DNA of 41,779 bases from a virus, in IMG/VR virus record IMGVR_UViG_3300036761_001014, positions 1 through 41,779 of that record; one strand, 5' to 3'. Position numbers and translations under genes: made by a program. Shown one piece after another: positions 1 through 41,779 of the stretch (position 1 is its first letter; each line of letters opens with the position of its first letter). The notes beneath the pieces are model-generated. The model was not told the DNA's origin, did not search any database, and saw only the letters and a program-made list of their open reading frames with translations.

Positions 1-2
1 AT

Positions 3-251
3 ATTCCACAAATCGTTACATTCTTGAACCATGCGTTTGCGAAGGCAACGCAAGGAATGGGTCGTGCAGCACGAACCGTTCATAAGGATCTTACTGTAAC
101 AAAGACTGCATTGTATCAACTTCAGGTTGACTTCTGTTACCTGATTGATGATATACAACGTAGTCCGTTATATATTGTTCCAAAACTTGTTGCAGAAGCT
201 AACGAGACGATCGAAAAGCTCTCTCGTAATGTAAAGGTGCAAGAAACTTAA
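3..251 (+). CDS. 5'-truncated gene, unknown protein
   Basis: The reading frame is open from the left edge to a TAA at 249-251 and has no good internal start. A TTG at 24 is in frame but has no Shine-Dalgarno sequence, so the gene almost certainly begins outside the window. The visible 82 residues are hydrophilic and predicted mostly helical, ending in a segment rich in Glu, Lys and Asn. No family is recognised. It lies 57 bases before the next rightward gene. Confidence 0.5.
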   Translation: MPQIVTFLNHAFAKATQGMGRAARTVHKDLTVTKTALYQLQVDFCYLIDDIQRSPLYIVPKLVAEANETIEKLSRNVKVQET

Positions 252-308
252 TACGTTAGCCCAAAACGGAGAACACCACGATTAGTCCGCAATAACATAA
301 ATATATAG

Positions 309-887
309 ATGCGGTTTACTGAACTTTTAGAACAACAAGAGACTTCAAAGTTTCTTTCTACAGTCCAACAATGTTGCCAACAGTTTATCTGTGAGTCAAA
401 GGGGCTTCCTTTGGTCAAAGGACTCCCTTTTGATAGTTCCATATTTCGCGAAGTTAAAGTACGACACCGCAATAAGAACGATGCGTTTATAGAATCGTTC
501 AATCGTGCTTTTATTGACCAACATGGAATTCCAAACATTTATCAACGAGCAATTGTTGCAAATGGATCATATGTTTCACAATGTGATCAAGCATCCTACT
601 ATGTGTTCCCGACGAATGGGTACAAATATCTTTACAATGAAACAGTAACGAGTACGTCACAAGAATATCGTCATACATTTCAACACCTAATTGAACAAAC
701 TGACGATGTGTCAATACGGAAATTATTGTCTGAGCTTGTGTCATATACATATATCTCGACAGCACTTGACGAAGGGATACAGAGTGGTGCTGAGATACTA
801 ATATTTGGAATTAACAAATTTTACGCAATACGACAGGACACATATCCTGAGTACTATAAACTATACAACACCATAAGGAGAACATAA
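309..887 (+). CDS. unknown protein with a possible capsid-targeting N-terminus
   Basis: A 192-aa protein of unknown function. The N-terminus MRFTELLEQQ resembles the short capsid-targeting leader of T4 internal proteins (MKTYQEFIAEA), and L-L-E fits the (L/I)-x-E rule of the T4 prohead protease gp21; this is inference from a very short match. A duplicated KGLP segment at residues 31-42 comes from two tandem palindromic DNA units (396-433). The start is ATG 309 because an in-frame TAG lies directly upstream, but no Shine-Dalgarno sequence is close; the nearest purine-rich match, around 267, is about 37 bases away. The stop overlaps the start of the next gene (TAATG), suggesting translational coupling. 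Confidence 0.75.
   Translation: MRFTELLEQQETSKFLSTVQQCCQQFICESKGLPLVKGLPFDSSIFREVKVRHRNKNDAFIESFNRAFIDQHGIPNIYQRAIVANGSYVSQCDQASYYVFPTNGYKYLYNETVTSTSQEYRHTFQHLIEQTDDVSIRKLLSELVSYTYISTALDEGIQSGAEILIFGINKFYAIRQDTYPEYYKLYNTIRRT
396..433. repeat. two tandem imperfect palindromes in frame
   Basis: Two adjacent 19-base units, 396-414 and 415-433, each begin TCAAAGG and contain a matching CCTTTG or CCCTTTTG arm. Each can form its own hairpin, and the middle arm can also pair with the next unit. They are translated as a duplicated KGLP motif in the 192-aa protein. They could be an in-frame palindromic insertion followed by duplication. Confidence 0.6.
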
Positions 888-1198
888 TGGAGATCAAATC
901 ATTCAAAATGATCAGTGGCGAAGAAATAATTGGTAAAGTTAATGCAGTCATTAATGACGTATGGGTTCTTGAGAGCGTTCGTCTAATTATCACACAAGCA
1001 GCAGGACCAAACAAGCTTGGAGTTGGATTTATGCCATATATTGTCAGCAACATGGAAGGAAAGAATAATATTTACAGACACGCTGTAGCCTGTGAACCAC
1101 AATCAATCGCAAAGGACCTAGAGATGATGTATCTTGAGAACGTTTCAGGATTACAACTTCCCCCATCGGGTTCTGCTAAATCAATCATAATGAGTTAA
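887..1198 (+). CDS. small Sm-like (LSm/Hfq-fold) protein
   Basis: A 103-aa protein opening with the pattern F-K-M-I-S-G-E-E-I-I-G-K-V (residues 6-18), followed by a second beta-strand-like stretch (W-V-L-E-S-V-R-L-I). This resembles the Sm1 region of small Sm-like proteins seen in T4-like environmental phages. Sm/LSm/Hfq proteins form rings that bind RNA; a role in RNA metabolism here is inference. The C-terminal third looks disordered and ends with Pro and Ser residues. The start overlaps the preceding stop, with AAGGAGAA just upstream as a Shine-Dalgarno sequence. The next gene starts one base after its stop. Confidence 0.6.
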   Translation: MEIKSFKMISGEEIIGKVNAVINDVWVLESVRLIITQAAGPNKLGVGFMPYIVSNMEGKNNIYRHAVACEPQSIAKDLEMMYLENVSGLQLPPSGSAKSIIMS

Positions 1199-1199
1199 C

Positions 1200-2162
1200 A
1201 TGGCCGTTATAGTCTTTACGTGTGATACATGCAAGCGGACTCTTGAATTAACTGAAAACAAAACAGGGTTCGAGGTGTTCACTCATTGTATCATTACGCA
1301 AAGTTGTAAGGGGACATTGATTAAGACAGGACGGAAGCTTGGATATCAGACAGGAAAGCCAACACCACTTGCAGTTGGCTTACAAGATTGGAGTCCAAGA
1401 AAGCTTCTGTTCACTCACGAACAAGGACGGCCCGCAACCACATGGAGTATTCGACACAATCTTGGGGTAAACCCAGCTGTGTATGCTTATAAGTTTGTTG
1501 GTGACGATCTTATTGAAATTGAACCATTATCGATTGTGTATATTGATCCAAATTCTGTTGAACTTACATTCAATGATTCTGAAGAAGGATTAGCACAATG
1601 TGTTGCCAGATCTACAGCACCTCCACGATCGGCAATCGTTCCAGTAGCATCACCTGTCGTTGCACAACAAATCTCAACGACAGGTCAACTAACAATTGCA
1701 ACACGAGAACTACTTGCAAACGTTACCATAACAATGCAGTTCCTATCACCCATCGATGCTTCTCCGCTTGTATCGACTAATGTCCCATTTTCAACACTAT
1801 CGTCACTTGCATCACCATGGGGCGATACGGAAATAGTTCTAATTAACGGAAGATCATATCGAGTTAGAACAGCAAATATAGAGTCAATTATTAACTCTCT
1901 TAGTATTGCACAATATGCCCCGTTCTATTTTACTGGAGCATTCTTACCTGGACCTATTCCATATCCACTTGAACAGGTTAATATCCTGCTTGGAAAGTTT
2001 CCATATGCAACAATAGATAAGGATTTTATCCATATTGTGCCCATGTCAACAATCACAACTGCACAAACAGCGATATTGACATATCAAGAAGATGCTGAAT
2101 TATTCGTTCAACCAGAACTAATCAAGCAAATTTACCCACCAATCAGATTTGGTACGTTGTAA
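1200..2162 (+). CDS. zinc-ribbon and virion-like protein
   Basis: A 320-aa protein. The first ~42 residues carry four cysteines (C8, C11, then two more near 30 and 36), spaced like a zinc ribbon. Residues ~65-130 contain W-S-I-R-H-N-L-G-V-N-P and a following run with V-E-L-T-F, a pattern common in phage tail-fibre and other virion proteins. The remainder is beta-rich and Ser/Thr-rich. A structural role is likely but the exact one is unknown. It lies between an Sm-like gene and the gp41 helicase, unlike T4. Its last bases overlap the -35 element of the gp41 promoter. Confidence 0.7.
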   Translation: MAVIVFTCDTCKRTLELTENKTGFEVFTHCIITQSCKGTLIKTGRKLGYQTGKPTPLAVGLQDWSPRKLLFTHEQGRPATTWSIRHNLGVNPAVYAYKFVGDDLIEIEPLSIVYIDPNSVELTFNDSEEGLAQCVARSTAPPRSAIVPVASPVVAQQISTTGQLTIATRELLANVTITMQFLSPIDASPLVSTNVPFSTLSSLASPWGDTEIVLINGRSYRVRTANIESIINSLSIAQYAPFYFTGAFLPGPIPYPLEQVNILLGKFPYATIDKDFIHIVPMSTITTAQTAILTYQEDAELFVQPELIKQIYPPIRFGTL

Positions 2163-2185
2163 CCCAAAAGATTCTATCGTATAAT
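2157..2185 (+). promoter_or_regulatory. sigma70-type promoter for gp41
   Basis: TTGTAA at 2157-2162, a 17-base spacer and a perfect TATAAT at 2180-2185, about 22 bases before the helicase start. The -35 matches four of six consensus bases. The start point would fall near 2192, inside the hairpin described at 2174-2200. Confidence 0.7.
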
Positions 2186-2200
2186 ATCTAATTACGGTAG
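2174..2200 (+). promoter_or_regulatory. hairpin overlapping gp41 promoter and Shine-Dalgarno
   Basis: CTATCGTA (2174-2181) can pair with TACGGTAG (2193-2200), eight pairs with one U-G wobble and an 11-base loop. The right arm runs into the Shine-Dalgarno AGGAG (2199-2203), which sits four bases before ATG 2208. The -10 box lies at the end of the left arm and in the loop. A transcript from the local promoter lacks the left arm; a read-through transcript contains both. Confidence 0.5.
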
Positions 2201-2207
2201 GAGTAAT

Positions 2208-3539
2208 ATGCAGTCAGAAAAGCAAAAACTACTTATAGAGTATCTAATATCATCACCAGATGTTTATGCACTATGTCTTGGTATTGTTAGACCTCAATAC
2301 TTCAATCCTGAATTTCGCAACATTGTCAAGTTTATAGAAAAGTACTATAAAGATTACAGTACAGTTCCATCACTTGAACAGATTTTTGCCGAAACGGATG
2401 TCAAGTTAACAAAGCACATATTAACTCGTGACCAAATTGATTATTGTGCTACAGAGATTGAAACGTTCTGTCGTGATTGTGCAATCGAAGAAGCAATCTT
2501 CGCTTCTCCAGCGTACCTAGAAAAGGGCGATTATGGTAAGATCCGTTCACTAATTTCAGATGCGTTACTTGTATCTTTACATAGAAATGCTGGTGTCGAC
2601 TTTACAGAAGACGCAAGCTATCTAACCAAGACGTTTGAATCGTACAAACCATATCCAACTCTTTGGACAGAGTTTGATGAGATCCTTGAAGGAGGTCTAA
2701 ACAGACAAGAACTTCTAATTGTTGCAGGTAATTCCGGTGCTGGAAAATCTGTTGTTCTAACAAACCTTGCTGTTCGATATGCTGAACAAGGATTGAAGGT
2801 TCTTTACATCACTCTTGAACTTGGTGTACCCGTGGTTTATAAGAGGACAACCTCGATAGCAACAGGAATACCGTCATTCCAAATGATGACAAGAATGACG
2901 GAGGCAATGGAAAAGATACGACAGATGAAGGATTCTCTTCGGCTGGTCATCGAGAAGATGCCTTCGTCAACAAAACCATCACATATTAGGTCGTTTCTTA
3001 AAGAGTTTGAACTTAAACGTGGTTATATTCCTGATGTTTTAATTGTCGACTATCTTGACCTAATGTCGCCAGACGAACACGTCAATGCTGGTGATTTTTT
3101 TACAAAGGACAAACACTCATCAGAAGAACTTCGTGAGATTCTTGTTGACTATGATATGATTGGAATTACAGCTTCACAGTTAAATAGAGAATCTGTTAAG
3201 GCAACGACACATGATCACAGTCACATTGCTGGTGGTATTAGTAAGATTAACACAACAGACGTTCTTGTGACAATTCTTAGAACAGAATCAATGAGAGCAG
3301 CTGGTGAAATAGCATTACAGTTTGGTAAGACAAGAAACAGTGAAGGAACGGGTAGGGTTGTCTATTTGACGTGGTTGAGAACGTTACGAATTGAGAACCG
3401 CAATGACGGTTCTCAAGGATTAAAACTTAACACGAAACCCAATCCATCAAACAAAGACCCAAAAGTAAATAAAACTGATAATACTCCAACAAAGCAAATA
3501 CAACTACTTGATATGTTTGGAGATAAGGAGAAGAAATGA
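2208..3539 (+). CDS. 41: replicative DNA helicase (DnaB-type, T4 gp41)
   Basis: A 443-aa hexameric 5'-3' helicase that unwinds DNA at the replication fork and works with primase; T4 gp41 is 475 aa. Residues 174-181 are the Walker A motif G-N-S-G-A-G-K-S. A Walker B-like I-V-D-Y-L-D-L is near residues 279-285, and the T-A-S-Q-L-N-R segment near 323 matches the family's sensor region (H3). The N-terminal ~130 residues fit the DnaB-like N domain. The C-terminus (~400-443) is Lys/Asn-rich and probably disordered. The start ATG has AGGAG upstream and its own sigma70-type promoter. The stop overlaps the next gene (ATGA). Confidence 0.93.
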   Translation: MQSEKQKLLIEYLISSPDVYALCLGIVRPQYFNPEFRNIVKFIEKYYKDYSTVPSLEQIFAETDVKLTKHILTRDQIDYCATEIETFCRDCAIEEAIFASPAYLEKGDYGKIRSLISDALLVSLHRNAGVDFTEDASYLTKTFESYKPYPTLWTEFDEILEGGLNRQELLIVAGNSGAGKSVVLTNLAVRYAEQGLKVLYITLELGVPVVYKRTTSIATGIPSFQMMTRMTEAMEKIRQMKDSLRLVIEKMPSSTKPSHIRSFLKEFELKRGYIPDVLIVDYLDLMSPDEHVNAGDFFTKDKHSSEELREILVDYDMIGITASQLNRESVKATTHDHSHIAGGISKINTTDVLVTILRTESMRAAGEIALQFGKTRNSEGTGRVVYLTWLRTLRIENRNDGSQGLKLNTKPNPSNKDPKVNKTDNTPTKQIQLLDMFGDKEKK

Positions 3540-3802
3540 AAAAGGTAGAACCAATAACAAAAATTGGAGTCGATAATGTTGAACATGATATTGTCAATCT
3601 TCCAGATAATGTTAAAAAACTAGTTGAACTGTACGAAGAAACAACTCAACGAAAGCAAAATGCTCAAGATGAGCACGTCATTGCAGACGCAGCAATGCAG
3701 ACACTCGCACAGTCAATTATTAATGCTGTTCGTCAACACGTTGCTGAGGTCGTAAAGACCGCAGCAACACAAACAACTGAAAAGGAAGCTGCAAATGGCT
3801 AA
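3536..3802 (+). CDS. small unknown protein
   Basis: An 88-aa hydrophilic protein with a helical, probably coiled-coil central part and an Ala/Thr/Glu-rich C-terminus. No family recognised. It overlaps the helicase stop (ATGA), is preceded by AAGGAG inside the helicase gene, and overlaps the next gene by eight bases. The tight coupling suggests co-translation with gp41, but nothing in the sequence shows a replication function. Confidence 0.75.
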   Translation: MKKVEPITKIGVDNVEHDIVNLPDNVKKLVELYEETTQRKQNAQDEHVIADAAMQTLAQSIINAVRQHVAEVVKTAATQTTEKEAANG

Positions 3803-4265
3803 TTATGAGGACGATGAAGTCAAACTTGAGGTAGGACACGCAGTAGCGATTGAGTACGAAAAAAAGAATTGCGATATCGTAGAACGATTTATCGTTCCTG
3901 TTGCTATTCCTAAAGAATATATCAGAGCTATTGATGTCTCTGGTGACGACTATGACGAAGTCGCTGTTGCAGAAATGGAACATTATGTTACTGAGTATGC
4001 TCAGTACGTTAAGGACCATATGTCTTCAATGTTCACATTCGAAGATTTCGTTGATCATACCTTTAACGAATCGATCGAAGTTCAATGGAAAACATTCAAT
4101 ATTTACGGAATCTGGGAAGTCGATGACATCATTTTCATGGATGATGAAGATTCTGATGAAGATGATGAAGATTCTGATGAAGATTCTGATGAAGATTGGT
4201 CTGATGGCGAAGATGACGAAGACGAAGATGATGAGTCAATTTCCTGGCCTTGGGACAAAGAATAA
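3795..4265 (+). CDS. unknown protein with an acidic Asp/Glu/Ser tail
   Basis: A 156-aa protein. Residues 1-112 look folded; residues ~113-150 are almost entirely Asp, Glu and Ser in a D-S-D-E-D pattern encoded by a short direct repeat. Such acidic tails occur in proteins that mimic DNA or bind basic partners, but this is only a possibility. No family recognised. It overlaps the preceding gene by eight bases. A late promoter and inverted repeat follow it. Confidence 0.75.
   Translation: MANYEDDEVKLEVGHAVAIEYEKKNCDIVERFIVPVAIPKEYIRAIDVSGDDYDEVAVAEMEHYVTEYAQYVKDHMSSMFTFEDFVDHTFNESIEVQWKTFNIYGIWEVDDIIFMDDEDSDEDDEDSDEDSDEDWSDGEDDEDEDDESISWPWDKE
4140..4198 (+). repeat. GATGAAGATTCT-type microrepeat
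   Basis: Short direct repeats of GATGAAGATTCT and GATGAAGAT inside the acidic tail of the 156-aa gene. They probably arose by slippage and could vary in copy number between isolates. Confidence 0.7.
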
Positions 4266-4279
4266 TCTTGTGCAATAAA

Positions 4280-4334
4280 TCGTTGTGTCACAATAAATAC
4301 TCTAAACACACTGAGGTTTGTTATGACACAACGA
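4280..4334 (+). promoter_or_regulatory. 11-bp inverted repeat hiding a start codon, with a nested promoter
   Basis: TCGTTGTGTCA (4280-4290) is the exact reverse complement of TGACACAACGA (4324-4334). The right arm includes the last two bases of the ATG at 4323-4325 and the following codons. The 33-base interval holds the late promoter AATAAATA and the Shine-Dalgarno GAGG. RNA reading through from upstream could hide the start codon; RNA starting at the late promoter cannot. Confidence 0.75.
4292..4299 (+). promoter_or_regulatory. T4-type late promoter AATAAATA
   Basis: Seven of eight bases match the T4 late consensus TATAAATA, 23 bases before ATG 4323. It lies inside the interval of the 11-bp inverted repeat. 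Confidence 0.6.
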
Positions 4335-5612
4335 AACAAAATTAAAGAGAGTGCTGCTGGTGGTGCTGTAGGTGGTGGTGCTGTCGCTGCTGTTCCTTCT
4401 CGTCTTCTCAAGGGGTCCACTGGAATCCGTCGTCGCCAGAAAGTTGCTGGTATTCCTGTAATCAAATACAAAAACGAGGCAAACGACGTTCTTAACAAAC
4501 TATCGCTTCGTCAAAGTTTCCTTACAGGTCTTCTTAACGAATACGCACAAAATATGTTCTCTCCTGCTGATGTAGAGGGAAAGATGCGGGCTGCTGAGAA
4601 GAAAATGGACTTTCAACAAAATACAATTGCTTTCGGTCTTCAAGATGACCAGGGCAATATCGTAAAAGTCTACGTTCGTCCAGAACAAGCTAATGACTTT
4701 CAACAAGCTGTGTCATCACAATTAGAGGACGCAGTTAACACTTCTGCGGAGATTGCAGAACTTCTGTTTAACCTTCACAACCGGTTTGACATTGTTCACA
4801 CTGAATGGCCAAATATTGCTGAAGATCAAGAAGAGGAACTTCCAGCTGGGGGTGAGGGAGATGTTGAGGGTGGTGATGAAGGAGAGCTACCAGATTTAGA
4901 GGGCATGGACGAAGTTCCACCTGGCGATGAGGGAGCAATGGCTCCAAGTCCCGATGAAGGTGTTAAGTCTGCACTTAATAAAGTGATTGACATGCTCAAG
5001 TCCGATGCAGAAGCACGTAAGGCTGAAGCTGATGCTAAGGCTGCTGAGGCGCGCGCAAAAGAAGCTGAATACACCGCACAGATTGCTACACAGAAAGTTC
5101 GTTCCGAACAAGAAGTTCTCGATGCTGAAGCGTACTACCGTCAGAAGAAGGAAGACCAGAAAGAAGCAAGAAAACTTACAATGTTGGCTAAGTACCGTCA
5201 CGATCAAGCACGTGAAACAGAAGATGGAATGGTTCAGGGAATGTTTGGTGAAGGATATCGCCAGTATAGTGGTGTTGATCGACAACTTGATGGCGATGGT
5301 TGGGAAGAAAATGGCGGAATAGGTCTTTGGTCGAATCCACATTATACAGTTTGGGTTGATACAAATCCAGGTGAGATAATTATTGTATATCCAATTCGTA
5401 ATAACGGCGCTTTTAGGAACTCAGAAGATGATTTTGTTACAATGGTTAGGACTTATGAAGAACTTCAAGATTGGCTGAATGATACTGTCAGTGAGCATAA
5501 CCAACGTCTTCCACAAGGTGTAACAAATGGGACATTCGATTATGCCAAACAAGAAAGTGAATGGCACGAAGAAGACAAAAGACGTCGCGTTGAAAACAAT
5601 TGGGATAGGTAA
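4323..5612 (+). CDS. unknown late protein with Gly/Ala N-terminus and coiled coil
   Basis: A 429-aa protein of unknown function. The N-terminus is basic and then Gly/Ala-rich; I-K-E at residues 7-9 would fit a prohead protease site. Residues ~165-215 are acidic and Gly/Pro-rich. Residues ~225-295 form a long Ala/Glu/Lys helix, probably a coiled coil. Residues 310-429 look globular, with several Trp and Tyr. A late promoter and the 11-bp inverted repeat around its start suggest tightly late expression, so an internal or assembly protein of the virion is possible. GAGG six bases upstream supports this start. The stop overlaps the next ATG (TAATG). Confidence 0.8.
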   Translation: MTQRNKIKESAAGGAVGGGAVAAVPSRLLKGSTGIRRRQKVAGIPVIKYKNEANDVLNKLSLRQSFLTGLLNEYAQNMFSPADVEGKMRAAEKKMDFQQNTIAFGLQDDQGNIVKVYVRPEQANDFQQAVSSQLEDAVNTSAEIAELLFNLHNRFDIVHTEWPNIAEDQEEELPAGGEGDVEGGDEGELPDLEGMDEVPPGDEGAMAPSPDEGVKSALNKVIDMLKSDAEARKAEADAKAAEARAKEAEYTAQIATQKVRSEQEVLDAEAYYRQKKEDQKEARKLTMLAKYRHDQARETEDGMVQGMFGEGYRQYSGVDRQLDGDGWEENGGIGLWSNPHYTVWVDTNPGEIIIVYPIRNNGAFRNSEDDFVTMVRTYEELQDWLNDTVSEHNQRLPQGVTNGTFDYAKQESEWHEEDKRRRVENNWDR

Positions 5613-5947
5613 TGTTCAATAAACTAACATTCAAACAATATCTCGATCTGATGGAGCAAGATCAACTTGGTCAATTGGATACACAACTTGCACAGATAAA
5701 AAATCAACAGGCTATTACTCTTGCACAAAAGGCTCGTGATACAAAGAAATACGATGACAAAAACGTTCAGTTACAACGTACTGTTATGTCACTAACGCAG
5801 AAACAAGCTGCTGAACAAAAGAGAGTCAATGCAGAGCAAGCCAAGAATGACAAAGCAGCAAATCAAAAACCAGGTACACAACCAGCTCAGACAGCTCAAA
5901 CAGGCTTTCAAGGACAACAAGCTCCAGGAAAAGCATCTTTCCCATAA
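5612..5947 (+). CDS. small Gln/Lys/Ala-rich protein with a possible capsid-targeting leader
   Basis: A 111-aa protein. Residues 5-15 (L-T-F-K-Q-Y-L-D-L-M-E) resemble the T4 capsid-targeting sequence, ending in L-M-E, which fits the gp21 cleavage rule. The rest is a hydrophilic helix rich in Gln, Ala and Lys, then a disordered Gln/Pro/Gly tail, a composition like packaged internal proteins. No domain recognised; the internal-protein idea is inference. Start and stop both overlap neighbouring genes in TAATG form. Confidence 0.7.
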   Translation: MFNKLTFKQYLDLMEQDQLGQLDTQLAQIKNQQAITLAQKARDTKKYDDKNVQLQRTVMSLTQKQAAEQKRVNAEQAKNDKAANQKPGTQPAQTAQTGFQGQQAPGKASFP

Positions 5948-6603
5948 TGTTTACACACAAGCCCGTTAGTGTTCCAAACCTACCGGCAACAATGACAAAT
6001 AAACAAAGGTGGTATCTAACCCCTGATGGTCAGTACTATCCTTCAATAACAACCGTTCTTGGTGCAAAAGAAAAACCGTACCTTGTTGAATGGAGGAACT
6101 CTCTTGGTCATCAAAAGGCCGACAAAGAGATGGAACGTGCTGCTAAGCGCGGTACAGCTGTTCACGAAGTTGCTGAACGGTATCTTAACAACGAAGAAAA
6201 TCCAACAAGGGACCACGACAATTCAACTGTCAAACTATTCAATCAATTGAAGATATACATCGACAAGATTGATAATATCTACCTCCAAGAAAAGTCTCTA
6301 TATAGTGACGTTCTTCAAGTGGCTGGGCGAGTCGATTGTATTGCTGATTTTGCTGGTGTCCCATCAATCATTGATTTTAAATCATCAACAAACATGAAGC
6401 ACACTTGGATGGTTGAAGACTATTACTTACAGGAAACATTCTACTGTCTTGCATTTGCAGAACGTACCCAGATTGAAATACCACAAATTGTCACTCTGAT
6501 TACAGTCGAAAAGGGACTACCGTTGGTGTTTAAGAAGTCAATTCAGCCATATATTGTTCCTTTGACATTACGGATCAAAGAGTTCTATCAAAAGTTCGTA
6601 TAA
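5947..6603 (+). CDS. PD-(D/E)XK exonuclease, MGME1/RecB-like
   Basis: A 218-aa nuclease of the Cas4/RecB/MGME1 group that cuts single-stranded DNA ends; in phages it is linked to recombination or genome processing. Visible motifs: Y-P-S-I-T-T-V-L near residue 27, R-G-T-A-V-H-E near 68-74, G-R-V-D near 129-132, I-D-F-K-S-S near 142-147, and Y-Y-L-Q near 160. The metal ligands would be the His, the Asp of G-R-V-D and the Asp of I-D-F-K, with Lys as catalytic base. It is full length for the compact phage forms. The TAA stop overlaps the late promoter of the next gene. Confidence 0.85.
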   Translation: MFTHKPVSVPNLPATMTNKQRWYLTPDGQYYPSITTVLGAKEKPYLVEWRNSLGHQKADKEMERAAKRGTAVHEVAERYLNNEENPTRDHDNSTVKLFNQLKIYIDKIDNIYLQEKSLYSDVLQVAGRVDCIADFAGVPSIIDFKSSTNMKHTWMVEDYYLQETFYCLAFAERTQIEIPQIVTLITVEKGLPLVFKKSIQPYIVPLTLRIKEFYQKFV

Positions 6604-6606
6604 ATA
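6599..6606 (+). promoter_or_regulatory. T4-type late promoter TATAAATA
   Basis: Exact match to the T4 late consensus, 21 bases before ATG 6628 and overlapping the stop codon of the nuclease gene. Confidence 0.75.
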
Positions 6607-6627
6607 ACAATAAACAGGACATTCGAT

Positions 6628-7662
6628 ATGAAATTTGATGACGTCAAAACACTAGAACGAACATTCCTCTCAGGTAAGGTTTCTTCATTTCCTGACCGTC
6701 TATCAATTGGTGAGATAACATACAACTTCTTTGCCGATCGAACAAACAATGTTCGATCGATGTACAACGATAAATTCAAACCAACTATCGTTTATAGTCC
6801 TGACGAAAGGACACCAACCGACCACAGTCTCGTATTTGTCTGGGGCCTTAATAAGAAAGGACAAATTGCACCTAGTGGAATTATTACTTTGCCACAATCT
6901 ATGGCATATAGTAACAGTCTTCATGGTACACCCAATAGTCCTCAGATACAACCAACACAGAGAGTACCTACAGGAAAAGAAACGTCTGTAAATGGTGTCA
7001 TCGATGCTAGTGGTCAACACGGTACTCCATCGATGAATTTCGATCCATCAAATCCCTTTGGACAACAAGATGAGGAACAGCCACTTAATCAACAAACCGA
7101 AAAAGAATCTGATCGTGTTAATAAGGTTAAGACCGATTACGATGCACGTACAATTGGCTCAACAATTGAAGTCACTATAATCGGATTCAACCAAAACATG
7201 CCAATTGTTGGGAAGGTTGATACAGGTGCTACATACTGTTCTCTCCATGCAGAAGAACTACGTATTCGACCAGATCCGCTATCAACAGAAAACGCTGACC
7301 TCGTATCATTCATTTTTAACGACCGTCGTTATACAGTTCCCGTTGTTGACTATCAGGCAATAGCATCAGCTGATGGTGGAGTTAACCAACGACCTGTCAT
7401 AACGTTCAACGTTAAAATCAAGGACGAATTGCATGAGGATATTATGTTCAATCTCAACGATCGGTCAAACATGGAAGATCCATTGTTAATTGGAATGAAC
7501 CTTCTTAAGAAGGGAAAATTCCTCATTGATCCAAAAATGGAATCATTCGACTGGCAATCACTCAACAATATATTGATTGAATTCACACCCATTGAATATG
7601 AAGAGCCTAAAACCACAAATGAAGAAGTTGTCCGCCTTCTCCTTAAATTGATGGAAAAGTAA
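6628..7662 (+). CDS. late retropepsin-like aspartic protease
   Basis: A 344-aa protein. The C-terminal domain (~165-325) resembles the PF05618/RimB-type retropepsin-like family: D198-T-G-A with downstream S-L-H-A, then R-P-V-I near 255 and D-R-S-N-M-E-D-P-L-L-I-G-M-N near 277-290. A single D-T-G per chain implies a homodimer. The N-terminal ~95 residues are a separate unknown domain, joined by a Gln/Pro/Ser-rich linker. T4 uses a serine protease (gp21) for head maturation, so this one's substrate is unknown; the exact late promoter suggests virion assembly or maturation. AGGA lies upstream of ATG 6628. Confidence 0.75.
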   Translation: MKFDDVKTLERTFLSGKVSSFPDRLSIGEITYNFFADRTNNVRSMYNDKFKPTIVYSPDERTPTDHSLVFVWGLNKKGQIAPSGIITLPQSMAYSNSLHGTPNSPQIQPTQRVPTGKETSVNGVIDASGQHGTPSMNFDPSNPFGQQDEEQPLNQQTEKESDRVNKVKTDYDARTIGSTIEVTIIGFNQNMPIVGKVDTGATYCSLHAEELRIRPDPLSTENADLVSFIFNDRRYTVPVVDYQAIASADGGVNQRPVITFNVKIKDELHEDIMFNLNDRSNMEDPLLIGMNLLKKGKFLIDPKMESFDWQSLNNILIEFTPIEYEEPKTTNEEVVRLLLKLMEK

Positions 7663-7709
7663 ACAGATAACCCTGTGATATATACCTCTATAATAGGAGG
7701 ACATATAAG

Positions 7710-8366
7710 ATGCAAGGTAGTCCGTTACCACCATTACCACCCAAGTCGCCATTTTTTATCGTACAGGATTTCATCTCACCATTATTGTGTGAACATATTA
7801 TTGCACTAACGTACGATGACACATTCGATCCTAACGTAGATAAGGACGGAAAGCCGATCATGATGAAAAAAATGCATGACGCTGTTGAAGACCTTATTTG
7901 CGAACGAATCAAAACCGAGATCGTTCCTAAAATTGAAAACCACTTTAACGTCAAGTACCGTTCAATAAATGACCTACAAATTGAGTGGTACCCCGAAGGG
8001 TGTAACAATAGTAACTTTGTATGTGAAAATTCTTCATACCTTAGAAAGAAATGGGTAAAAACAAAAGATAGAGATTTCACTATGGTCCTATTCCTTTGTG
8101 ACTATCAAAGTCAAGTTCCATTTGATGGAGATTTTGAAGTGTTTGGCGGTAAACTTGAGTTCCCACAATATGGTTTTGGATTTAATCCTCAACGAGGAAC
8201 ACTAATTATCTACCCAAGTCTTCCCCATTTTATCAATGTGACAACGCAAATACTTGCTGGTGACCTATTTCAGGTACGTCTTCAGATGACAACCGAAATG
8301 CCATATCTGCACAATCCTGGACTATTTACAGGTGATTACAGGACGTGGTTTAGAGAGGTTACATGA
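7710..8366 (+). CDS. 2OG-Fe(II) oxygenase-like protein with altered metal site
   Basis: A 218-aa protein with the layout of phage 2-oxoglutarate/Fe(II) dioxygenases: F-I-V-Q-D-F-I-S start, W-Y-P-E-G near 96, G-G-K-L-E-F near 148, R-G-T-L-I-I-Y-P-S near 161-169, H173 in L-P-H-F, and a late Arg in Q-V-R-L-Q. The usual first ligands His-x-Asp, normally in an H-x-D-N-S context, are replaced: residues 104-108 read V-C-E-N-S. The distal His and the 2OG-binding Arg remain. It may be inactive, use another ligand set, or be a binding fold. AGGAGG precedes the start, and the stop overlaps gp5 by four bases (ATGA). Confidence 0.75.
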   Translation: MQGSPLPPLPPKSPFFIVQDFISPLLCEHIIALTYDDTFDPNVDKDGKPIMMKKMHDAVEDLICERIKTEIVPKIENHFNVKYRSINDLQIEWYPEGCNNSNFVCENSSYLRKKWVKTKDRDFTMVLFLCDYQSQVPFDGDFEVFGGKLEFPQYGFGFNPQRGTLIIYPSLPHFINVTTQILAGDLFQVRLQMTTEMPYLHNPGLFTGDYRTWFREVT

Positions 8367-9778
8367 ACTTAGCAAGTAAGATTGACTTAATCTATCACAC
8401 GATCACTATTGGTGTTGTTATCGATACAAACGATCCTCTCGAAATGGGTAGGGTAAGAGCTCGTGTTCCAGCTTTCGGCGATCGACAATATCATAAGACA
8501 GAAGACCTTCCTTGGTGTCAATATGTTTCGCCGGTAGCAGGAACAGTTCGTTCTGATACCGCGTCTCGTGGTTCTTCGGACGAAAAACCGACTCTAGGAT
8601 CCGTTGCATATGGGTTCTGGAGCATTCCAAAAATTGGTTCCTCCGTACTTGTTGCTTGCATCAATGCTGATCCAATGCAAAGAATTTGGCTTGGATGTCT
8701 TCCAACAGAAACAGCCGTCCATACAATGCCTCACGGTCGTTACCTCTATGACACGTCATCACAAGCCGTATCAAACAAAGGACAACCCGAAGGACCTCTT
8801 TCTGGCGAAGAACAACCAATCCAACCATTATACGAAAATCAGTCAAAAGCATTTGGTGGTCGTCAAGGAAACTACGAATGGAGAACGCGTGGTGCTGATC
8901 ATAGCGTTGGTGGCAATGATCAGATTATTCTTCAGATTAATCCTGGAGTTGTTGCAAAATCTCCTGATGATTATAACTTTCCGTTTACAGAAGATGACGG
9001 TAACGTAATCAATTCAAAGAGTGGTTATGCAAAAAGTAGAATTGATCCAAATACACCATCTGAAGTAACTGGTCAAAACTATGATTCCTTAACTCATGGG
9101 TGGACAACACCAGGGTTTCATTCTATCTCTATGGACGATCGGGTCGAAAACTGTAGAATGAGATTTCGCACATCTGCTGGACATCAAATTATCCTAGACG
9201 ACACAAACGAACGAATCTATATTAACACCGCTGAAGGTGAGAACTGGGTTCAAATTGATCAGGATGGAAACGTCGATGTCTTCTGTAAGAGACTATCAGT
9301 TCATTCAACAAACGAAATGAACTTTACGTCTGGTAAGACGATACGGATGTTCGCTAAGGAAGGAATTCACATGGTTTCTCAAGGCGAACTACGTATACAA
9401 ACGAACAATGATATCCACATTCGTAGTGCTGGAAACATTCGAACATTTTGTAATGGTAGCAACTTTACAGAAGCAAAAGGTGCAATACACGTCAAAACTG
9501 GATCAACTCTACACCTAACATCTGACGGCCAGATGAATCTTTTTGCAAGTGGTAATATCGTTGAAACAGGTGCACAAATTCACCTTAATGGTCCCAATGC
9601 GGCGCCGGCTGCATCACCGGCCGAACAGCCAGCATTTTGGACCAATCGTGTTCCATCACATGAACCGTGGGGTCGATCGCCTACAGCAAGTGACTTTACA
9701 CACTCACCAAAATACAACTACAACGATCCTAATATTGACCAAGATGACAAGGTTCGTGGGAAATACTGGCATAGATAA
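8363..9778 (+). CDS. 5: baseplate central spike gp5-like, without lysozyme domain
   Basis: A 471-aa trimeric spike-type protein. Residues ~14-115 match the gp5/VgrG OB-fold: G-V-V near 19, D-P-L-E-M-G-R-V-R-A-R-V near 27-38, and I-P-K-I-G-S-S-V-L-V near 89-98. Residues ~280-430 contain repeated short strands typical of the triple-stranded beta-helix (for example I-H-V-K-T-G-S-T-L-H-L). T4 gp5 (575 aa) has a lysozyme domain between these parts; here that stretch (~120-270) shows no T4-lysozyme-like catalytic pattern. The PAAR-M15 protein at 30298 could supply the murein-cutting function. It sits directly before gp25 and gp6. Confidence 0.85.
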   Translation: MNLASKIDLIYHTITIGVVIDTNDPLEMGRVRARVPAFGDRQYHKTEDLPWCQYVSPVAGTVRSDTASRGSSDEKPTLGSVAYGFWSIPKIGSSVLVACINADPMQRIWLGCLPTETAVHTMPHGRYLYDTSSQAVSNKGQPEGPLSGEEQPIQPLYENQSKAFGGRQGNYEWRTRGADHSVGGNDQIILQINPGVVAKSPDDYNFPFTEDDGNVINSKSGYAKSRIDPNTPSEVTGQNYDSLTHGWTTPGFHSISMDDRVENCRMRFRTSAGHQIILDDTNERIYINTAEGENWVQIDQDGNVDVFCKRLSVHSTNEMNFTSGKTIRMFAKEGIHMVSQGELRIQTNNDIHIRSAGNIRTFCNGSNFTEAKGAIHVKTGSTLHLTSDGQMNLFASGNIVETGAQIHLNGPNAAPAASPAEQPAFWTNRVPSHEPWGRSPTASDFTHSPKYNYNDPNIDQDDKVRGKYWHR

Positions 9779-9781
9779 ATA
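9774..9781 (+). promoter_or_regulatory. late promoter variant GATAAATA
   Basis: Seven of eight consensus bases, overlapping the gp5 stop codon and 26 bases before the gp25 start. It would serve gp25 and gp6. Confidence 0.5.
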
Positions 9782-9807
9782 GTTATCATGCTACTAAGAG
9801 TACTATT

Positions 9808-10197
9808 ATGGCACTAGAACTAATTAAGCCAATCTATGTTGGATTTTCGACAAAGGACTTCTTGTCGACAAGGAAATTTGTTGTTACAAACGTAGAAATC
9901 GTCAAACGAGACCTAGTAAACCATATTTTTACAAGGAAAGGAGAAAGGGTAATGATGCCATCTTTTGGTACAATCATTCCTGATCTTATATTTGATCCTC
10001 TCGATGATGAAACAATACAACTCGTTCACGATGAGGTGTTATCTGTGCTTGAATTCGATCCGAGGGTTGAAGTGATTGAATTTAGTGTCACACCAGACTA
10101 TGACAATTACGCGATAACAACGGATGCTCGTTTACGTTACATTGAACTAAATATCATAGATGACTTCTCTCTTAACATCGTGTTTGAACAAGGATAA
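9808..10197 (+). CDS. 25: baseplate wedge subunit gp25
   Basis: A 129-aa protein of the gp25/GPW family, part of the wedge-hub contact and sheath initiation in contractile tails. Family hallmarks are visible: an R-K-G-E-R-V-M-M-P-S-F-G segment near residues 43-54, D-P-L-D-D-E-T near 62-68, and a D-P-R-V-E-V strand near 92-97. The length matches T4 gp25 (132 aa). The start has AAGAG upstream and a late promoter. Two bases separate it from gp6. Confidence 0.93.
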   Translation: MALELIKPIYVGFSTKDFLSTRKFVVTNVEIVKRDLVNHIFTRKGERVMMPSFGTIIPDLIFDPLDDETIQLVHDEVLSVLEFDPRVEVIEFSVTPDYDNYAITTDARLRYIELNIIDDFSLNIVFEQG

Positions 10198-10199
10198 AC

Positions 10200-13100
10200 A
10201 TGGCCGGAAGATTAATTCCAACAGTGTCTAGTGCTGAAACGTGGCGTCAGGTATATGATGCATTTCAGAACATTAATTTCACATCATACGACTACAACAC
10301 AATCAAACAAAGTTTGATTGACTACATTAGAACATATTTCCCTGAATCGTTCAATGATTTCATTGAGTCAAGTGAGCTGATTGCAATCGTTGAAACATTT
10401 GCATATGTTGGTGAACTTGTTGCATATAGACAGGATCTTAACGCTCGTGAAAACTTTCTTCCAGTAGCACAAAGAAAGCAAAGTGTCCTACGACTTGCAA
10501 AGTTCATTTCGTACACAGCAGCAAGAAACATTCCCGCTCGTGGTCTCGTAAAGATTACGTCTATTAGAACATCTGAAAGACTTACGGACTCGAAAGGTGT
10601 TAACCTAACTAATAAAAACATTGTTTGGAACGATCCAACAAATCCAGACTGGAAAGAACAATTCATTCTTGTTCTCAATCGTGCACTACAGAATGATTTC
10701 GGTACTGTAACACCAAGCGAGCGTGTTCAGGTACAAGATATTCTATTCGAGCTGTATACATTTGACAACCAATCGCTTCCAAATGGTATAATTCGTTATA
10801 GTGTTAGTGTGTCAGATCAGACATATACATTCGAACTTGTTCCTGCAGCACTTAATAGTGATGGACCATATGAAAGACGTCCAGAGAATAGTTCAGCAAT
10901 GACACTACTGTATGCATCTGATGGTCTCGGTGATGGTTCCAATAGTACTGGTTTCATGTTTGTTACAAAACAAGGATCTTTGCAAAAACTGACAGAAACG
11001 TTTGATGGTGTAACACCAAACCAAACATTCCAAATCAATTCTCAGAACATTAACGAAACAGATATTTGGCTGAACAATATTAATACAATAACAGGAAGCA
11101 TTGTAGATGATGGTTCTTCTTCCACAGGTCGTTCTGGTGCTTGGGTTCAAGTTGATACGGCAAATTCACAAAACATTATCTTTAACACAAATACAGCAAG
11201 AAACAAGTATGAAGTTGAAACCCTTGAGAATGATGACGTTCGATTGATCTTTGGTGATGGCGAATTCGCAAATGTCCCATCGGGAACGTTTGATATTTGG
11301 TTCCGCATCTCAGCAAACAATGACGTTATTGTTCCACAAAGTTCAATTCAAGGAACAAATGGTTCGTTAACATATCAAGACGTTGCAGGGAACAATCAAA
11401 CACTATCGTTCAAGTTCTCACTAATTTCTACCATTCAGAACGCATCGCCATCAGAAGATATTGAACACATTCGTAGAACAGCTCGCGCTGTATACTATAC
11501 ACAAGATCGTATGGTTAATGGACGTGACTATAATACGTTCATGCTTCAAGATCCAACGATTCTCAAACTCCAGGCAATCAACAGAACATTTGCTGGTGAA
11601 TCTAAATGGATGAATTTCACCGATCCAAGTGAAGCATACGACAATGTTAAATTGTTTGGAAACGACCTTGCATTATATTATGGAACAAATGAATTTGTTC
11701 TTCCTGATGTTGGAGCTGAAGTTCTTGGAACGGCAATTCTAGACAATTATCTTGAACCAATTCTTTCTAATCCTAATTTCTATATGGCAAGGGTTTTAAG
11801 GGGTGATACAAATCCTGGTCGTCGATTATTCACAACAGCAGAACGAAACGAGATCCCATATGCCCTTGGTGACGTTACACCGACACATCCAATTCCTCTA
11901 CCAAGTGTTGGATTTCCTGTCTACTTGGTGCACGATACGGCTACTGATACGTGGATTGCTTACAATCAGGATGACTATACTAATGTATGGCTTGTCCTTC
12001 ATCCAGACCAACCATACTTTATCAAGATCGTCAATGCTAATCCAACTGTAACACCATGGAGCATTTCATATAGCACATCTACTCTAACTGCTGATAGTCA
12101 GACAACGAGATTCTGGTTTGCACAAGATGGAGACGTTGTAGACTTTGATTCGCAAACGCCATCTAATGATGTTGTAACCGTTCTTAACGCAAATTCAGAC
12201 AACGATCGTGCAAGAACACTTGTTGACAATATTGATCTTGTTGTTCTTGGTCATGATGAGTATCTAAATAGCGGACTACCAGATATTCACAGACTCGATG
12301 TTGTTCCAACAGATAGTAACCGTGACGGTTTACCAGATAACATTAGACTGTCAGAACTTCTCAATCCATCAATTGACATCACAGACAGTACTTCTCTGTC
12401 AGCATTCTATGTTGTCAATTTTGGCAATACAGCATCTTATGATGGGACAACAGGTCTATTAGCTCCAACTAACGGAACTAGTTTGTGGAATGTCGGTAGT
12501 AATAAACTACCAGATACTCCAACAGATGTTGCTAATAATCAAGTAGCATACAGACTACTACTTGAGGTTGATCTAAGTTCAACCGAAGATAACTCACCAA
12601 TTAATAGCTTAAACCAACCACTACAGCGGTTCTACGTTGATAATGACATTACGCCTTACATATCAAAGTATCGATTGTTTAGTGTTACAGGATCAACGGG
12701 AACAATATATACAATCGTTGCTGTTATTACTGGCGCTGGTGGTACGTGGACAATTTCTGGAAATTCCGCACTCCTGCTGTCGAATTTTATAGGTCATCCG
12801 TTTACTGTAACAGGTAATACTGGCACAGGCAATGGTACCTACACAATTGCATCAGCAACAGATGTGGGACCAAACACAAATATCGTTGTCAACGAAACTA
12901 TCCCTATTGGTGCAACTGCTGATGGCTCCCTTGTCGTAGATAATAATGGAGTGTATACAATTGATTCGTTCAGATTTGTTCAAGGAACATCTGGAACACA
13001 AATTGTTAACGTTGGCGGAAGTCGTGTATCTTCTGATATTACAGGACTTACGAATGACGTTGGTGCAACGCAAGGATCACAAACAATAACATTCTCTGTT

Positions 13101-16100
13101 GCTAAGACAGGCAGCGATCCAACCGCTCTTGTACCAACTACAACGTACGTTGCTACAGTAACTGTAGATGGTGCAGTTATAATTCCAATATCGATCATTG
13201 GTTCAACAGCTACAACATTTTCAACACTATTGTCGCAGTTGAGTAGTCAACTTGGTGGTTTTGCTACAGTACAACAACTGAATGGCAATATTGTAATAAC
13301 CAGTGATACATTTGGTGCGACATCAAATGTTGCTGTTAGTGCTGGTACGTTATTCGTTGCTCCACTTGCAAGTGTTAATGCACCTGGATCTTGGATTACA
13401 ATACCTGGTACTGATACGATAACAACACCATATTATGCAACAATAACGATTGATACAGTTAATATAATTCCTGTCTCCGTTGCTGGTGGAATTGCTCAGA
13501 TATATGGTGGACTACTTGACAGTCTTAACTCACAGATTGGAGCATTTGGAACCGCTTCAATTGTTAATGGAAACATTCAAATATCAAGCAACAGCGTTGG
13601 GACTTCATCAACAGTATCTATCGTTGATGCAGGAACATCTGGATATCAGGAAGTCGACTTTACGGTTGCCAAAACTCTTTTAGATTCTACAGGACTTATT
13701 GCAACAGCAGGGTATCAAGAAGTATCTGTTTTTGGTTTACCACTAGGTACGGTTGTTCCTGCAATTCCTGCAGACACATACGACTTTGATATTACAATCG
13801 ATGGTGGACCACTTCAACAAGAATCAATTGTACTTACAGGCGTAGAAGATTACAATACAATCGCTGCTCTTATGGATGCAGAAGTAACACCAGCTGCAAC
13901 TGTAACATTTGTTGGTGGCGAGTTTGTTTTTACCAGTACTACACTGGGTACAACGTCGTCAATTCTTGTAGCTGCAGGCACGTTTGGTTCAACTGGTGGT
14001 GACATTTTTGCTGCTATTGCAGTTGCAGCAGGTGGTGCTAATACATTCAATGCTGCCGTTCCAGGTACAGATACAACATATACGGCTACAATCAATATTG
14101 ACGGTACAAACTATCCAATTTCTGTTGATGCAACAAATGCTCAAACATATACACAACTATTAGCAGAACTTAATACTGACTTAGCTGGTGCTGCTACAGC
14201 TTTGCTTATAGCAGGTAATATAAGAGTAACATCAGCGTCGATAGGACAATCATCAACAGTTCTTATAACACCAGGTACATTATTTGCCGATCCAGACTTA
14301 ACAGATTTTGATGCAATTCTGACTGCTGTTCCCGGACTAAACTCGTTGTTCAGTTTACTTGCTACTTTTAATAGTTTTGGTACACCAGTAGTAGGAACAA
14401 ACGCAATTGGTACAGAAATCATTACATTTGAACTAATTCCTAGCGCAGTAGCAGATGGACAAATTAACTACCGTCGTGCAGCTATAACGAGACAGATTAC
14501 GTTCACTGGTGACCAGATTCAAACATATGGATCCTTGGTTGATGTAATCAACCAAGGATTTGGTGATATAGCAAAAGCAGAACTTGTTGGTGGAAACATT
14601 CAGCTAAAGAGTTTAACAACTGGCGATCGATCAAAGGTTAATGTTATCAACATAGACACAATTGATAGTATCATCACAGCAATCGCGGCCGCTCTTTTAA
14701 CAGTACCAAATGTTATCTATAGTGGCGACATCGAAGGTGATGATTTTGAAGTTAATATGTCCGTTGTTATAGAAGATACTTACGTGATAACTGCCGTCAC
14801 GACTGGTTTAGGGGGAACGTTCGTTGTCCCCAACGATCGCACGTCAGCATTTACACCCGGTTCAACGTTTGATGTTACAGGATCGACAGGAAATGATGGT
14901 ACGTACACTGTTGCATCATCTGTGTTTGGACTTGGTAACACAACAATCACCATAACGGGTACCGTTGTTAGTGCTATCGTGGATGGTATTATTGAAAGGT
15001 CAGCATCATTACCAAGTGTGTTCCGTATGAGTCAAGGGTTAACGTGGACACAATTTATTAATACAGTTATTGCTGATCTTCCCGTATTTCCACAGGTTAA
15101 TATCACAATCGTTGGTGGCAATCTAAAATTTGAGACACTACTCGCTTCCGATACATCAACACTTACCGTAACGTTCGGTGCTCCAGTAAACTGGGATGTT
15201 AACTATCTCGGTCATATTTTGGCAAATGACGTTACACAAATTGGTAGCGGCTCATCAGTAACGCTAGCGACACCACTAATAGTTCCTATCCCATTAGTTT
15301 ACATTGAAGGAAGAGGGGATGTAACAATTATAGGTAACGGTACACTTCTATTCGTTAGTGGAATTCATTTCAACGTTTCACATGTACTCAACCAAATGTA
15401 CGATACTGTTGAAATAACTGATCTACAGGACAGTGACGAGTTGACTATTATAGTTAATGACTATGTGTATTTTTATCAAGACGATCCAAATGTACAACCC
15501 GTACCAATTGAGCCCACAGACGATAACATCCAGGCATTCATTAACGACACATCAAGCACAAACACAAACACTGGATCGAACTACTCAAGACAACTTGGTC
15601 GTAGTGGACTAAACTTTATGTGGAGACATCACACAAGATTGAAGAACCTTATCGATCCTGCAGCAACAAACATTATCGATATGTTCATCATTCAGAGAGA
15701 CTACTACCTCAATATCAAAGATTGGCTTGCAGGAGAAATCGTTATTAAACCAGCTGCTCCAACACCATATGATCTTAGAAGTTCGTATGCATACCTACTT
15801 GATAATAGGATGCTATCAGACACTGTCGTCCTTCAATCAGGACAATTTAAATATTTGTTTGGTCCTTATGCTGATCAACAGTTACAAGCAACATTTAAGG
15901 TGATTCGTTCACAGTTCTCATCATTGACAGACAATCAGATCAAAGCAACGATACAGACAACTGTAAACAATTATTTTGATATAAGCCAGTGGGAGTTTGG
16001 TGAAACATTCTTCTTTACAGAACTTGCAGCGGCAATTCATACAGCACTGCCGTCAGAGATTGATTCTGTTGTTCTTGTACCAACATATCCATCAAACACG

Positions 16101-16217
16101 TTTGGAGATTTGTTCCAGGTACCTGCTGAAGATAATGAAATTTTCCTACCACATATACCTGTGAGTATTATTCAAATAGTTCAAGCACTAGATCGTGTAA
16201 CAATCAGACAAGCGTAA
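10200..16217 (+). CDS. 6: giant baseplate wedge protein gp6 with inserted repeats
   Basis: A 2005-aa homologue of T4 gp6 (660 aa), which forms the inner wedge ring. The N-terminal ~480 residues match gp6, including the region with Y-V-G-E-L-V-A-Y-R-Q-D-L-N-A-R-E-N-F near 75-92. The C-terminal ~330 residues also match, with N-N-Y-F-D-I-S-Q-W-E-F-G near 1922-1933. Between them are more than 1100 extra residues. These include two copies of a ~80-residue beta-rich module (A: ~835-917 and ~1525-1600) and at least five copies of another module (B: ~959-1485). The insertions probably project from the baseplate. The reading frame is intact. It is translationally coupled to gp25. Confidence 0.88.
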   Translation: MAGRLIPTVSSAETWRQVYDAFQNINFTSYDYNTIKQSLIDYIRTYFPESFNDFIESSELIAIVETFAYVGELVAYRQDLNARENFLPVAQRKQSVLRLAKFISYTAARNIPARGLVKITSIRTSERLTDSKGVNLTNKNIVWNDPTNPDWKEQFILVLNRALQNDFGTVTPSERVQVQDILFELYTFDNQSLPNGIIRYSVSVSDQTYTFELVPAALNSDGPYERRPENSSAMTLLYASDGLGDGSNSTGFMFVTKQGSLQKLTETFDGVTPNQTFQINSQNINETDIWLNNINTITGSIVDDGSSSTGRSGAWVQVDTANSQNIIFNTNTARNKYEVETLENDDVRLIFGDGEFANVPSGTFDIWFRISANNDVIVPQSSIQGTNGSLTYQDVAGNNQTLSFKFSLISTIQNASPSEDIEHIRRTARAVYYTQDRMVNGRDYNTFMLQDPTILKLQAINRTFAGESKWMNFTDPSEAYDNVKLFGNDLALYYGTNEFVLPDVGAEVLGTAILDNYLEPILSNPNFYMARVLRGDTNPGRRLFTTAERNEIPYALGDVTPTHPIPLPSVGFPVYLVHDTATDTWIAYNQDDYTNVWLVLHPDQPYFIKIVNANPTVTPWSISYSTSTLTADSQTTRFWFAQDGDVVDFDSQTPSNDVVTVLNANSDNDRARTLVDNIDLVVLGHDEYLNSGLPDIHRLDVVPTDSNRDGLPDNIRLSELLNPSIDITDSTSLSAFYVVNFGNTASYDGTTGLLAPTNGTSLWNVGSNKLPDTPTDVANNQVAYRLLLEVDLSSTEDNSPINSLNQPLQRFYVDNDITPYISKYRLFSVTGSTGTIYTIVAVITGAGGTWTISGNSALLLSNFIGHPFTVTGNTGTGNGTYTIASATDVGPNTNIVVNETIPIGATADGSLVVDNNGVYTIDSFRFVQGTSGTQIVNVGGSRVSSDITGLTNDVGATQGSQTITFSVAKTGSDPTALVPTTTYVATVTVDGAVIIPISIIGSTATTFSTLLSQLSSQLGGFATVQQLNGNIVITSDTFGATSNVAVSAGTLFVAPLASVNAPGSWITIPGTDTITTPYYATITIDTVNIIPVSVAGGIAQIYGGLLDSLNSQIGAFGTASIVNGNIQISSNSVGTSSTVSIVDAGTSGYQEVDFTVAKTLLDSTGLIATAGYQEVSVFGLPLGTVVPAIPADTYDFDITIDGGPLQQESIVLTGVEDYNTIAALMDAEVTPAATVTFVGGEFVFTSTTLGTTSSILVAAGTFGSTGGDIFAAIAVAAGGANTFNAAVPGTDTTYTATINIDGTNYPISVDATNAQTYTQLLAELNTDLAGAATALLIAGNIRVTSASIGQSSTVLITPGTLFADPDLTDFDAILTAVPGLNSLFSLLATFNSFGTPVVGTNAIGTEIITFELIPSAVADGQINYRRAAITRQITFTGDQIQTYGSLVDVINQGFGDIAKAELVGGNIQLKSLTTGDRSKVNVINIDTIDSIITAIAAALLTVPNVIYSGDIEGDDFEVNMSVVIEDTYVITAVTTGLGGTFVVPNDRTSAFTPGSTFDVTGSTGNDGTYTVASSVFGLGNTTITITGTVVSAIVDGIIERSASLPSVFRMSQGLTWTQFINTVIADLPVFPQVNITIVGGNLKFETLLASDTSTLTVTFGAPVNWDVNYLGHILANDVTQIGSGSSVTLATPLIVPIPLVYIEGRGDVTIIGNGTLLFVSGIHFNVSHVLNQMYDTVEITDLQDSDELTIIVNDYVYFYQDDPNVQPVPIEPTDDNIQAFINDTSSTNTNTGSNYSRQLGRSGLNFMWRHHTRLKNLIDPAATNIIDMFIIQRDYYLNIKDWLAGEIVIKPAAPTPYDLRSSYAYLLDNRMLSDTVVLQSGQFKYLFGPYADQQLQATFKVIRSQFSSLTDNQIKATIQTTVNNYFDISQWEFGETFFFTELAAAIHTALPSEIDSVVLVPTYPSNTFGDLFQVPAEDNEIFLPHIPVSIIQIVQALDRVTIRQA
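12702..12950 (+). repeat. type A beta module, copy 1 (in gp6)
   Basis: Encodes G-G-T-W-T-I-S-G-N, then F-T-V-T-G-N-T-G-T-G-N-G-T-Y-T-I, then V-V-N-E-T-I-P and D-G-S-L. The same pattern recurs in the gp7-position protein at 17035 and, more diverged, in the 614-aa protein. The DNA has diverged at many synonymous positions, so the copies are not recent. Confidence 0.8.
13074..14655 (+). repeat. type B beta module array (about five copies in gp6)
   Basis: Approximate copies at 13074-13370, 13402-13640, 13643-13990, 14056-14290 and 14395-14655. The shared plan is a Y-x-A-T-x-T-I-D-G strand pair, a helix with L-L-x-x-L-N, then G-N-I-x-I-T-S and S-T-V-x-I-x-x-G-T. Residue spacing is regular (~80-115 aa). 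A degenerate copy may follow at 15000-15180, and one copy is in the 364-aa protein at 28345-28730. The fold resembles short bacterial-adhesin or flagellar hook-type motifs, but this is inference. Confidence 0.75.
14772..15000 (+). repeat. type A beta module, copy 2 (in gp6)
   Basis: Encodes G-G-T-F-V-V-P-N-D, then F-D-V-T-G-S-T-G-N-D-G-T-Y-T-V, then a closing I-V-D-G strand, the same plan as copy 1. Confidence 0.75.
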
Positions 16218-16218
16218 C

Positions 16219-16291
16219 CCTCTTGATTAACCGTTTGTTATCAACCAATTTTCTTGGTAACATGCAGTTTATAAATAACTTCAACAAGAGG
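16219..16291 (+). promoter_or_regulatory. inverted repeat hiding a Shine-Dalgarno, with nested late promoter
   Basis: CCTCTTG (16219-16225), just after the gp6 stop, is the exact complement of CAAGAGG (16285-16291), which is the Shine-Dalgarno region of the next gene. The late promoter TATAAATA lies between the arms. A smaller hairpin (ACCAA/TTGGT with a TTTTC loop, ~16244-16258) sits in the same interval and could shorten the distance. Read-through RNA from gp6 would mask the ribosome site. Confidence 0.6.
16270..16277 (+). promoter_or_regulatory. T4-type late promoter TATAAATA
   Basis: Exact match to the late consensus, 28 bases before ATG 16306, in an 88-base intergenic region. Confidence 0.75.
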
Positions 16292-16305
16292 AGTCCATAG
16301 AATCT

Positions 16306-19300
16306 ATGGCAGATAATTCAGACTACACAAAACCACATACGAACATATTCAAACTCCTTCCGGATGTGTTCAAGACGCTAATCAATAAGCATCTTTCCCA
16401 TAACACGTTCAATAGGTATCTCACAAAAAATGAGATGGAATTTGCATATGGCTCCGTTGGTAAGAGAAACACAAGTTTTCTCGAGGTAGACACTAATGGT
16501 GACTACATCTATCATGACACACGAATTGAAGAGCCTACTGTAATTCGTCAGGCGTGGCAGCTTCAACCTATTTTATATTCAAAAGTTGCAACTATTGACC
16601 ATGCAATGTCGTGGGAAGACGTTGAGAACGAGCTAGAAAATACTGGTGTAGACATTGATCGTTCACCAAAGTGGGGCAATGCACTACAGTTTAACTGGGT
16701 TCCACCTATTGATGCCGACAAACTTGTCAACTTCCGCAACTACTATTGGTATGATCCAACTGGAAGTATACCACCAGATTATATCACAATCAAGAACTTA
16801 TGTCGTGTCTACGAAGCACAGTACAATGAATACTATGCTTACGCAACTGAACGTCTAGCAGATCCACTAATAACACCAATTGAAGAAGCCCAAATTCTTG
16901 CCACACTGTCATCGATTGAAGCACAAAGAGATTGTACATGTAACGGAGGTTCACTTGGGTGGGATATTGGACAGTGGGATGACAATCCTGAAAATTGGTG
17001 GTTCGATGTTGGAAATGTTGGTCCTCCAATTTCTAACACATACACAATTAATGGCGTAATAGTTGGTGTCGGAGGTACATGGACTGTTTCAGGAAATCAT
17101 GCAAGCGAATTTGTCATCGGAGAGGCGTTTGTTGTTCAAGGAAATAGCGGTAGTGGAGACGGAACGTATACAATTGTTTCTGCAACCAACAATGGTCCCA
17201 ATACAGATGTTGTTGTCAATGAGACAATTCCTGCACTTGCTACTGGTGATGGATCGTTAATTGTTGATGGAACACTAAACGTCAATGGAGCGGCAATACC
17301 AGGTGGTGGCTGGACAACAGCAACCCCTCCACCAGGACCACGCGGCGCAAGTTTCCCACAAGATACATTCTTCTGGTTCAATCTCGAAACTCTTGAAATG
17401 AAAATCTGGTCAACTGCTCTAACCGACTGGATTGACTACATCACTCCTCCTGCAACTGGATTATACCCCTGGGACTTTATAACTGGTTGTCAAGCACAAA
17501 CCGATCCGTGGTCGGCAGCAAACAAATGGTATCATCGTAAGGACGTTCCAGATATTAACCACGCAACGCCAGCTGCAGCACCAATAATTGAGTACCACCC
17601 AAGACTTCAATTAAATGAGTGGGTATACCTAAATCAAATTTGGCTATATAGAGCCAATGTTATATCAGATTGGGAACAATCAGATACACAACCTACCCTG
17701 TCAGAAATGACAGAAAGATACCAAATCCTCTTCGTTGATATCGGTGCTGGAACGATTATCGTTCCTGGTAATAAGACTGCACTATTTGTTCCAGGATTTG
17801 AGTTCTCAATTGAAAATGAGTTCTTCAACGTCACTCACTGGAACACTGTTGGTTCTTTCTTCAATGGGATTAATACTGTTGTACAAACAACAAATCCACC
17901 ACTAACGATTAGTGGCATTGTCGCTCCAATTATTGGTGGAACAATAACAGAAATCTATATTACAGACGACAGAACACTTGATCTTACAATCGGCGACAAA
18001 ATCACAATTGAAGGATCATCAGGCAATGATGGTCTTTATACAGTTAATGGATTCCTTTACAATATTATATTCAACCGTACTGAAATTCAAACGATCGAGA
18101 CACTACCTTTCCTACCTGTTGATGGTACATTTATTCACACAGATTATGTTGCGCCATTTGTAACATCGAGTAAAGGTGACTCATATTTTGGATTCGTAAA
18201 CCAATGGGTACTACAAGAGATTGAAGATCCTGTTCCTGTAAATCATCAGGTCCCAGCTACAACAACAGATACACATGAGTTTATTGTATCAATACTAACA
18301 CCAGTGTTTGACTTTGGAGTAACACATTACCTTGCAAACACGAATGCAATCAGAGTGTATGTTGATGATATTCGTCAGTATGGTAACTACGTTGAAGGAA
18401 ACTGGGATGGATTTATATTCACACCAGCAATATCAACAACGTTGTATGCAAACGCAATTGCATTCTTAGACCCTTCATCGGTTGTATCAACTGTTGTTCG
18501 TGTGGAACTTGGTGTTGCTGCTGATCTTGATATTGGGTACGATGGGATTGATCACAATGGTATTCCTGTCAGAACAACAACAGATGTCCCATTTATACCT
18601 GAATATAAAAACCTTGCAAAATATAGACAGGTTGAACAAATTAAGCAGTATACAAATCAATACCCACTGTTTGACTTGTTCAACATCGATGGTACAACAG
18701 CGTACCTAGCAAACGAAATCTTTAGATACGTCGAAGACCAAAATCTTGGCATTAACACTACAATTGGTAAGAGAATCGTCACATTTGATGGTGGTCGCGA
18801 CTATTTGTTTGAACAGCTTCTATTAACAGAAGATGGAGGTATGTACTGTTTCAAGGATGGTGATTCGATTGAGGTAGATAATCTTGAAGGACTACAAACC
18901 ATTTGGAGAAAGGGAACAGATAATGAACAATATGTCCCTCGTTACATCAATCAATACAGACTAGAAGATGGTGATACGTTTACAGACTGGAATAATCAAA
19001 CACAAACAGCATTAGTTCCTGCAGGAAAGGGTGCTTGGGAAGTTCCAAATCAACTATTCTACAATGCCGACCACGAAAATAGACAGCAGATTAGGTTTAC
19101 ACAACTGTTTACACACTTTAAGTCGATTATGGACTTACAAGTTGCTCCCGATCCGTTTAATTTCCCTGTTGAAGCTCCACAGCGACTACTTTCGACATAT
19201 AACTACGGTGTTGGTGGAACGATACGCGAATATAATGATAGTTACGACACATTTCTGTCTTCTGCGTATAGTACAACAACTACGCCTCAAGGCATATTCA

Positions 19301-22300
19301 CGTTTGCTGCAACACAATATGATAACAATCTAACAACACTCAGTGAAATCTATCTACAGAATCTCACATCGTATCTGACAACAACCCAAGATGAGTTTCT
19401 TATTGATCTTGAGACACAAGTATCCAATGCTACTATCGACACATTTGAACAGAACAAACAAAACGACATCGTATTTGGCGATACAACAGCATACAATGCA
19501 ACAACAAACGAAGGAATTAAGGGATGGATAGCAACATCTCCAATTCTTAATCTTACGTTTAAAACAGAACCAGCATGGCTTGTTGATCCAGAGATCGGTC
19601 TAAATAAGATCCTACATCACGATGGTCACTATGATACTTACACAATTGATGATTTTGTCGAACGTCAACTGATTGTCAATATCCTCAACATAACTGGTGG
19701 TACATCAACACCAACGATTCCACCATACACAGCTGTTTCACCTGGTTTATATTGGCAAAATTCAGTAACAAAGGTATTATACAGATTCATTGCTGTTTCT
19801 GTTGGTATAGGCGTTCCTGCATTGTCATATCCTGAAGGAACATATTGGTTTAATACTGCAACGAATTTGTTGATGTTTAGAGATCCTCTAAACATCATTC
19901 TTGGATGGTCACCTGTAACAGGCACTGTTGGAGATGTTGATGCAGCCTGGCGTGTGATAAACCTTGAGGACATTCTTAATAATATCATCCTTGAGGCCGA
20001 AAGACGTTTGTATCAAATTGCACCAGATACAACAACTTTAAAGTTTGACTTTCAGACACAAATGTTTACTGATCTTGCTGATCAGACAACATTCCAACAG
20101 TACATGAAAGAAGCATACTATGTATATGTTCGTCTAAACGCACTTGATCCATTTGCAACAGACTTTAACAATAGTGATGCATTTACGTGGAACTACAGAG
20201 CTGCAAACACATTGTTTGTCGTCTATCCAACTGCACAGACAAATCTCGACAAGCCTTGGGGAGCAAGATGGGAACAAATTAATCTAACACTATTTGGAAC
20301 ACCATATCCACATCTTGAACCATGGAAGATTCAAAGATATACTGGTAAACCAACATGGTGGGATTTGTTGTACAAAGACATTACAAACACTCGTCGATGG
20401 AACCCATTAATGTGGTCAAATCTTAACCTTGGAATCATTCCTGTTGGTGAACTATTACCTGATGGAGTAACCGTTAGTACTGGTGGTATTGGTGAAGTGG
20501 AAATGTACACACACTTTAGTGTCAATATCTATGCTACAACAATTGATGGATATGCACCTGATGATCTGATTCCACCGTTCTACAGTAATGACCCAACATT
20601 AACCCAACAAGCGTTGGTGCGAAGCATCACCTATCTCAATATTAACGAGATAGACGACATATACGAATTTGGTGATGTTGGACCAACAGAACAACAGTGG
20701 CAAGACTCGACACAATTTTATGCTGATTTGTTAGGAACAGCATACAGAATGCAGCCAGTACGATTTCTCCACTATACATGGGGAACAGACTTTACGATTG
20801 TTGCAGGACTTCAGATTGATATGCGTACATCAAAGGTATTCTCACATCTCGATACAATATTTCATGGAGACCTATTACCTGATAATACAACATATTTTTC
20901 AGATGGTATTAACCAATGGTATATTAACTTCATTCGTTATGGCAACTATGATGTTAATACGTCCGATTTTAAACCACTATGGACACAATGGCATCCACAA
21001 TTGACATACCTAACCGATGCAATGGTTGATGTTAAGTCTCTAGACATAACAAACAAGTTCTTTGATATTACGAAAAACGACTACCAGATCATTTTGAAAA
21101 AGTCGCCAGGTGTCGAAAACTTTAATGTTGAAAGTTTTCAAGTTACAACAGATAGTTTCACAACGTACAACATTAGACACAATTCAAGGATTCCACGTCT
21201 TGATGGTACTGACTGGACATTCCGTGTAACAACACCGTCACCACTAAACAGATCGATAGACTATTACGGTGTTAAAAAGTACTCTGTATCTGTCGATCAA
21301 ACAACCGATACGTTCACGCATGTTGGTATACTACCATGGTCTGATATTGACCTAACTGATAAAAATCTAACATGGTTTACAGGAAAGGCGATATTCATAG
21401 AATCAACAGAATCTTTCCCCGCTCCGATTTTATCAACAACGCCGTACTATCTGATCAAAGTAACAGATAGTTCATTTAAACTTGCAACATCACAGGTTAA
21501 TGCAAACCTCGGAATATACATTGACATTACAACAGTCGGTTCTGGTACAATTTTCGTTTCGGATATAAAGAAATCATTTGTCGCAGTCGGTGGATTCACA
21601 ACACAGGTATGGAAAGAATATCACGTCGATACGAGAACTATAATACACGTAATTCCACCATTTCTCGTCACAGGAATACAAACCCTACTTGATATCATTT
21701 ATGGGTATATTGCCTTTGAACAGGATCTTGGATTTGTGTTCAGTGATTCATCAATTACTGAAGTTGATATTTCAAGCAACCGTCCACAAAGTTGGCAGGT
21801 ACAAATAGAAGGATTGTTAAATGCAATCTATACAGGTCTAGGAGAGGCAACCGTTGCAATCCTGGATCAAGCGTTCGGAGCTCCAACAACACCTTCATAT
21901 GACGTTAACCCATTCAAAAACAATTTGTGGTTCCGTCCTCCATATGGCATTGTATCTAATATTATTAGTGGACCATTCAGTGACATAAGAACAACTCCAT
22001 CTGTTTATACCCAGATTAGTAATCCTATTGCACCAACTTCAATATTTGCACTTAGAGAAGATAAACTAACACACATTTATTCACCACAACCTGTTGGTAG
22101 CAATTATGAAGGAAGAGATGGAGAAGATGCTGTACTGACAAGGGACGAGCGTGTTGGAGTTGCAGTAGGATCTGCTGACTACATGGGTGGTGCAAGATTA
22201 TTCATTGACACATACGAACACATTATTCTGTTTAATGATTACACAACAGAAGAAAATCTCATCTATGATCCATTCTTGGGTCTAAATACAGCGAAGTTCA

Positions 22301-25008
22301 CATTAACATTCTACCGATCGCCAGGTGATACACGTCGACCAAATATTGGTGGATACTTCCTACTTGATAACCAATTCATAGAGAACATTGAAGTTGGTGT
22401 CGATAATATGCAAAAGTACTATGATACATATGTTGTTAATGAAACAGCAAACTTTGTTGGGTTCGCCCGCGACACAGTTGGTTATGAAGATCCTGATTAT
22501 CTGGACGAACTATCATCTGTAACCGAGAAGTCAAAGTTCTTATTCTGGAAGGGACTAATTCAAAATAAAGGAACCGTAACAGCGGTTAAGGCTTTCGTTA
22601 ACTCTAGACTTTTCGTTGATGCTTTTGTTGATGAATTTTGGGCTTATAAGATCGCAGAATATGGCGACTCGAGAGAGAAGATCTATCCAGAACTGAAAGT
22701 ATTCACAGGCGACGTTCGTAAAAATGAAATGAGACTTCATTTCACAAGCACTGCCGATCCCGTTGAAGCGTCATTCATAGATGTTAAACTAACAGATAAA
22801 GACAGATGGTATAAACAACCAGAACAAAGGAAGGCAATTCTCGAAACTAGTGTCAATGGTAATCTATACTTTGACGCAAAGGTGACAGAAAGAATTGTCC
22901 GTCCACTTCCTATTATGGCAAATAGCTTCAGATATATCCAGCTTGATAATCCCGCTGATGGAATTAGGTTTACATTTACCAATGGTACTGATTACTACGA
23001 AGAAACAGCACCATCAGCAATTTGGACAATCCCATTTACATACATTCCAGGTGCTAACAATATTGAAGTACGAAATGACAACACGTTACTAAAGACTGGT
23101 ATTGATTATCTCGAACTAAGCCCAAACACAATTCAATTACTTGTACCATTAGTTGGGGTATTCTCTGTACAAAAGAGGACTGGTATTCTTGTCGAAGACA
23201 TCCACTATGAAATGAGGAACTCAAAACTTATTAAGGTTCTTTTAACTAATCTACAATGGAATGGACTAACAAACTACACAATCTATCTAATCAATGTGTA
23301 CAAGAATGCAATCAATCCAATAAAATTGATTGACTACAAATCCCAAACAACACTGGCGAAAATTTCTGTCTGGGATCCAGGTCGCGGATACCATTATGCA
23401 AATGCTTATGTCAATGTCGATCTTTCAAGTGATACAAATCCAGCATTGTATACAAACAATCTCGACCAGCAACATCCTACATACAATCCACCTTATCTGT
23501 GGAATAGTCTACAAGTTGGTACAACTTGGTGGGATACATCAAATCTTGATTATGTACCATATTGGGATCACAACATCTTCACCTTGAACGAAAGATCATT
23601 CCATTGGGGCAGACTTGCTGATTGGAGTACGATTGACCTTTATGAATGGACACAGTCGAACGTTCCTCCAACACAATGGGCAAGTGCTGTTAGTGGTGAT
23701 GAAAACGATACAACATTATTATCAGAAGAAAAACGTACTGGTGAAGCATTCTCACGTTTGTACGTTCGTTATTTGAATCAAGAAACAAACGTGTGGGGAC
23801 CATGGGTACAGCTTGATAGTGCTCCATACCAAGAATATGTTATGGAACTTTATGGTGTTACACAAACACTAACAATTACGGACCTTGATGTTGTTGATGG
23901 CAATGTTGTTGACGTTTACGTTAATGGATTCTTTGTTGAACAAGCAACAGTTGAAGCAGTGATTAATCTTACGCCATTGCCAGATGATATAACAAAGGTG
24001 GTTAACATCACAACACCACTTGATGGAAACGATATTGTTCGTATTATTAATCCACTACCTGAATTTACAGATGCACAACTTGGTGAACAGGAACTAAATA
24101 CATCTACTTCTGTGCAGTATACAAAGGACTATCCTTACAGTACCGTCACAACAGTCGACAATCAAGGAAATACTACCTCTGTAACGTATTTCTTCTGGGT
24201 TCGCAACAAGACAACCCTTCCAGAAGGTAACACAATACCAATTAATCAAGTTGCTATACAGCTGAAAACACCACCACAGCCATATATGTTCCAACAGAAC
24301 TTTATTTACAACACTGGTGTTCCACCATTTTCAAACACTCTAAACTACACTGATAGTTATCTTGATACGCTTCCTGGTTACTACTCACAGGTAATCATTA
24401 ACGGTGTTGCTGGAATGATTAACGAAGACGATCGTTATAAAATTCAGTTTACAAAAGACCTTTCGTTGCGTCAAACGCTTGAGAACTCAATCAGTAAGAA
24501 AAACAAGCACGAAGAATGGCAAATGATTAGAGCAAAACAACCATTCCTAATCGGACGTGATTTGTGGGACAAAATTACAGAATCTCTTATCGGATACAAG
24601 CTCAACGATCCACTCGTTCCTGTTCCATCAATTGAACGTCAATTGTACGATGAAACATACAATACTCGAACACGTTGGGGTCTAGGAGATGAGCAAGCTT
24701 TTGTAGATCCTAATCTTGCTGTAAATACGGTCATAAAAGAGATTGAGGATGAAAAGTATAATGTGTTCCCTGTTGATAGGGAGGTGTTTTTTGGAACATA
24801 CTCATTTGATACACCTGAGAATATTATCGAGGCAATGAATGCTGTGTACACAACATTCCCAACTGATACAACGAATCGCATTTTCTTCTCGGTCCTTATG
24901 GATGCAATGACACTGAGAACAGACTATAGTGGAATCTTCAAAACTTCATATCTATCACTTTACGGAATTAGATTGTTTGAAACACCACAGAACGCTTTGG
25001 ACGATTAA
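16306..25008 (+). CDS. giant baseplate protein at the gp7 position
   Basis: A 2900-aa protein, by far the largest in the window. Its place after gp25-gp6 matches T4 gp7 (1032 aa), which joins gp6, gp8 and gp10 in the wedge. The region with K-Y-R-Q-V-E-Q-I-K-Q-Y and Y-P-L-F-D-L-F near residues 768-790 resembles large virion proteins of T4-like environmental phages; this is from memory of the family. Two type A modules are visible (~245-325 and ~545-615), with a diverged one between. Much of the rest is Asn/Thr/Trp/Tyr-rich beta structure. Shine-Dalgarno AAGAGGAG precedes the start. Assignment as gp7 rests mainly on position. The next gene starts two bases after the stop. Confidence 0.8.
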   Translation: MADNSDYTKPHTNIFKLLPDVFKTLINKHLSHNTFNRYLTKNEMEFAYGSVGKRNTSFLEVDTNGDYIYHDTRIEEPTVIRQAWQLQPILYSKVATIDHAMSWEDVENELENTGVDIDRSPKWGNALQFNWVPPIDADKLVNFRNYYWYDPTGSIPPDYITIKNLCRVYEAQYNEYYAYATERLADPLITPIEEAQILATLSSIEAQRDCTCNGGSLGWDIGQWDDNPENWWFDVGNVGPPISNTYTINGVIVGVGGTWTVSGNHASEFVIGEAFVVQGNSGSGDGTYTIVSATNNGPNTDVVVNETIPALATGDGSLIVDGTLNVNGAAIPGGGWTTATPPPGPRGASFPQDTFFWFNLETLEMKIWSTALTDWIDYITPPATGLYPWDFITGCQAQTDPWSAANKWYHRKDVPDINHATPAAAPIIEYHPRLQLNEWVYLNQIWLYRANVISDWEQSDTQPTLSEMTERYQILFVDIGAGTIIVPGNKTALFVPGFEFSIENEFFNVTHWNTVGSFFNGINTVVQTTNPPLTISGIVAPIIGGTITEIYITDDRTLDLTIGDKITIEGSSGNDGLYTVNGFLYNIIFNRTEIQTIETLPFLPVDGTFIHTDYVAPFVTSSKGDSYFGFVNQWVLQEIEDPVPVNHQVPATTTDTHEFIVSILTPVFDFGVTHYLANTNAIRVYVDDIRQYGNYVEGNWDGFIFTPAISTTLYANAIAFLDPSSVVSTVVRVELGVAADLDIGYDGIDHNGIPVRTTTDVPFIPEYKNLAKYRQVEQIKQYTNQYPLFDLFNIDGTTAYLANEIFRYVEDQNLGINTTIGKRIVTFDGGRDYLFEQLLLTEDGGMYCFKDGDSIEVDNLEGLQTIWRKGTDNEQYVPRYINQYRLEDGDTFTDWNNQTQTALVPAGKGAWEVPNQLFYNADHENRQQIRFTQLFTHFKSIMDLQVAPDPFNFPVEAPQRLLSTYNYGVGGTIREYNDSYDTFLSSAYSTTTTPQGIFTFAATQYDNNLTTLSEIYLQNLTSYLTTTQDEFLIDLETQVSNATIDTFEQNKQNDIVFGDTTAYNATTNEGIKGWIATSPILNLTFKTEPAWLVDPEIGLNKILHHDGHYDTYTIDDFVERQLIVNILNITGGTSTPTIPPYTAVSPGLYWQNSVTKVLYRFIAVSVGIGVPALSYPEGTYWFNTATNLLMFRDPLNIILGWSPVTGTVGDVDAAWRVINLEDILNNIILEAERRLYQIAPDTTTLKFDFQTQMFTDLADQTTFQQYMKEAYYVYVRLNALDPFATDFNNSDAFTWNYRAANTLFVVYPTAQTNLDKPWGARWEQINLTLFGTPYPHLEPWKIQRYTGKPTWWDLLYKDITNTRRWNPLMWSNLNLGIIPVGELLPDGVTVSTGGIGEVEMYTHFSVNIYATTIDGYAPDDLIPPFYSNDPTLTQQALVRSITYLNINEIDDIYEFGDVGPTEQQWQDSTQFYADLLGTAYRMQPVRFLHYTWGTDFTIVAGLQIDMRTSKVFSHLDTIFHGDLLPDNTTYFSDGINQWYINFIRYGNYDVNTSDFKPLWTQWHPQLTYLTDAMVDVKSLDITNKFFDITKNDYQIILKKSPGVENFNVESFQVTTDSFTTYNIRHNSRIPRLDGTDWTFRVTTPSPLNRSIDYYGVKKYSVSVDQTTDTFTHVGILPWSDIDLTDKNLTWFTGKAIFIESTESFPAPILSTTPYYLIKVTDSSFKLATSQVNANLGIYIDITTVGSGTIFVSDIKKSFVAVGGFTTQVWKEYHVDTRTIIHVIPPFLVTGIQTLLDIIYGYIAFEQDLGFVFSDSSITEVDISSNRPQSWQVQIEGLLNAIYTGLGEATVAILDQAFGAPTTPSYDVNPFKNNLWFRPPYGIVSNIISGPFSDIRTTPSVYTQISNPIAPTSIFALREDKLTHIYSPQPVGSNYEGRDGEDAVLTRDERVGVAVGSADYMGGARLFIDTYEHIILFNDYTTEENLIYDPFLGLNTAKFTLTFYRSPGDTRRPNIGGYFLLDNQFIENIEVGVDNMQKYYDTYVVNETANFVGFARDTVGYEDPDYLDELSSVTEKSKFLFWKGLIQNKGTVTAVKAFVNSRLFVDAFVDEFWAYKIAEYGDSREKIYPELKVFTGDVRKNEMRLHFTSTADPVEASFIDVKLTDKDRWYKQPEQRKAILETSVNGNLYFDAKVTERIVRPLPIMANSFRYIQLDNPADGIRFTFTNGTDYYEETAPSAIWTIPFTYIPGANNIEVRNDNTLLKTGIDYLELSPNTIQLLVPLVGVFSVQKRTGILVEDIHYEMRNSKLIKVLLTNLQWNGLTNYTIYLINVYKNAINPIKLIDYKSQTTLAKISVWDPGRGYHYANAYVNVDLSSDTNPALYTNNLDQQHPTYNPPYLWNSLQVGTTWWDTSNLDYVPYWDHNIFTLNERSFHWGRLADWSTIDLYEWTQSNVPPTQWASAVSGDENDTTLLSEEKRTGEAFSRLYVRYLNQETNVWGPWVQLDSAPYQEYVMELYGVTQTLTITDLDVVDGNVVDVYVNGFFVEQATVEAVINLTPLPDDITKVVNITTPLDGNDIVRIINPLPEFTDAQLGEQELNTSTSVQYTKDYPYSTVTTVDNQGNTTSVTYFFWVRNKTTLPEGNTIPINQVAIQLKTPPQPYMFQQNFIYNTGVPPFSNTLNYTDSYLDTLPGYYSQVIINGVAGMINEDDRYKIQFTKDLSLRQTLENSISKKNKHEEWQMIRAKQPFLIGRDLWDKITESLIGYKLNDPLVPVPSIERQLYDETYNTRTRWGLGDEQAFVDPNLAVNTVIKEIEDEKYNVFPVDREVFFGTYSFDTPENIIEAMNAVYTTFPTDTTNRIFFSVLMDAMTLRTDYSGIFKTSYLSLYGIRLFETPQNALDD
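17035..17278 (+). repeat. type A beta module, copy 3 (gp7-position protein)
   Basis: Encodes G-G-T-W-T-V-S-G-N-H, then G-N-S-G-S-G-D-G-T-Y-T-I, V-V-V-N-E-T-I-P and D-G-S-L. It is the closest relative of copy 1 in gp6, showing exchange or duplication between different baseplate genes. Confidence 0.8.
17941..18147 (+). repeat. type A beta module, diverged copy 4
   Basis: Encodes a shortened version with I-E-G-S-S-G-N-D-G-L-Y-T-V and a closing P-V-D-G-T-F strand. An even more diverged copy may precede it at ~17725-17940. Confidence 0.6.
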
Positions 25009-25010
25009 AC

Positions 25011-26855
25011 ATGGCAACATCTAAAGACCCAATTCTTGGGCTAATAAACTACATCCTCGATATTAAGCCATATCATTCAAAGATTGCCGAAATTCTGATT
25101 GACTTTCTTGGTAACGATCTCGTTGACGTCACAATTGCAGAGAGTTTCGAAATTGCTGGCACGTTTGTATATGATGCTCATGATCAGTTTTCATGTAATA
25201 TAGGATATGGTACACTTCCTTGGGGTGAAGGAAGTCCCGTTCCATCATTAATTAATGATACAACAATAACGGGTTACATAACAGGTGATGGATTCTCTCA
25301 AGCGTATCCAATAGTATACATTAACCCATTCTTTGATCGGTTTTACATTATCGGTAACCATGTGGCTGAGTTTCCTGTAGACTCAATAATGTCAATACAT
25401 GGAGCACCAAAAAATAATGGAAACTGGAAAGTTGTTTCAGCACAACATATCACTGGCGAACCTACACCACCAGTCGATATTATCGATATTACAGAAATAC
25501 ATGCAACATTTGATAGTCCACTACACGAAACACTACCGATTATCTATGTCGATCCAATCACATTGGAATTTACAATTGCTGGTGACCTTGAAGCTCATTA
25601 TGGTGTAGGCAATAGTTTTACGGTAACAGATTCTGTCAATCCATACAATGGACAAACGTGGCAAATTCTCACATCGACAAATCCAACATTTACTGTTACA
25701 GCCGTTAATACAGTAACAAAGGAACTGACTATCGCTGGCAATCAAACAGCGTACTTTAACTCACCATACTTTAATATAGGTAGTGACTTTATCTACACAC
25801 TACTAACAGGACAAGCATCTCTATCATGGGTTGTCATAACGGTTGCACTCTCTGGTCCCGATACAGTAATTACAGTTAGTGATCCAACGAACATTCTTGT
25901 CGATCCCAATCTTGATCCCAACAATGGAACGCTACGAACGAATTACTTTATTGTACAGGTAGAACATGTAACAGATCCAACACCCGATGGTGTAATGATC
26001 CCATCATTTAATCCATTCCTTCAGTTTCCAATTGTTGCACTCACCGTAGTAACAGATAGATTTACTGTCACAGGGAACGAGACTGTAATATTTGGTGCAT
26101 CGACATTCTTCGATGTTCAAGGGTCAACTGGTAATGACGGTAGGTGGACAATTACATCTGTTACATTTGATGGAATCAACAACGTAACAAGAGTATTTGG
26201 TACGTTTGATGAAATGACACCACTTACAGATCCCGTTGATGGTGGTGTTGAAGTAACAGAATTTTCAAACTGGGATCTTCCACAACTATGCAAGACAGCA
26301 TCATCCACAACGACACAAGCTTTTATCGGAGAGTACCTAGTATTTGAACTTGGTACGGAAATTTCATTCTTTGATTTCATCCATGTACCAAACCCATATG
26401 CAACTATTGATGTTCCGTGGGGTGGTGACGACGTAGTTCCGATTATTGGCGGCAATCAAGGAACACAACGATTCTTTGTTAATGGGGACATATCAGGAGA
26501 CCTAACTCTTGGAAACGTTATAGTTGTTTCCGAGTCAACTGGTAACGATGGTGTCTATCATATTTCTGCTATTGTCTATAACGGCATGACTCTTGAGACT
26601 GAGATAACAGTTATTGAAGCAATTCCAAGTGCTGTGTTTGATGGTTCTCTTGAGTACTCATTTAGTGCAGTTGCACCATGGGATGTATATGGGTATGACA
26701 CATTAACAACATTAACAGAGACAGTAACAATTGTACCATCACACAATCTTGATGCTGGCGGTTTTATTGACTCTTGGGACTATAATTTCTGGGATGTTGG
26801 TGGGTGGGATGAGACGTTACCACAAATAGTATTTAGACACGGGCCCCCTGCATAA
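25011..26855 (+). CDS. baseplate-associated virion protein with type A modules
   Basis: A 614-aa protein translated right after the 2900-aa protein (two-base gap). The N-terminus has I-L-D-I-K-P-Y-H-S-K-I (residues ~13-23), a motif I associate with tail or baseplate proteins of large phages. The remainder is mainly beta modules of type A: clear copies at ~340-417 and ~470-552 (each with S-T-G-N-D-G followed by an aromatic strand), and weaker ones at ~100-250. By position it could play the part of T4 gp8, but no direct gp8 motif is visible. It ends with a Trp/Gly/Asp-rich segment. Confidence 0.75.
   Translation: MATSKDPILGLINYILDIKPYHSKIAEILIDFLGNDLVDVTIAESFEIAGTFVYDAHDQFSCNIGYGTLPWGEGSPVPSLINDTTITGYITGDGFSQAYPIVYINPFFDRFYIIGNHVAEFPVDSIMSIHGAPKNNGNWKVVSAQHITGEPTPPVDIIDITEIHATFDSPLHETLPIIYVDPITLEFTIAGDLEAHYGVGNSFTVTDSVNPYNGQTWQILTSTNPTFTVTAVNTVTKELTIAGNQTAYFNSPYFNIGSDFIYTLLTGQASLSWVVITVALSGPDTVITVSDPTNILVDPNLDPNNGTLRTNYFIVQVEHVTDPTPDGVMIPSFNPFLQFPIVALTVVTDRFTVTGNETVIFGASTFFDVQGSTGNDGRWTITSVTFDGINNVTRVFGTFDEMTPLTDPVDGGVEVTEFSNWDLPQLCKTASSTTTQAFIGEYLVFELGTEISFFDFIHVPNPYATIDVPWGGDDVVPIIGGNQGTQRFFVNGDISGDLTLGNVIVVSESTGNDGVYHISAIVYNGMTLETEITVIEAIPSAVFDGSLEYSFSAVAPWDVYGYDTLTTLTETVTIVPSHNLDAGGFIDSWDYNFWDVGGWDETLPQIVFRHGPPA
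26031..26262 (+). repeat. type A beta module in the 614-aa protein
   Basis: Encodes F-T-V-T-G-N-E-T, F-D-V-Q-G-S-T-G-N-D-G-R-W-T-I and a closing D-G-G-V strand. Approximate boundaries. Confidence 0.65.
26421..26668 (+). repeat. type A beta module in the 614-aa protein, last copy
   Basis: Encodes F-F-V-N-G-D, V-S-E-S-T-G-N-D-G-V-Y-H-I, then I-E-A-I-P and F-D-G-S-L. Approximate boundaries. Confidence 0.65.
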
Positions 26856-26857
26856 AC

Positions 26858-26865
26858 TATAAATA
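26858..26865 (+). promoter_or_regulatory. T4-type late promoter TATAAATA
   Basis: Exact late consensus in the 28-base gap, 18 bases before ATG 26884. It would serve the DUF5659-like gene, the HNH gene, the 364-aa virion-like gene and the small membrane protein. A weak 7-pair match with two G-U pairs (26828-26834 with 26874-26880) places the Shine-Dalgarno in a possible stem. Confidence 0.75.
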
Positions 26866-26883
26866 TAACAAAAGGATACTCAA

Positions 26884-27135
26884 ATGAAACAAGACGACAA
26901 CCTAGTAACATACGAAACGTCAGACATCAATCTAGCATCATGTCTAAAACTTGAAGGGTATGACCTAGAAACAATTAAGAAGGGTGATGACAACAAAGGT
27001 ATATTTGTTTTCAATGATGTTGACCAATCATTTATTGATAGGTTTGACCTAGGAAAACTCCTCGTTGAGCCTGTTGCATTTAACAACACAATTAAACAAC
27101 TGACGACAAGTGTTCGCAGAATGTTTCAACGATAA
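26884..27135 (+). CDS. small DUF5659-like protein
   Basis: An 83-aa protein whose pattern, Y-E-T-S-D-I-N-L-A-S-C-L-K-L-E-G-Y near residues 10-26, then I-F-V-F-N-D-V near 40 and a final helix, resembles the DUF5659 family of small phage proteins of unknown function. AAAAGGA precedes the start and an exact late promoter is upstream. The stop overlaps the HNH gene start (TAATG). Confidence 0.7.
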   Translation: MKQDDNLVTYETSDINLASCLKLEGYDLETIKKGDDNKGIFVFNDVDQSFIDRFDLGKLLVEPVAFNNTIKQLTTSVRRMFQR

Positions 27136-27788
27136 TGCAACCAATATCAAAAGAAGAAGCTATCGAAAGGGGCGAGAAATACTATTTTACAGGAATGCCA
27201 TGTAAGAATGGACATATTAATAAACGAACTTTGAACCACACTTGTTATCAATGTCAGTTGGAAAAATCGCAGGCTTTTAGGAATAAAAATCTACAGTATC
27301 ACACGACATATAACCAACAGTACTATCCTAACAATAAACAACGTACGAAAGAAGCCAGCGACAAATACTACAATAAAATGAAAGAGACCAACTTTGAGTT
27401 ATATAAGGAAAGACACGATAACAACCATCTTGCTTATCGGACTCGACATCCTGATCGTATTAGACAACGATCAAGACAATTTCTAATTAACAACCGAGGT
27501 CTTCATAATTCGTACCTTGCCAAAAGAAGAACGATCAAACTACAGGCTATTCCCAAATGGGTTGATCATAACAAAATTCGTGAGATTTATCAAGACTGTC
27601 ACGATATAAATATAATGAACAAGTTGTGTGGTGGTACAGAAAGATTCGTAGTTGATCATATTATACCACTACAAGGCAAGATCGTTTGTGGACTTCATGT
27701 GCCAGAGAATTTGCGTATCATTCTTGCATCTGAAAACGCTAAGAAACACAACAAATTTGATGAGAGCACTTTAAAGGTTTTAACATGA
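27135..27788 (+). CDS. HNH endonuclease, probably a free-standing homing enzyme
   Basis: A 217-aa nuclease. The N-terminal ~40 residues contain C-K-N-G-H and a later C-x-x-C, a zinc-binding arrangement common in phage HNH proteins. The middle is basic and rich in Asn, Arg and Tyr, fitting DNA binding. The C-terminal core has V-D-H at 173-175, I-P-L-Q-G-K, then H188-V-P-E-N192-L, matching the beta-beta-alpha-metal fold. It sits between two late virion-type genes with stop/start overlaps on both sides (TAATG and ATGA), so it is transcribed with them. Homing is inferred from family behaviour. Confidence 0.85.
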   Translation: MQPISKEEAIERGEKYYFTGMPCKNGHINKRTLNHTCYQCQLEKSQAFRNKNLQYHTTYNQQYYPNNKQRTKEASDKYYNKMKETNFELYKERHDNNHLAYRTRHPDRIRQRSRQFLINNRGLHNSYLAKRRTIKLQAIPKWVDHNKIREIYQDCHDINIMNKLCGGTERFVVDHIIPLQGKIVCGLHVPENLRIILASENAKKHNKFDESTLKVLT

Positions 27789-28879
27789 ATATATTGTTAC
27801 CACTAAATATCGAAGGTCATGTGCTTATAAAAGATGACTTTGGAAATGTGTTAGTAGACCAAAATAACGCTATACACAGCCAGAACATGGCCCGAGTTAT
27901 TGCTCGTGCACTAGCACATGAGAGTAACTTCTACATCTACAAAATCGCATTTGGTAATGGTGGAACCGTTGTTGATGCAGCATTCCAGATTACATACAAT
28001 CCACCACACGATGGTATTACTCCTGATCCAGAAACTTGGAAATCCCAACTATACAATATGACATACTGGGAAATCGTTGACGATCAGGACGTTAATATTG
28101 GAGAAGGTCCAGGAGCTGTTCCTGATGATGATCCACCATCCGTCCCACACGTTTCAGGACCTGGTGTTAGAAGTACCGAACTTGGATTGACATCACAAGT
28201 TCGCATTGAGTGTGTTCTCAATCCAAATGAACCACTTAGCGAGTTCATTAGCGACCAGAATCCTCCAACAGAGAACACAGAATCAACATTCACATTCGAT
28301 GAAATTGCGCTATGGACAGCTGGGGCTTCCCAAACTGCAAAATCAGGGTATCAAGACGTCAACGTCGGCGTTCGTGATGCCCAGGATGATAGCGGTCTTC
28401 TACCTTCAACATTATATGATTTTAATATTGTTGTTGATGGTGGTGCTCCACAGTCGGTTTCTATTACAACACCAGCAGCTGGTACTGGTCCACTTGGTGC
28501 AATTACATACGGCGATGTGATTACTCTTATTGCTGGGTCGACACTTGTCGGTGCCGGCGCAAGTATTAATGGTGCACCTGTTAGTACAATCAACACATTC
28601 GGTTTCTTAAGATTTACAAGCAACACAACAGGTGCAACGAGTTCTATTGCTCTCTCATCAGGTCTTACATTCGACCTTTTCGTTGCTCTAAATGCGTTTG
28701 GTGGAATCCAGTCTGCTATACCAGGTGAAGATGCTGGAGTACAAAACTCTCCAACAACTCCTACACTTGAAGCAGAGAGACTATTAACACACCTAATCTT
28801 CTCTCCTGTTCTTAAATCAGCAAATAGAACACTAACAATTGTTTACACTTTGACAATTTCGGTAGCACGGAGCACGTAA
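27785..28879 (+). CDS. virion-like protein with one type B module
   Basis: A 364-aa protein. The N-terminal ~110 residues (I-A-F-G-N-G-G-T near 57-64) resemble structural proteins of large phages. Residues ~185-315 carry a type B module like those inserted in gp6, including S-G-Y-Q-D-V, D-F-N-I-V-V-D-G-G and T-T-G-A-T-S-S-I. The C-terminal segment is again beta-rich. A tail or baseplate-periphery role is likely. Its start overlaps the HNH stop (ATGA); its own stop overlaps the next ATG (TAATG). Confidence 0.75.
   Translation: MNILLPLNIEGHVLIKDDFGNVLVDQNNAIHSQNMARVIARALAHESNFYIYKIAFGNGGTVVDAAFQITYNPPHDGITPDPETWKSQLYNMTYWEIVDDQDVNIGEGPGAVPDDDPPSVPHVSGPGVRSTELGLTSQVRIECVLNPNEPLSEFISDQNPPTENTESTFTFDEIALWTAGASQTAKSGYQDVNVGVRDAQDDSGLLPSTLYDFNIVVDGGAPQSVSITTPAAGTGPLGAITYGDVITLIAGSTLVGAGASINGAPVSTINTFGFLRFTSNTTGATSSIALSSGLTFDLFVALNAFGGIQSAIPGEDAGVQNSPTTPTLEAERLLTHLIFSPVLKSANRTLTIVYTLTISVARST
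28345..28730 (+). repeat. type B module in the 364-aa protein
   Basis: Same strand order and key residues as the gp6 array at 13074-14655, closest to its third copy (both have S-G-Y-Q-[ED]-V and a D-F-x-I-x-[IV]-D-G-G strand). Confidence 0.7.
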
Positions 28880-29121
28880 TGCTTAATTTATTTGAAAAAC
28901 ACTTCCTATTTCGTAGGCTTGCAGTAGTATGGATGCTTGGTCTAATGACATGGGCTGTCATCGAAACACTGATGTGGGCTTTATCTTCTCAACGAACAGG
29001 TACAGATATTGCACTAATTGTTGGTGCTGTTAATGGTTCTCTGATGTTGTTTCAAGGTGCTGTAACAGGAATTATCTTCAAGTTCTACAACGATGCAAGG
29101 GTCAACTCTTCAGCCAGTTAA
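28879..29121 (+). CDS. small membrane protein, holin candidate
   Basis: An 80-aa protein with two hydrophobic segments (~15-34 and ~43-66) joined by a short polar turn, and a short hydrophilic tail. That layout fits class II holins and many other small phage membrane proteins. No family is recognised. It is the last gene of the long rightward block, overlaps the previous stop, and is followed by an inverted repeat. Confidence 0.65.
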   Translation: MLNLFEKHFLFRRLAVVWMLGLMTWAVIETLMWALSSQRTGTDIALIVGAVNGSLMLFQGAVTGIIFKFYNDARVNSSAS

Positions 29122-29148
29122 GACGAAGTAGATCTCACAATAGTTTGC

Positions 29149-29193
29149 TAACACAACTATCAAGCAAAGTTTTATTGTATGATAGTTGTGTTA
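29149..29193. terminator. 14-bp perfect inverted repeat between convergent genes
   Basis: TAACACAACTATCA (29149-29162) and TGATAGTTGTGTTA (29180-29193) with a 17-base loop, between the rightward block and the leftward gene ending at 29212. It could end transcription from both sides. There is no clear T run after either arm, so it is not a textbook intrinsic terminator and may instead block RNA decay. Confidence 0.6.
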
Positions 29194-29211
29194 TCTGGGA
29201 AAATTCTACGA

Positions 29212-29592
29212 CTAAAGACCCATACGTCCTTGGGAAACTGGCATATCACTACCAAATGCACTAATTCTTTTCGTCAACTGTTGGAAGTAAGAAAGAGCAT
29301 TCATGCCATTTCCAAGAGTTGTTTGGCTCATAAGATCCCACAACTCATAAAGTTGTGCGTTCCTGTTACCAACAATTTTGAGAAGACGTTGTTTATCGAT
29401 ATTATCAAGTGCTGTTACTGGGAAGTACAGTAAGTCACCATTATCGAAACGCTTCATTATAGCACATTCGACAAGTGTTCCACTAAATTCAACCCAATAG
29501 ATATGTGGGAAGCTACCTGGACGGACCTGAAGTGGTTTACGTGCCGCTAGTTTTTGCTGTTTTGCTTCAGCAGAAGTTGTTTGTTCAGCCAT
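29212..29592 (-). CDS. unknown 126-aa protein
   Basis: A soluble-looking protein with a basic, Ala/Gln-rich N-terminus (1-20), a beta-rich middle containing two aromatic-rich strands, and a helical C-terminus. No family recognised. AAGGAGA lies before the start, and a weak late-promoter-like AGTAAATA is 25 bases upstream. It is the promoter-distal gene of the leftward group with the PAAR protein, so a late or virion role is possible. Confidence 0.65.
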   Translation of the reverse strand: MAEQTTSAEAKQQKLAARKPLQVRPGSFPHIYWVEFSGTLVECAIMKRFDNGDLLYFPVTALDNIDKQRLLKIVGNRNAQLYELWDLMSQTTLGNGMNALSYFQQLTKRISAFGSDMPVSQGRMGL

Positions 29593-29616
29593 GTTAGATC
29601 TCCTTAAACATGAGAT

Positions 29617-29624
29617 TATTTACT
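29617..29624 (-). promoter_or_regulatory. possible late promoter AGTAAATA
   Basis: Six of eight late-consensus bases on the minus strand in the 55-base gap before the 126-aa gene. Weak. Confidence 0.3.
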
Positions 29625-29647
29625 AGGTTAAAAAAACGAGATACCTT

Positions 29648-30301
29648 TCAATTACTGTACCTTTGATAATTTTGCCAAAACGTTCCATTCCATTCAATTG
29701 TCTGATTAACCTCTACGAACGCGTGACCAATATCTCGTAGGCTAATGAATGATAATGTTCGCTCAGGTCCCGTTCGAATACCTATGAACGTTGAACTTGG
29801 GGGTACTGGAGCACCAGTAGCTCCACGCATACGTATATTTGGACCAAATGGGTCTAATGTAATTCCCTCTTCTTGTCCTTGAAAGATAATATCGTTGTTC
29901 GGTTTTGGAATTTCTATAAGTTGACTTGATGCATTGACCTTATTTCGCAACAAATCAATCGTTGGTGATGGGATTCCAGGAAGGGTTGCTGGAGGTGGCA
30001 TTGGATTCGGTGTTGGTGGAGTTCCAGCTATGTACCTCTCAGTGAAGGTTTCTCGTGCAAGAACATCGTTATTTGTTGGATTACGTTTGACTATTGAGAG
30101 AACATACAGTGATTGTGCCCCAACGAGTTCAATACGTCCTGTTAGATAGATGTGGTTTGTTATTTCACCAGTCTCACGACTTCTAAAAAACATCCCACCA
30201 GCAATTAGCCTCGATTTTGTCTCATTCACAACTAACAACGCACAGGGGACGTTGCTAGCAGTGAATACAGGACGATATGTGTAATTTGGTGAACCGCTCA
30301 T
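29648..30301 (-). CDS. unknown protein, probably virion-associated
   Basis: A 217-aa protein: beta-rich N-terminal ~80 residues, a Pro-rich linker (~94-110) and a C-terminal part with W-N-G-T-F-W near 206-211. No family recognised. Its ATG overlaps the stop of the PAAR-M15 gene by four bases, so the two are co-translated. That link suggests a part in the tail tip or in host-envelope penetration, which is inference. Confidence 0.7.
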   Translation of the reverse strand: MSGSPNYTYRPVFTASNVPCALLVVNETKSRLIAGGMFFRSRETGEITNHIYLTGRIELVGAQSLYVLSIVKRNPTNNDVLARETFTERYIAGTPPTPNPMPPPATLPGIPSPTIDLLRNKVNASSQLIEIPKPNNDIIFQGQEEGITLDPFGPNIRMRGATGAPVPPSSTFIGIRTGPERTLSFISLRDIGHAFVEVNQTIEWNGTFWQNYQRYSN

Positions 30302-31314
30302 GAGAATACTAAGGCATAAAGGCCAGGGAAATATGTATTTGAAAAAGCCTTCTTAGTTAGAACGGCAACACGTTTGGGTTCTGTATAAGATAGATGAAAC
30401 CATGTAGATGCTTTTGTTGGTCTATTTTGTTCAAAAATAAACTGGTCATATATTCCCATTTGTTTCACTTCTTGTGCACGTTGGTTGAATTGGTCTGCTG
30501 TTGTAATATCTGTGAACGTAATATCAGCCGCTTGTCCTTTGAAGTGTTGGCTATTTGATGCACCATTACCCACATGACGAAAACCAGAATTTATCTGAAT
30601 ATTACCGTAACGATTGAGAAGAACCTCAAGAACGTTAGTGCATAATTTTCTTAGGTTACAAACTATATCAGCCTCCGATAATCCACCTTGTGCTTGTAAT
30701 AGATAGTTACTAACAACTGTGTTTGTTGTTAGCTGGGAAAGTTTAAAGTGAGGTGATATCTGGAACGTTCCGGGAAATATTCCAACATGTGCATATATGT
30801 CCATACAGTCAGTTGGAATTTCTCCGACTGGACGTTCAGGTGTTGTACTAATCTGCTCACGTGGTGGCATTTGTTCGAATTGAAAGTTTGGACCAAATGC
30901 CTGAATATATGCTGCTCTTTGTCTCGATGCTCTTTGTTCGCTTGGAGGAACAACATCAAGTTCTTCATCATCAAGTCTCATTACAGCATCTTCGAATGTT
31001 ATCTCTGGTTGTGCACCAGGAAATCCTTGATTGACATAAACATCACCAGATCCTGATGTGAATACACCATCATGACATCCTCTATGCGGGCAACAGTGAA
31101 CAGTATGTGTATCACCTACACGGGAAACTTTAATACTGTTTGCAAACACGTTAGGAGAACCAATGTTAACATTTGCAGGTGACCAACATCCATGACCAGT
31201 TGTAGGGTCACCAAGACGCGAGAATGGAATTCCGTTAACAAACACATTCCCCGATCCAACTGCTTGTGTATCACCATCACTGTATGGATCACCAATTCTT
31301 GTTGCTGCTGGCAC
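30298..31314 (-). CDS. PAAR spike-tip fused to an M15 murein peptidase
   Basis: A 338-aa protein. Residues 1-~98 follow the PAAR plan: start P-A-A-T-R-I-G-D, repeated R-[LV]-G-D segments and His/Cys residues (H-C-C-P-H) likely to hold the tip metal. After a linker, residues ~185-320 match the M15 (D-Ala-D-Ala carboxypeptidase/endopeptidase) family: S-Q-H257-F-K-G-x-A-A-D264 and W-F-H307-L-S. The open frame reaches GTG at 31356, but GTG 31314 is preferred: PAAR proteins begin just before P-A-A-x-R, GGA lies eight bases upstream, and the late promoter (31347-31354) falls inside the longer version. It probably caps the gp5 spike and cuts peptidoglycan crosslinks during entry. Confidence 0.85.
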   Translation of the reverse strand: MPAATRIGDPYSDGDTQAVGSGNVFVNGIPFSRLGDPTTGHGCWSPANVNIGSPNVFANSIKVSRVGDTHTVHCCPHRGCHDGVFTSGSGDVYVNQGFPGAQPEITFEDAVMRLDDEELDVVPPSEQRASRQRAAYIQAFGPNFQFEQMPPREQISTTPERPVGEIPTDCMDIYAHVGIFPGTFQISPHFKLSQLTTNTVVSNYLLQAQGGLSEADIVCNLRKLCTNVLEVLLNRYGNIQINSGFRHVGNGASNSQHFKGQAADITFTDITTADQFNQRAQEVKQMGIYDQFIFEQNRPTKASTWFHLSYTEPKRVAVLTKKAFSNTYFPGLYALVFS

Positions 31315-31340
31315 GTTTTTCGTCCAATTTTTGTTGTTGT

Positions 31341-31354
31341 AATAAATATTTATC
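31341..31354. promoter_or_regulatory. palindromic two-way late promoter
   Basis: ATAAATATTTAT (31342-31353) is a perfect palindrome. It gives AATAAATA rightward (31341-31348, 29 bases before ATG 31378) and GATAAATA leftward (31347-31354, 32 bases before GTG 31314). Each differs from the late consensus only at the first base. Confidence 0.6.
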
Positions 31355-31377
31355 ACATCACCAAAAGGATGAAAACA

Positions 31378-31734
31378 ATGAAGAAGTTATTTACGACCCC
31401 AATGACAATGTTGATGCAGTTCTTATTCTATGACTTCAATAAAAAGAGGATGTCGCACACTAAACTATGGTCCAATATTGGATATGGGGCGATGGTCTAT
31501 ACGTTCGTGTATGCTGTTATGTACGGATCAAAGATCGATATTATGTTGTGGGCATTATTTGGTCTAGTCGTTGTTGGTAATCGAACAGTACTGGAGTTGA
31601 TGGGACGCAAGAACGGAAACGGTAATAGCAACGACTATAGCAATGGTGGTAATGGATCCGAAAATGTACAATTTGCTGTACCTGAGGAACAAATCAAGCC
31701 AACATGCAACTGTAACAACAATCCTGTTAATTAG
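31378..31734 (+). CDS. small membrane protein, holin-like
   Basis: A 118-aa protein with two hydrophobic segments (~35-50 and ~55-74) and a Gly/Asn-rich hydrophilic tail ending in a C-x-C. The segment S-H-T-K-L-W-S-N-I-G-Y followed by two membrane spans resembles small holin-like proteins of T4-like environmental phages. ATG 31378 is preferred over ATG 31369 because AAAGGA lies eight bases before it. It is a single rightward gene between leftward genes, driven by the two-way late promoter, which suits a lysis function. Its 3' end overlaps the RNase H gene on the other strand by eight bases. Confidence 0.65.
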   Translation: MKKLFTTPMTMLMQFLFYDFNKKRMSHTKLWSNIGYGAMVYTFVYAVMYGSKIDIMLWALFGLVVVGNRTVLELMGRKNGNGNSNDYSNGGNGSENVQFAVPEEQIKPTCNCNNNPVN

Positions 31735-32650
31735 ATTTCTTGCTTAGAAGTGGAACGAACGTTTCAAGTTGATCAGATAACTGTCTAAGATCATATTGAC
31801 CAAGAAACTTCAAGAAATGGAAGTGACTATACTTTCCAGGATTTGCTATTTCTCGCTCAATTGTTTCTTTGATTATGGTCCTAATATGATCTGGTTGCAA
31901 CGTGAGATCCATCAGTAACCTATTTTCTTCAAACAGATCACCGACTTTCATCTCTCTCTGGTCTATTGGATTAATCCAACGCTCTTCCATCATATTTGCT
32001 CGTTCAAATGGATCTTCATAGGCTTTTCTAATTCGCGTTGCACGAACCTTTGGATACGCACTTTGGATATTTTCGCCCTGAATATCGCCACGAACGAACA
32101 TTTCAAACTTTAGGTATTCAAAATCGTCACATTTTGGTTTCTTAAAGTCTTTTGAAACTGGATCATGTATAACAACATCCCCCATTGGAATTAATTGAAG
32201 AAGATCCTTATCTGAAGAAACAATTTCAATTCTGTTATCTTTACCATACATTTGAACAAATCCAGCAACGAGATCATCAGCTTCGCAGCCATCCGCAGCA
32301 AGACAAACAATACTTGTGTGTTGTCTGATCAATTGTTCAAAATCTCTCATGAATGCCTTAAACTTATCCCAACGTTCCTGTTGCATAGGTGTTAGGTTTT
32401 GACGTCTATTAGCTTTGTAGATTCTTTTTGAGACACACGCATCTGTTTTTGTGTATTCTTTTCTCCAGTTCGGCCGCTCAAACCCTATCACGAGTTGGTC
32501 TGGCTTAGCTAGTTTGTAATACTTGTTCAGCGTGACAATTGTAGAATGATACGCAAGACCAATAATCTCATCAATTTCAGACTTGGCGTGTATATAGAAT
32601 GTTCTATGGAATAGATTAGCACCATCAATAACTAGATATGTTTTATTCAT
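31727..32650 (-). CDS. rnh: RNase H / 5'-3' exonuclease (T4 Rnh, FEN family)
   Basis: A 307-aa 5' nuclease that removes RNA primers and flaps from lagging-strand fragments; T4 Rnh is 305 aa. Metal-binding residues are visible: D9 in V-I-D-G-A-N, the cluster A-A-D-G-C-E123-A-D125-D126, and S-S-D147-K-D149. Y78-K-A-N-R is the conserved segment of the helical arch. It is the last gene of the leftward replication group, 21 bases after the 106-aa gene. Confidence 0.93.
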   Translation of the reverse strand: MNKTYLVIDGANLFHRTFYIHAKSEIDEIIGLAYHSTIVTLNKYYKLAKPDQLVIGFERPNWRKEYTKTDACVSKRIYKANRRQNLTPMQQERWDKFKAFMRDFEQLIRQHTSIVCLAADGCEADDLVAGFVQMYGKDNRIEIVSSDKDLLQLIPMGDVVIHDPVSKDFKKPKCDDFEYLKFEMFVRGDIQGENIQSAYPKVRATRIRKAYEDPFERANMMEERWINPIDQREMKVGDLFEENRLLMDLTLQPDHIRTIIKETIEREIANPGKYSHFHFLKFLGQYDLRQLSDQLETFVPLLSKKSN

Positions 32651-32671
32651 TTTTACTCTTTTTGTTCTTGT

Positions 32672-32992
32672 TTATTCGTATTGGTTTATCTTTTTTTGTT
32701 CTATTTCTTCTGCTACATGTTTATATAAATGAACTAACCATTGACCAACAACACTTTCGTCAGTAACACCAATGTAGCCACTGTTTTTAAGAAATCTAAT
32801 GAACGCGTTATTCCAATCCAATTGTATTTGAAGTCCCCTATCAGGATCAACCCCCTCACCAACAATCGACACCCACGGTTCATCAGAATATTTTTCTGAA
32901 TCGTCGGTTACATTAACCCTCTCGACACCGTTCTGTTTTGGTTTTGATTGGAAAATCGTTCTAAAATCAAACATATCTCTTAATAGTCCCAT
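32672..32992 (-). CDS. unknown 106-aa protein of T4-like type
   Basis: The pattern E-P-W-V-S-I-V-G-E-G-V-D-P near residues 38-50, then L-D-W-N-N-A-F-I near 58-65, resembles a small conserved unknown protein of T4-like environmental phages (from memory, no function known). The protein ends in a charged helix. GGAGAAATA precedes the start. It lies 21 bases before RNase H. Confidence 0.7.
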   Translation of the reverse strand: MGLLRDMFDFRTIFQSKPKQNGVERVNVTDDSEKYSDEPWVSIVGEGVDPDRGLQIQLDWNNAFIRFLKNSGYIGVTDESVVGQWLVHLYKHVAEEIEQKKINQYE

Positions 32993-33089
32993 ATTATTTC
33001 TCCGATCTTGTATATATTGGGTTAACTTAGTGATATTCCAAAGATTTCACCAAGTTTTCGTTCAGTTGACGTGTCTAGTGGATCATATC

Positions 33090-33320
33090 TCAATAAATTT
33101 CTACAAAATGTGCAGATATTGGTTCGGGGATGGAAGTATAATATGATGTTAACATTAAAGGAAGTTCTCCGCAAGCTTCAATTTCTTCTACACAAGAAGA
33201 AATTGATACCTTTAATCCTCTGGCAACTTGTTTCACTGTAGGATATGGATAATACACTTTACCGTTATTCTTTTCAAAATAACGTTTCGCGTATCGATGG
33301 ATGCGTTCACCAAGATACAT
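33090..33320 (-). CDS. small protein with a helix-turn-helix-like segment
   Basis: A 76-aa protein. A longer frame reaches 33368, but ATG 33320 has AAGGAGA six bases upstream and is preferred. Residues ~25-50 (Y-P-T-V-K-Q-V-A-R-G-L-K-V-S) look like a helix-turn-helix. The 97-base gap after it contains a continuing open frame in another register (33022-33177); see findings. It follows the clamp gene by 13 bases. Confidence 0.65.
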   Translation of the reverse strand: MYLGERIHRYAKRYFEKNNGKVYYPYPTVKQVARGLKVSISSCVEEIEACGELPLMLTSYYTSIPEPISAHFVEIY

Positions 33321-33333
33321 AGTAGTCTCCTTA

Positions 33334-34044
33334 TTAAACTTGCGGAAGGACGTATACATTAACGTCATTTATAGTGAATAGCAACAAACCACGTTTACTA
33401 ACAAGAATCGTTGCTTGTGGATCGTGTTTCATCATCGTTAGCAATAATTTGGCTTCATAACGATGAACAAAGTTTGCTGGCTCATCTTCATTAACAACGT
33501 TTTCAGCACGTTCTGCAAACTTATGTGAGAATACATCACCATTTCCATCAACAAGTTCCATCATAACACCACTATCATTACTGACGAGTGTTATTGAATC
33601 AGACTTCATCGCTGCCATACCCTTCGCTAATAATTGTACAGCATCAGCAGTAAGAGTTGTTGCATAGTTGAATTGTTCCTTCAACTCACGCGGTGGTGTC
33701 TTAACAGTTTTCGGATTTGCACATCTATACTCAACTTTCGTTCCTTTACACTTCATTGTTAATAGTTGTGCTTCATTTGTCTTTGGTGATACAAGATACT
33801 CAACTTCAAACTTTTCTTGTCCTTCAACAAGTGCCAATCTTGACAAAAATAGATCAAAACGATCAATTGTTATACGATCAAATGGAAGATCCACCTTATC
33901 ATCGAGTTCGAGAATCACTGCTGTTCGTTGTTCGTTCATTGCCGCCACGAGATTGCGTTCAATAACAACTCCTTCTACCCCAACAAGTTTCGCCGTAGCA
34001 ACAGCATTCTTAATATATAACACAACATCTTCTAGTAGTTTCAT
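33334..34044 (-). CDS. 45: probable sliding clamp (T4 gp45-like)
   Basis: A 236-aa protein; T4 gp45 is 228 aa and forms a trimeric ring that tethers the polymerase and also activates late transcription. Support: start M-K-L-L-E-D-V-V, a two-domain alternation of strands and helices, and a C-terminal V-Y-V-L-P strand. The gene begins two bases after the polymerase stop. Sequence likeness to T4 is low, so the call leans on length, pattern and place. ATG 34044 is preferred over a TTG at 34050 that overlaps the polymerase stop. The clamp-loader genes 44 and 62, which lie between 43 and 45 in T4, are absent here. Confidence 0.65.
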   Translation of the reverse strand: MKLLEDVVLYIKNAVATAKLVGVEGVVIERNLVAAMNEQRTAVILELDDKVDLPFDRITIDRFDLFLSRLALVEGQEKFEVEYLVSPKTNEAQLLTMKCKGTKVEYRCANPKTVKTPPRELKEQFNYATTLTADAVQLLAKGMAAMKSDSITLVSNDSGVMMELVDGNGDVFSHKFAERAENVVNEDEPANFVHRYEAKLLLTMMKHDPQATILVSKRGLLLFTINDVNVYVLPQV

Positions 34045-34046
34045 AA

Positions 34047-36635
34047 TCAAAATCCAAATATATCGTCAAACAAGACTATTTGTCTTGTTGGTACTTCTTT
34101 ACGTATTGCCTTAAACACAAGTTTCAAATTATCATCAACAAGCCGTTCGGCCTGTTTATAACGATCGACGACTGGTTGGTACTCATCGAGAAACCATTGT
34201 GGTATCACGTCAATATCGGTTGGTAGCGCAATCGAATGGAACCGACCGTAATCCCTCTTCAAATAGAACACTTTAATTTTCATTCCTGAAATAATTGGTG
34301 GACTACTATGGTCATCATATTCATCCAAACATAGATTATAATGAATTGCAGCGGCTATATGACCTGGAATTCTTGTTTTTGGATCATCTTTAAAGTTTCG
34401 GGTATACTCCTCTACTTTGTTACACCCTTTTGGCAGACCGATATCAAACACCTCCATTACATCAATTGCCTTATCTCGAAAGTCAATCACATGTCGTTCA
34501 ACATCATTCCATTGACAACCCTTTAGAATCATCTCAATTGTTGCTGAAAGAAAGTTCTGCACGGACTTTGGTGTTGTCGTCTTTTTCATCTCAAGACCCA
34601 TCGTCTTGAGTTTGTCTGTTGGATTACCATCTAGATCGACAACGTGAAGAACATATCGTTTCTTTTCAACAAAGATCCCACGATCGGCAACGACTTCCCG
34701 ACCGGCCTTGATAATATCATCAAAACCAGAACTACATAAAAACGCGTCCTGCATAAACGTATTGAACGATTGATTAACCTGCTTCGCAACCTCATCAGCA
34801 ACCATCACTGCTTGTTGTTTATCATCTGCGTGTGTCTTAAAATAGACTGAATCTGTGTCTCCATAGATTATAGAATCTGATGGGAACTTACCATGTGTAT
34901 CAGCGAGATCATCTTCTGATAGAGGAAGGTCAATGTTATAGTTTCCATCAAGTAGTTCTGCAACCTTACGAATTTGATGTCTTAGAATCATTCGTCCAGT
35001 AGCAGTCGTAGACTCACCAAATCTCAAATCGAAGAACCTAAAATAAAAGTTTGTTAGTGCACCATAACATGAGTTCAATTTAATTTTGTACACATACTGA
35101 AGACGATCATAGTATCCTGATTGTTCATGATCTCCTGCTTCATATGCCTGTGCTTTAAGTTTCTGATAGTCTTTTCTTTGTTTGTACCAAGATGCAAGAA
35201 TCATTGGAACAATACCAGGTTTGTTTTGATCAAATACAGTCCCGTATCCAGATACAGCCCACTTCTTGCTCTTTAGAAACTCTCTCCATTCTTTTGCTGT
35301 TCTCTCTTCCTCAATACCATTGTCGTACTTGAGAACAAGTGTTGTGTTGCTATTATCAACCAATTCGTCCCAATCTCTAAATGTTCCATCAAATTGTCCT
35401 ATTACAGTTTCGGGACTAAGGTTTAAACTACGAATCGACGATGGATACAGAGAGTTGATGTCTATGCTACCGATCCATTCATGAAGACCCATCTGTGGAA
35501 CCAGAACATACGCACCTTGAATTTGTCTGTCCTCAGTAGATTGTTGATAGTCAGGAACTCGTAGACCACCAAGATCATAATGACAATAGTTAACAATCGC
35601 CATGTCAAACAATTGCAACGTCCCAAAAACGTTTCTAAACTGCGTAAGTGAAATATGACACATCATATTTGCTAGGTTGACGTATCCTAACTTTTCTTCC
35701 AAACCTTTCAGAATTTCCGTATCACGAACGTTGTATCGAACAAAATGATTAAAGTTGTTTTTGTATAATTGAGCAAGCGTACCACTAAACGATAATTTTG
35801 GCAGATGTGGAAGAACCTCTTCTGCAATCGACTCCAACTTATATGACGGGCGTTGTGTCATTTCATACTTCTTAAATAGGTCAAGATAGTCAAGATGCAC
35901 TCGACCTGATAGTTCTGCAGTTGTTTGTATTCTACCAAATAGCTCAACATCCCTATATCTTGGAACCTCTGCCTGAGCAAATGACATCCTACGAAGATGG
36001 GTTCGTCCAAGTTCGGATTCAATTCGTTTACATAGGTACGGAATGTCGAAGAAGCCACTATTCCAACCACTGAGAATATCAGTGTCTTCAATTTCGGCTA
36101 AAAAGTACAATAACAAGTCAAACTCGTTACGACATATGACAACCTCTGAAAGGTCTCTTAATGAGGGATCAAACGTCTTTTCATCCCAACCTGGAGGAGG
36201 AACTACATAAACAACAGAACGGTCCTGCCATACATGATAGATAGACACAGCACAAACGGGAGCATAGGGGTTTGATGGACTCGGAAAACCAATCTTTTCG
36301 TTATAGTCGACCTCAATATCAAACAGCGTGATATTCAGTTTTGGAGTTGGTCTATTGTAATACAGTTCGGAAAGAATTTTGACTTCAGGTGGGATATCAG
36401 ACTCGTACAATCGCATACGTCTTGACTGATATTCAGTTCTAGACTTGACAAAATCTTCGTATGTATCAAAATCATACCTTTTTAGAGGAGTACCAAAAAT
36501 ACTTCGTTCAGTACCTTCAAGATCTTCGACATAAAAGTAAAATGGAGCTTTATGGCTTACAGCACGACGTCCGGATTCATCACGTTCCCAGACAATGACA
36601 CTGTTGCCTTTTCTTATTGAAGAGATGTAGCTCAT
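34047..36635 (-). CDS. 43: family B DNA polymerase (T4 gp43)
   Basis: An 862-aa replicative polymerase with proofreading; T4 gp43 is 898 aa. Exonuclease motifs: D106-I-E108-V-D (Exo I), N-S-G-F-F-D-I-P-Y (Exo II, ~195) and Y-x-x-R-D-T-E (Exo III, ~305). Polymerase motifs: S-L-Y-P-S-S-I-R near 390 (motif A), K-L-N-S-C-Y-G near 520 (motif B) and Y591-G-D-T-D-S596 (motif C). The C-terminal tail (I-V-L-F-D-D-I-F-G-F) fits a clamp-binding end. The start ATG has AGGAG 13 bases upstream, partly within a large palindrome centred on its promoter. The stop nearly touches the clamp gene. Confidence 0.97.
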   Translation of the reverse strand: MSYISSIRKGNSVIVWERDESGRRAVSHKAPFYFYVEDLEGTERSIFGTPLKRYDFDTYEDFVKSRTEYQSRRMRLYESDIPPEVKILSELYYNRPTPKLNITLFDIEVDYNEKIGFPSPSNPYAPVCAVSIYHVWQDRSVVYVVPPPGWDEKTFDPSLRDLSEVVICRNEFDLLLYFLAEIEDTDILSGWNSGFFDIPYLCKRIESELGRTHLRRMSFAQAEVPRYRDVELFGRIQTTAELSGRVHLDYLDLFKKYEMTQRPSYKLESIAEEVLPHLPKLSFSGTLAQLYKNNFNHFVRYNVRDTEILKGLEEKLGYVNLANMMCHISLTQFRNVFGTLQLFDMAIVNYCHYDLGGLRVPDYQQSTEDRQIQGAYVLVPQMGLHEWIGSIDINSLYPSSIRSLNLSPETVIGQFDGTFRDWDELVDNSNTTLVLKYDNGIEEERTAKEWREFLKSKKWAVSGYGTVFDQNKPGIVPMILASWYKQRKDYQKLKAQAYEAGDHEQSGYYDRLQYVYKIKLNSCYGALTNFYFRFFDLRFGESTTATGRMILRHQIRKVAELLDGNYNIDLPLSEDDLADTHGKFPSDSIIYGDTDSVYFKTHADDKQQAVMVADEVAKQVNQSFNTFMQDAFLCSSGFDDIIKAGREVVADRGIFVEKKRYVLHVVDLDGNPTDKLKTMGLEMKKTTTPKSVQNFLSATIEMILKGCQWNDVERHVIDFRDKAIDVMEVFDIGLPKGCNKVEEYTRNFKDDPKTRIPGHIAAAIHYNLCLDEYDDHSSPPIISGMKIKVFYLKRDYGRFHSIALPTDIDVIPQWFLDEYQPVVDRYKQAERLVDDNLKLVFKAIRKEVPTRQIVLFDDIFGF

Positions 36636-36650
36636 TATTCTTATTGTACT

Positions 36651-36690
36651 CCTAATAGCGATCGTCTATTATAAGACGACCACTATTAGG
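36651..36690 (-). promoter_or_regulatory. 40-bp two-step palindrome centred on the gp43 -10 box
   Basis: On the minus strand, CCTAATAG (36690-36683), four bases, CGTCT (36678-36674), TATAAT (36673-36668), AGACG (36667-36663), four bases, CTATTAGG (36658-36651). Outer 8-bp and inner 5-bp arms are perfect and the centre is the -10 hexamer. The downstream outer arm contains the AGG of the Shine-Dalgarno AGGAG (36653-36649). It can act as a repressor operator, as an RNA hairpin in read-through transcripts, or both. Confidence 0.75.
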
Positions 36691-36697
36691 GTGTCAA
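36668..36697 (-). promoter_or_regulatory. consensus sigma70 promoter for gp43
   Basis: Perfect TTGACA (36697-36692) and perfect TATAAT (36673-36668) with an 18-base spacer, reading toward the polymerase gene. It is the strongest host-type promoter in the window and implies early expression by unmodified host RNA polymerase. Confidence 0.88.
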
Positions 36698-36723
36698 CGG
36701 TTACTGTTGATGCGCTACTTCGA

Positions 36724-37428
36724 CTAGATACCTTTAACGAATTTTACGTTAAATGGTCGAACGTTGTACTCGATATGATCAAGAACGCTGGTAACGTATT
36801 CAACATCCTGAGGGTTACTATACTTTTTAGCACCCACTGGACCTTGATTGTAGATTAAAACTGCTTCTGCAAGTGTTTGCACGTCTTTTTTGTATTTGAC
36901 AAAGTACTCCGTTCCAATGACAATATTGAACTTATCATCAGAAATCAGTTGAGCAATAATCTCTTCGTCTGTTACTCTATAAGAGGAGCGACCAAAGAAA
37001 TGTTGTGCTAATGACTGCTTGCCATCAAGTACATCACGTGCTGCAGATACTTTAATTTGCATCACTCCGTAGTATCGCTTACCTACAGGTAGATGCATCC
37101 CACCAACCTTAATTGATGTTCCAGCTGTACTTTCTTGAAGGAGAATTCCTTGAATTGCCTCAGCAGTACTACGCCCGTATTTTGATGCTATATTGTAAGC
37201 GTTTGCTAGAAGATTTGTTTGTGTTGCTGTATAGCCTTGAACACGAAGTCGTGGATTTCTTTTGAGTGCTACTTCCTTCTGTTGTTCTCGCTGCTCTCGG
37301 TCTTGCTGCACTTGCTCTTGTTGCTGTTGTTGCGTAACAGCTGTCGTTCTTGCATCCAGATAAAAGTTTGCAAGGAAAAACGCTGTGACAAGGTTGGTTA
37401 AGAGGATACCAGTAAAAAGACACCTCAT
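36724..37428 (-). CDS. membrane-anchored lytic transglycosylase
   Basis: A 234-aa murein-cutting enzyme. Residues 4-24 form one hydrophobic segment that looks like an uncleaved or signal-anchor-release signal. Residues 33-52 are a Gln/Glu/Arg linker. The SLT-type domain covers ~70-210: catalytic E99 in L-L-Q-E-S, G121-V-M-Q-I and Y193-N-Q-G-P. It could be the endolysin, exported by the host Sec system and released on membrane depolarisation, or a virion-linked enzyme. GGAGG precedes the start. It sits between the DsbA-like and polymerase genes. Confidence 0.85.
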   Translation of the reverse strand: MRCLFTGILLTNLVTAFFLANFYLDARTTAVTQQQQQEQVQQDREQREQQKEVALKRNPRLRVQGYTATQTNLLANAYNIASKYGRSTAEAIQGILLQESTAGTSIKVGGMHLPVGKRYYGVMQIKVSAARDVLDGKQSLAQHFFGRSSYRVTDEEIIAQLISDDKFNIVIGTEYFVKYKKDVQTLAEAVLIYNQGPVGAKKYSNPQDVEYVTSVLDHIEYNVRPFNVKFVKGI

Positions 37429-37479
37429 AATGCCTCCTATATTTCACGAGTGTTAGTGTGGTTGCCGGCCACAATAGGC

Positions 37480-37496
37480 GATCGTACCTTACGATC
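37480..37496. other. 7-bp hairpin between two leftward genes
   Basis: GATCGTA and TACGATC with a three-base loop, ten bases after the DsbA-like stop. There is no T run downstream on the coding strand, so it may be an RNA-stability or weak attenuation element. Confidence 0.35.
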
Positions 37497-37505
37497 AAAA
37501 AGTTG

Positions 37506-37760
37506 TTACTTAGATTTAGTAATCAGTTCGTATAGCGACTCAAGCGTCTCAAAAGACTGTCTGACGTCTTCATAATTTGCTTTGTGAAGAACTTTTGCTA
37601 GGTTCCTTGTTGTCTTCTTGTCGACACCAAATGTTGCCTCTGACGCGTCGATAATTTCCTTAATTATTTCCTGTTGTTCTTCAACTGCGGACATACAGAC
37701 ACTAATTTGATCAAGCATGATCCTATATTTTTCTCTATCTTCTGCACTATTAAGTTGCAT
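37506..37760 (-). CDS. dsbA: DsbA-like double-stranded DNA-binding protein
   Basis: An 84-aa protein that resembles phage T4 DsbA (89 aa), a DNA-binding protein that helps late promoter transcription. Similar features: a central helix I-K-E-I-I-D-A-S-E, then F-G-V-D-K-K-T near 44-50, L-H-K-A near 58, and a C-terminal F-E-T-L-E-S-L-Y-E-L segment. Sequence likeness is moderate. AGGGGAG lies seven bases before ATG 37760. A preceding 8-codon frame overlaps its start (37760-37786). The presence of many late promoters in the window fits this role. Confidence 0.6.
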   Translation of the reverse strand: MQLNSAEDREKYRIMLDQISVCMSAVEEQQEIIKEIIDASEATFGVDKKTTRNLAKVLHKANYEDVRQSFETLESLYELITKSK

Positions 37761-37786
37761 TATAGTTCTCCCCTTTGTATAGACAT
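37760..37786 (-). CDS. 8-codon upstream frame before the DsbA-like gene
   Basis: ATG 37786 with a strong AAGGAG upstream encodes M-S-I-Q-R-G-E-L and stops at TAA sharing one base with the DsbA-like ATG (TAATG). The Shine-Dalgarno of the main gene lies inside it. It may be a leader peptide giving translational coupling. Confidence 0.5.
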   Translation of the reverse strand: MSIQRGEL

Positions 37787-37809
37787 GATAGTCTCCTTAT
37801 TGTATTGAT

Positions 37810-37839
37810 ATTATATAGTAACCACAAGCGTTGGATCAA
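37810..37839 (-). promoter_or_regulatory. sigma70-type promoter for the DsbA-like gene
   Basis: TTGATC (37839-37834), an 18-base spacer and a perfect TATAAT (37815-37810) on the minus strand, before the 8-codon frame. The -35 lies within CGTTGATCCAACG, a small inverted repeat, and overlaps the end of the 896-aa gene. Confidence 0.6.
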
Positions 37840-40526
37840 CGAATCAAATCTCGGTTAACATTTTGAGCAGCAGTTCCCTTAAGTTCAGTGTCGTTAAATT
37901 TGTTTACACTATCAAACCAACCCTTTATATGTATCACATAAGGCGTCTCAAGAACTTGCTGTGCTGTTAACGATACTACTTCAAGATATGGACGAAAGCT
38001 CAATGTTGAAGCATTATACAACTCTGGTATTCCATGTAAAATAATTGCTCGTTCTGTTACTAAATCAGAGGCTCCAATTAATGTATCTCGTGACAATTGG
38101 GACTGAATACTTGTCTGTGAAAACTCTCTCTTAAGGCCAGCTAGATCCTGTTCAAACAGTTTAATCGCACATCGTAAATTGAATGTGTTATCGTCTCGAA
38201 GTTGATTCCGTATACTGTTAAGATCAGCAATATTGAATAGTTGTTTATTCTTAAAAGCACCGATACGGGATGCACGCTCTACAACACTTTTCTGTGGAAA
38301 TGAAGTTGGAATGAGATCTAAATTAGTCTTCAATAACGTTTGCACGCGTTCTGCATCAACCTTGACAGCACCTGTAACAATATTGCCAATTATTCTTCTG
38401 TATTGTTCCTGTCCAGCATTTGAATCTTGAAGAACCATAGACTGAAGGATAATTGTAGGCATTCTCGATGGAAACGCTAGTTCGTAAGCAAGACGAAGAA
38501 GTTCTTTTTGAGCCTCTTGAAGGGTGGAATCCGTTGATAGATGCTTGTCTACATCATGAATATCACGTCTCTCTGTTTCCTGTGCTTTCATCAATGCTTC
38601 AGCATCTTTGTTTTCCCTTTCCTCAACGCTAGCACCAGCAATGGCGCGACTTGCAGCACCTGCATTGCTATCCGGCAAGTCAAATGATAATGGAATTTGT
38701 AGTGTTTCAAGTTTTTGTGTGAACTTACCATCCTCGCCAAATATATTTGTTACTTGCATTATGGCAAATAGACCATCATACCAAAATGGAGCAGAGAACC
38801 GTTCTGTTGCTTTTTGTATCTTTTGCGGTAGAGGCATAAACACGCGAATCTTGATAAGTGCTGGTGTTGTACCCCATGCTGTCATAACTCTTGATGTTGT
38901 ATCACTATTTGACGAACTTTGATTTACAACATTACCCACAAAGTCGAGTGGTGTAGTTAATAGTCCTGAGTATAGCCTTGGATCGCCAGCGATTGTAAAG
39001 TCTGCTGCGACAGATGTAAATGAAACCGCTCGACGGAGATAGTCACTAAACTGATAATATGATGCAGCATCTTCAACATTGTATGGAGGATTATTCGGAA
39101 CTTTAGGAAGCGTCTGCAAACTTGGATAGTCTGTCGTTACACGTTGTGCATAACGATCCTTATTACCAGAAACAACAAATGTATGAGATTGTGGTTTTTG
39201 TTGTGCCTCAGCTGTAACCGGATTCTGTTCGAAATAATATGCTTGGTATGTTGTAAACATATCAAGTTTCATGTCGAACTCAAGAATGTCAATATTTCGA
39301 CCTGTGAAAATATAGTTGTACACTAAAAGGTTATTAACAGCACGAGCTTCTGTTTCAATTGCAGCCAATGCTCTAGTACGTGCTTGTTCAATACCACTTG
39401 GACCTTTCTTCTTTTCTTCTTCTGTGGGTTGTGGAAGAAGAAACACAGCAGTCCTCATGATATGATACTCGATAACAAATGCACCTTTCGATGATCGTGG
39501 TCGAGAAATTATCTTAAATACATATCGTTTCTTCTTCTCCTGTGCATCAGGATTAATGTCCTCTCTCGATAACAATTCATTTTGTACAGTTGGTGATAGT
39601 TGCATCACCTTTTGCATGATCGATGTAATCGATTCATTCATATTGGCACTAAGTTGTGCGTTCGTCTTATCCTTGTTGGCAGAAGGAACAACGATTGGGT
39701 AAGTCGAATACGGTTCATGAACAACAATTTTATATTCAATAGGCTGTAGATCTTTATTGGTCTTTGCAAGCTCTTGTTGTTCTGCATTAAGACGTGCAGC
39801 CATTGCAGCCATCGCTTCACCGATAGTTGTTCCTGTTGTAAATTTTAGCGAGCTACCGACGTTTGACACTTCGTTACGATTTGCAAATCCATTGACAACT
39901 GGTAAGAACTTAATATCATACCGGGAACCAACCTGAGTGATTGTCATATCAATGTCAGTAAAAAATATCGGCAGAGGTTTAACTGCTGTTATAATCTCTG
40001 TCTTATTCTGGTCTGTAACACCAATGAAATATGTTTTAAGAACAAAAATGATCCTAGATACATCTGCTCGTAATGTTTCAGCAATCTTAACAAGAAGTTC
40101 ACCAAATCTTATTCCAGCAGGTTCTTCGATAACCATTGACCCTTCTGAATTAAACGCTTGTGTTGCATACATTGACGTTGCTGTTTCTTTAATTGTCCCC
40201 ATGTTTGGAGGTGGACCTAACGTCATTGTAACATTCAATGACTTAATCAAGAATTCAGCATCTATTGCTGTGTTGAGAACAACAACAAACGGGAGTGTTG
40301 TATCGTTGTTGATGTATTGTGGCCGTGCACGACGATTTATATCACCAAATGCATCCGCGGTTGGAACTAGCTTATCAGGTGATATATTTTCAAATTCTGT
40401 CTCAGCGATAGAACTCTCAACGCAAGCAAGGAGAATATGTTGGTAACTATAGGAACGATAACTATGTAGAGGATTACCAGTTGTTACATCTTGATCTAGA
40501 ATGAGATCATCTGTTGTTTGTGGCAT
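37836..40526 (-). CDS. large baseplate hub-like protein
   Basis: An 896-aa protein, third in a tight leftward group with two small baseplate proteins. Near residues ~600-640, F-W-Y-D-G-L-F-A-I followed by G-K-F-T-Q-K-L recalls the end of gp27/gpD-type hub domains, where the protein contacts the tube and spike. The rest is an alternation of beta-rich regions with a helical C-terminal third. The hub assignment is tentative; it could be another tail protein. Two bases separate its start from the stop of the gp53-like gene. Confidence 0.65.
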   Translation of the reverse strand: MPQTTDDLILDQDVTTGNPLHSYRSYSYQHILLACVESSIAETEFENISPDKLVPTADAFGDINRRARPQYINNDTTLPFVVVLNTAIDAEFLIKSLNVTMTLGPPPNMGTIKETATSMYATQAFNSEGSMVIEEPAGIRFGELLVKIAETLRADVSRIIFVLKTYFIGVTDQNKTEIITAVKPLPIFFTDIDMTITQVGSRYDIKFLPVVNGFANRNEVSNVGSSLKFTTGTTIGEAMAAMAARLNAEQQELAKTNKDLQPIEYKIVVHEPYSTYPIVVPSANKDKTNAQLSANMNESITSIMQKVMQLSPTVQNELLSREDINPDAQEKKKRYVFKIISRPRSSKGAFVIEYHIMRTAVFLLPQPTEEEKKKGPSGIEQARTRALAAIETEARAVNNLLVYNYIFTGRNIDILEFDMKLDMFTTYQAYYFEQNPVTAEAQQKPQSHTFVVSGNKDRYAQRVTTDYPSLQTLPKVPNNPPYNVEDAASYYQFSDYLRRAVSFTSVAADFTIAGDPRLYSGLLTTPLDFVGNVVNQSSSNSDTTSRVMTAWGTTPALIKIRVFMPLPQKIQKATERFSAPFWYDGLFAIMQVTNIFGEDGKFTQKLETLQIPLSFDLPDSNAGAASRAIAGASVEERENKDAEALMKAQETERRDIHDVDKHLSTDSTLQEAQKELLRLAYELAFPSRMPTIILQSMVLQDSNAGQEQYRRIIGNIVTGAVKVDAERVQTLLKTNLDLIPTSFPQKSVVERASRIGAFKNKQLFNIADLNSIRNQLRDDNTFNLRCAIKLFEQDLAGLKREFSQTSIQSQLSRDTLIGASDLVTERAIILHGIPELYNASTLSFRPYLEVVSLTAQQVLETPYVIHIKGWFDSVNKFNDTELKGTAAQNVNRDLIR

Positions 40527-40528
40527 AT

Positions 40529-40861
40529 TTAACTATATGAGAACGCTGCACGTGCAGGTGAAGGAATTGTTATTATTCGACCTTCAACAAACTCTACTTC
40601 AATGTCGAGTATTGTGTTGAATTGAAGGATCAACCACTGATATTTTGCTTTTCCATACACGTCAAAAGCAAGTAAATCGGGACGCAGGTGGTACTTCTTA
40701 GGAATTGTAATTGTTATGTCATCGACACTTGGTGCAATTGGATTTAGTTCCCACCAACCAAGATAGTTACCATCAAGTTCAGTTTCGCCACCTTTGACGT
40801 ACCTAGATTTGTTGTCAGCAAGTGACGATGTCGGTTGTGTTGGATTAGTATTAACTGGCAT
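40529..40861 (-). CDS. 53: gp53-like baseplate protein with LysM-like fold
   Basis: A 110-aa protein matching the gp53/LysM-like pattern of contractile tails: R-P-D-L-L-A-F-D-V-Y-G near residues 58-68, a following helix with Q-W-L-I-L-Q-F-N, and a final strand R-I-I-T-I-P-S. T4 gp53 (196 aa) helps clamp wedges together around the hub. The protein here is short, mainly the LysM-like part. It is one base after the 254-aa gene and two bases before the hub-like gene. Confidence 0.75.
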   Translation of the reverse strand: MPVNTNPTQPTSSLADNKSRYVKGGETELDGNYLGWWELNPIAPSVDDITITIPKKYHLRPDLLAFDVYGKAKYQWLILQFNTILDIEVEFVEGRIITIPSPARAAFSYS

Positions 40862-40862
40862 A

Positions 40863-41627
40863 TTAGAACTCCGTTAAAATTCCCTGCTTGAAGGCAGATA
40901 AGTCAAACTTTGTTGCATACTCCAATGGCGAATGAACTTCGAGGAGACCAATTGTGTACTCAATCGTCATGGGAAATGGAACCTGAAAGAGTCCCTCTGG
41001 ATCTTTAAGTTGATCAAAATTAGGACCACCTCCAGATGTTGGAATATAGTCAACATCATTAGGATATGTGAATGCAAAGTTCCTAATTACAACAGGAATA
41101 CGTGAGATGTTACCATATCTAACAAGACGGTTTTGACCATTCGCGGAACTTCCTGATGTTACACCTACGCCATCTGAATATGCTGAAAAAGACAGTACAT
41201 CAGGTGGTGAGCCAAGAAGATTATTTGTAGCTGTTCGACCAGTTGGGGATGTTGCTGTATTTTGGGTCGGATTATTATTTCCTCTTGCACTCGCTTTTTG
41301 TCTTTCTTGTTGTGCTGTTGTTGCACCAAAATATGGCATACACCAACCACGCAAACGGTTGTGATATTCAAGATTCTTTCGTGCTTCTTGTGGTGTTCGA
41401 GAAACCATCTTTGCTGTAATACTAAATGTTCTCGATTCTGTATTCTGATACATCCAAATACTACCTGGCATATGGACAGGATTTAACGACTGATAATTAA
41501 CCGTTCGTTCTTCAGCAATTGATGGTGAAACATCAAAGATAATAAACTCGCTTGGGTTTGCAAGGGAAACCAAACGAGCCTTTAATGTTTGTGTTAGTGT
41601 TACGGGTTCTTCTCGTGCTGTTGTCAT
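40863..41627 (-). CDS. baseplate/tail-tube initiator-like protein
   Basis: A 254-aa protein, first of the leftward baseplate group. The segment with E-E-R-T-V-N-Y-Q-S and a later S-R-T-F-S-I-T-A (residues ~39-75) is a pattern seen in contractile-tail proteins near the hub and tube start (gp48/gp54 or LysM-type). A Gln/Asn/Thr/Gly-rich loop (~105-140) separates two beta-rich halves. The exact counterpart is unclear. GAGGAG precedes the start. A late-promoter-like TATATATA is at 41657-41650 on the same strand. Confidence 0.65.
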   Translation of the reverse strand: MTTAREEPVTLTQTLKARLVSLANPSEFIIFDVSPSIAEERTVNYQSLNPVHMPGSIWMYQNTESRTFSITAKMVSRTPQEARKNLEYHNRLRGWCMPYFGATTAQQERQKASARGNNNPTQNTATSPTGRTATNNLLGSPPDVLSFSAYSDGVGVTSGSSANGQNRLVRYGNISRIPVVIRNFAFTYPNDVDYIPTSGGGPNFDQLKDPEGLFQVPFPMTIEYTIGLLEVHSPLEYATKFDLSAFKQGILTEF

Positions 41628-41649
41628 TATTACTCCTCGCCGATCTAAC

Positions 41650-41657
41650 TATATATA
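41650..41657 (-). promoter_or_regulatory. possible late promoter TATATATA
   Basis: Seven of eight late-consensus bases, 22 bases before ATG 41627, in front of a virion gene group. The AT-rich run makes chance matches likely. Confidence 0.35.
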
Positions 41658-41672
41658 ATACACCCTGCCTCG

Positions 41673-41701
41673 TTGAAAACATACTTAACTTAATGTATAA
41701 T
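41673..41701 (+). promoter_or_regulatory. sigma70-type promoter for the right-edge gene
   Basis: TTGAAA (41673-41678), a 17-base spacer and a perfect TATAAT (41696-41701). It reads rightward, away from the leftward baseplate genes. Confidence 0.75.
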
Positions 41702-41710
41702 GAAGTTAAG
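41684..41710 (+). promoter_or_regulatory. operator-like inverted repeat around the -10 box
   Basis: CTTAACTT (41684-41691) and AAGTTAAG (41703-41710) enclose TATAAT almost symmetrically. The right arm ends well before the Shine-Dalgarno, so a DNA-binding repressor site is more likely than a ribosome-masking hairpin. Confidence 0.55.
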
Positions 41711-41746
41711 AAAGTCTATCCAATAACAACAATAATAAGGACTTCT

Positions 41747-41779
41747 ATGAAAGATACACCTCCCACTATAGGTGCACCT
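41747..41779 (+). CDS. start of a rightward gene cut by the window edge
   Basis: ATG 41747 with AAGGA six bases upstream and a strong sigma70-type promoter. Eleven codons are visible (M-K-D-T-P-P-T-I-G-A-P), too few for any function call. The promoter type suggests early expression. Confidence 0.55.
   Translation, partial: MKDTPPTIGAP

Follow-up and report, generated by a model that had tools for sequence, protein, structure and literature searches.

Promoters lying within ribosome-site hairpins at four genes of a large T4-related phage, and the same layout in jumbo-phage relatives and T4

Four genes of a large T4-related phage, encoding a gp41-type helicase, a 429-aa protein, a 2900-aa virion protein, and a gp43-type DNA polymerase, show a promoter-in-hairpin layout by sequence and folding, and these sites are likely part of a widespread cis-acting arrangement. 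The DNA analyzed (the window) is the whole 41,779-nt stretch of IMG/VR record IMGVR_UViG_3300036761_001014, positions 1 to 41,779. In the layout, the gene's own promoter lies between two complementary arms or overlaps the upstream arm, and the second arm lies on the Shine-Dalgarno sequence (SD) or start codon. RNA entering from an upstream promoter would carry both arms, fold, and have its ribosome site closed; RNA from the local promoter would begin after the first arm, remain unfolded, and be translated. The promoter of origin would thereby gate translation. For genes with a late promoter (429-aa and 2900-aa), upstream transcripts would be kept from making product, as with T4 lysozyme. Genes with a sigma70-type promoter (gp41 and gp43, and regB and alc of T4) would represent the mirror case: after shutoff of the early promoter, no early protein would be made from late read-through RNA. 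The features of the four sites are as follows.

2157..2185, + strand: gp41 sigma70-type promoter, TTGTAA at 2157-2162, 17-nt spacer, TATAAT at 2180-2185 (consensus match only)
2172..2181, + strand: gp41 left arm TTCTATCGTA, in the promoter spacer and first -10 bases (RNAfold)
2193..2202, + strand: gp41 right arm TACGGTAGGA, over the SD TAGGAG at 2198-2203 (folding)
2208..3539, + strand: gene for gp41-type DnaB-like replicative helicase (PHROG 19, E=1.8e-66)
4281..4290, + strand: left arm CGTTGTGTCA of the 429-aa gene (perfect 10-bp inverted repeat)
4292..4299, + strand: T4-type late promoter AATAAATA of the 429-aa gene, between the arms (sequence)
4323..5612, + strand: 429-aa gene of unknown function, adjoining gp41 in several relatives too
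4324..4333, + strand: right arm TGACACAACG of the 429-aa gene, overlapping the ATG (start 4323; sequence and folding)
16219..16225, + strand: left arm CCTCTTG of the 2900-aa gene, immediately 3' of the stop codon that ends the 2005-aa baseplate gene
16270..16277, + strand: T4-type late promoter TATAAATA of the 2900-aa gene (sequence)
16285..16291, + strand: right arm CAAGAGG of the 2900-aa gene, on the SD (folding)
16306..25008, + strand: 2900-aa virion structural gene at the gp7 position (PHROG 10938, E=9.5e-69)
34047..36635, - strand: gene for gp43-type DNA polymerase, start 36635 (PHROG 262, E=7e-175)
36651..36667, - strand: gp43 right arm AGACGATCGCTATTAGG, ending in the SD AGGAG at 36653-36649 (sequence and folding)
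36668..36697, - strand: gp43 sigma70-type promoter, TTGACA at 36697-36692, 18-nt spacer, TATAAT at 36673-36668 (sequence)
36674..36690, - strand: gp43 left arm CCTAATAGTGGTCGTCT, filling the promoter spacer (RNAfold)

The anatomy is plain at all four sites: folding places the SD and/or the start codon within the 3' arm of a stable helix, and the upstream gene is co-directional. By motif position, the predicted start of the gene's own transcript falls 3' of the 5' arm. These starts (about 2192 for gp41 and 36661 for gp43 from the promoter motifs, and about 4305 and 16283 for the 429-aa and 2900-aa genes from the late motif) are predictions without mapped 5' ends. A gene upstream of gp41 has a late-type motif, gp41 is itself upstream of the late 429-aa gene, and virion genes are upstream of gp43; the window hairpins therefore sit where promoter classes meet. 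Promoters at 6628, 7710, 9808, 26884, and 37760 of the window do not have the layout.

Each hairpin was tested against 600 dinucleotide-shuffled versions of the 75 nt upstream. At gp43 the stem has 17 bp, including wobble pairs, and its loop is exactly the -10 hexamer; RNAfold gives -41 kcal/mol for read-through RNA vs. -5 for the gene's own RNA, opening the SD costs 10.9 vs. 2.1 kcal/mol, and the hairpin exceeds the shuffles (P=0.0017). The distance from SD to ATG at gp43 is 13 nt, above the usual spacing. The 429-aa hairpin consists of 10 perfect pairs (CGTTGTGTCA/TGACACAACG) and an inner helix (AATAAATACTC/GAGGTTTGTT), with an opening cost of 16.2 kcal/mol in read-through RNA vs. 5.3 in own RNA (P=0.005). 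At gp41, the stem TTCTATCGTA/TACGGTAGGA has 10 pairs, two of them G-U, and covers the SD; opening costs 11.0 vs. 4.8 kcal/mol (RNAfold), and the stem was not significant against the shuffles (P=0.11). An assignment of the gp41 arms as TTGTAA/TTACGG was rejected, because folding gives the arms listed above. The 2900-aa site opens at 12.9 vs. 6.5 kcal/mol and is also not significant alone against its shuffles (P=0.05-0.07). The original prediction that all four genes share the layout thus held by sequence and folding, with only gp43 and the 429-aa gene individually beyond chance; the gp41 and 2900-aa sites are supported through homologues with the same layout.

It could be argued that the pairing reflects chance or base composition, with purine-rich ribosome sites matched by pyrimidine-rich sequence upstream of them. 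In favor of this are the two sites that are not significant alone and the fact that a single repeat of 7 to 8 bp close to a start is nothing unusual. For the class as a whole the explanation is already contradicted and must be considered very unlikely: the layout exceeds composition-preserving within-genome swaps 3- to 10-fold, controls far upstream and in coding sequence show little or no signal, homologues keep the layout, and T4-like regB leaders show covariation.

The excess comes from a genome-wide scan covering jumbo-phage contigs that total about 3.1 Mb, with T4 serving as a control. The measure was the cost of opening the ribosome-binding site in read-through RNA minus that in own RNA. 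In the null, the same genes were given another site's upstream sequence by swaps within the genome, preserving composition, SD, and promoter motif (10 draws per site, which leaves sampling noise). Costs of at least 8 kcal/mol were found at 65 late-promoter genes vs. 14 expected (n=520, P~4e-24) and at 42 sigma70-type genes vs. 9 expected (n=552, P~4e-16); at 10 kcal/mol or more, the sigma70-type count was 29 vs. 2.6. T4 itself gave 7 vs. 1.7 for late and 7 vs. 1.2 for sigma70-type promoters. The T4-type late motif is strongly enriched 5' of genes in this phage group. The sigma70 set includes false promoters, independence among related contigs is incomplete, and a simple caller supplied the gene starts. 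Outside T4, every transcription start is a prediction based on consensus motifs, and the evidence includes neither transcript nor translation data.

At 6 kcal/mol or more, the excess was +12.2% for late and +8.3% for sigma70-type promoters, vs. +2.2% for intergenic sequence without a promoter and +0.1% for coding sequence upstream. The signal maps mainly to a left window of -45 to 0 relative to the start site and a right window of -22 to +12 relative to the start codon. Short-leader sites gave 64 vs. 24.9 expected (P=2e-11); no clear excess was seen at long-leader sites, where the same region lies inside the gene's own RNA (12 vs. 8.1). The excess is thus real at both promoter classes and depends on the promoter and on lying outside the gene's own RNA. 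At late sites the layout was commoner behind a co-directional gene (22.9% vs. 14.3%, P=0.02), and divergent genes showed some excess too (26 vs. 14). Among late sites it was commonest with a sigma70-type promoter as the next one upstream (29% vs. 19% vs. 12%, the last with none); sigma70 sites divided by upstream-promoter class showed a trend only (17.5% vs. 14.0%, P=0.42).

Another possibility is that the hairpins belong to the upstream gene as its intrinsic terminators or attenuators and only by chance adjoin the following ribosome site. The first sigma70 scan was indeed inflated by terminators: some of its strong matches were hairpins with a short loop and a T-run after them (e.g., G010 +315170 and RAS14 +219731), and it was rerun with loop and T-run filters. 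The excess persists after removal of T-run sites, and the late excess persists with loops of at least 12 nt (49 vs. 21). A stricter ungapped-stem test gave a smaller sigma70 excess (33 vs. 21; extreme tail 7 vs. 1.5). At none of the four window sites does a T-run follow the right arm, so these hairpins do not fit the intrinsic-terminator pattern of a GC-rich hairpin with a T-run directly after it. We regard the terminator explanation as highly improbable.

Homologous genes keep the hairpin while the arms differ. Homologous pairs retaining it numbered 74 vs. 29.6 expected (P=0.0002), and the conservation was found for the clamp loader (six phages), a PHROG 639 regulator (six), the 2900-aa gene (five), and gp41 (three). 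Other arm sequences form the layout in 9 of 17 homologues of the 2900-aa gene, and two other phages (G009 and G010) have it with different arms at gp41. Most homologues of the 429-aa gene do not have the layout (kept in 2/7); in G009 its late promoter lies in the hairpin GCCGTCC/GGACGGC. The arm-exchange comparison for homologous hairpins (10.5 vs. 3.7 kcal/mol) is biased, the pairs having been chosen for strong matched folding, and for homologue conservation we rely on the pair count only. A nucleotide search of phage records did not find a near relative, and the closest strains were uninformative, their arms being identical or nearly so. As originally predicted, it is the layout and not the arm sequence that is shared.

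The inverted repeats could also be DNA operators, i.e., repressor sites on the promoter. Palindromes do overlap promoters, the gp43 palindrome is nearly symmetric about the -10 hexamer, and in the gp43 relative L024 a palindrome in the promoter spacer stops short of the ribosome site. Counts of G-U vs. A-C mismatches were inconclusive for selection on RNA over DNA (87:55 vs. 131:95 permuted). Against operators, the arms vary among genes and among homologues, the position of the right arm follows the SD or start codon and is at no fixed distance from the promoter, and loop lengths range from 6 to >50 nt. Folding is more stable for the sense than for the antisense strand (-14.5 vs. -13.4, P=0.002; P=0.057 against the permuted baseline). 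This explanation is very doubtful.

For gp43 alone, the hairpin might be an RNA operator for self-repression, as in T4 and RB69. It is the same gene, and it has been shown that T4 gp43 represses its own translation via a leader hairpin (PMC3014915); the T4/RB69 translational operator is likewise a hairpin at the ribosome site, a short one located 5' of the SD and carried by the gene's own mRNA. The window hairpin differs in its 17-bp stem, its UAUAAU loop (not UAAC/CAAC), and the promoter inside it. Its left arm lies 5' of the predicted start and so is absent from own-promoter RNA; if that promoter is used, there is therefore no hairpin to bind. The layout is not kept in gp43 homologues, and a relative with 55% identity (G002) has neither the local gp43 promoter nor the hairpin. 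We give the operator explanation very little weight.

The promoter-in-hairpin reading has precedents. In T4 e (lysozyme), soc, 49, and I-TevI, the SD or AUG lies in a helix on upstream RNA, and a late promoter between the arms gives RNA without the 5' arm (PMC3014915); the 429-aa and 2900-aa genes likewise have a late promoter between the arms (AATAAATA and TATAAATA). Leaders of I-TevII, I-TevIII, segB, and Aeh1 mobE have the same layout, with the long RNA off and the late RNA on (PMC2988022). Without prior information the scan recovered e, 49, I-TevI, I-TevII, segB, and 26 of T4. The T4 system is known for a handful of genes, all late, whereas the present sites extend to distantly related jumbo phages and to sigma70-type promoters. 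It has been noted in review that all genes so regulated are late genes on early or middle transcripts (PMC2988022); unlike that set, gp41, gp43, the clamp loader, regB, and alc are not late genes. The window gp41 and gp43 sites have sigma70-type hexamers and no late promoter, and we would describe them as working like this family without filing them as members.

The original prediction further held that extension to host-type promoters would be new compared with T4. This part failed. The host-type version is real, but it is not absent from T4, because T4 regB, alc, nrdC.8, modB, motB.2, and 30.8 show it, the early genes regB, alc, and modB among them, and covariation supports its conservation at regB. 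The regB gene has a typical early promoter and a GGAG SD (PMC3014915). In the T4 regB and alc early promoters (GTTTAC...TGTGnTATAAT), the -35/-10 spacer is taken up by the left arm, the SD serves as the right arm, and the -10 of regB lies in the loop or arm; window gp43 and gp41 meet the regB pattern. That part of T4 early promoters has been discussed as promoter strength (PMC2988021). We found no description of a hairpin in read-through RNA of T4 early genes in the open papers searched, so the version is apparently unreported there. Among T4-like regB leaders, the stem is present in 13 of 17 distinct leaders with compensatory changes, and 24 cells changed on both sides vs. 8.6 when shuffled. 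Anchoring the arms on the SD favors pairing, and RNAalifold found nothing in these leaders, the MAFFT alignment losing arm register.

It may be proposed that the fold serves mRNA decay and not ribosome blocking, either concealing the SD from cleavage of the RegB type or protecting the 5' part of read-through transcripts. RNA structure does protect GGAG from RegB (PMC3014915), and regB itself has the layout. On the other hand, the T4 late cases e and I-TevI have been shown to act on translation (PMC3014915), and late genes, whose mRNAs are not among the targets of RegB, have the layout too. A decay function thus appears most unlikely.

Phage genomes are packed with co-directional genes of differing timing, and how a gene avoids being made from its neighbor's RNA is an open practical question. 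The originally proposed comparison of a genome-wide scan with shuffled sequence was strongly positive in relatives and T4, and the idea of a general means of uncoupling packed genes is supported by the position, promoter, and strand controls; the effect on translation is inferred. That translation comes solely from own-promoter RNA is strongly inferred but not shown, the starts being predicted; use of these starts, ribosome blocking by folding in these phages, and the timing role are likewise inferences. We lean, by a narrow margin, toward a bolder reading: a sequence-independent code for "own-promoter RNA only" at about one-tenth of promoter-bearing genes in large T4-type phages, acting in both time directions (late genes silent on early RNA; helicase, clamp loader, polymerase, regB, and alc silent on later read-through), with the T4 early half having gone unnoticed. 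If the layout is general, transcript levels alone cannot give gene timing, and RNA-seq of infected cells counts much RNA that is never translated. A promoter inside a ribosome-site hairpin would provide a design rule for insulating packed synthetic genes, and the arrangement offers a new interpretation of T4 early promoters that can be tested directly. Tens of jumbo-phage genes show the layout, including virion, tail sheath, homing-endonuclease, and Rz-like spanin genes, and it is also found at their GIY-YIG genes.

The sequence is the full length of an IMG/VR record (41,779 bases) and represents a fragment of a large T4-type myovirus. Among named phages it is closest to Xanthomonas XacN1 and Stenotrophomonas RAS14/CM1, all jumbo phages (gp43 identity about 43%). 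Four of its five copies of YATAAATA lie just upstream of genes, against 0.2 expected; each of the 16 relatives analysed shows the same concentration upstream of genes, and so does T4. It can therefore be inferred that this phage group probably uses a T4-type late sigma system.

Genes and regions of the window (PHROGs)
2208-3539, gp41 helicase
4323-5612, 429-aa gene of unknown function
10200-25008, giant baseplate and virion genes
36635-34047, minus strand, gp43 polymerase

It had been proposed that four genes (gp41, the 429-aa gene, a 2900-aa gene starting at 16306, and gp43) share a promoter placed between two arms of differing sequence. Each site was read and folded twice, once as read-through RNA entering from upstream and once as the transcript expected from the predicted local start, and the layout was confirmed at all four. 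The most striking site is gp43, where folding gave a 17-bp stem whose loop is exactly the -10 hexamer TATAAT; the left arm takes up the promoter spacer, and the right arm ends in the ribosome site (SD). At the 429-aa gene a perfect 10-bp repeat encloses the late-type promoter AATAAATA, the right arm covering the ATG, while at the 2900-aa gene the arms CCTCTTG/CAAGAGG flank TATAAATA. The gp41 stem has 10 pairs, including two G-U, with its left arm in the promoter and its right arm on the SD. The 75 nt upstream were tested against dinucleotide shuffles, with P values of 0.0017 (gp43), 0.005 (429-aa gene), 0.05-0.07 (2900-aa gene), and 0.11 (gp41); by the same test, five further promoter-bearing starts in the window had no such hairpin.

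Two other leaders in the window were noted. A perfect 11-bp inverted repeat, AACACAACTAT/ATAGTTGTGTT (29150-29160 and 29182-29192), brackets the start codon (ATG) of a small ORF (29179-29433) that closes the plus-strand block; the repeat lacks a T-run, and no promoter can be recognised between its arms. On the minus strand at 37760-37830, the PHROG 639 regulator gene is preceded by a mini-ORF (MSIQRGEL) that has an SD of its own and overlaps the gene's start at its terminal TAATG, resembling a translational-coupling leader.

Genes with ATAAATA or a sigma70-type (host-type) promoter a short distance upstream were then scanned in 17 jumbo-phage sequences (the window, G002, 13 more IMG/VR contigs, XacN1, and RAS14; about 3.1 Mb) and in T4. 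The cost of opening positions -16 to +4 around the start codon was compared between each gene's own RNA and the same RNA lengthened by 60 nt at its upstream end. As the null, each gene received the upstream sequence of different sites that shared its genome and promoter class, which preserved composition, SD, and promoter motif. In the jumbo phages an added cost of at least 8 kcal/mol was found at 65 of 520 late sites (14 expected) and 42 of 552 sigma70 sites (9 expected; at 10 kcal or more, 29 vs. 2.6). The T4 values were 7 of 23 late sites (1.7 expected) and 7 of 39 sigma70 sites (1.2 expected). At 6 kcal or more the excess was +12.2% for late and +8.3% for sigma70 sites, whereas promoterless controls gave +2.2% (intergenic) and +0.1% (coding upstream). 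A simpler duplex test bore out the late-site result (at -12 kcal, 74 vs. 31, P~1e-11; controls 67 vs. 46 far upstream and 41 vs. 42 in coding sequence). Stems with loops of at least 12 nt, a limit that excludes terminators, were also in excess (late, 49 vs. 21; sigma70, 33 vs. 21, extreme tail 7 vs. 1.5). The original interpretation is thus supported by the comparison with shuffled sequence that it had proposed. The evidence rests on predicted start sites, noisy sigma70 calls, related contigs, a simple gene caller, few null draws per site, and purely thermodynamic folding.

A recurrent leader type distinct from the promoter hairpins was also seen: terminator-like hairpins with T-runs directly against the start codon and little or no SD (contig G010, +315170 and -95736; RAS14, +219731; XacN1, -152474).

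The signal was seen mostly when the left window fell in the 45 nt or so preceding the start site and the right window covered the ribosome site. For short-leader genes the stretch before the start site gave 64 vs. 25, whereas in long-leader genes the stretch from -47 to -22, there inside the gene's own RNA, showed no clear excess (12 vs. 8.1). Thus the arms sit where own-promoter RNA would lose them. Late-site hairpins were commoner when the preceding gene runs in the same direction (22.9% vs. 14.3%, P=0.02) and most frequent where the next upstream promoter is sigma70-type.

The layout, not the arm sequence, is conserved between homologous genes. Both members carried the hairpin in 74 of 934 homologous promoter-bearing pairs, whereas shuffling the labels within genomes gave 29.6 (P=0.0002). 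Families keeping it include the clamp loader and the PHROG 639 regulator (six phages each), gp41 (three), the 429-aa gene (two), a tail sheath, GIY-YIG endonucleases, and the 2900-aa gene, in which 9 of 17 homologues have the layout with widely differing arms (GACAGTCCATC/GATGGACTGTC in L144, CCCTCTCAT/ATGAGAGGG in L145, TTCTCCA/TGGAGAA in L140). It was not kept in the gp43 homologues examined.

Among individual leaders, a gp43 relative (L024, about 5940-6000) has a palindrome, TTGACAGG..CCTGTC, within the -35/-10 spacer and short of the ribosome site, possibly an operator. Homologous sigma70 leaders in three contigs (G007 +259566, G022 +11376, G006 +40526) apparently differ by paired base changes and by matched loss of one base pair, making a good covariation set. 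An Rz-like spanin gene of XacN1 (118455, minus strand) is preceded by a late promoter hairpin that ranks among the strongest, AACCCGTCTAT..ATAGACGGGTTT, a parallel to T4 lysozyme.

The best reading is likely promoter-gated translation, an inference from predicted start sites and thermodynamic folding alone. Five rivals were weighed and rated far less likely: DNA operators, terminators, chance, a gp43 self-repression operator (for gp43 only), and a role in mRNA decay. Read-through RNA, with both arms present, would close the ribosome site; own-promoter RNA, without the left arm, would leave it open. Late genes would thereby not be translated from early RNA, nor early genes from later RNA. The hairpins at gp41, the 429-aa gene, and gp43 are located at changes of promoter class: the genes leading into gp41 follow a late-type motif at about 297, the late 429-aa gene comes after gp41, and gp43 comes after virion genes (41627-37836). 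The 2900-aa gene departs from this pattern, being a late gene behind another late one; the effect there could be one of dosage.

In T4 the scan picked, without annotation, e, 49, I-TevI, I-TevII, segB, and 26, of which the majority are established cases (PMC3014915; PMC2988022). Early genes were picked as well, namely regB, alc, nrdC.8, modB, motB.2, and 30.8. The original claim that the host-type version would be new compared with T4 therefore failed. In regB an SD stem with the -10 in its loop, built of other arm bases, was found in 13 of 17 distinct leaders from T4-like phages in IMG/VR. Changes on both sides occurred in 24 cells, whereas shuffles gave 8.6, and the covariation score was 0.366 vs. 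0.120, although anchoring of the arms favours pairing. The alc stem is kept in two 60%-identical relatives (L359, L365) and absent from others. A review describes every gene regulated by sequestration as late (PMC2988022). The open-access literature searched yielded no account of the early version, though that does not prove that none exists. Sequestration at late genes was already known; here the layout extends to host-type promoters, in T4 and in jumbo phages. Finally, two pairs of divergent T4 late promoters, at 77337 (gene 4)/77385 (gene 53) and 116428 (26)/116479 (51), each share one palindromic region that covers both ribosome sites, on opposite strands.
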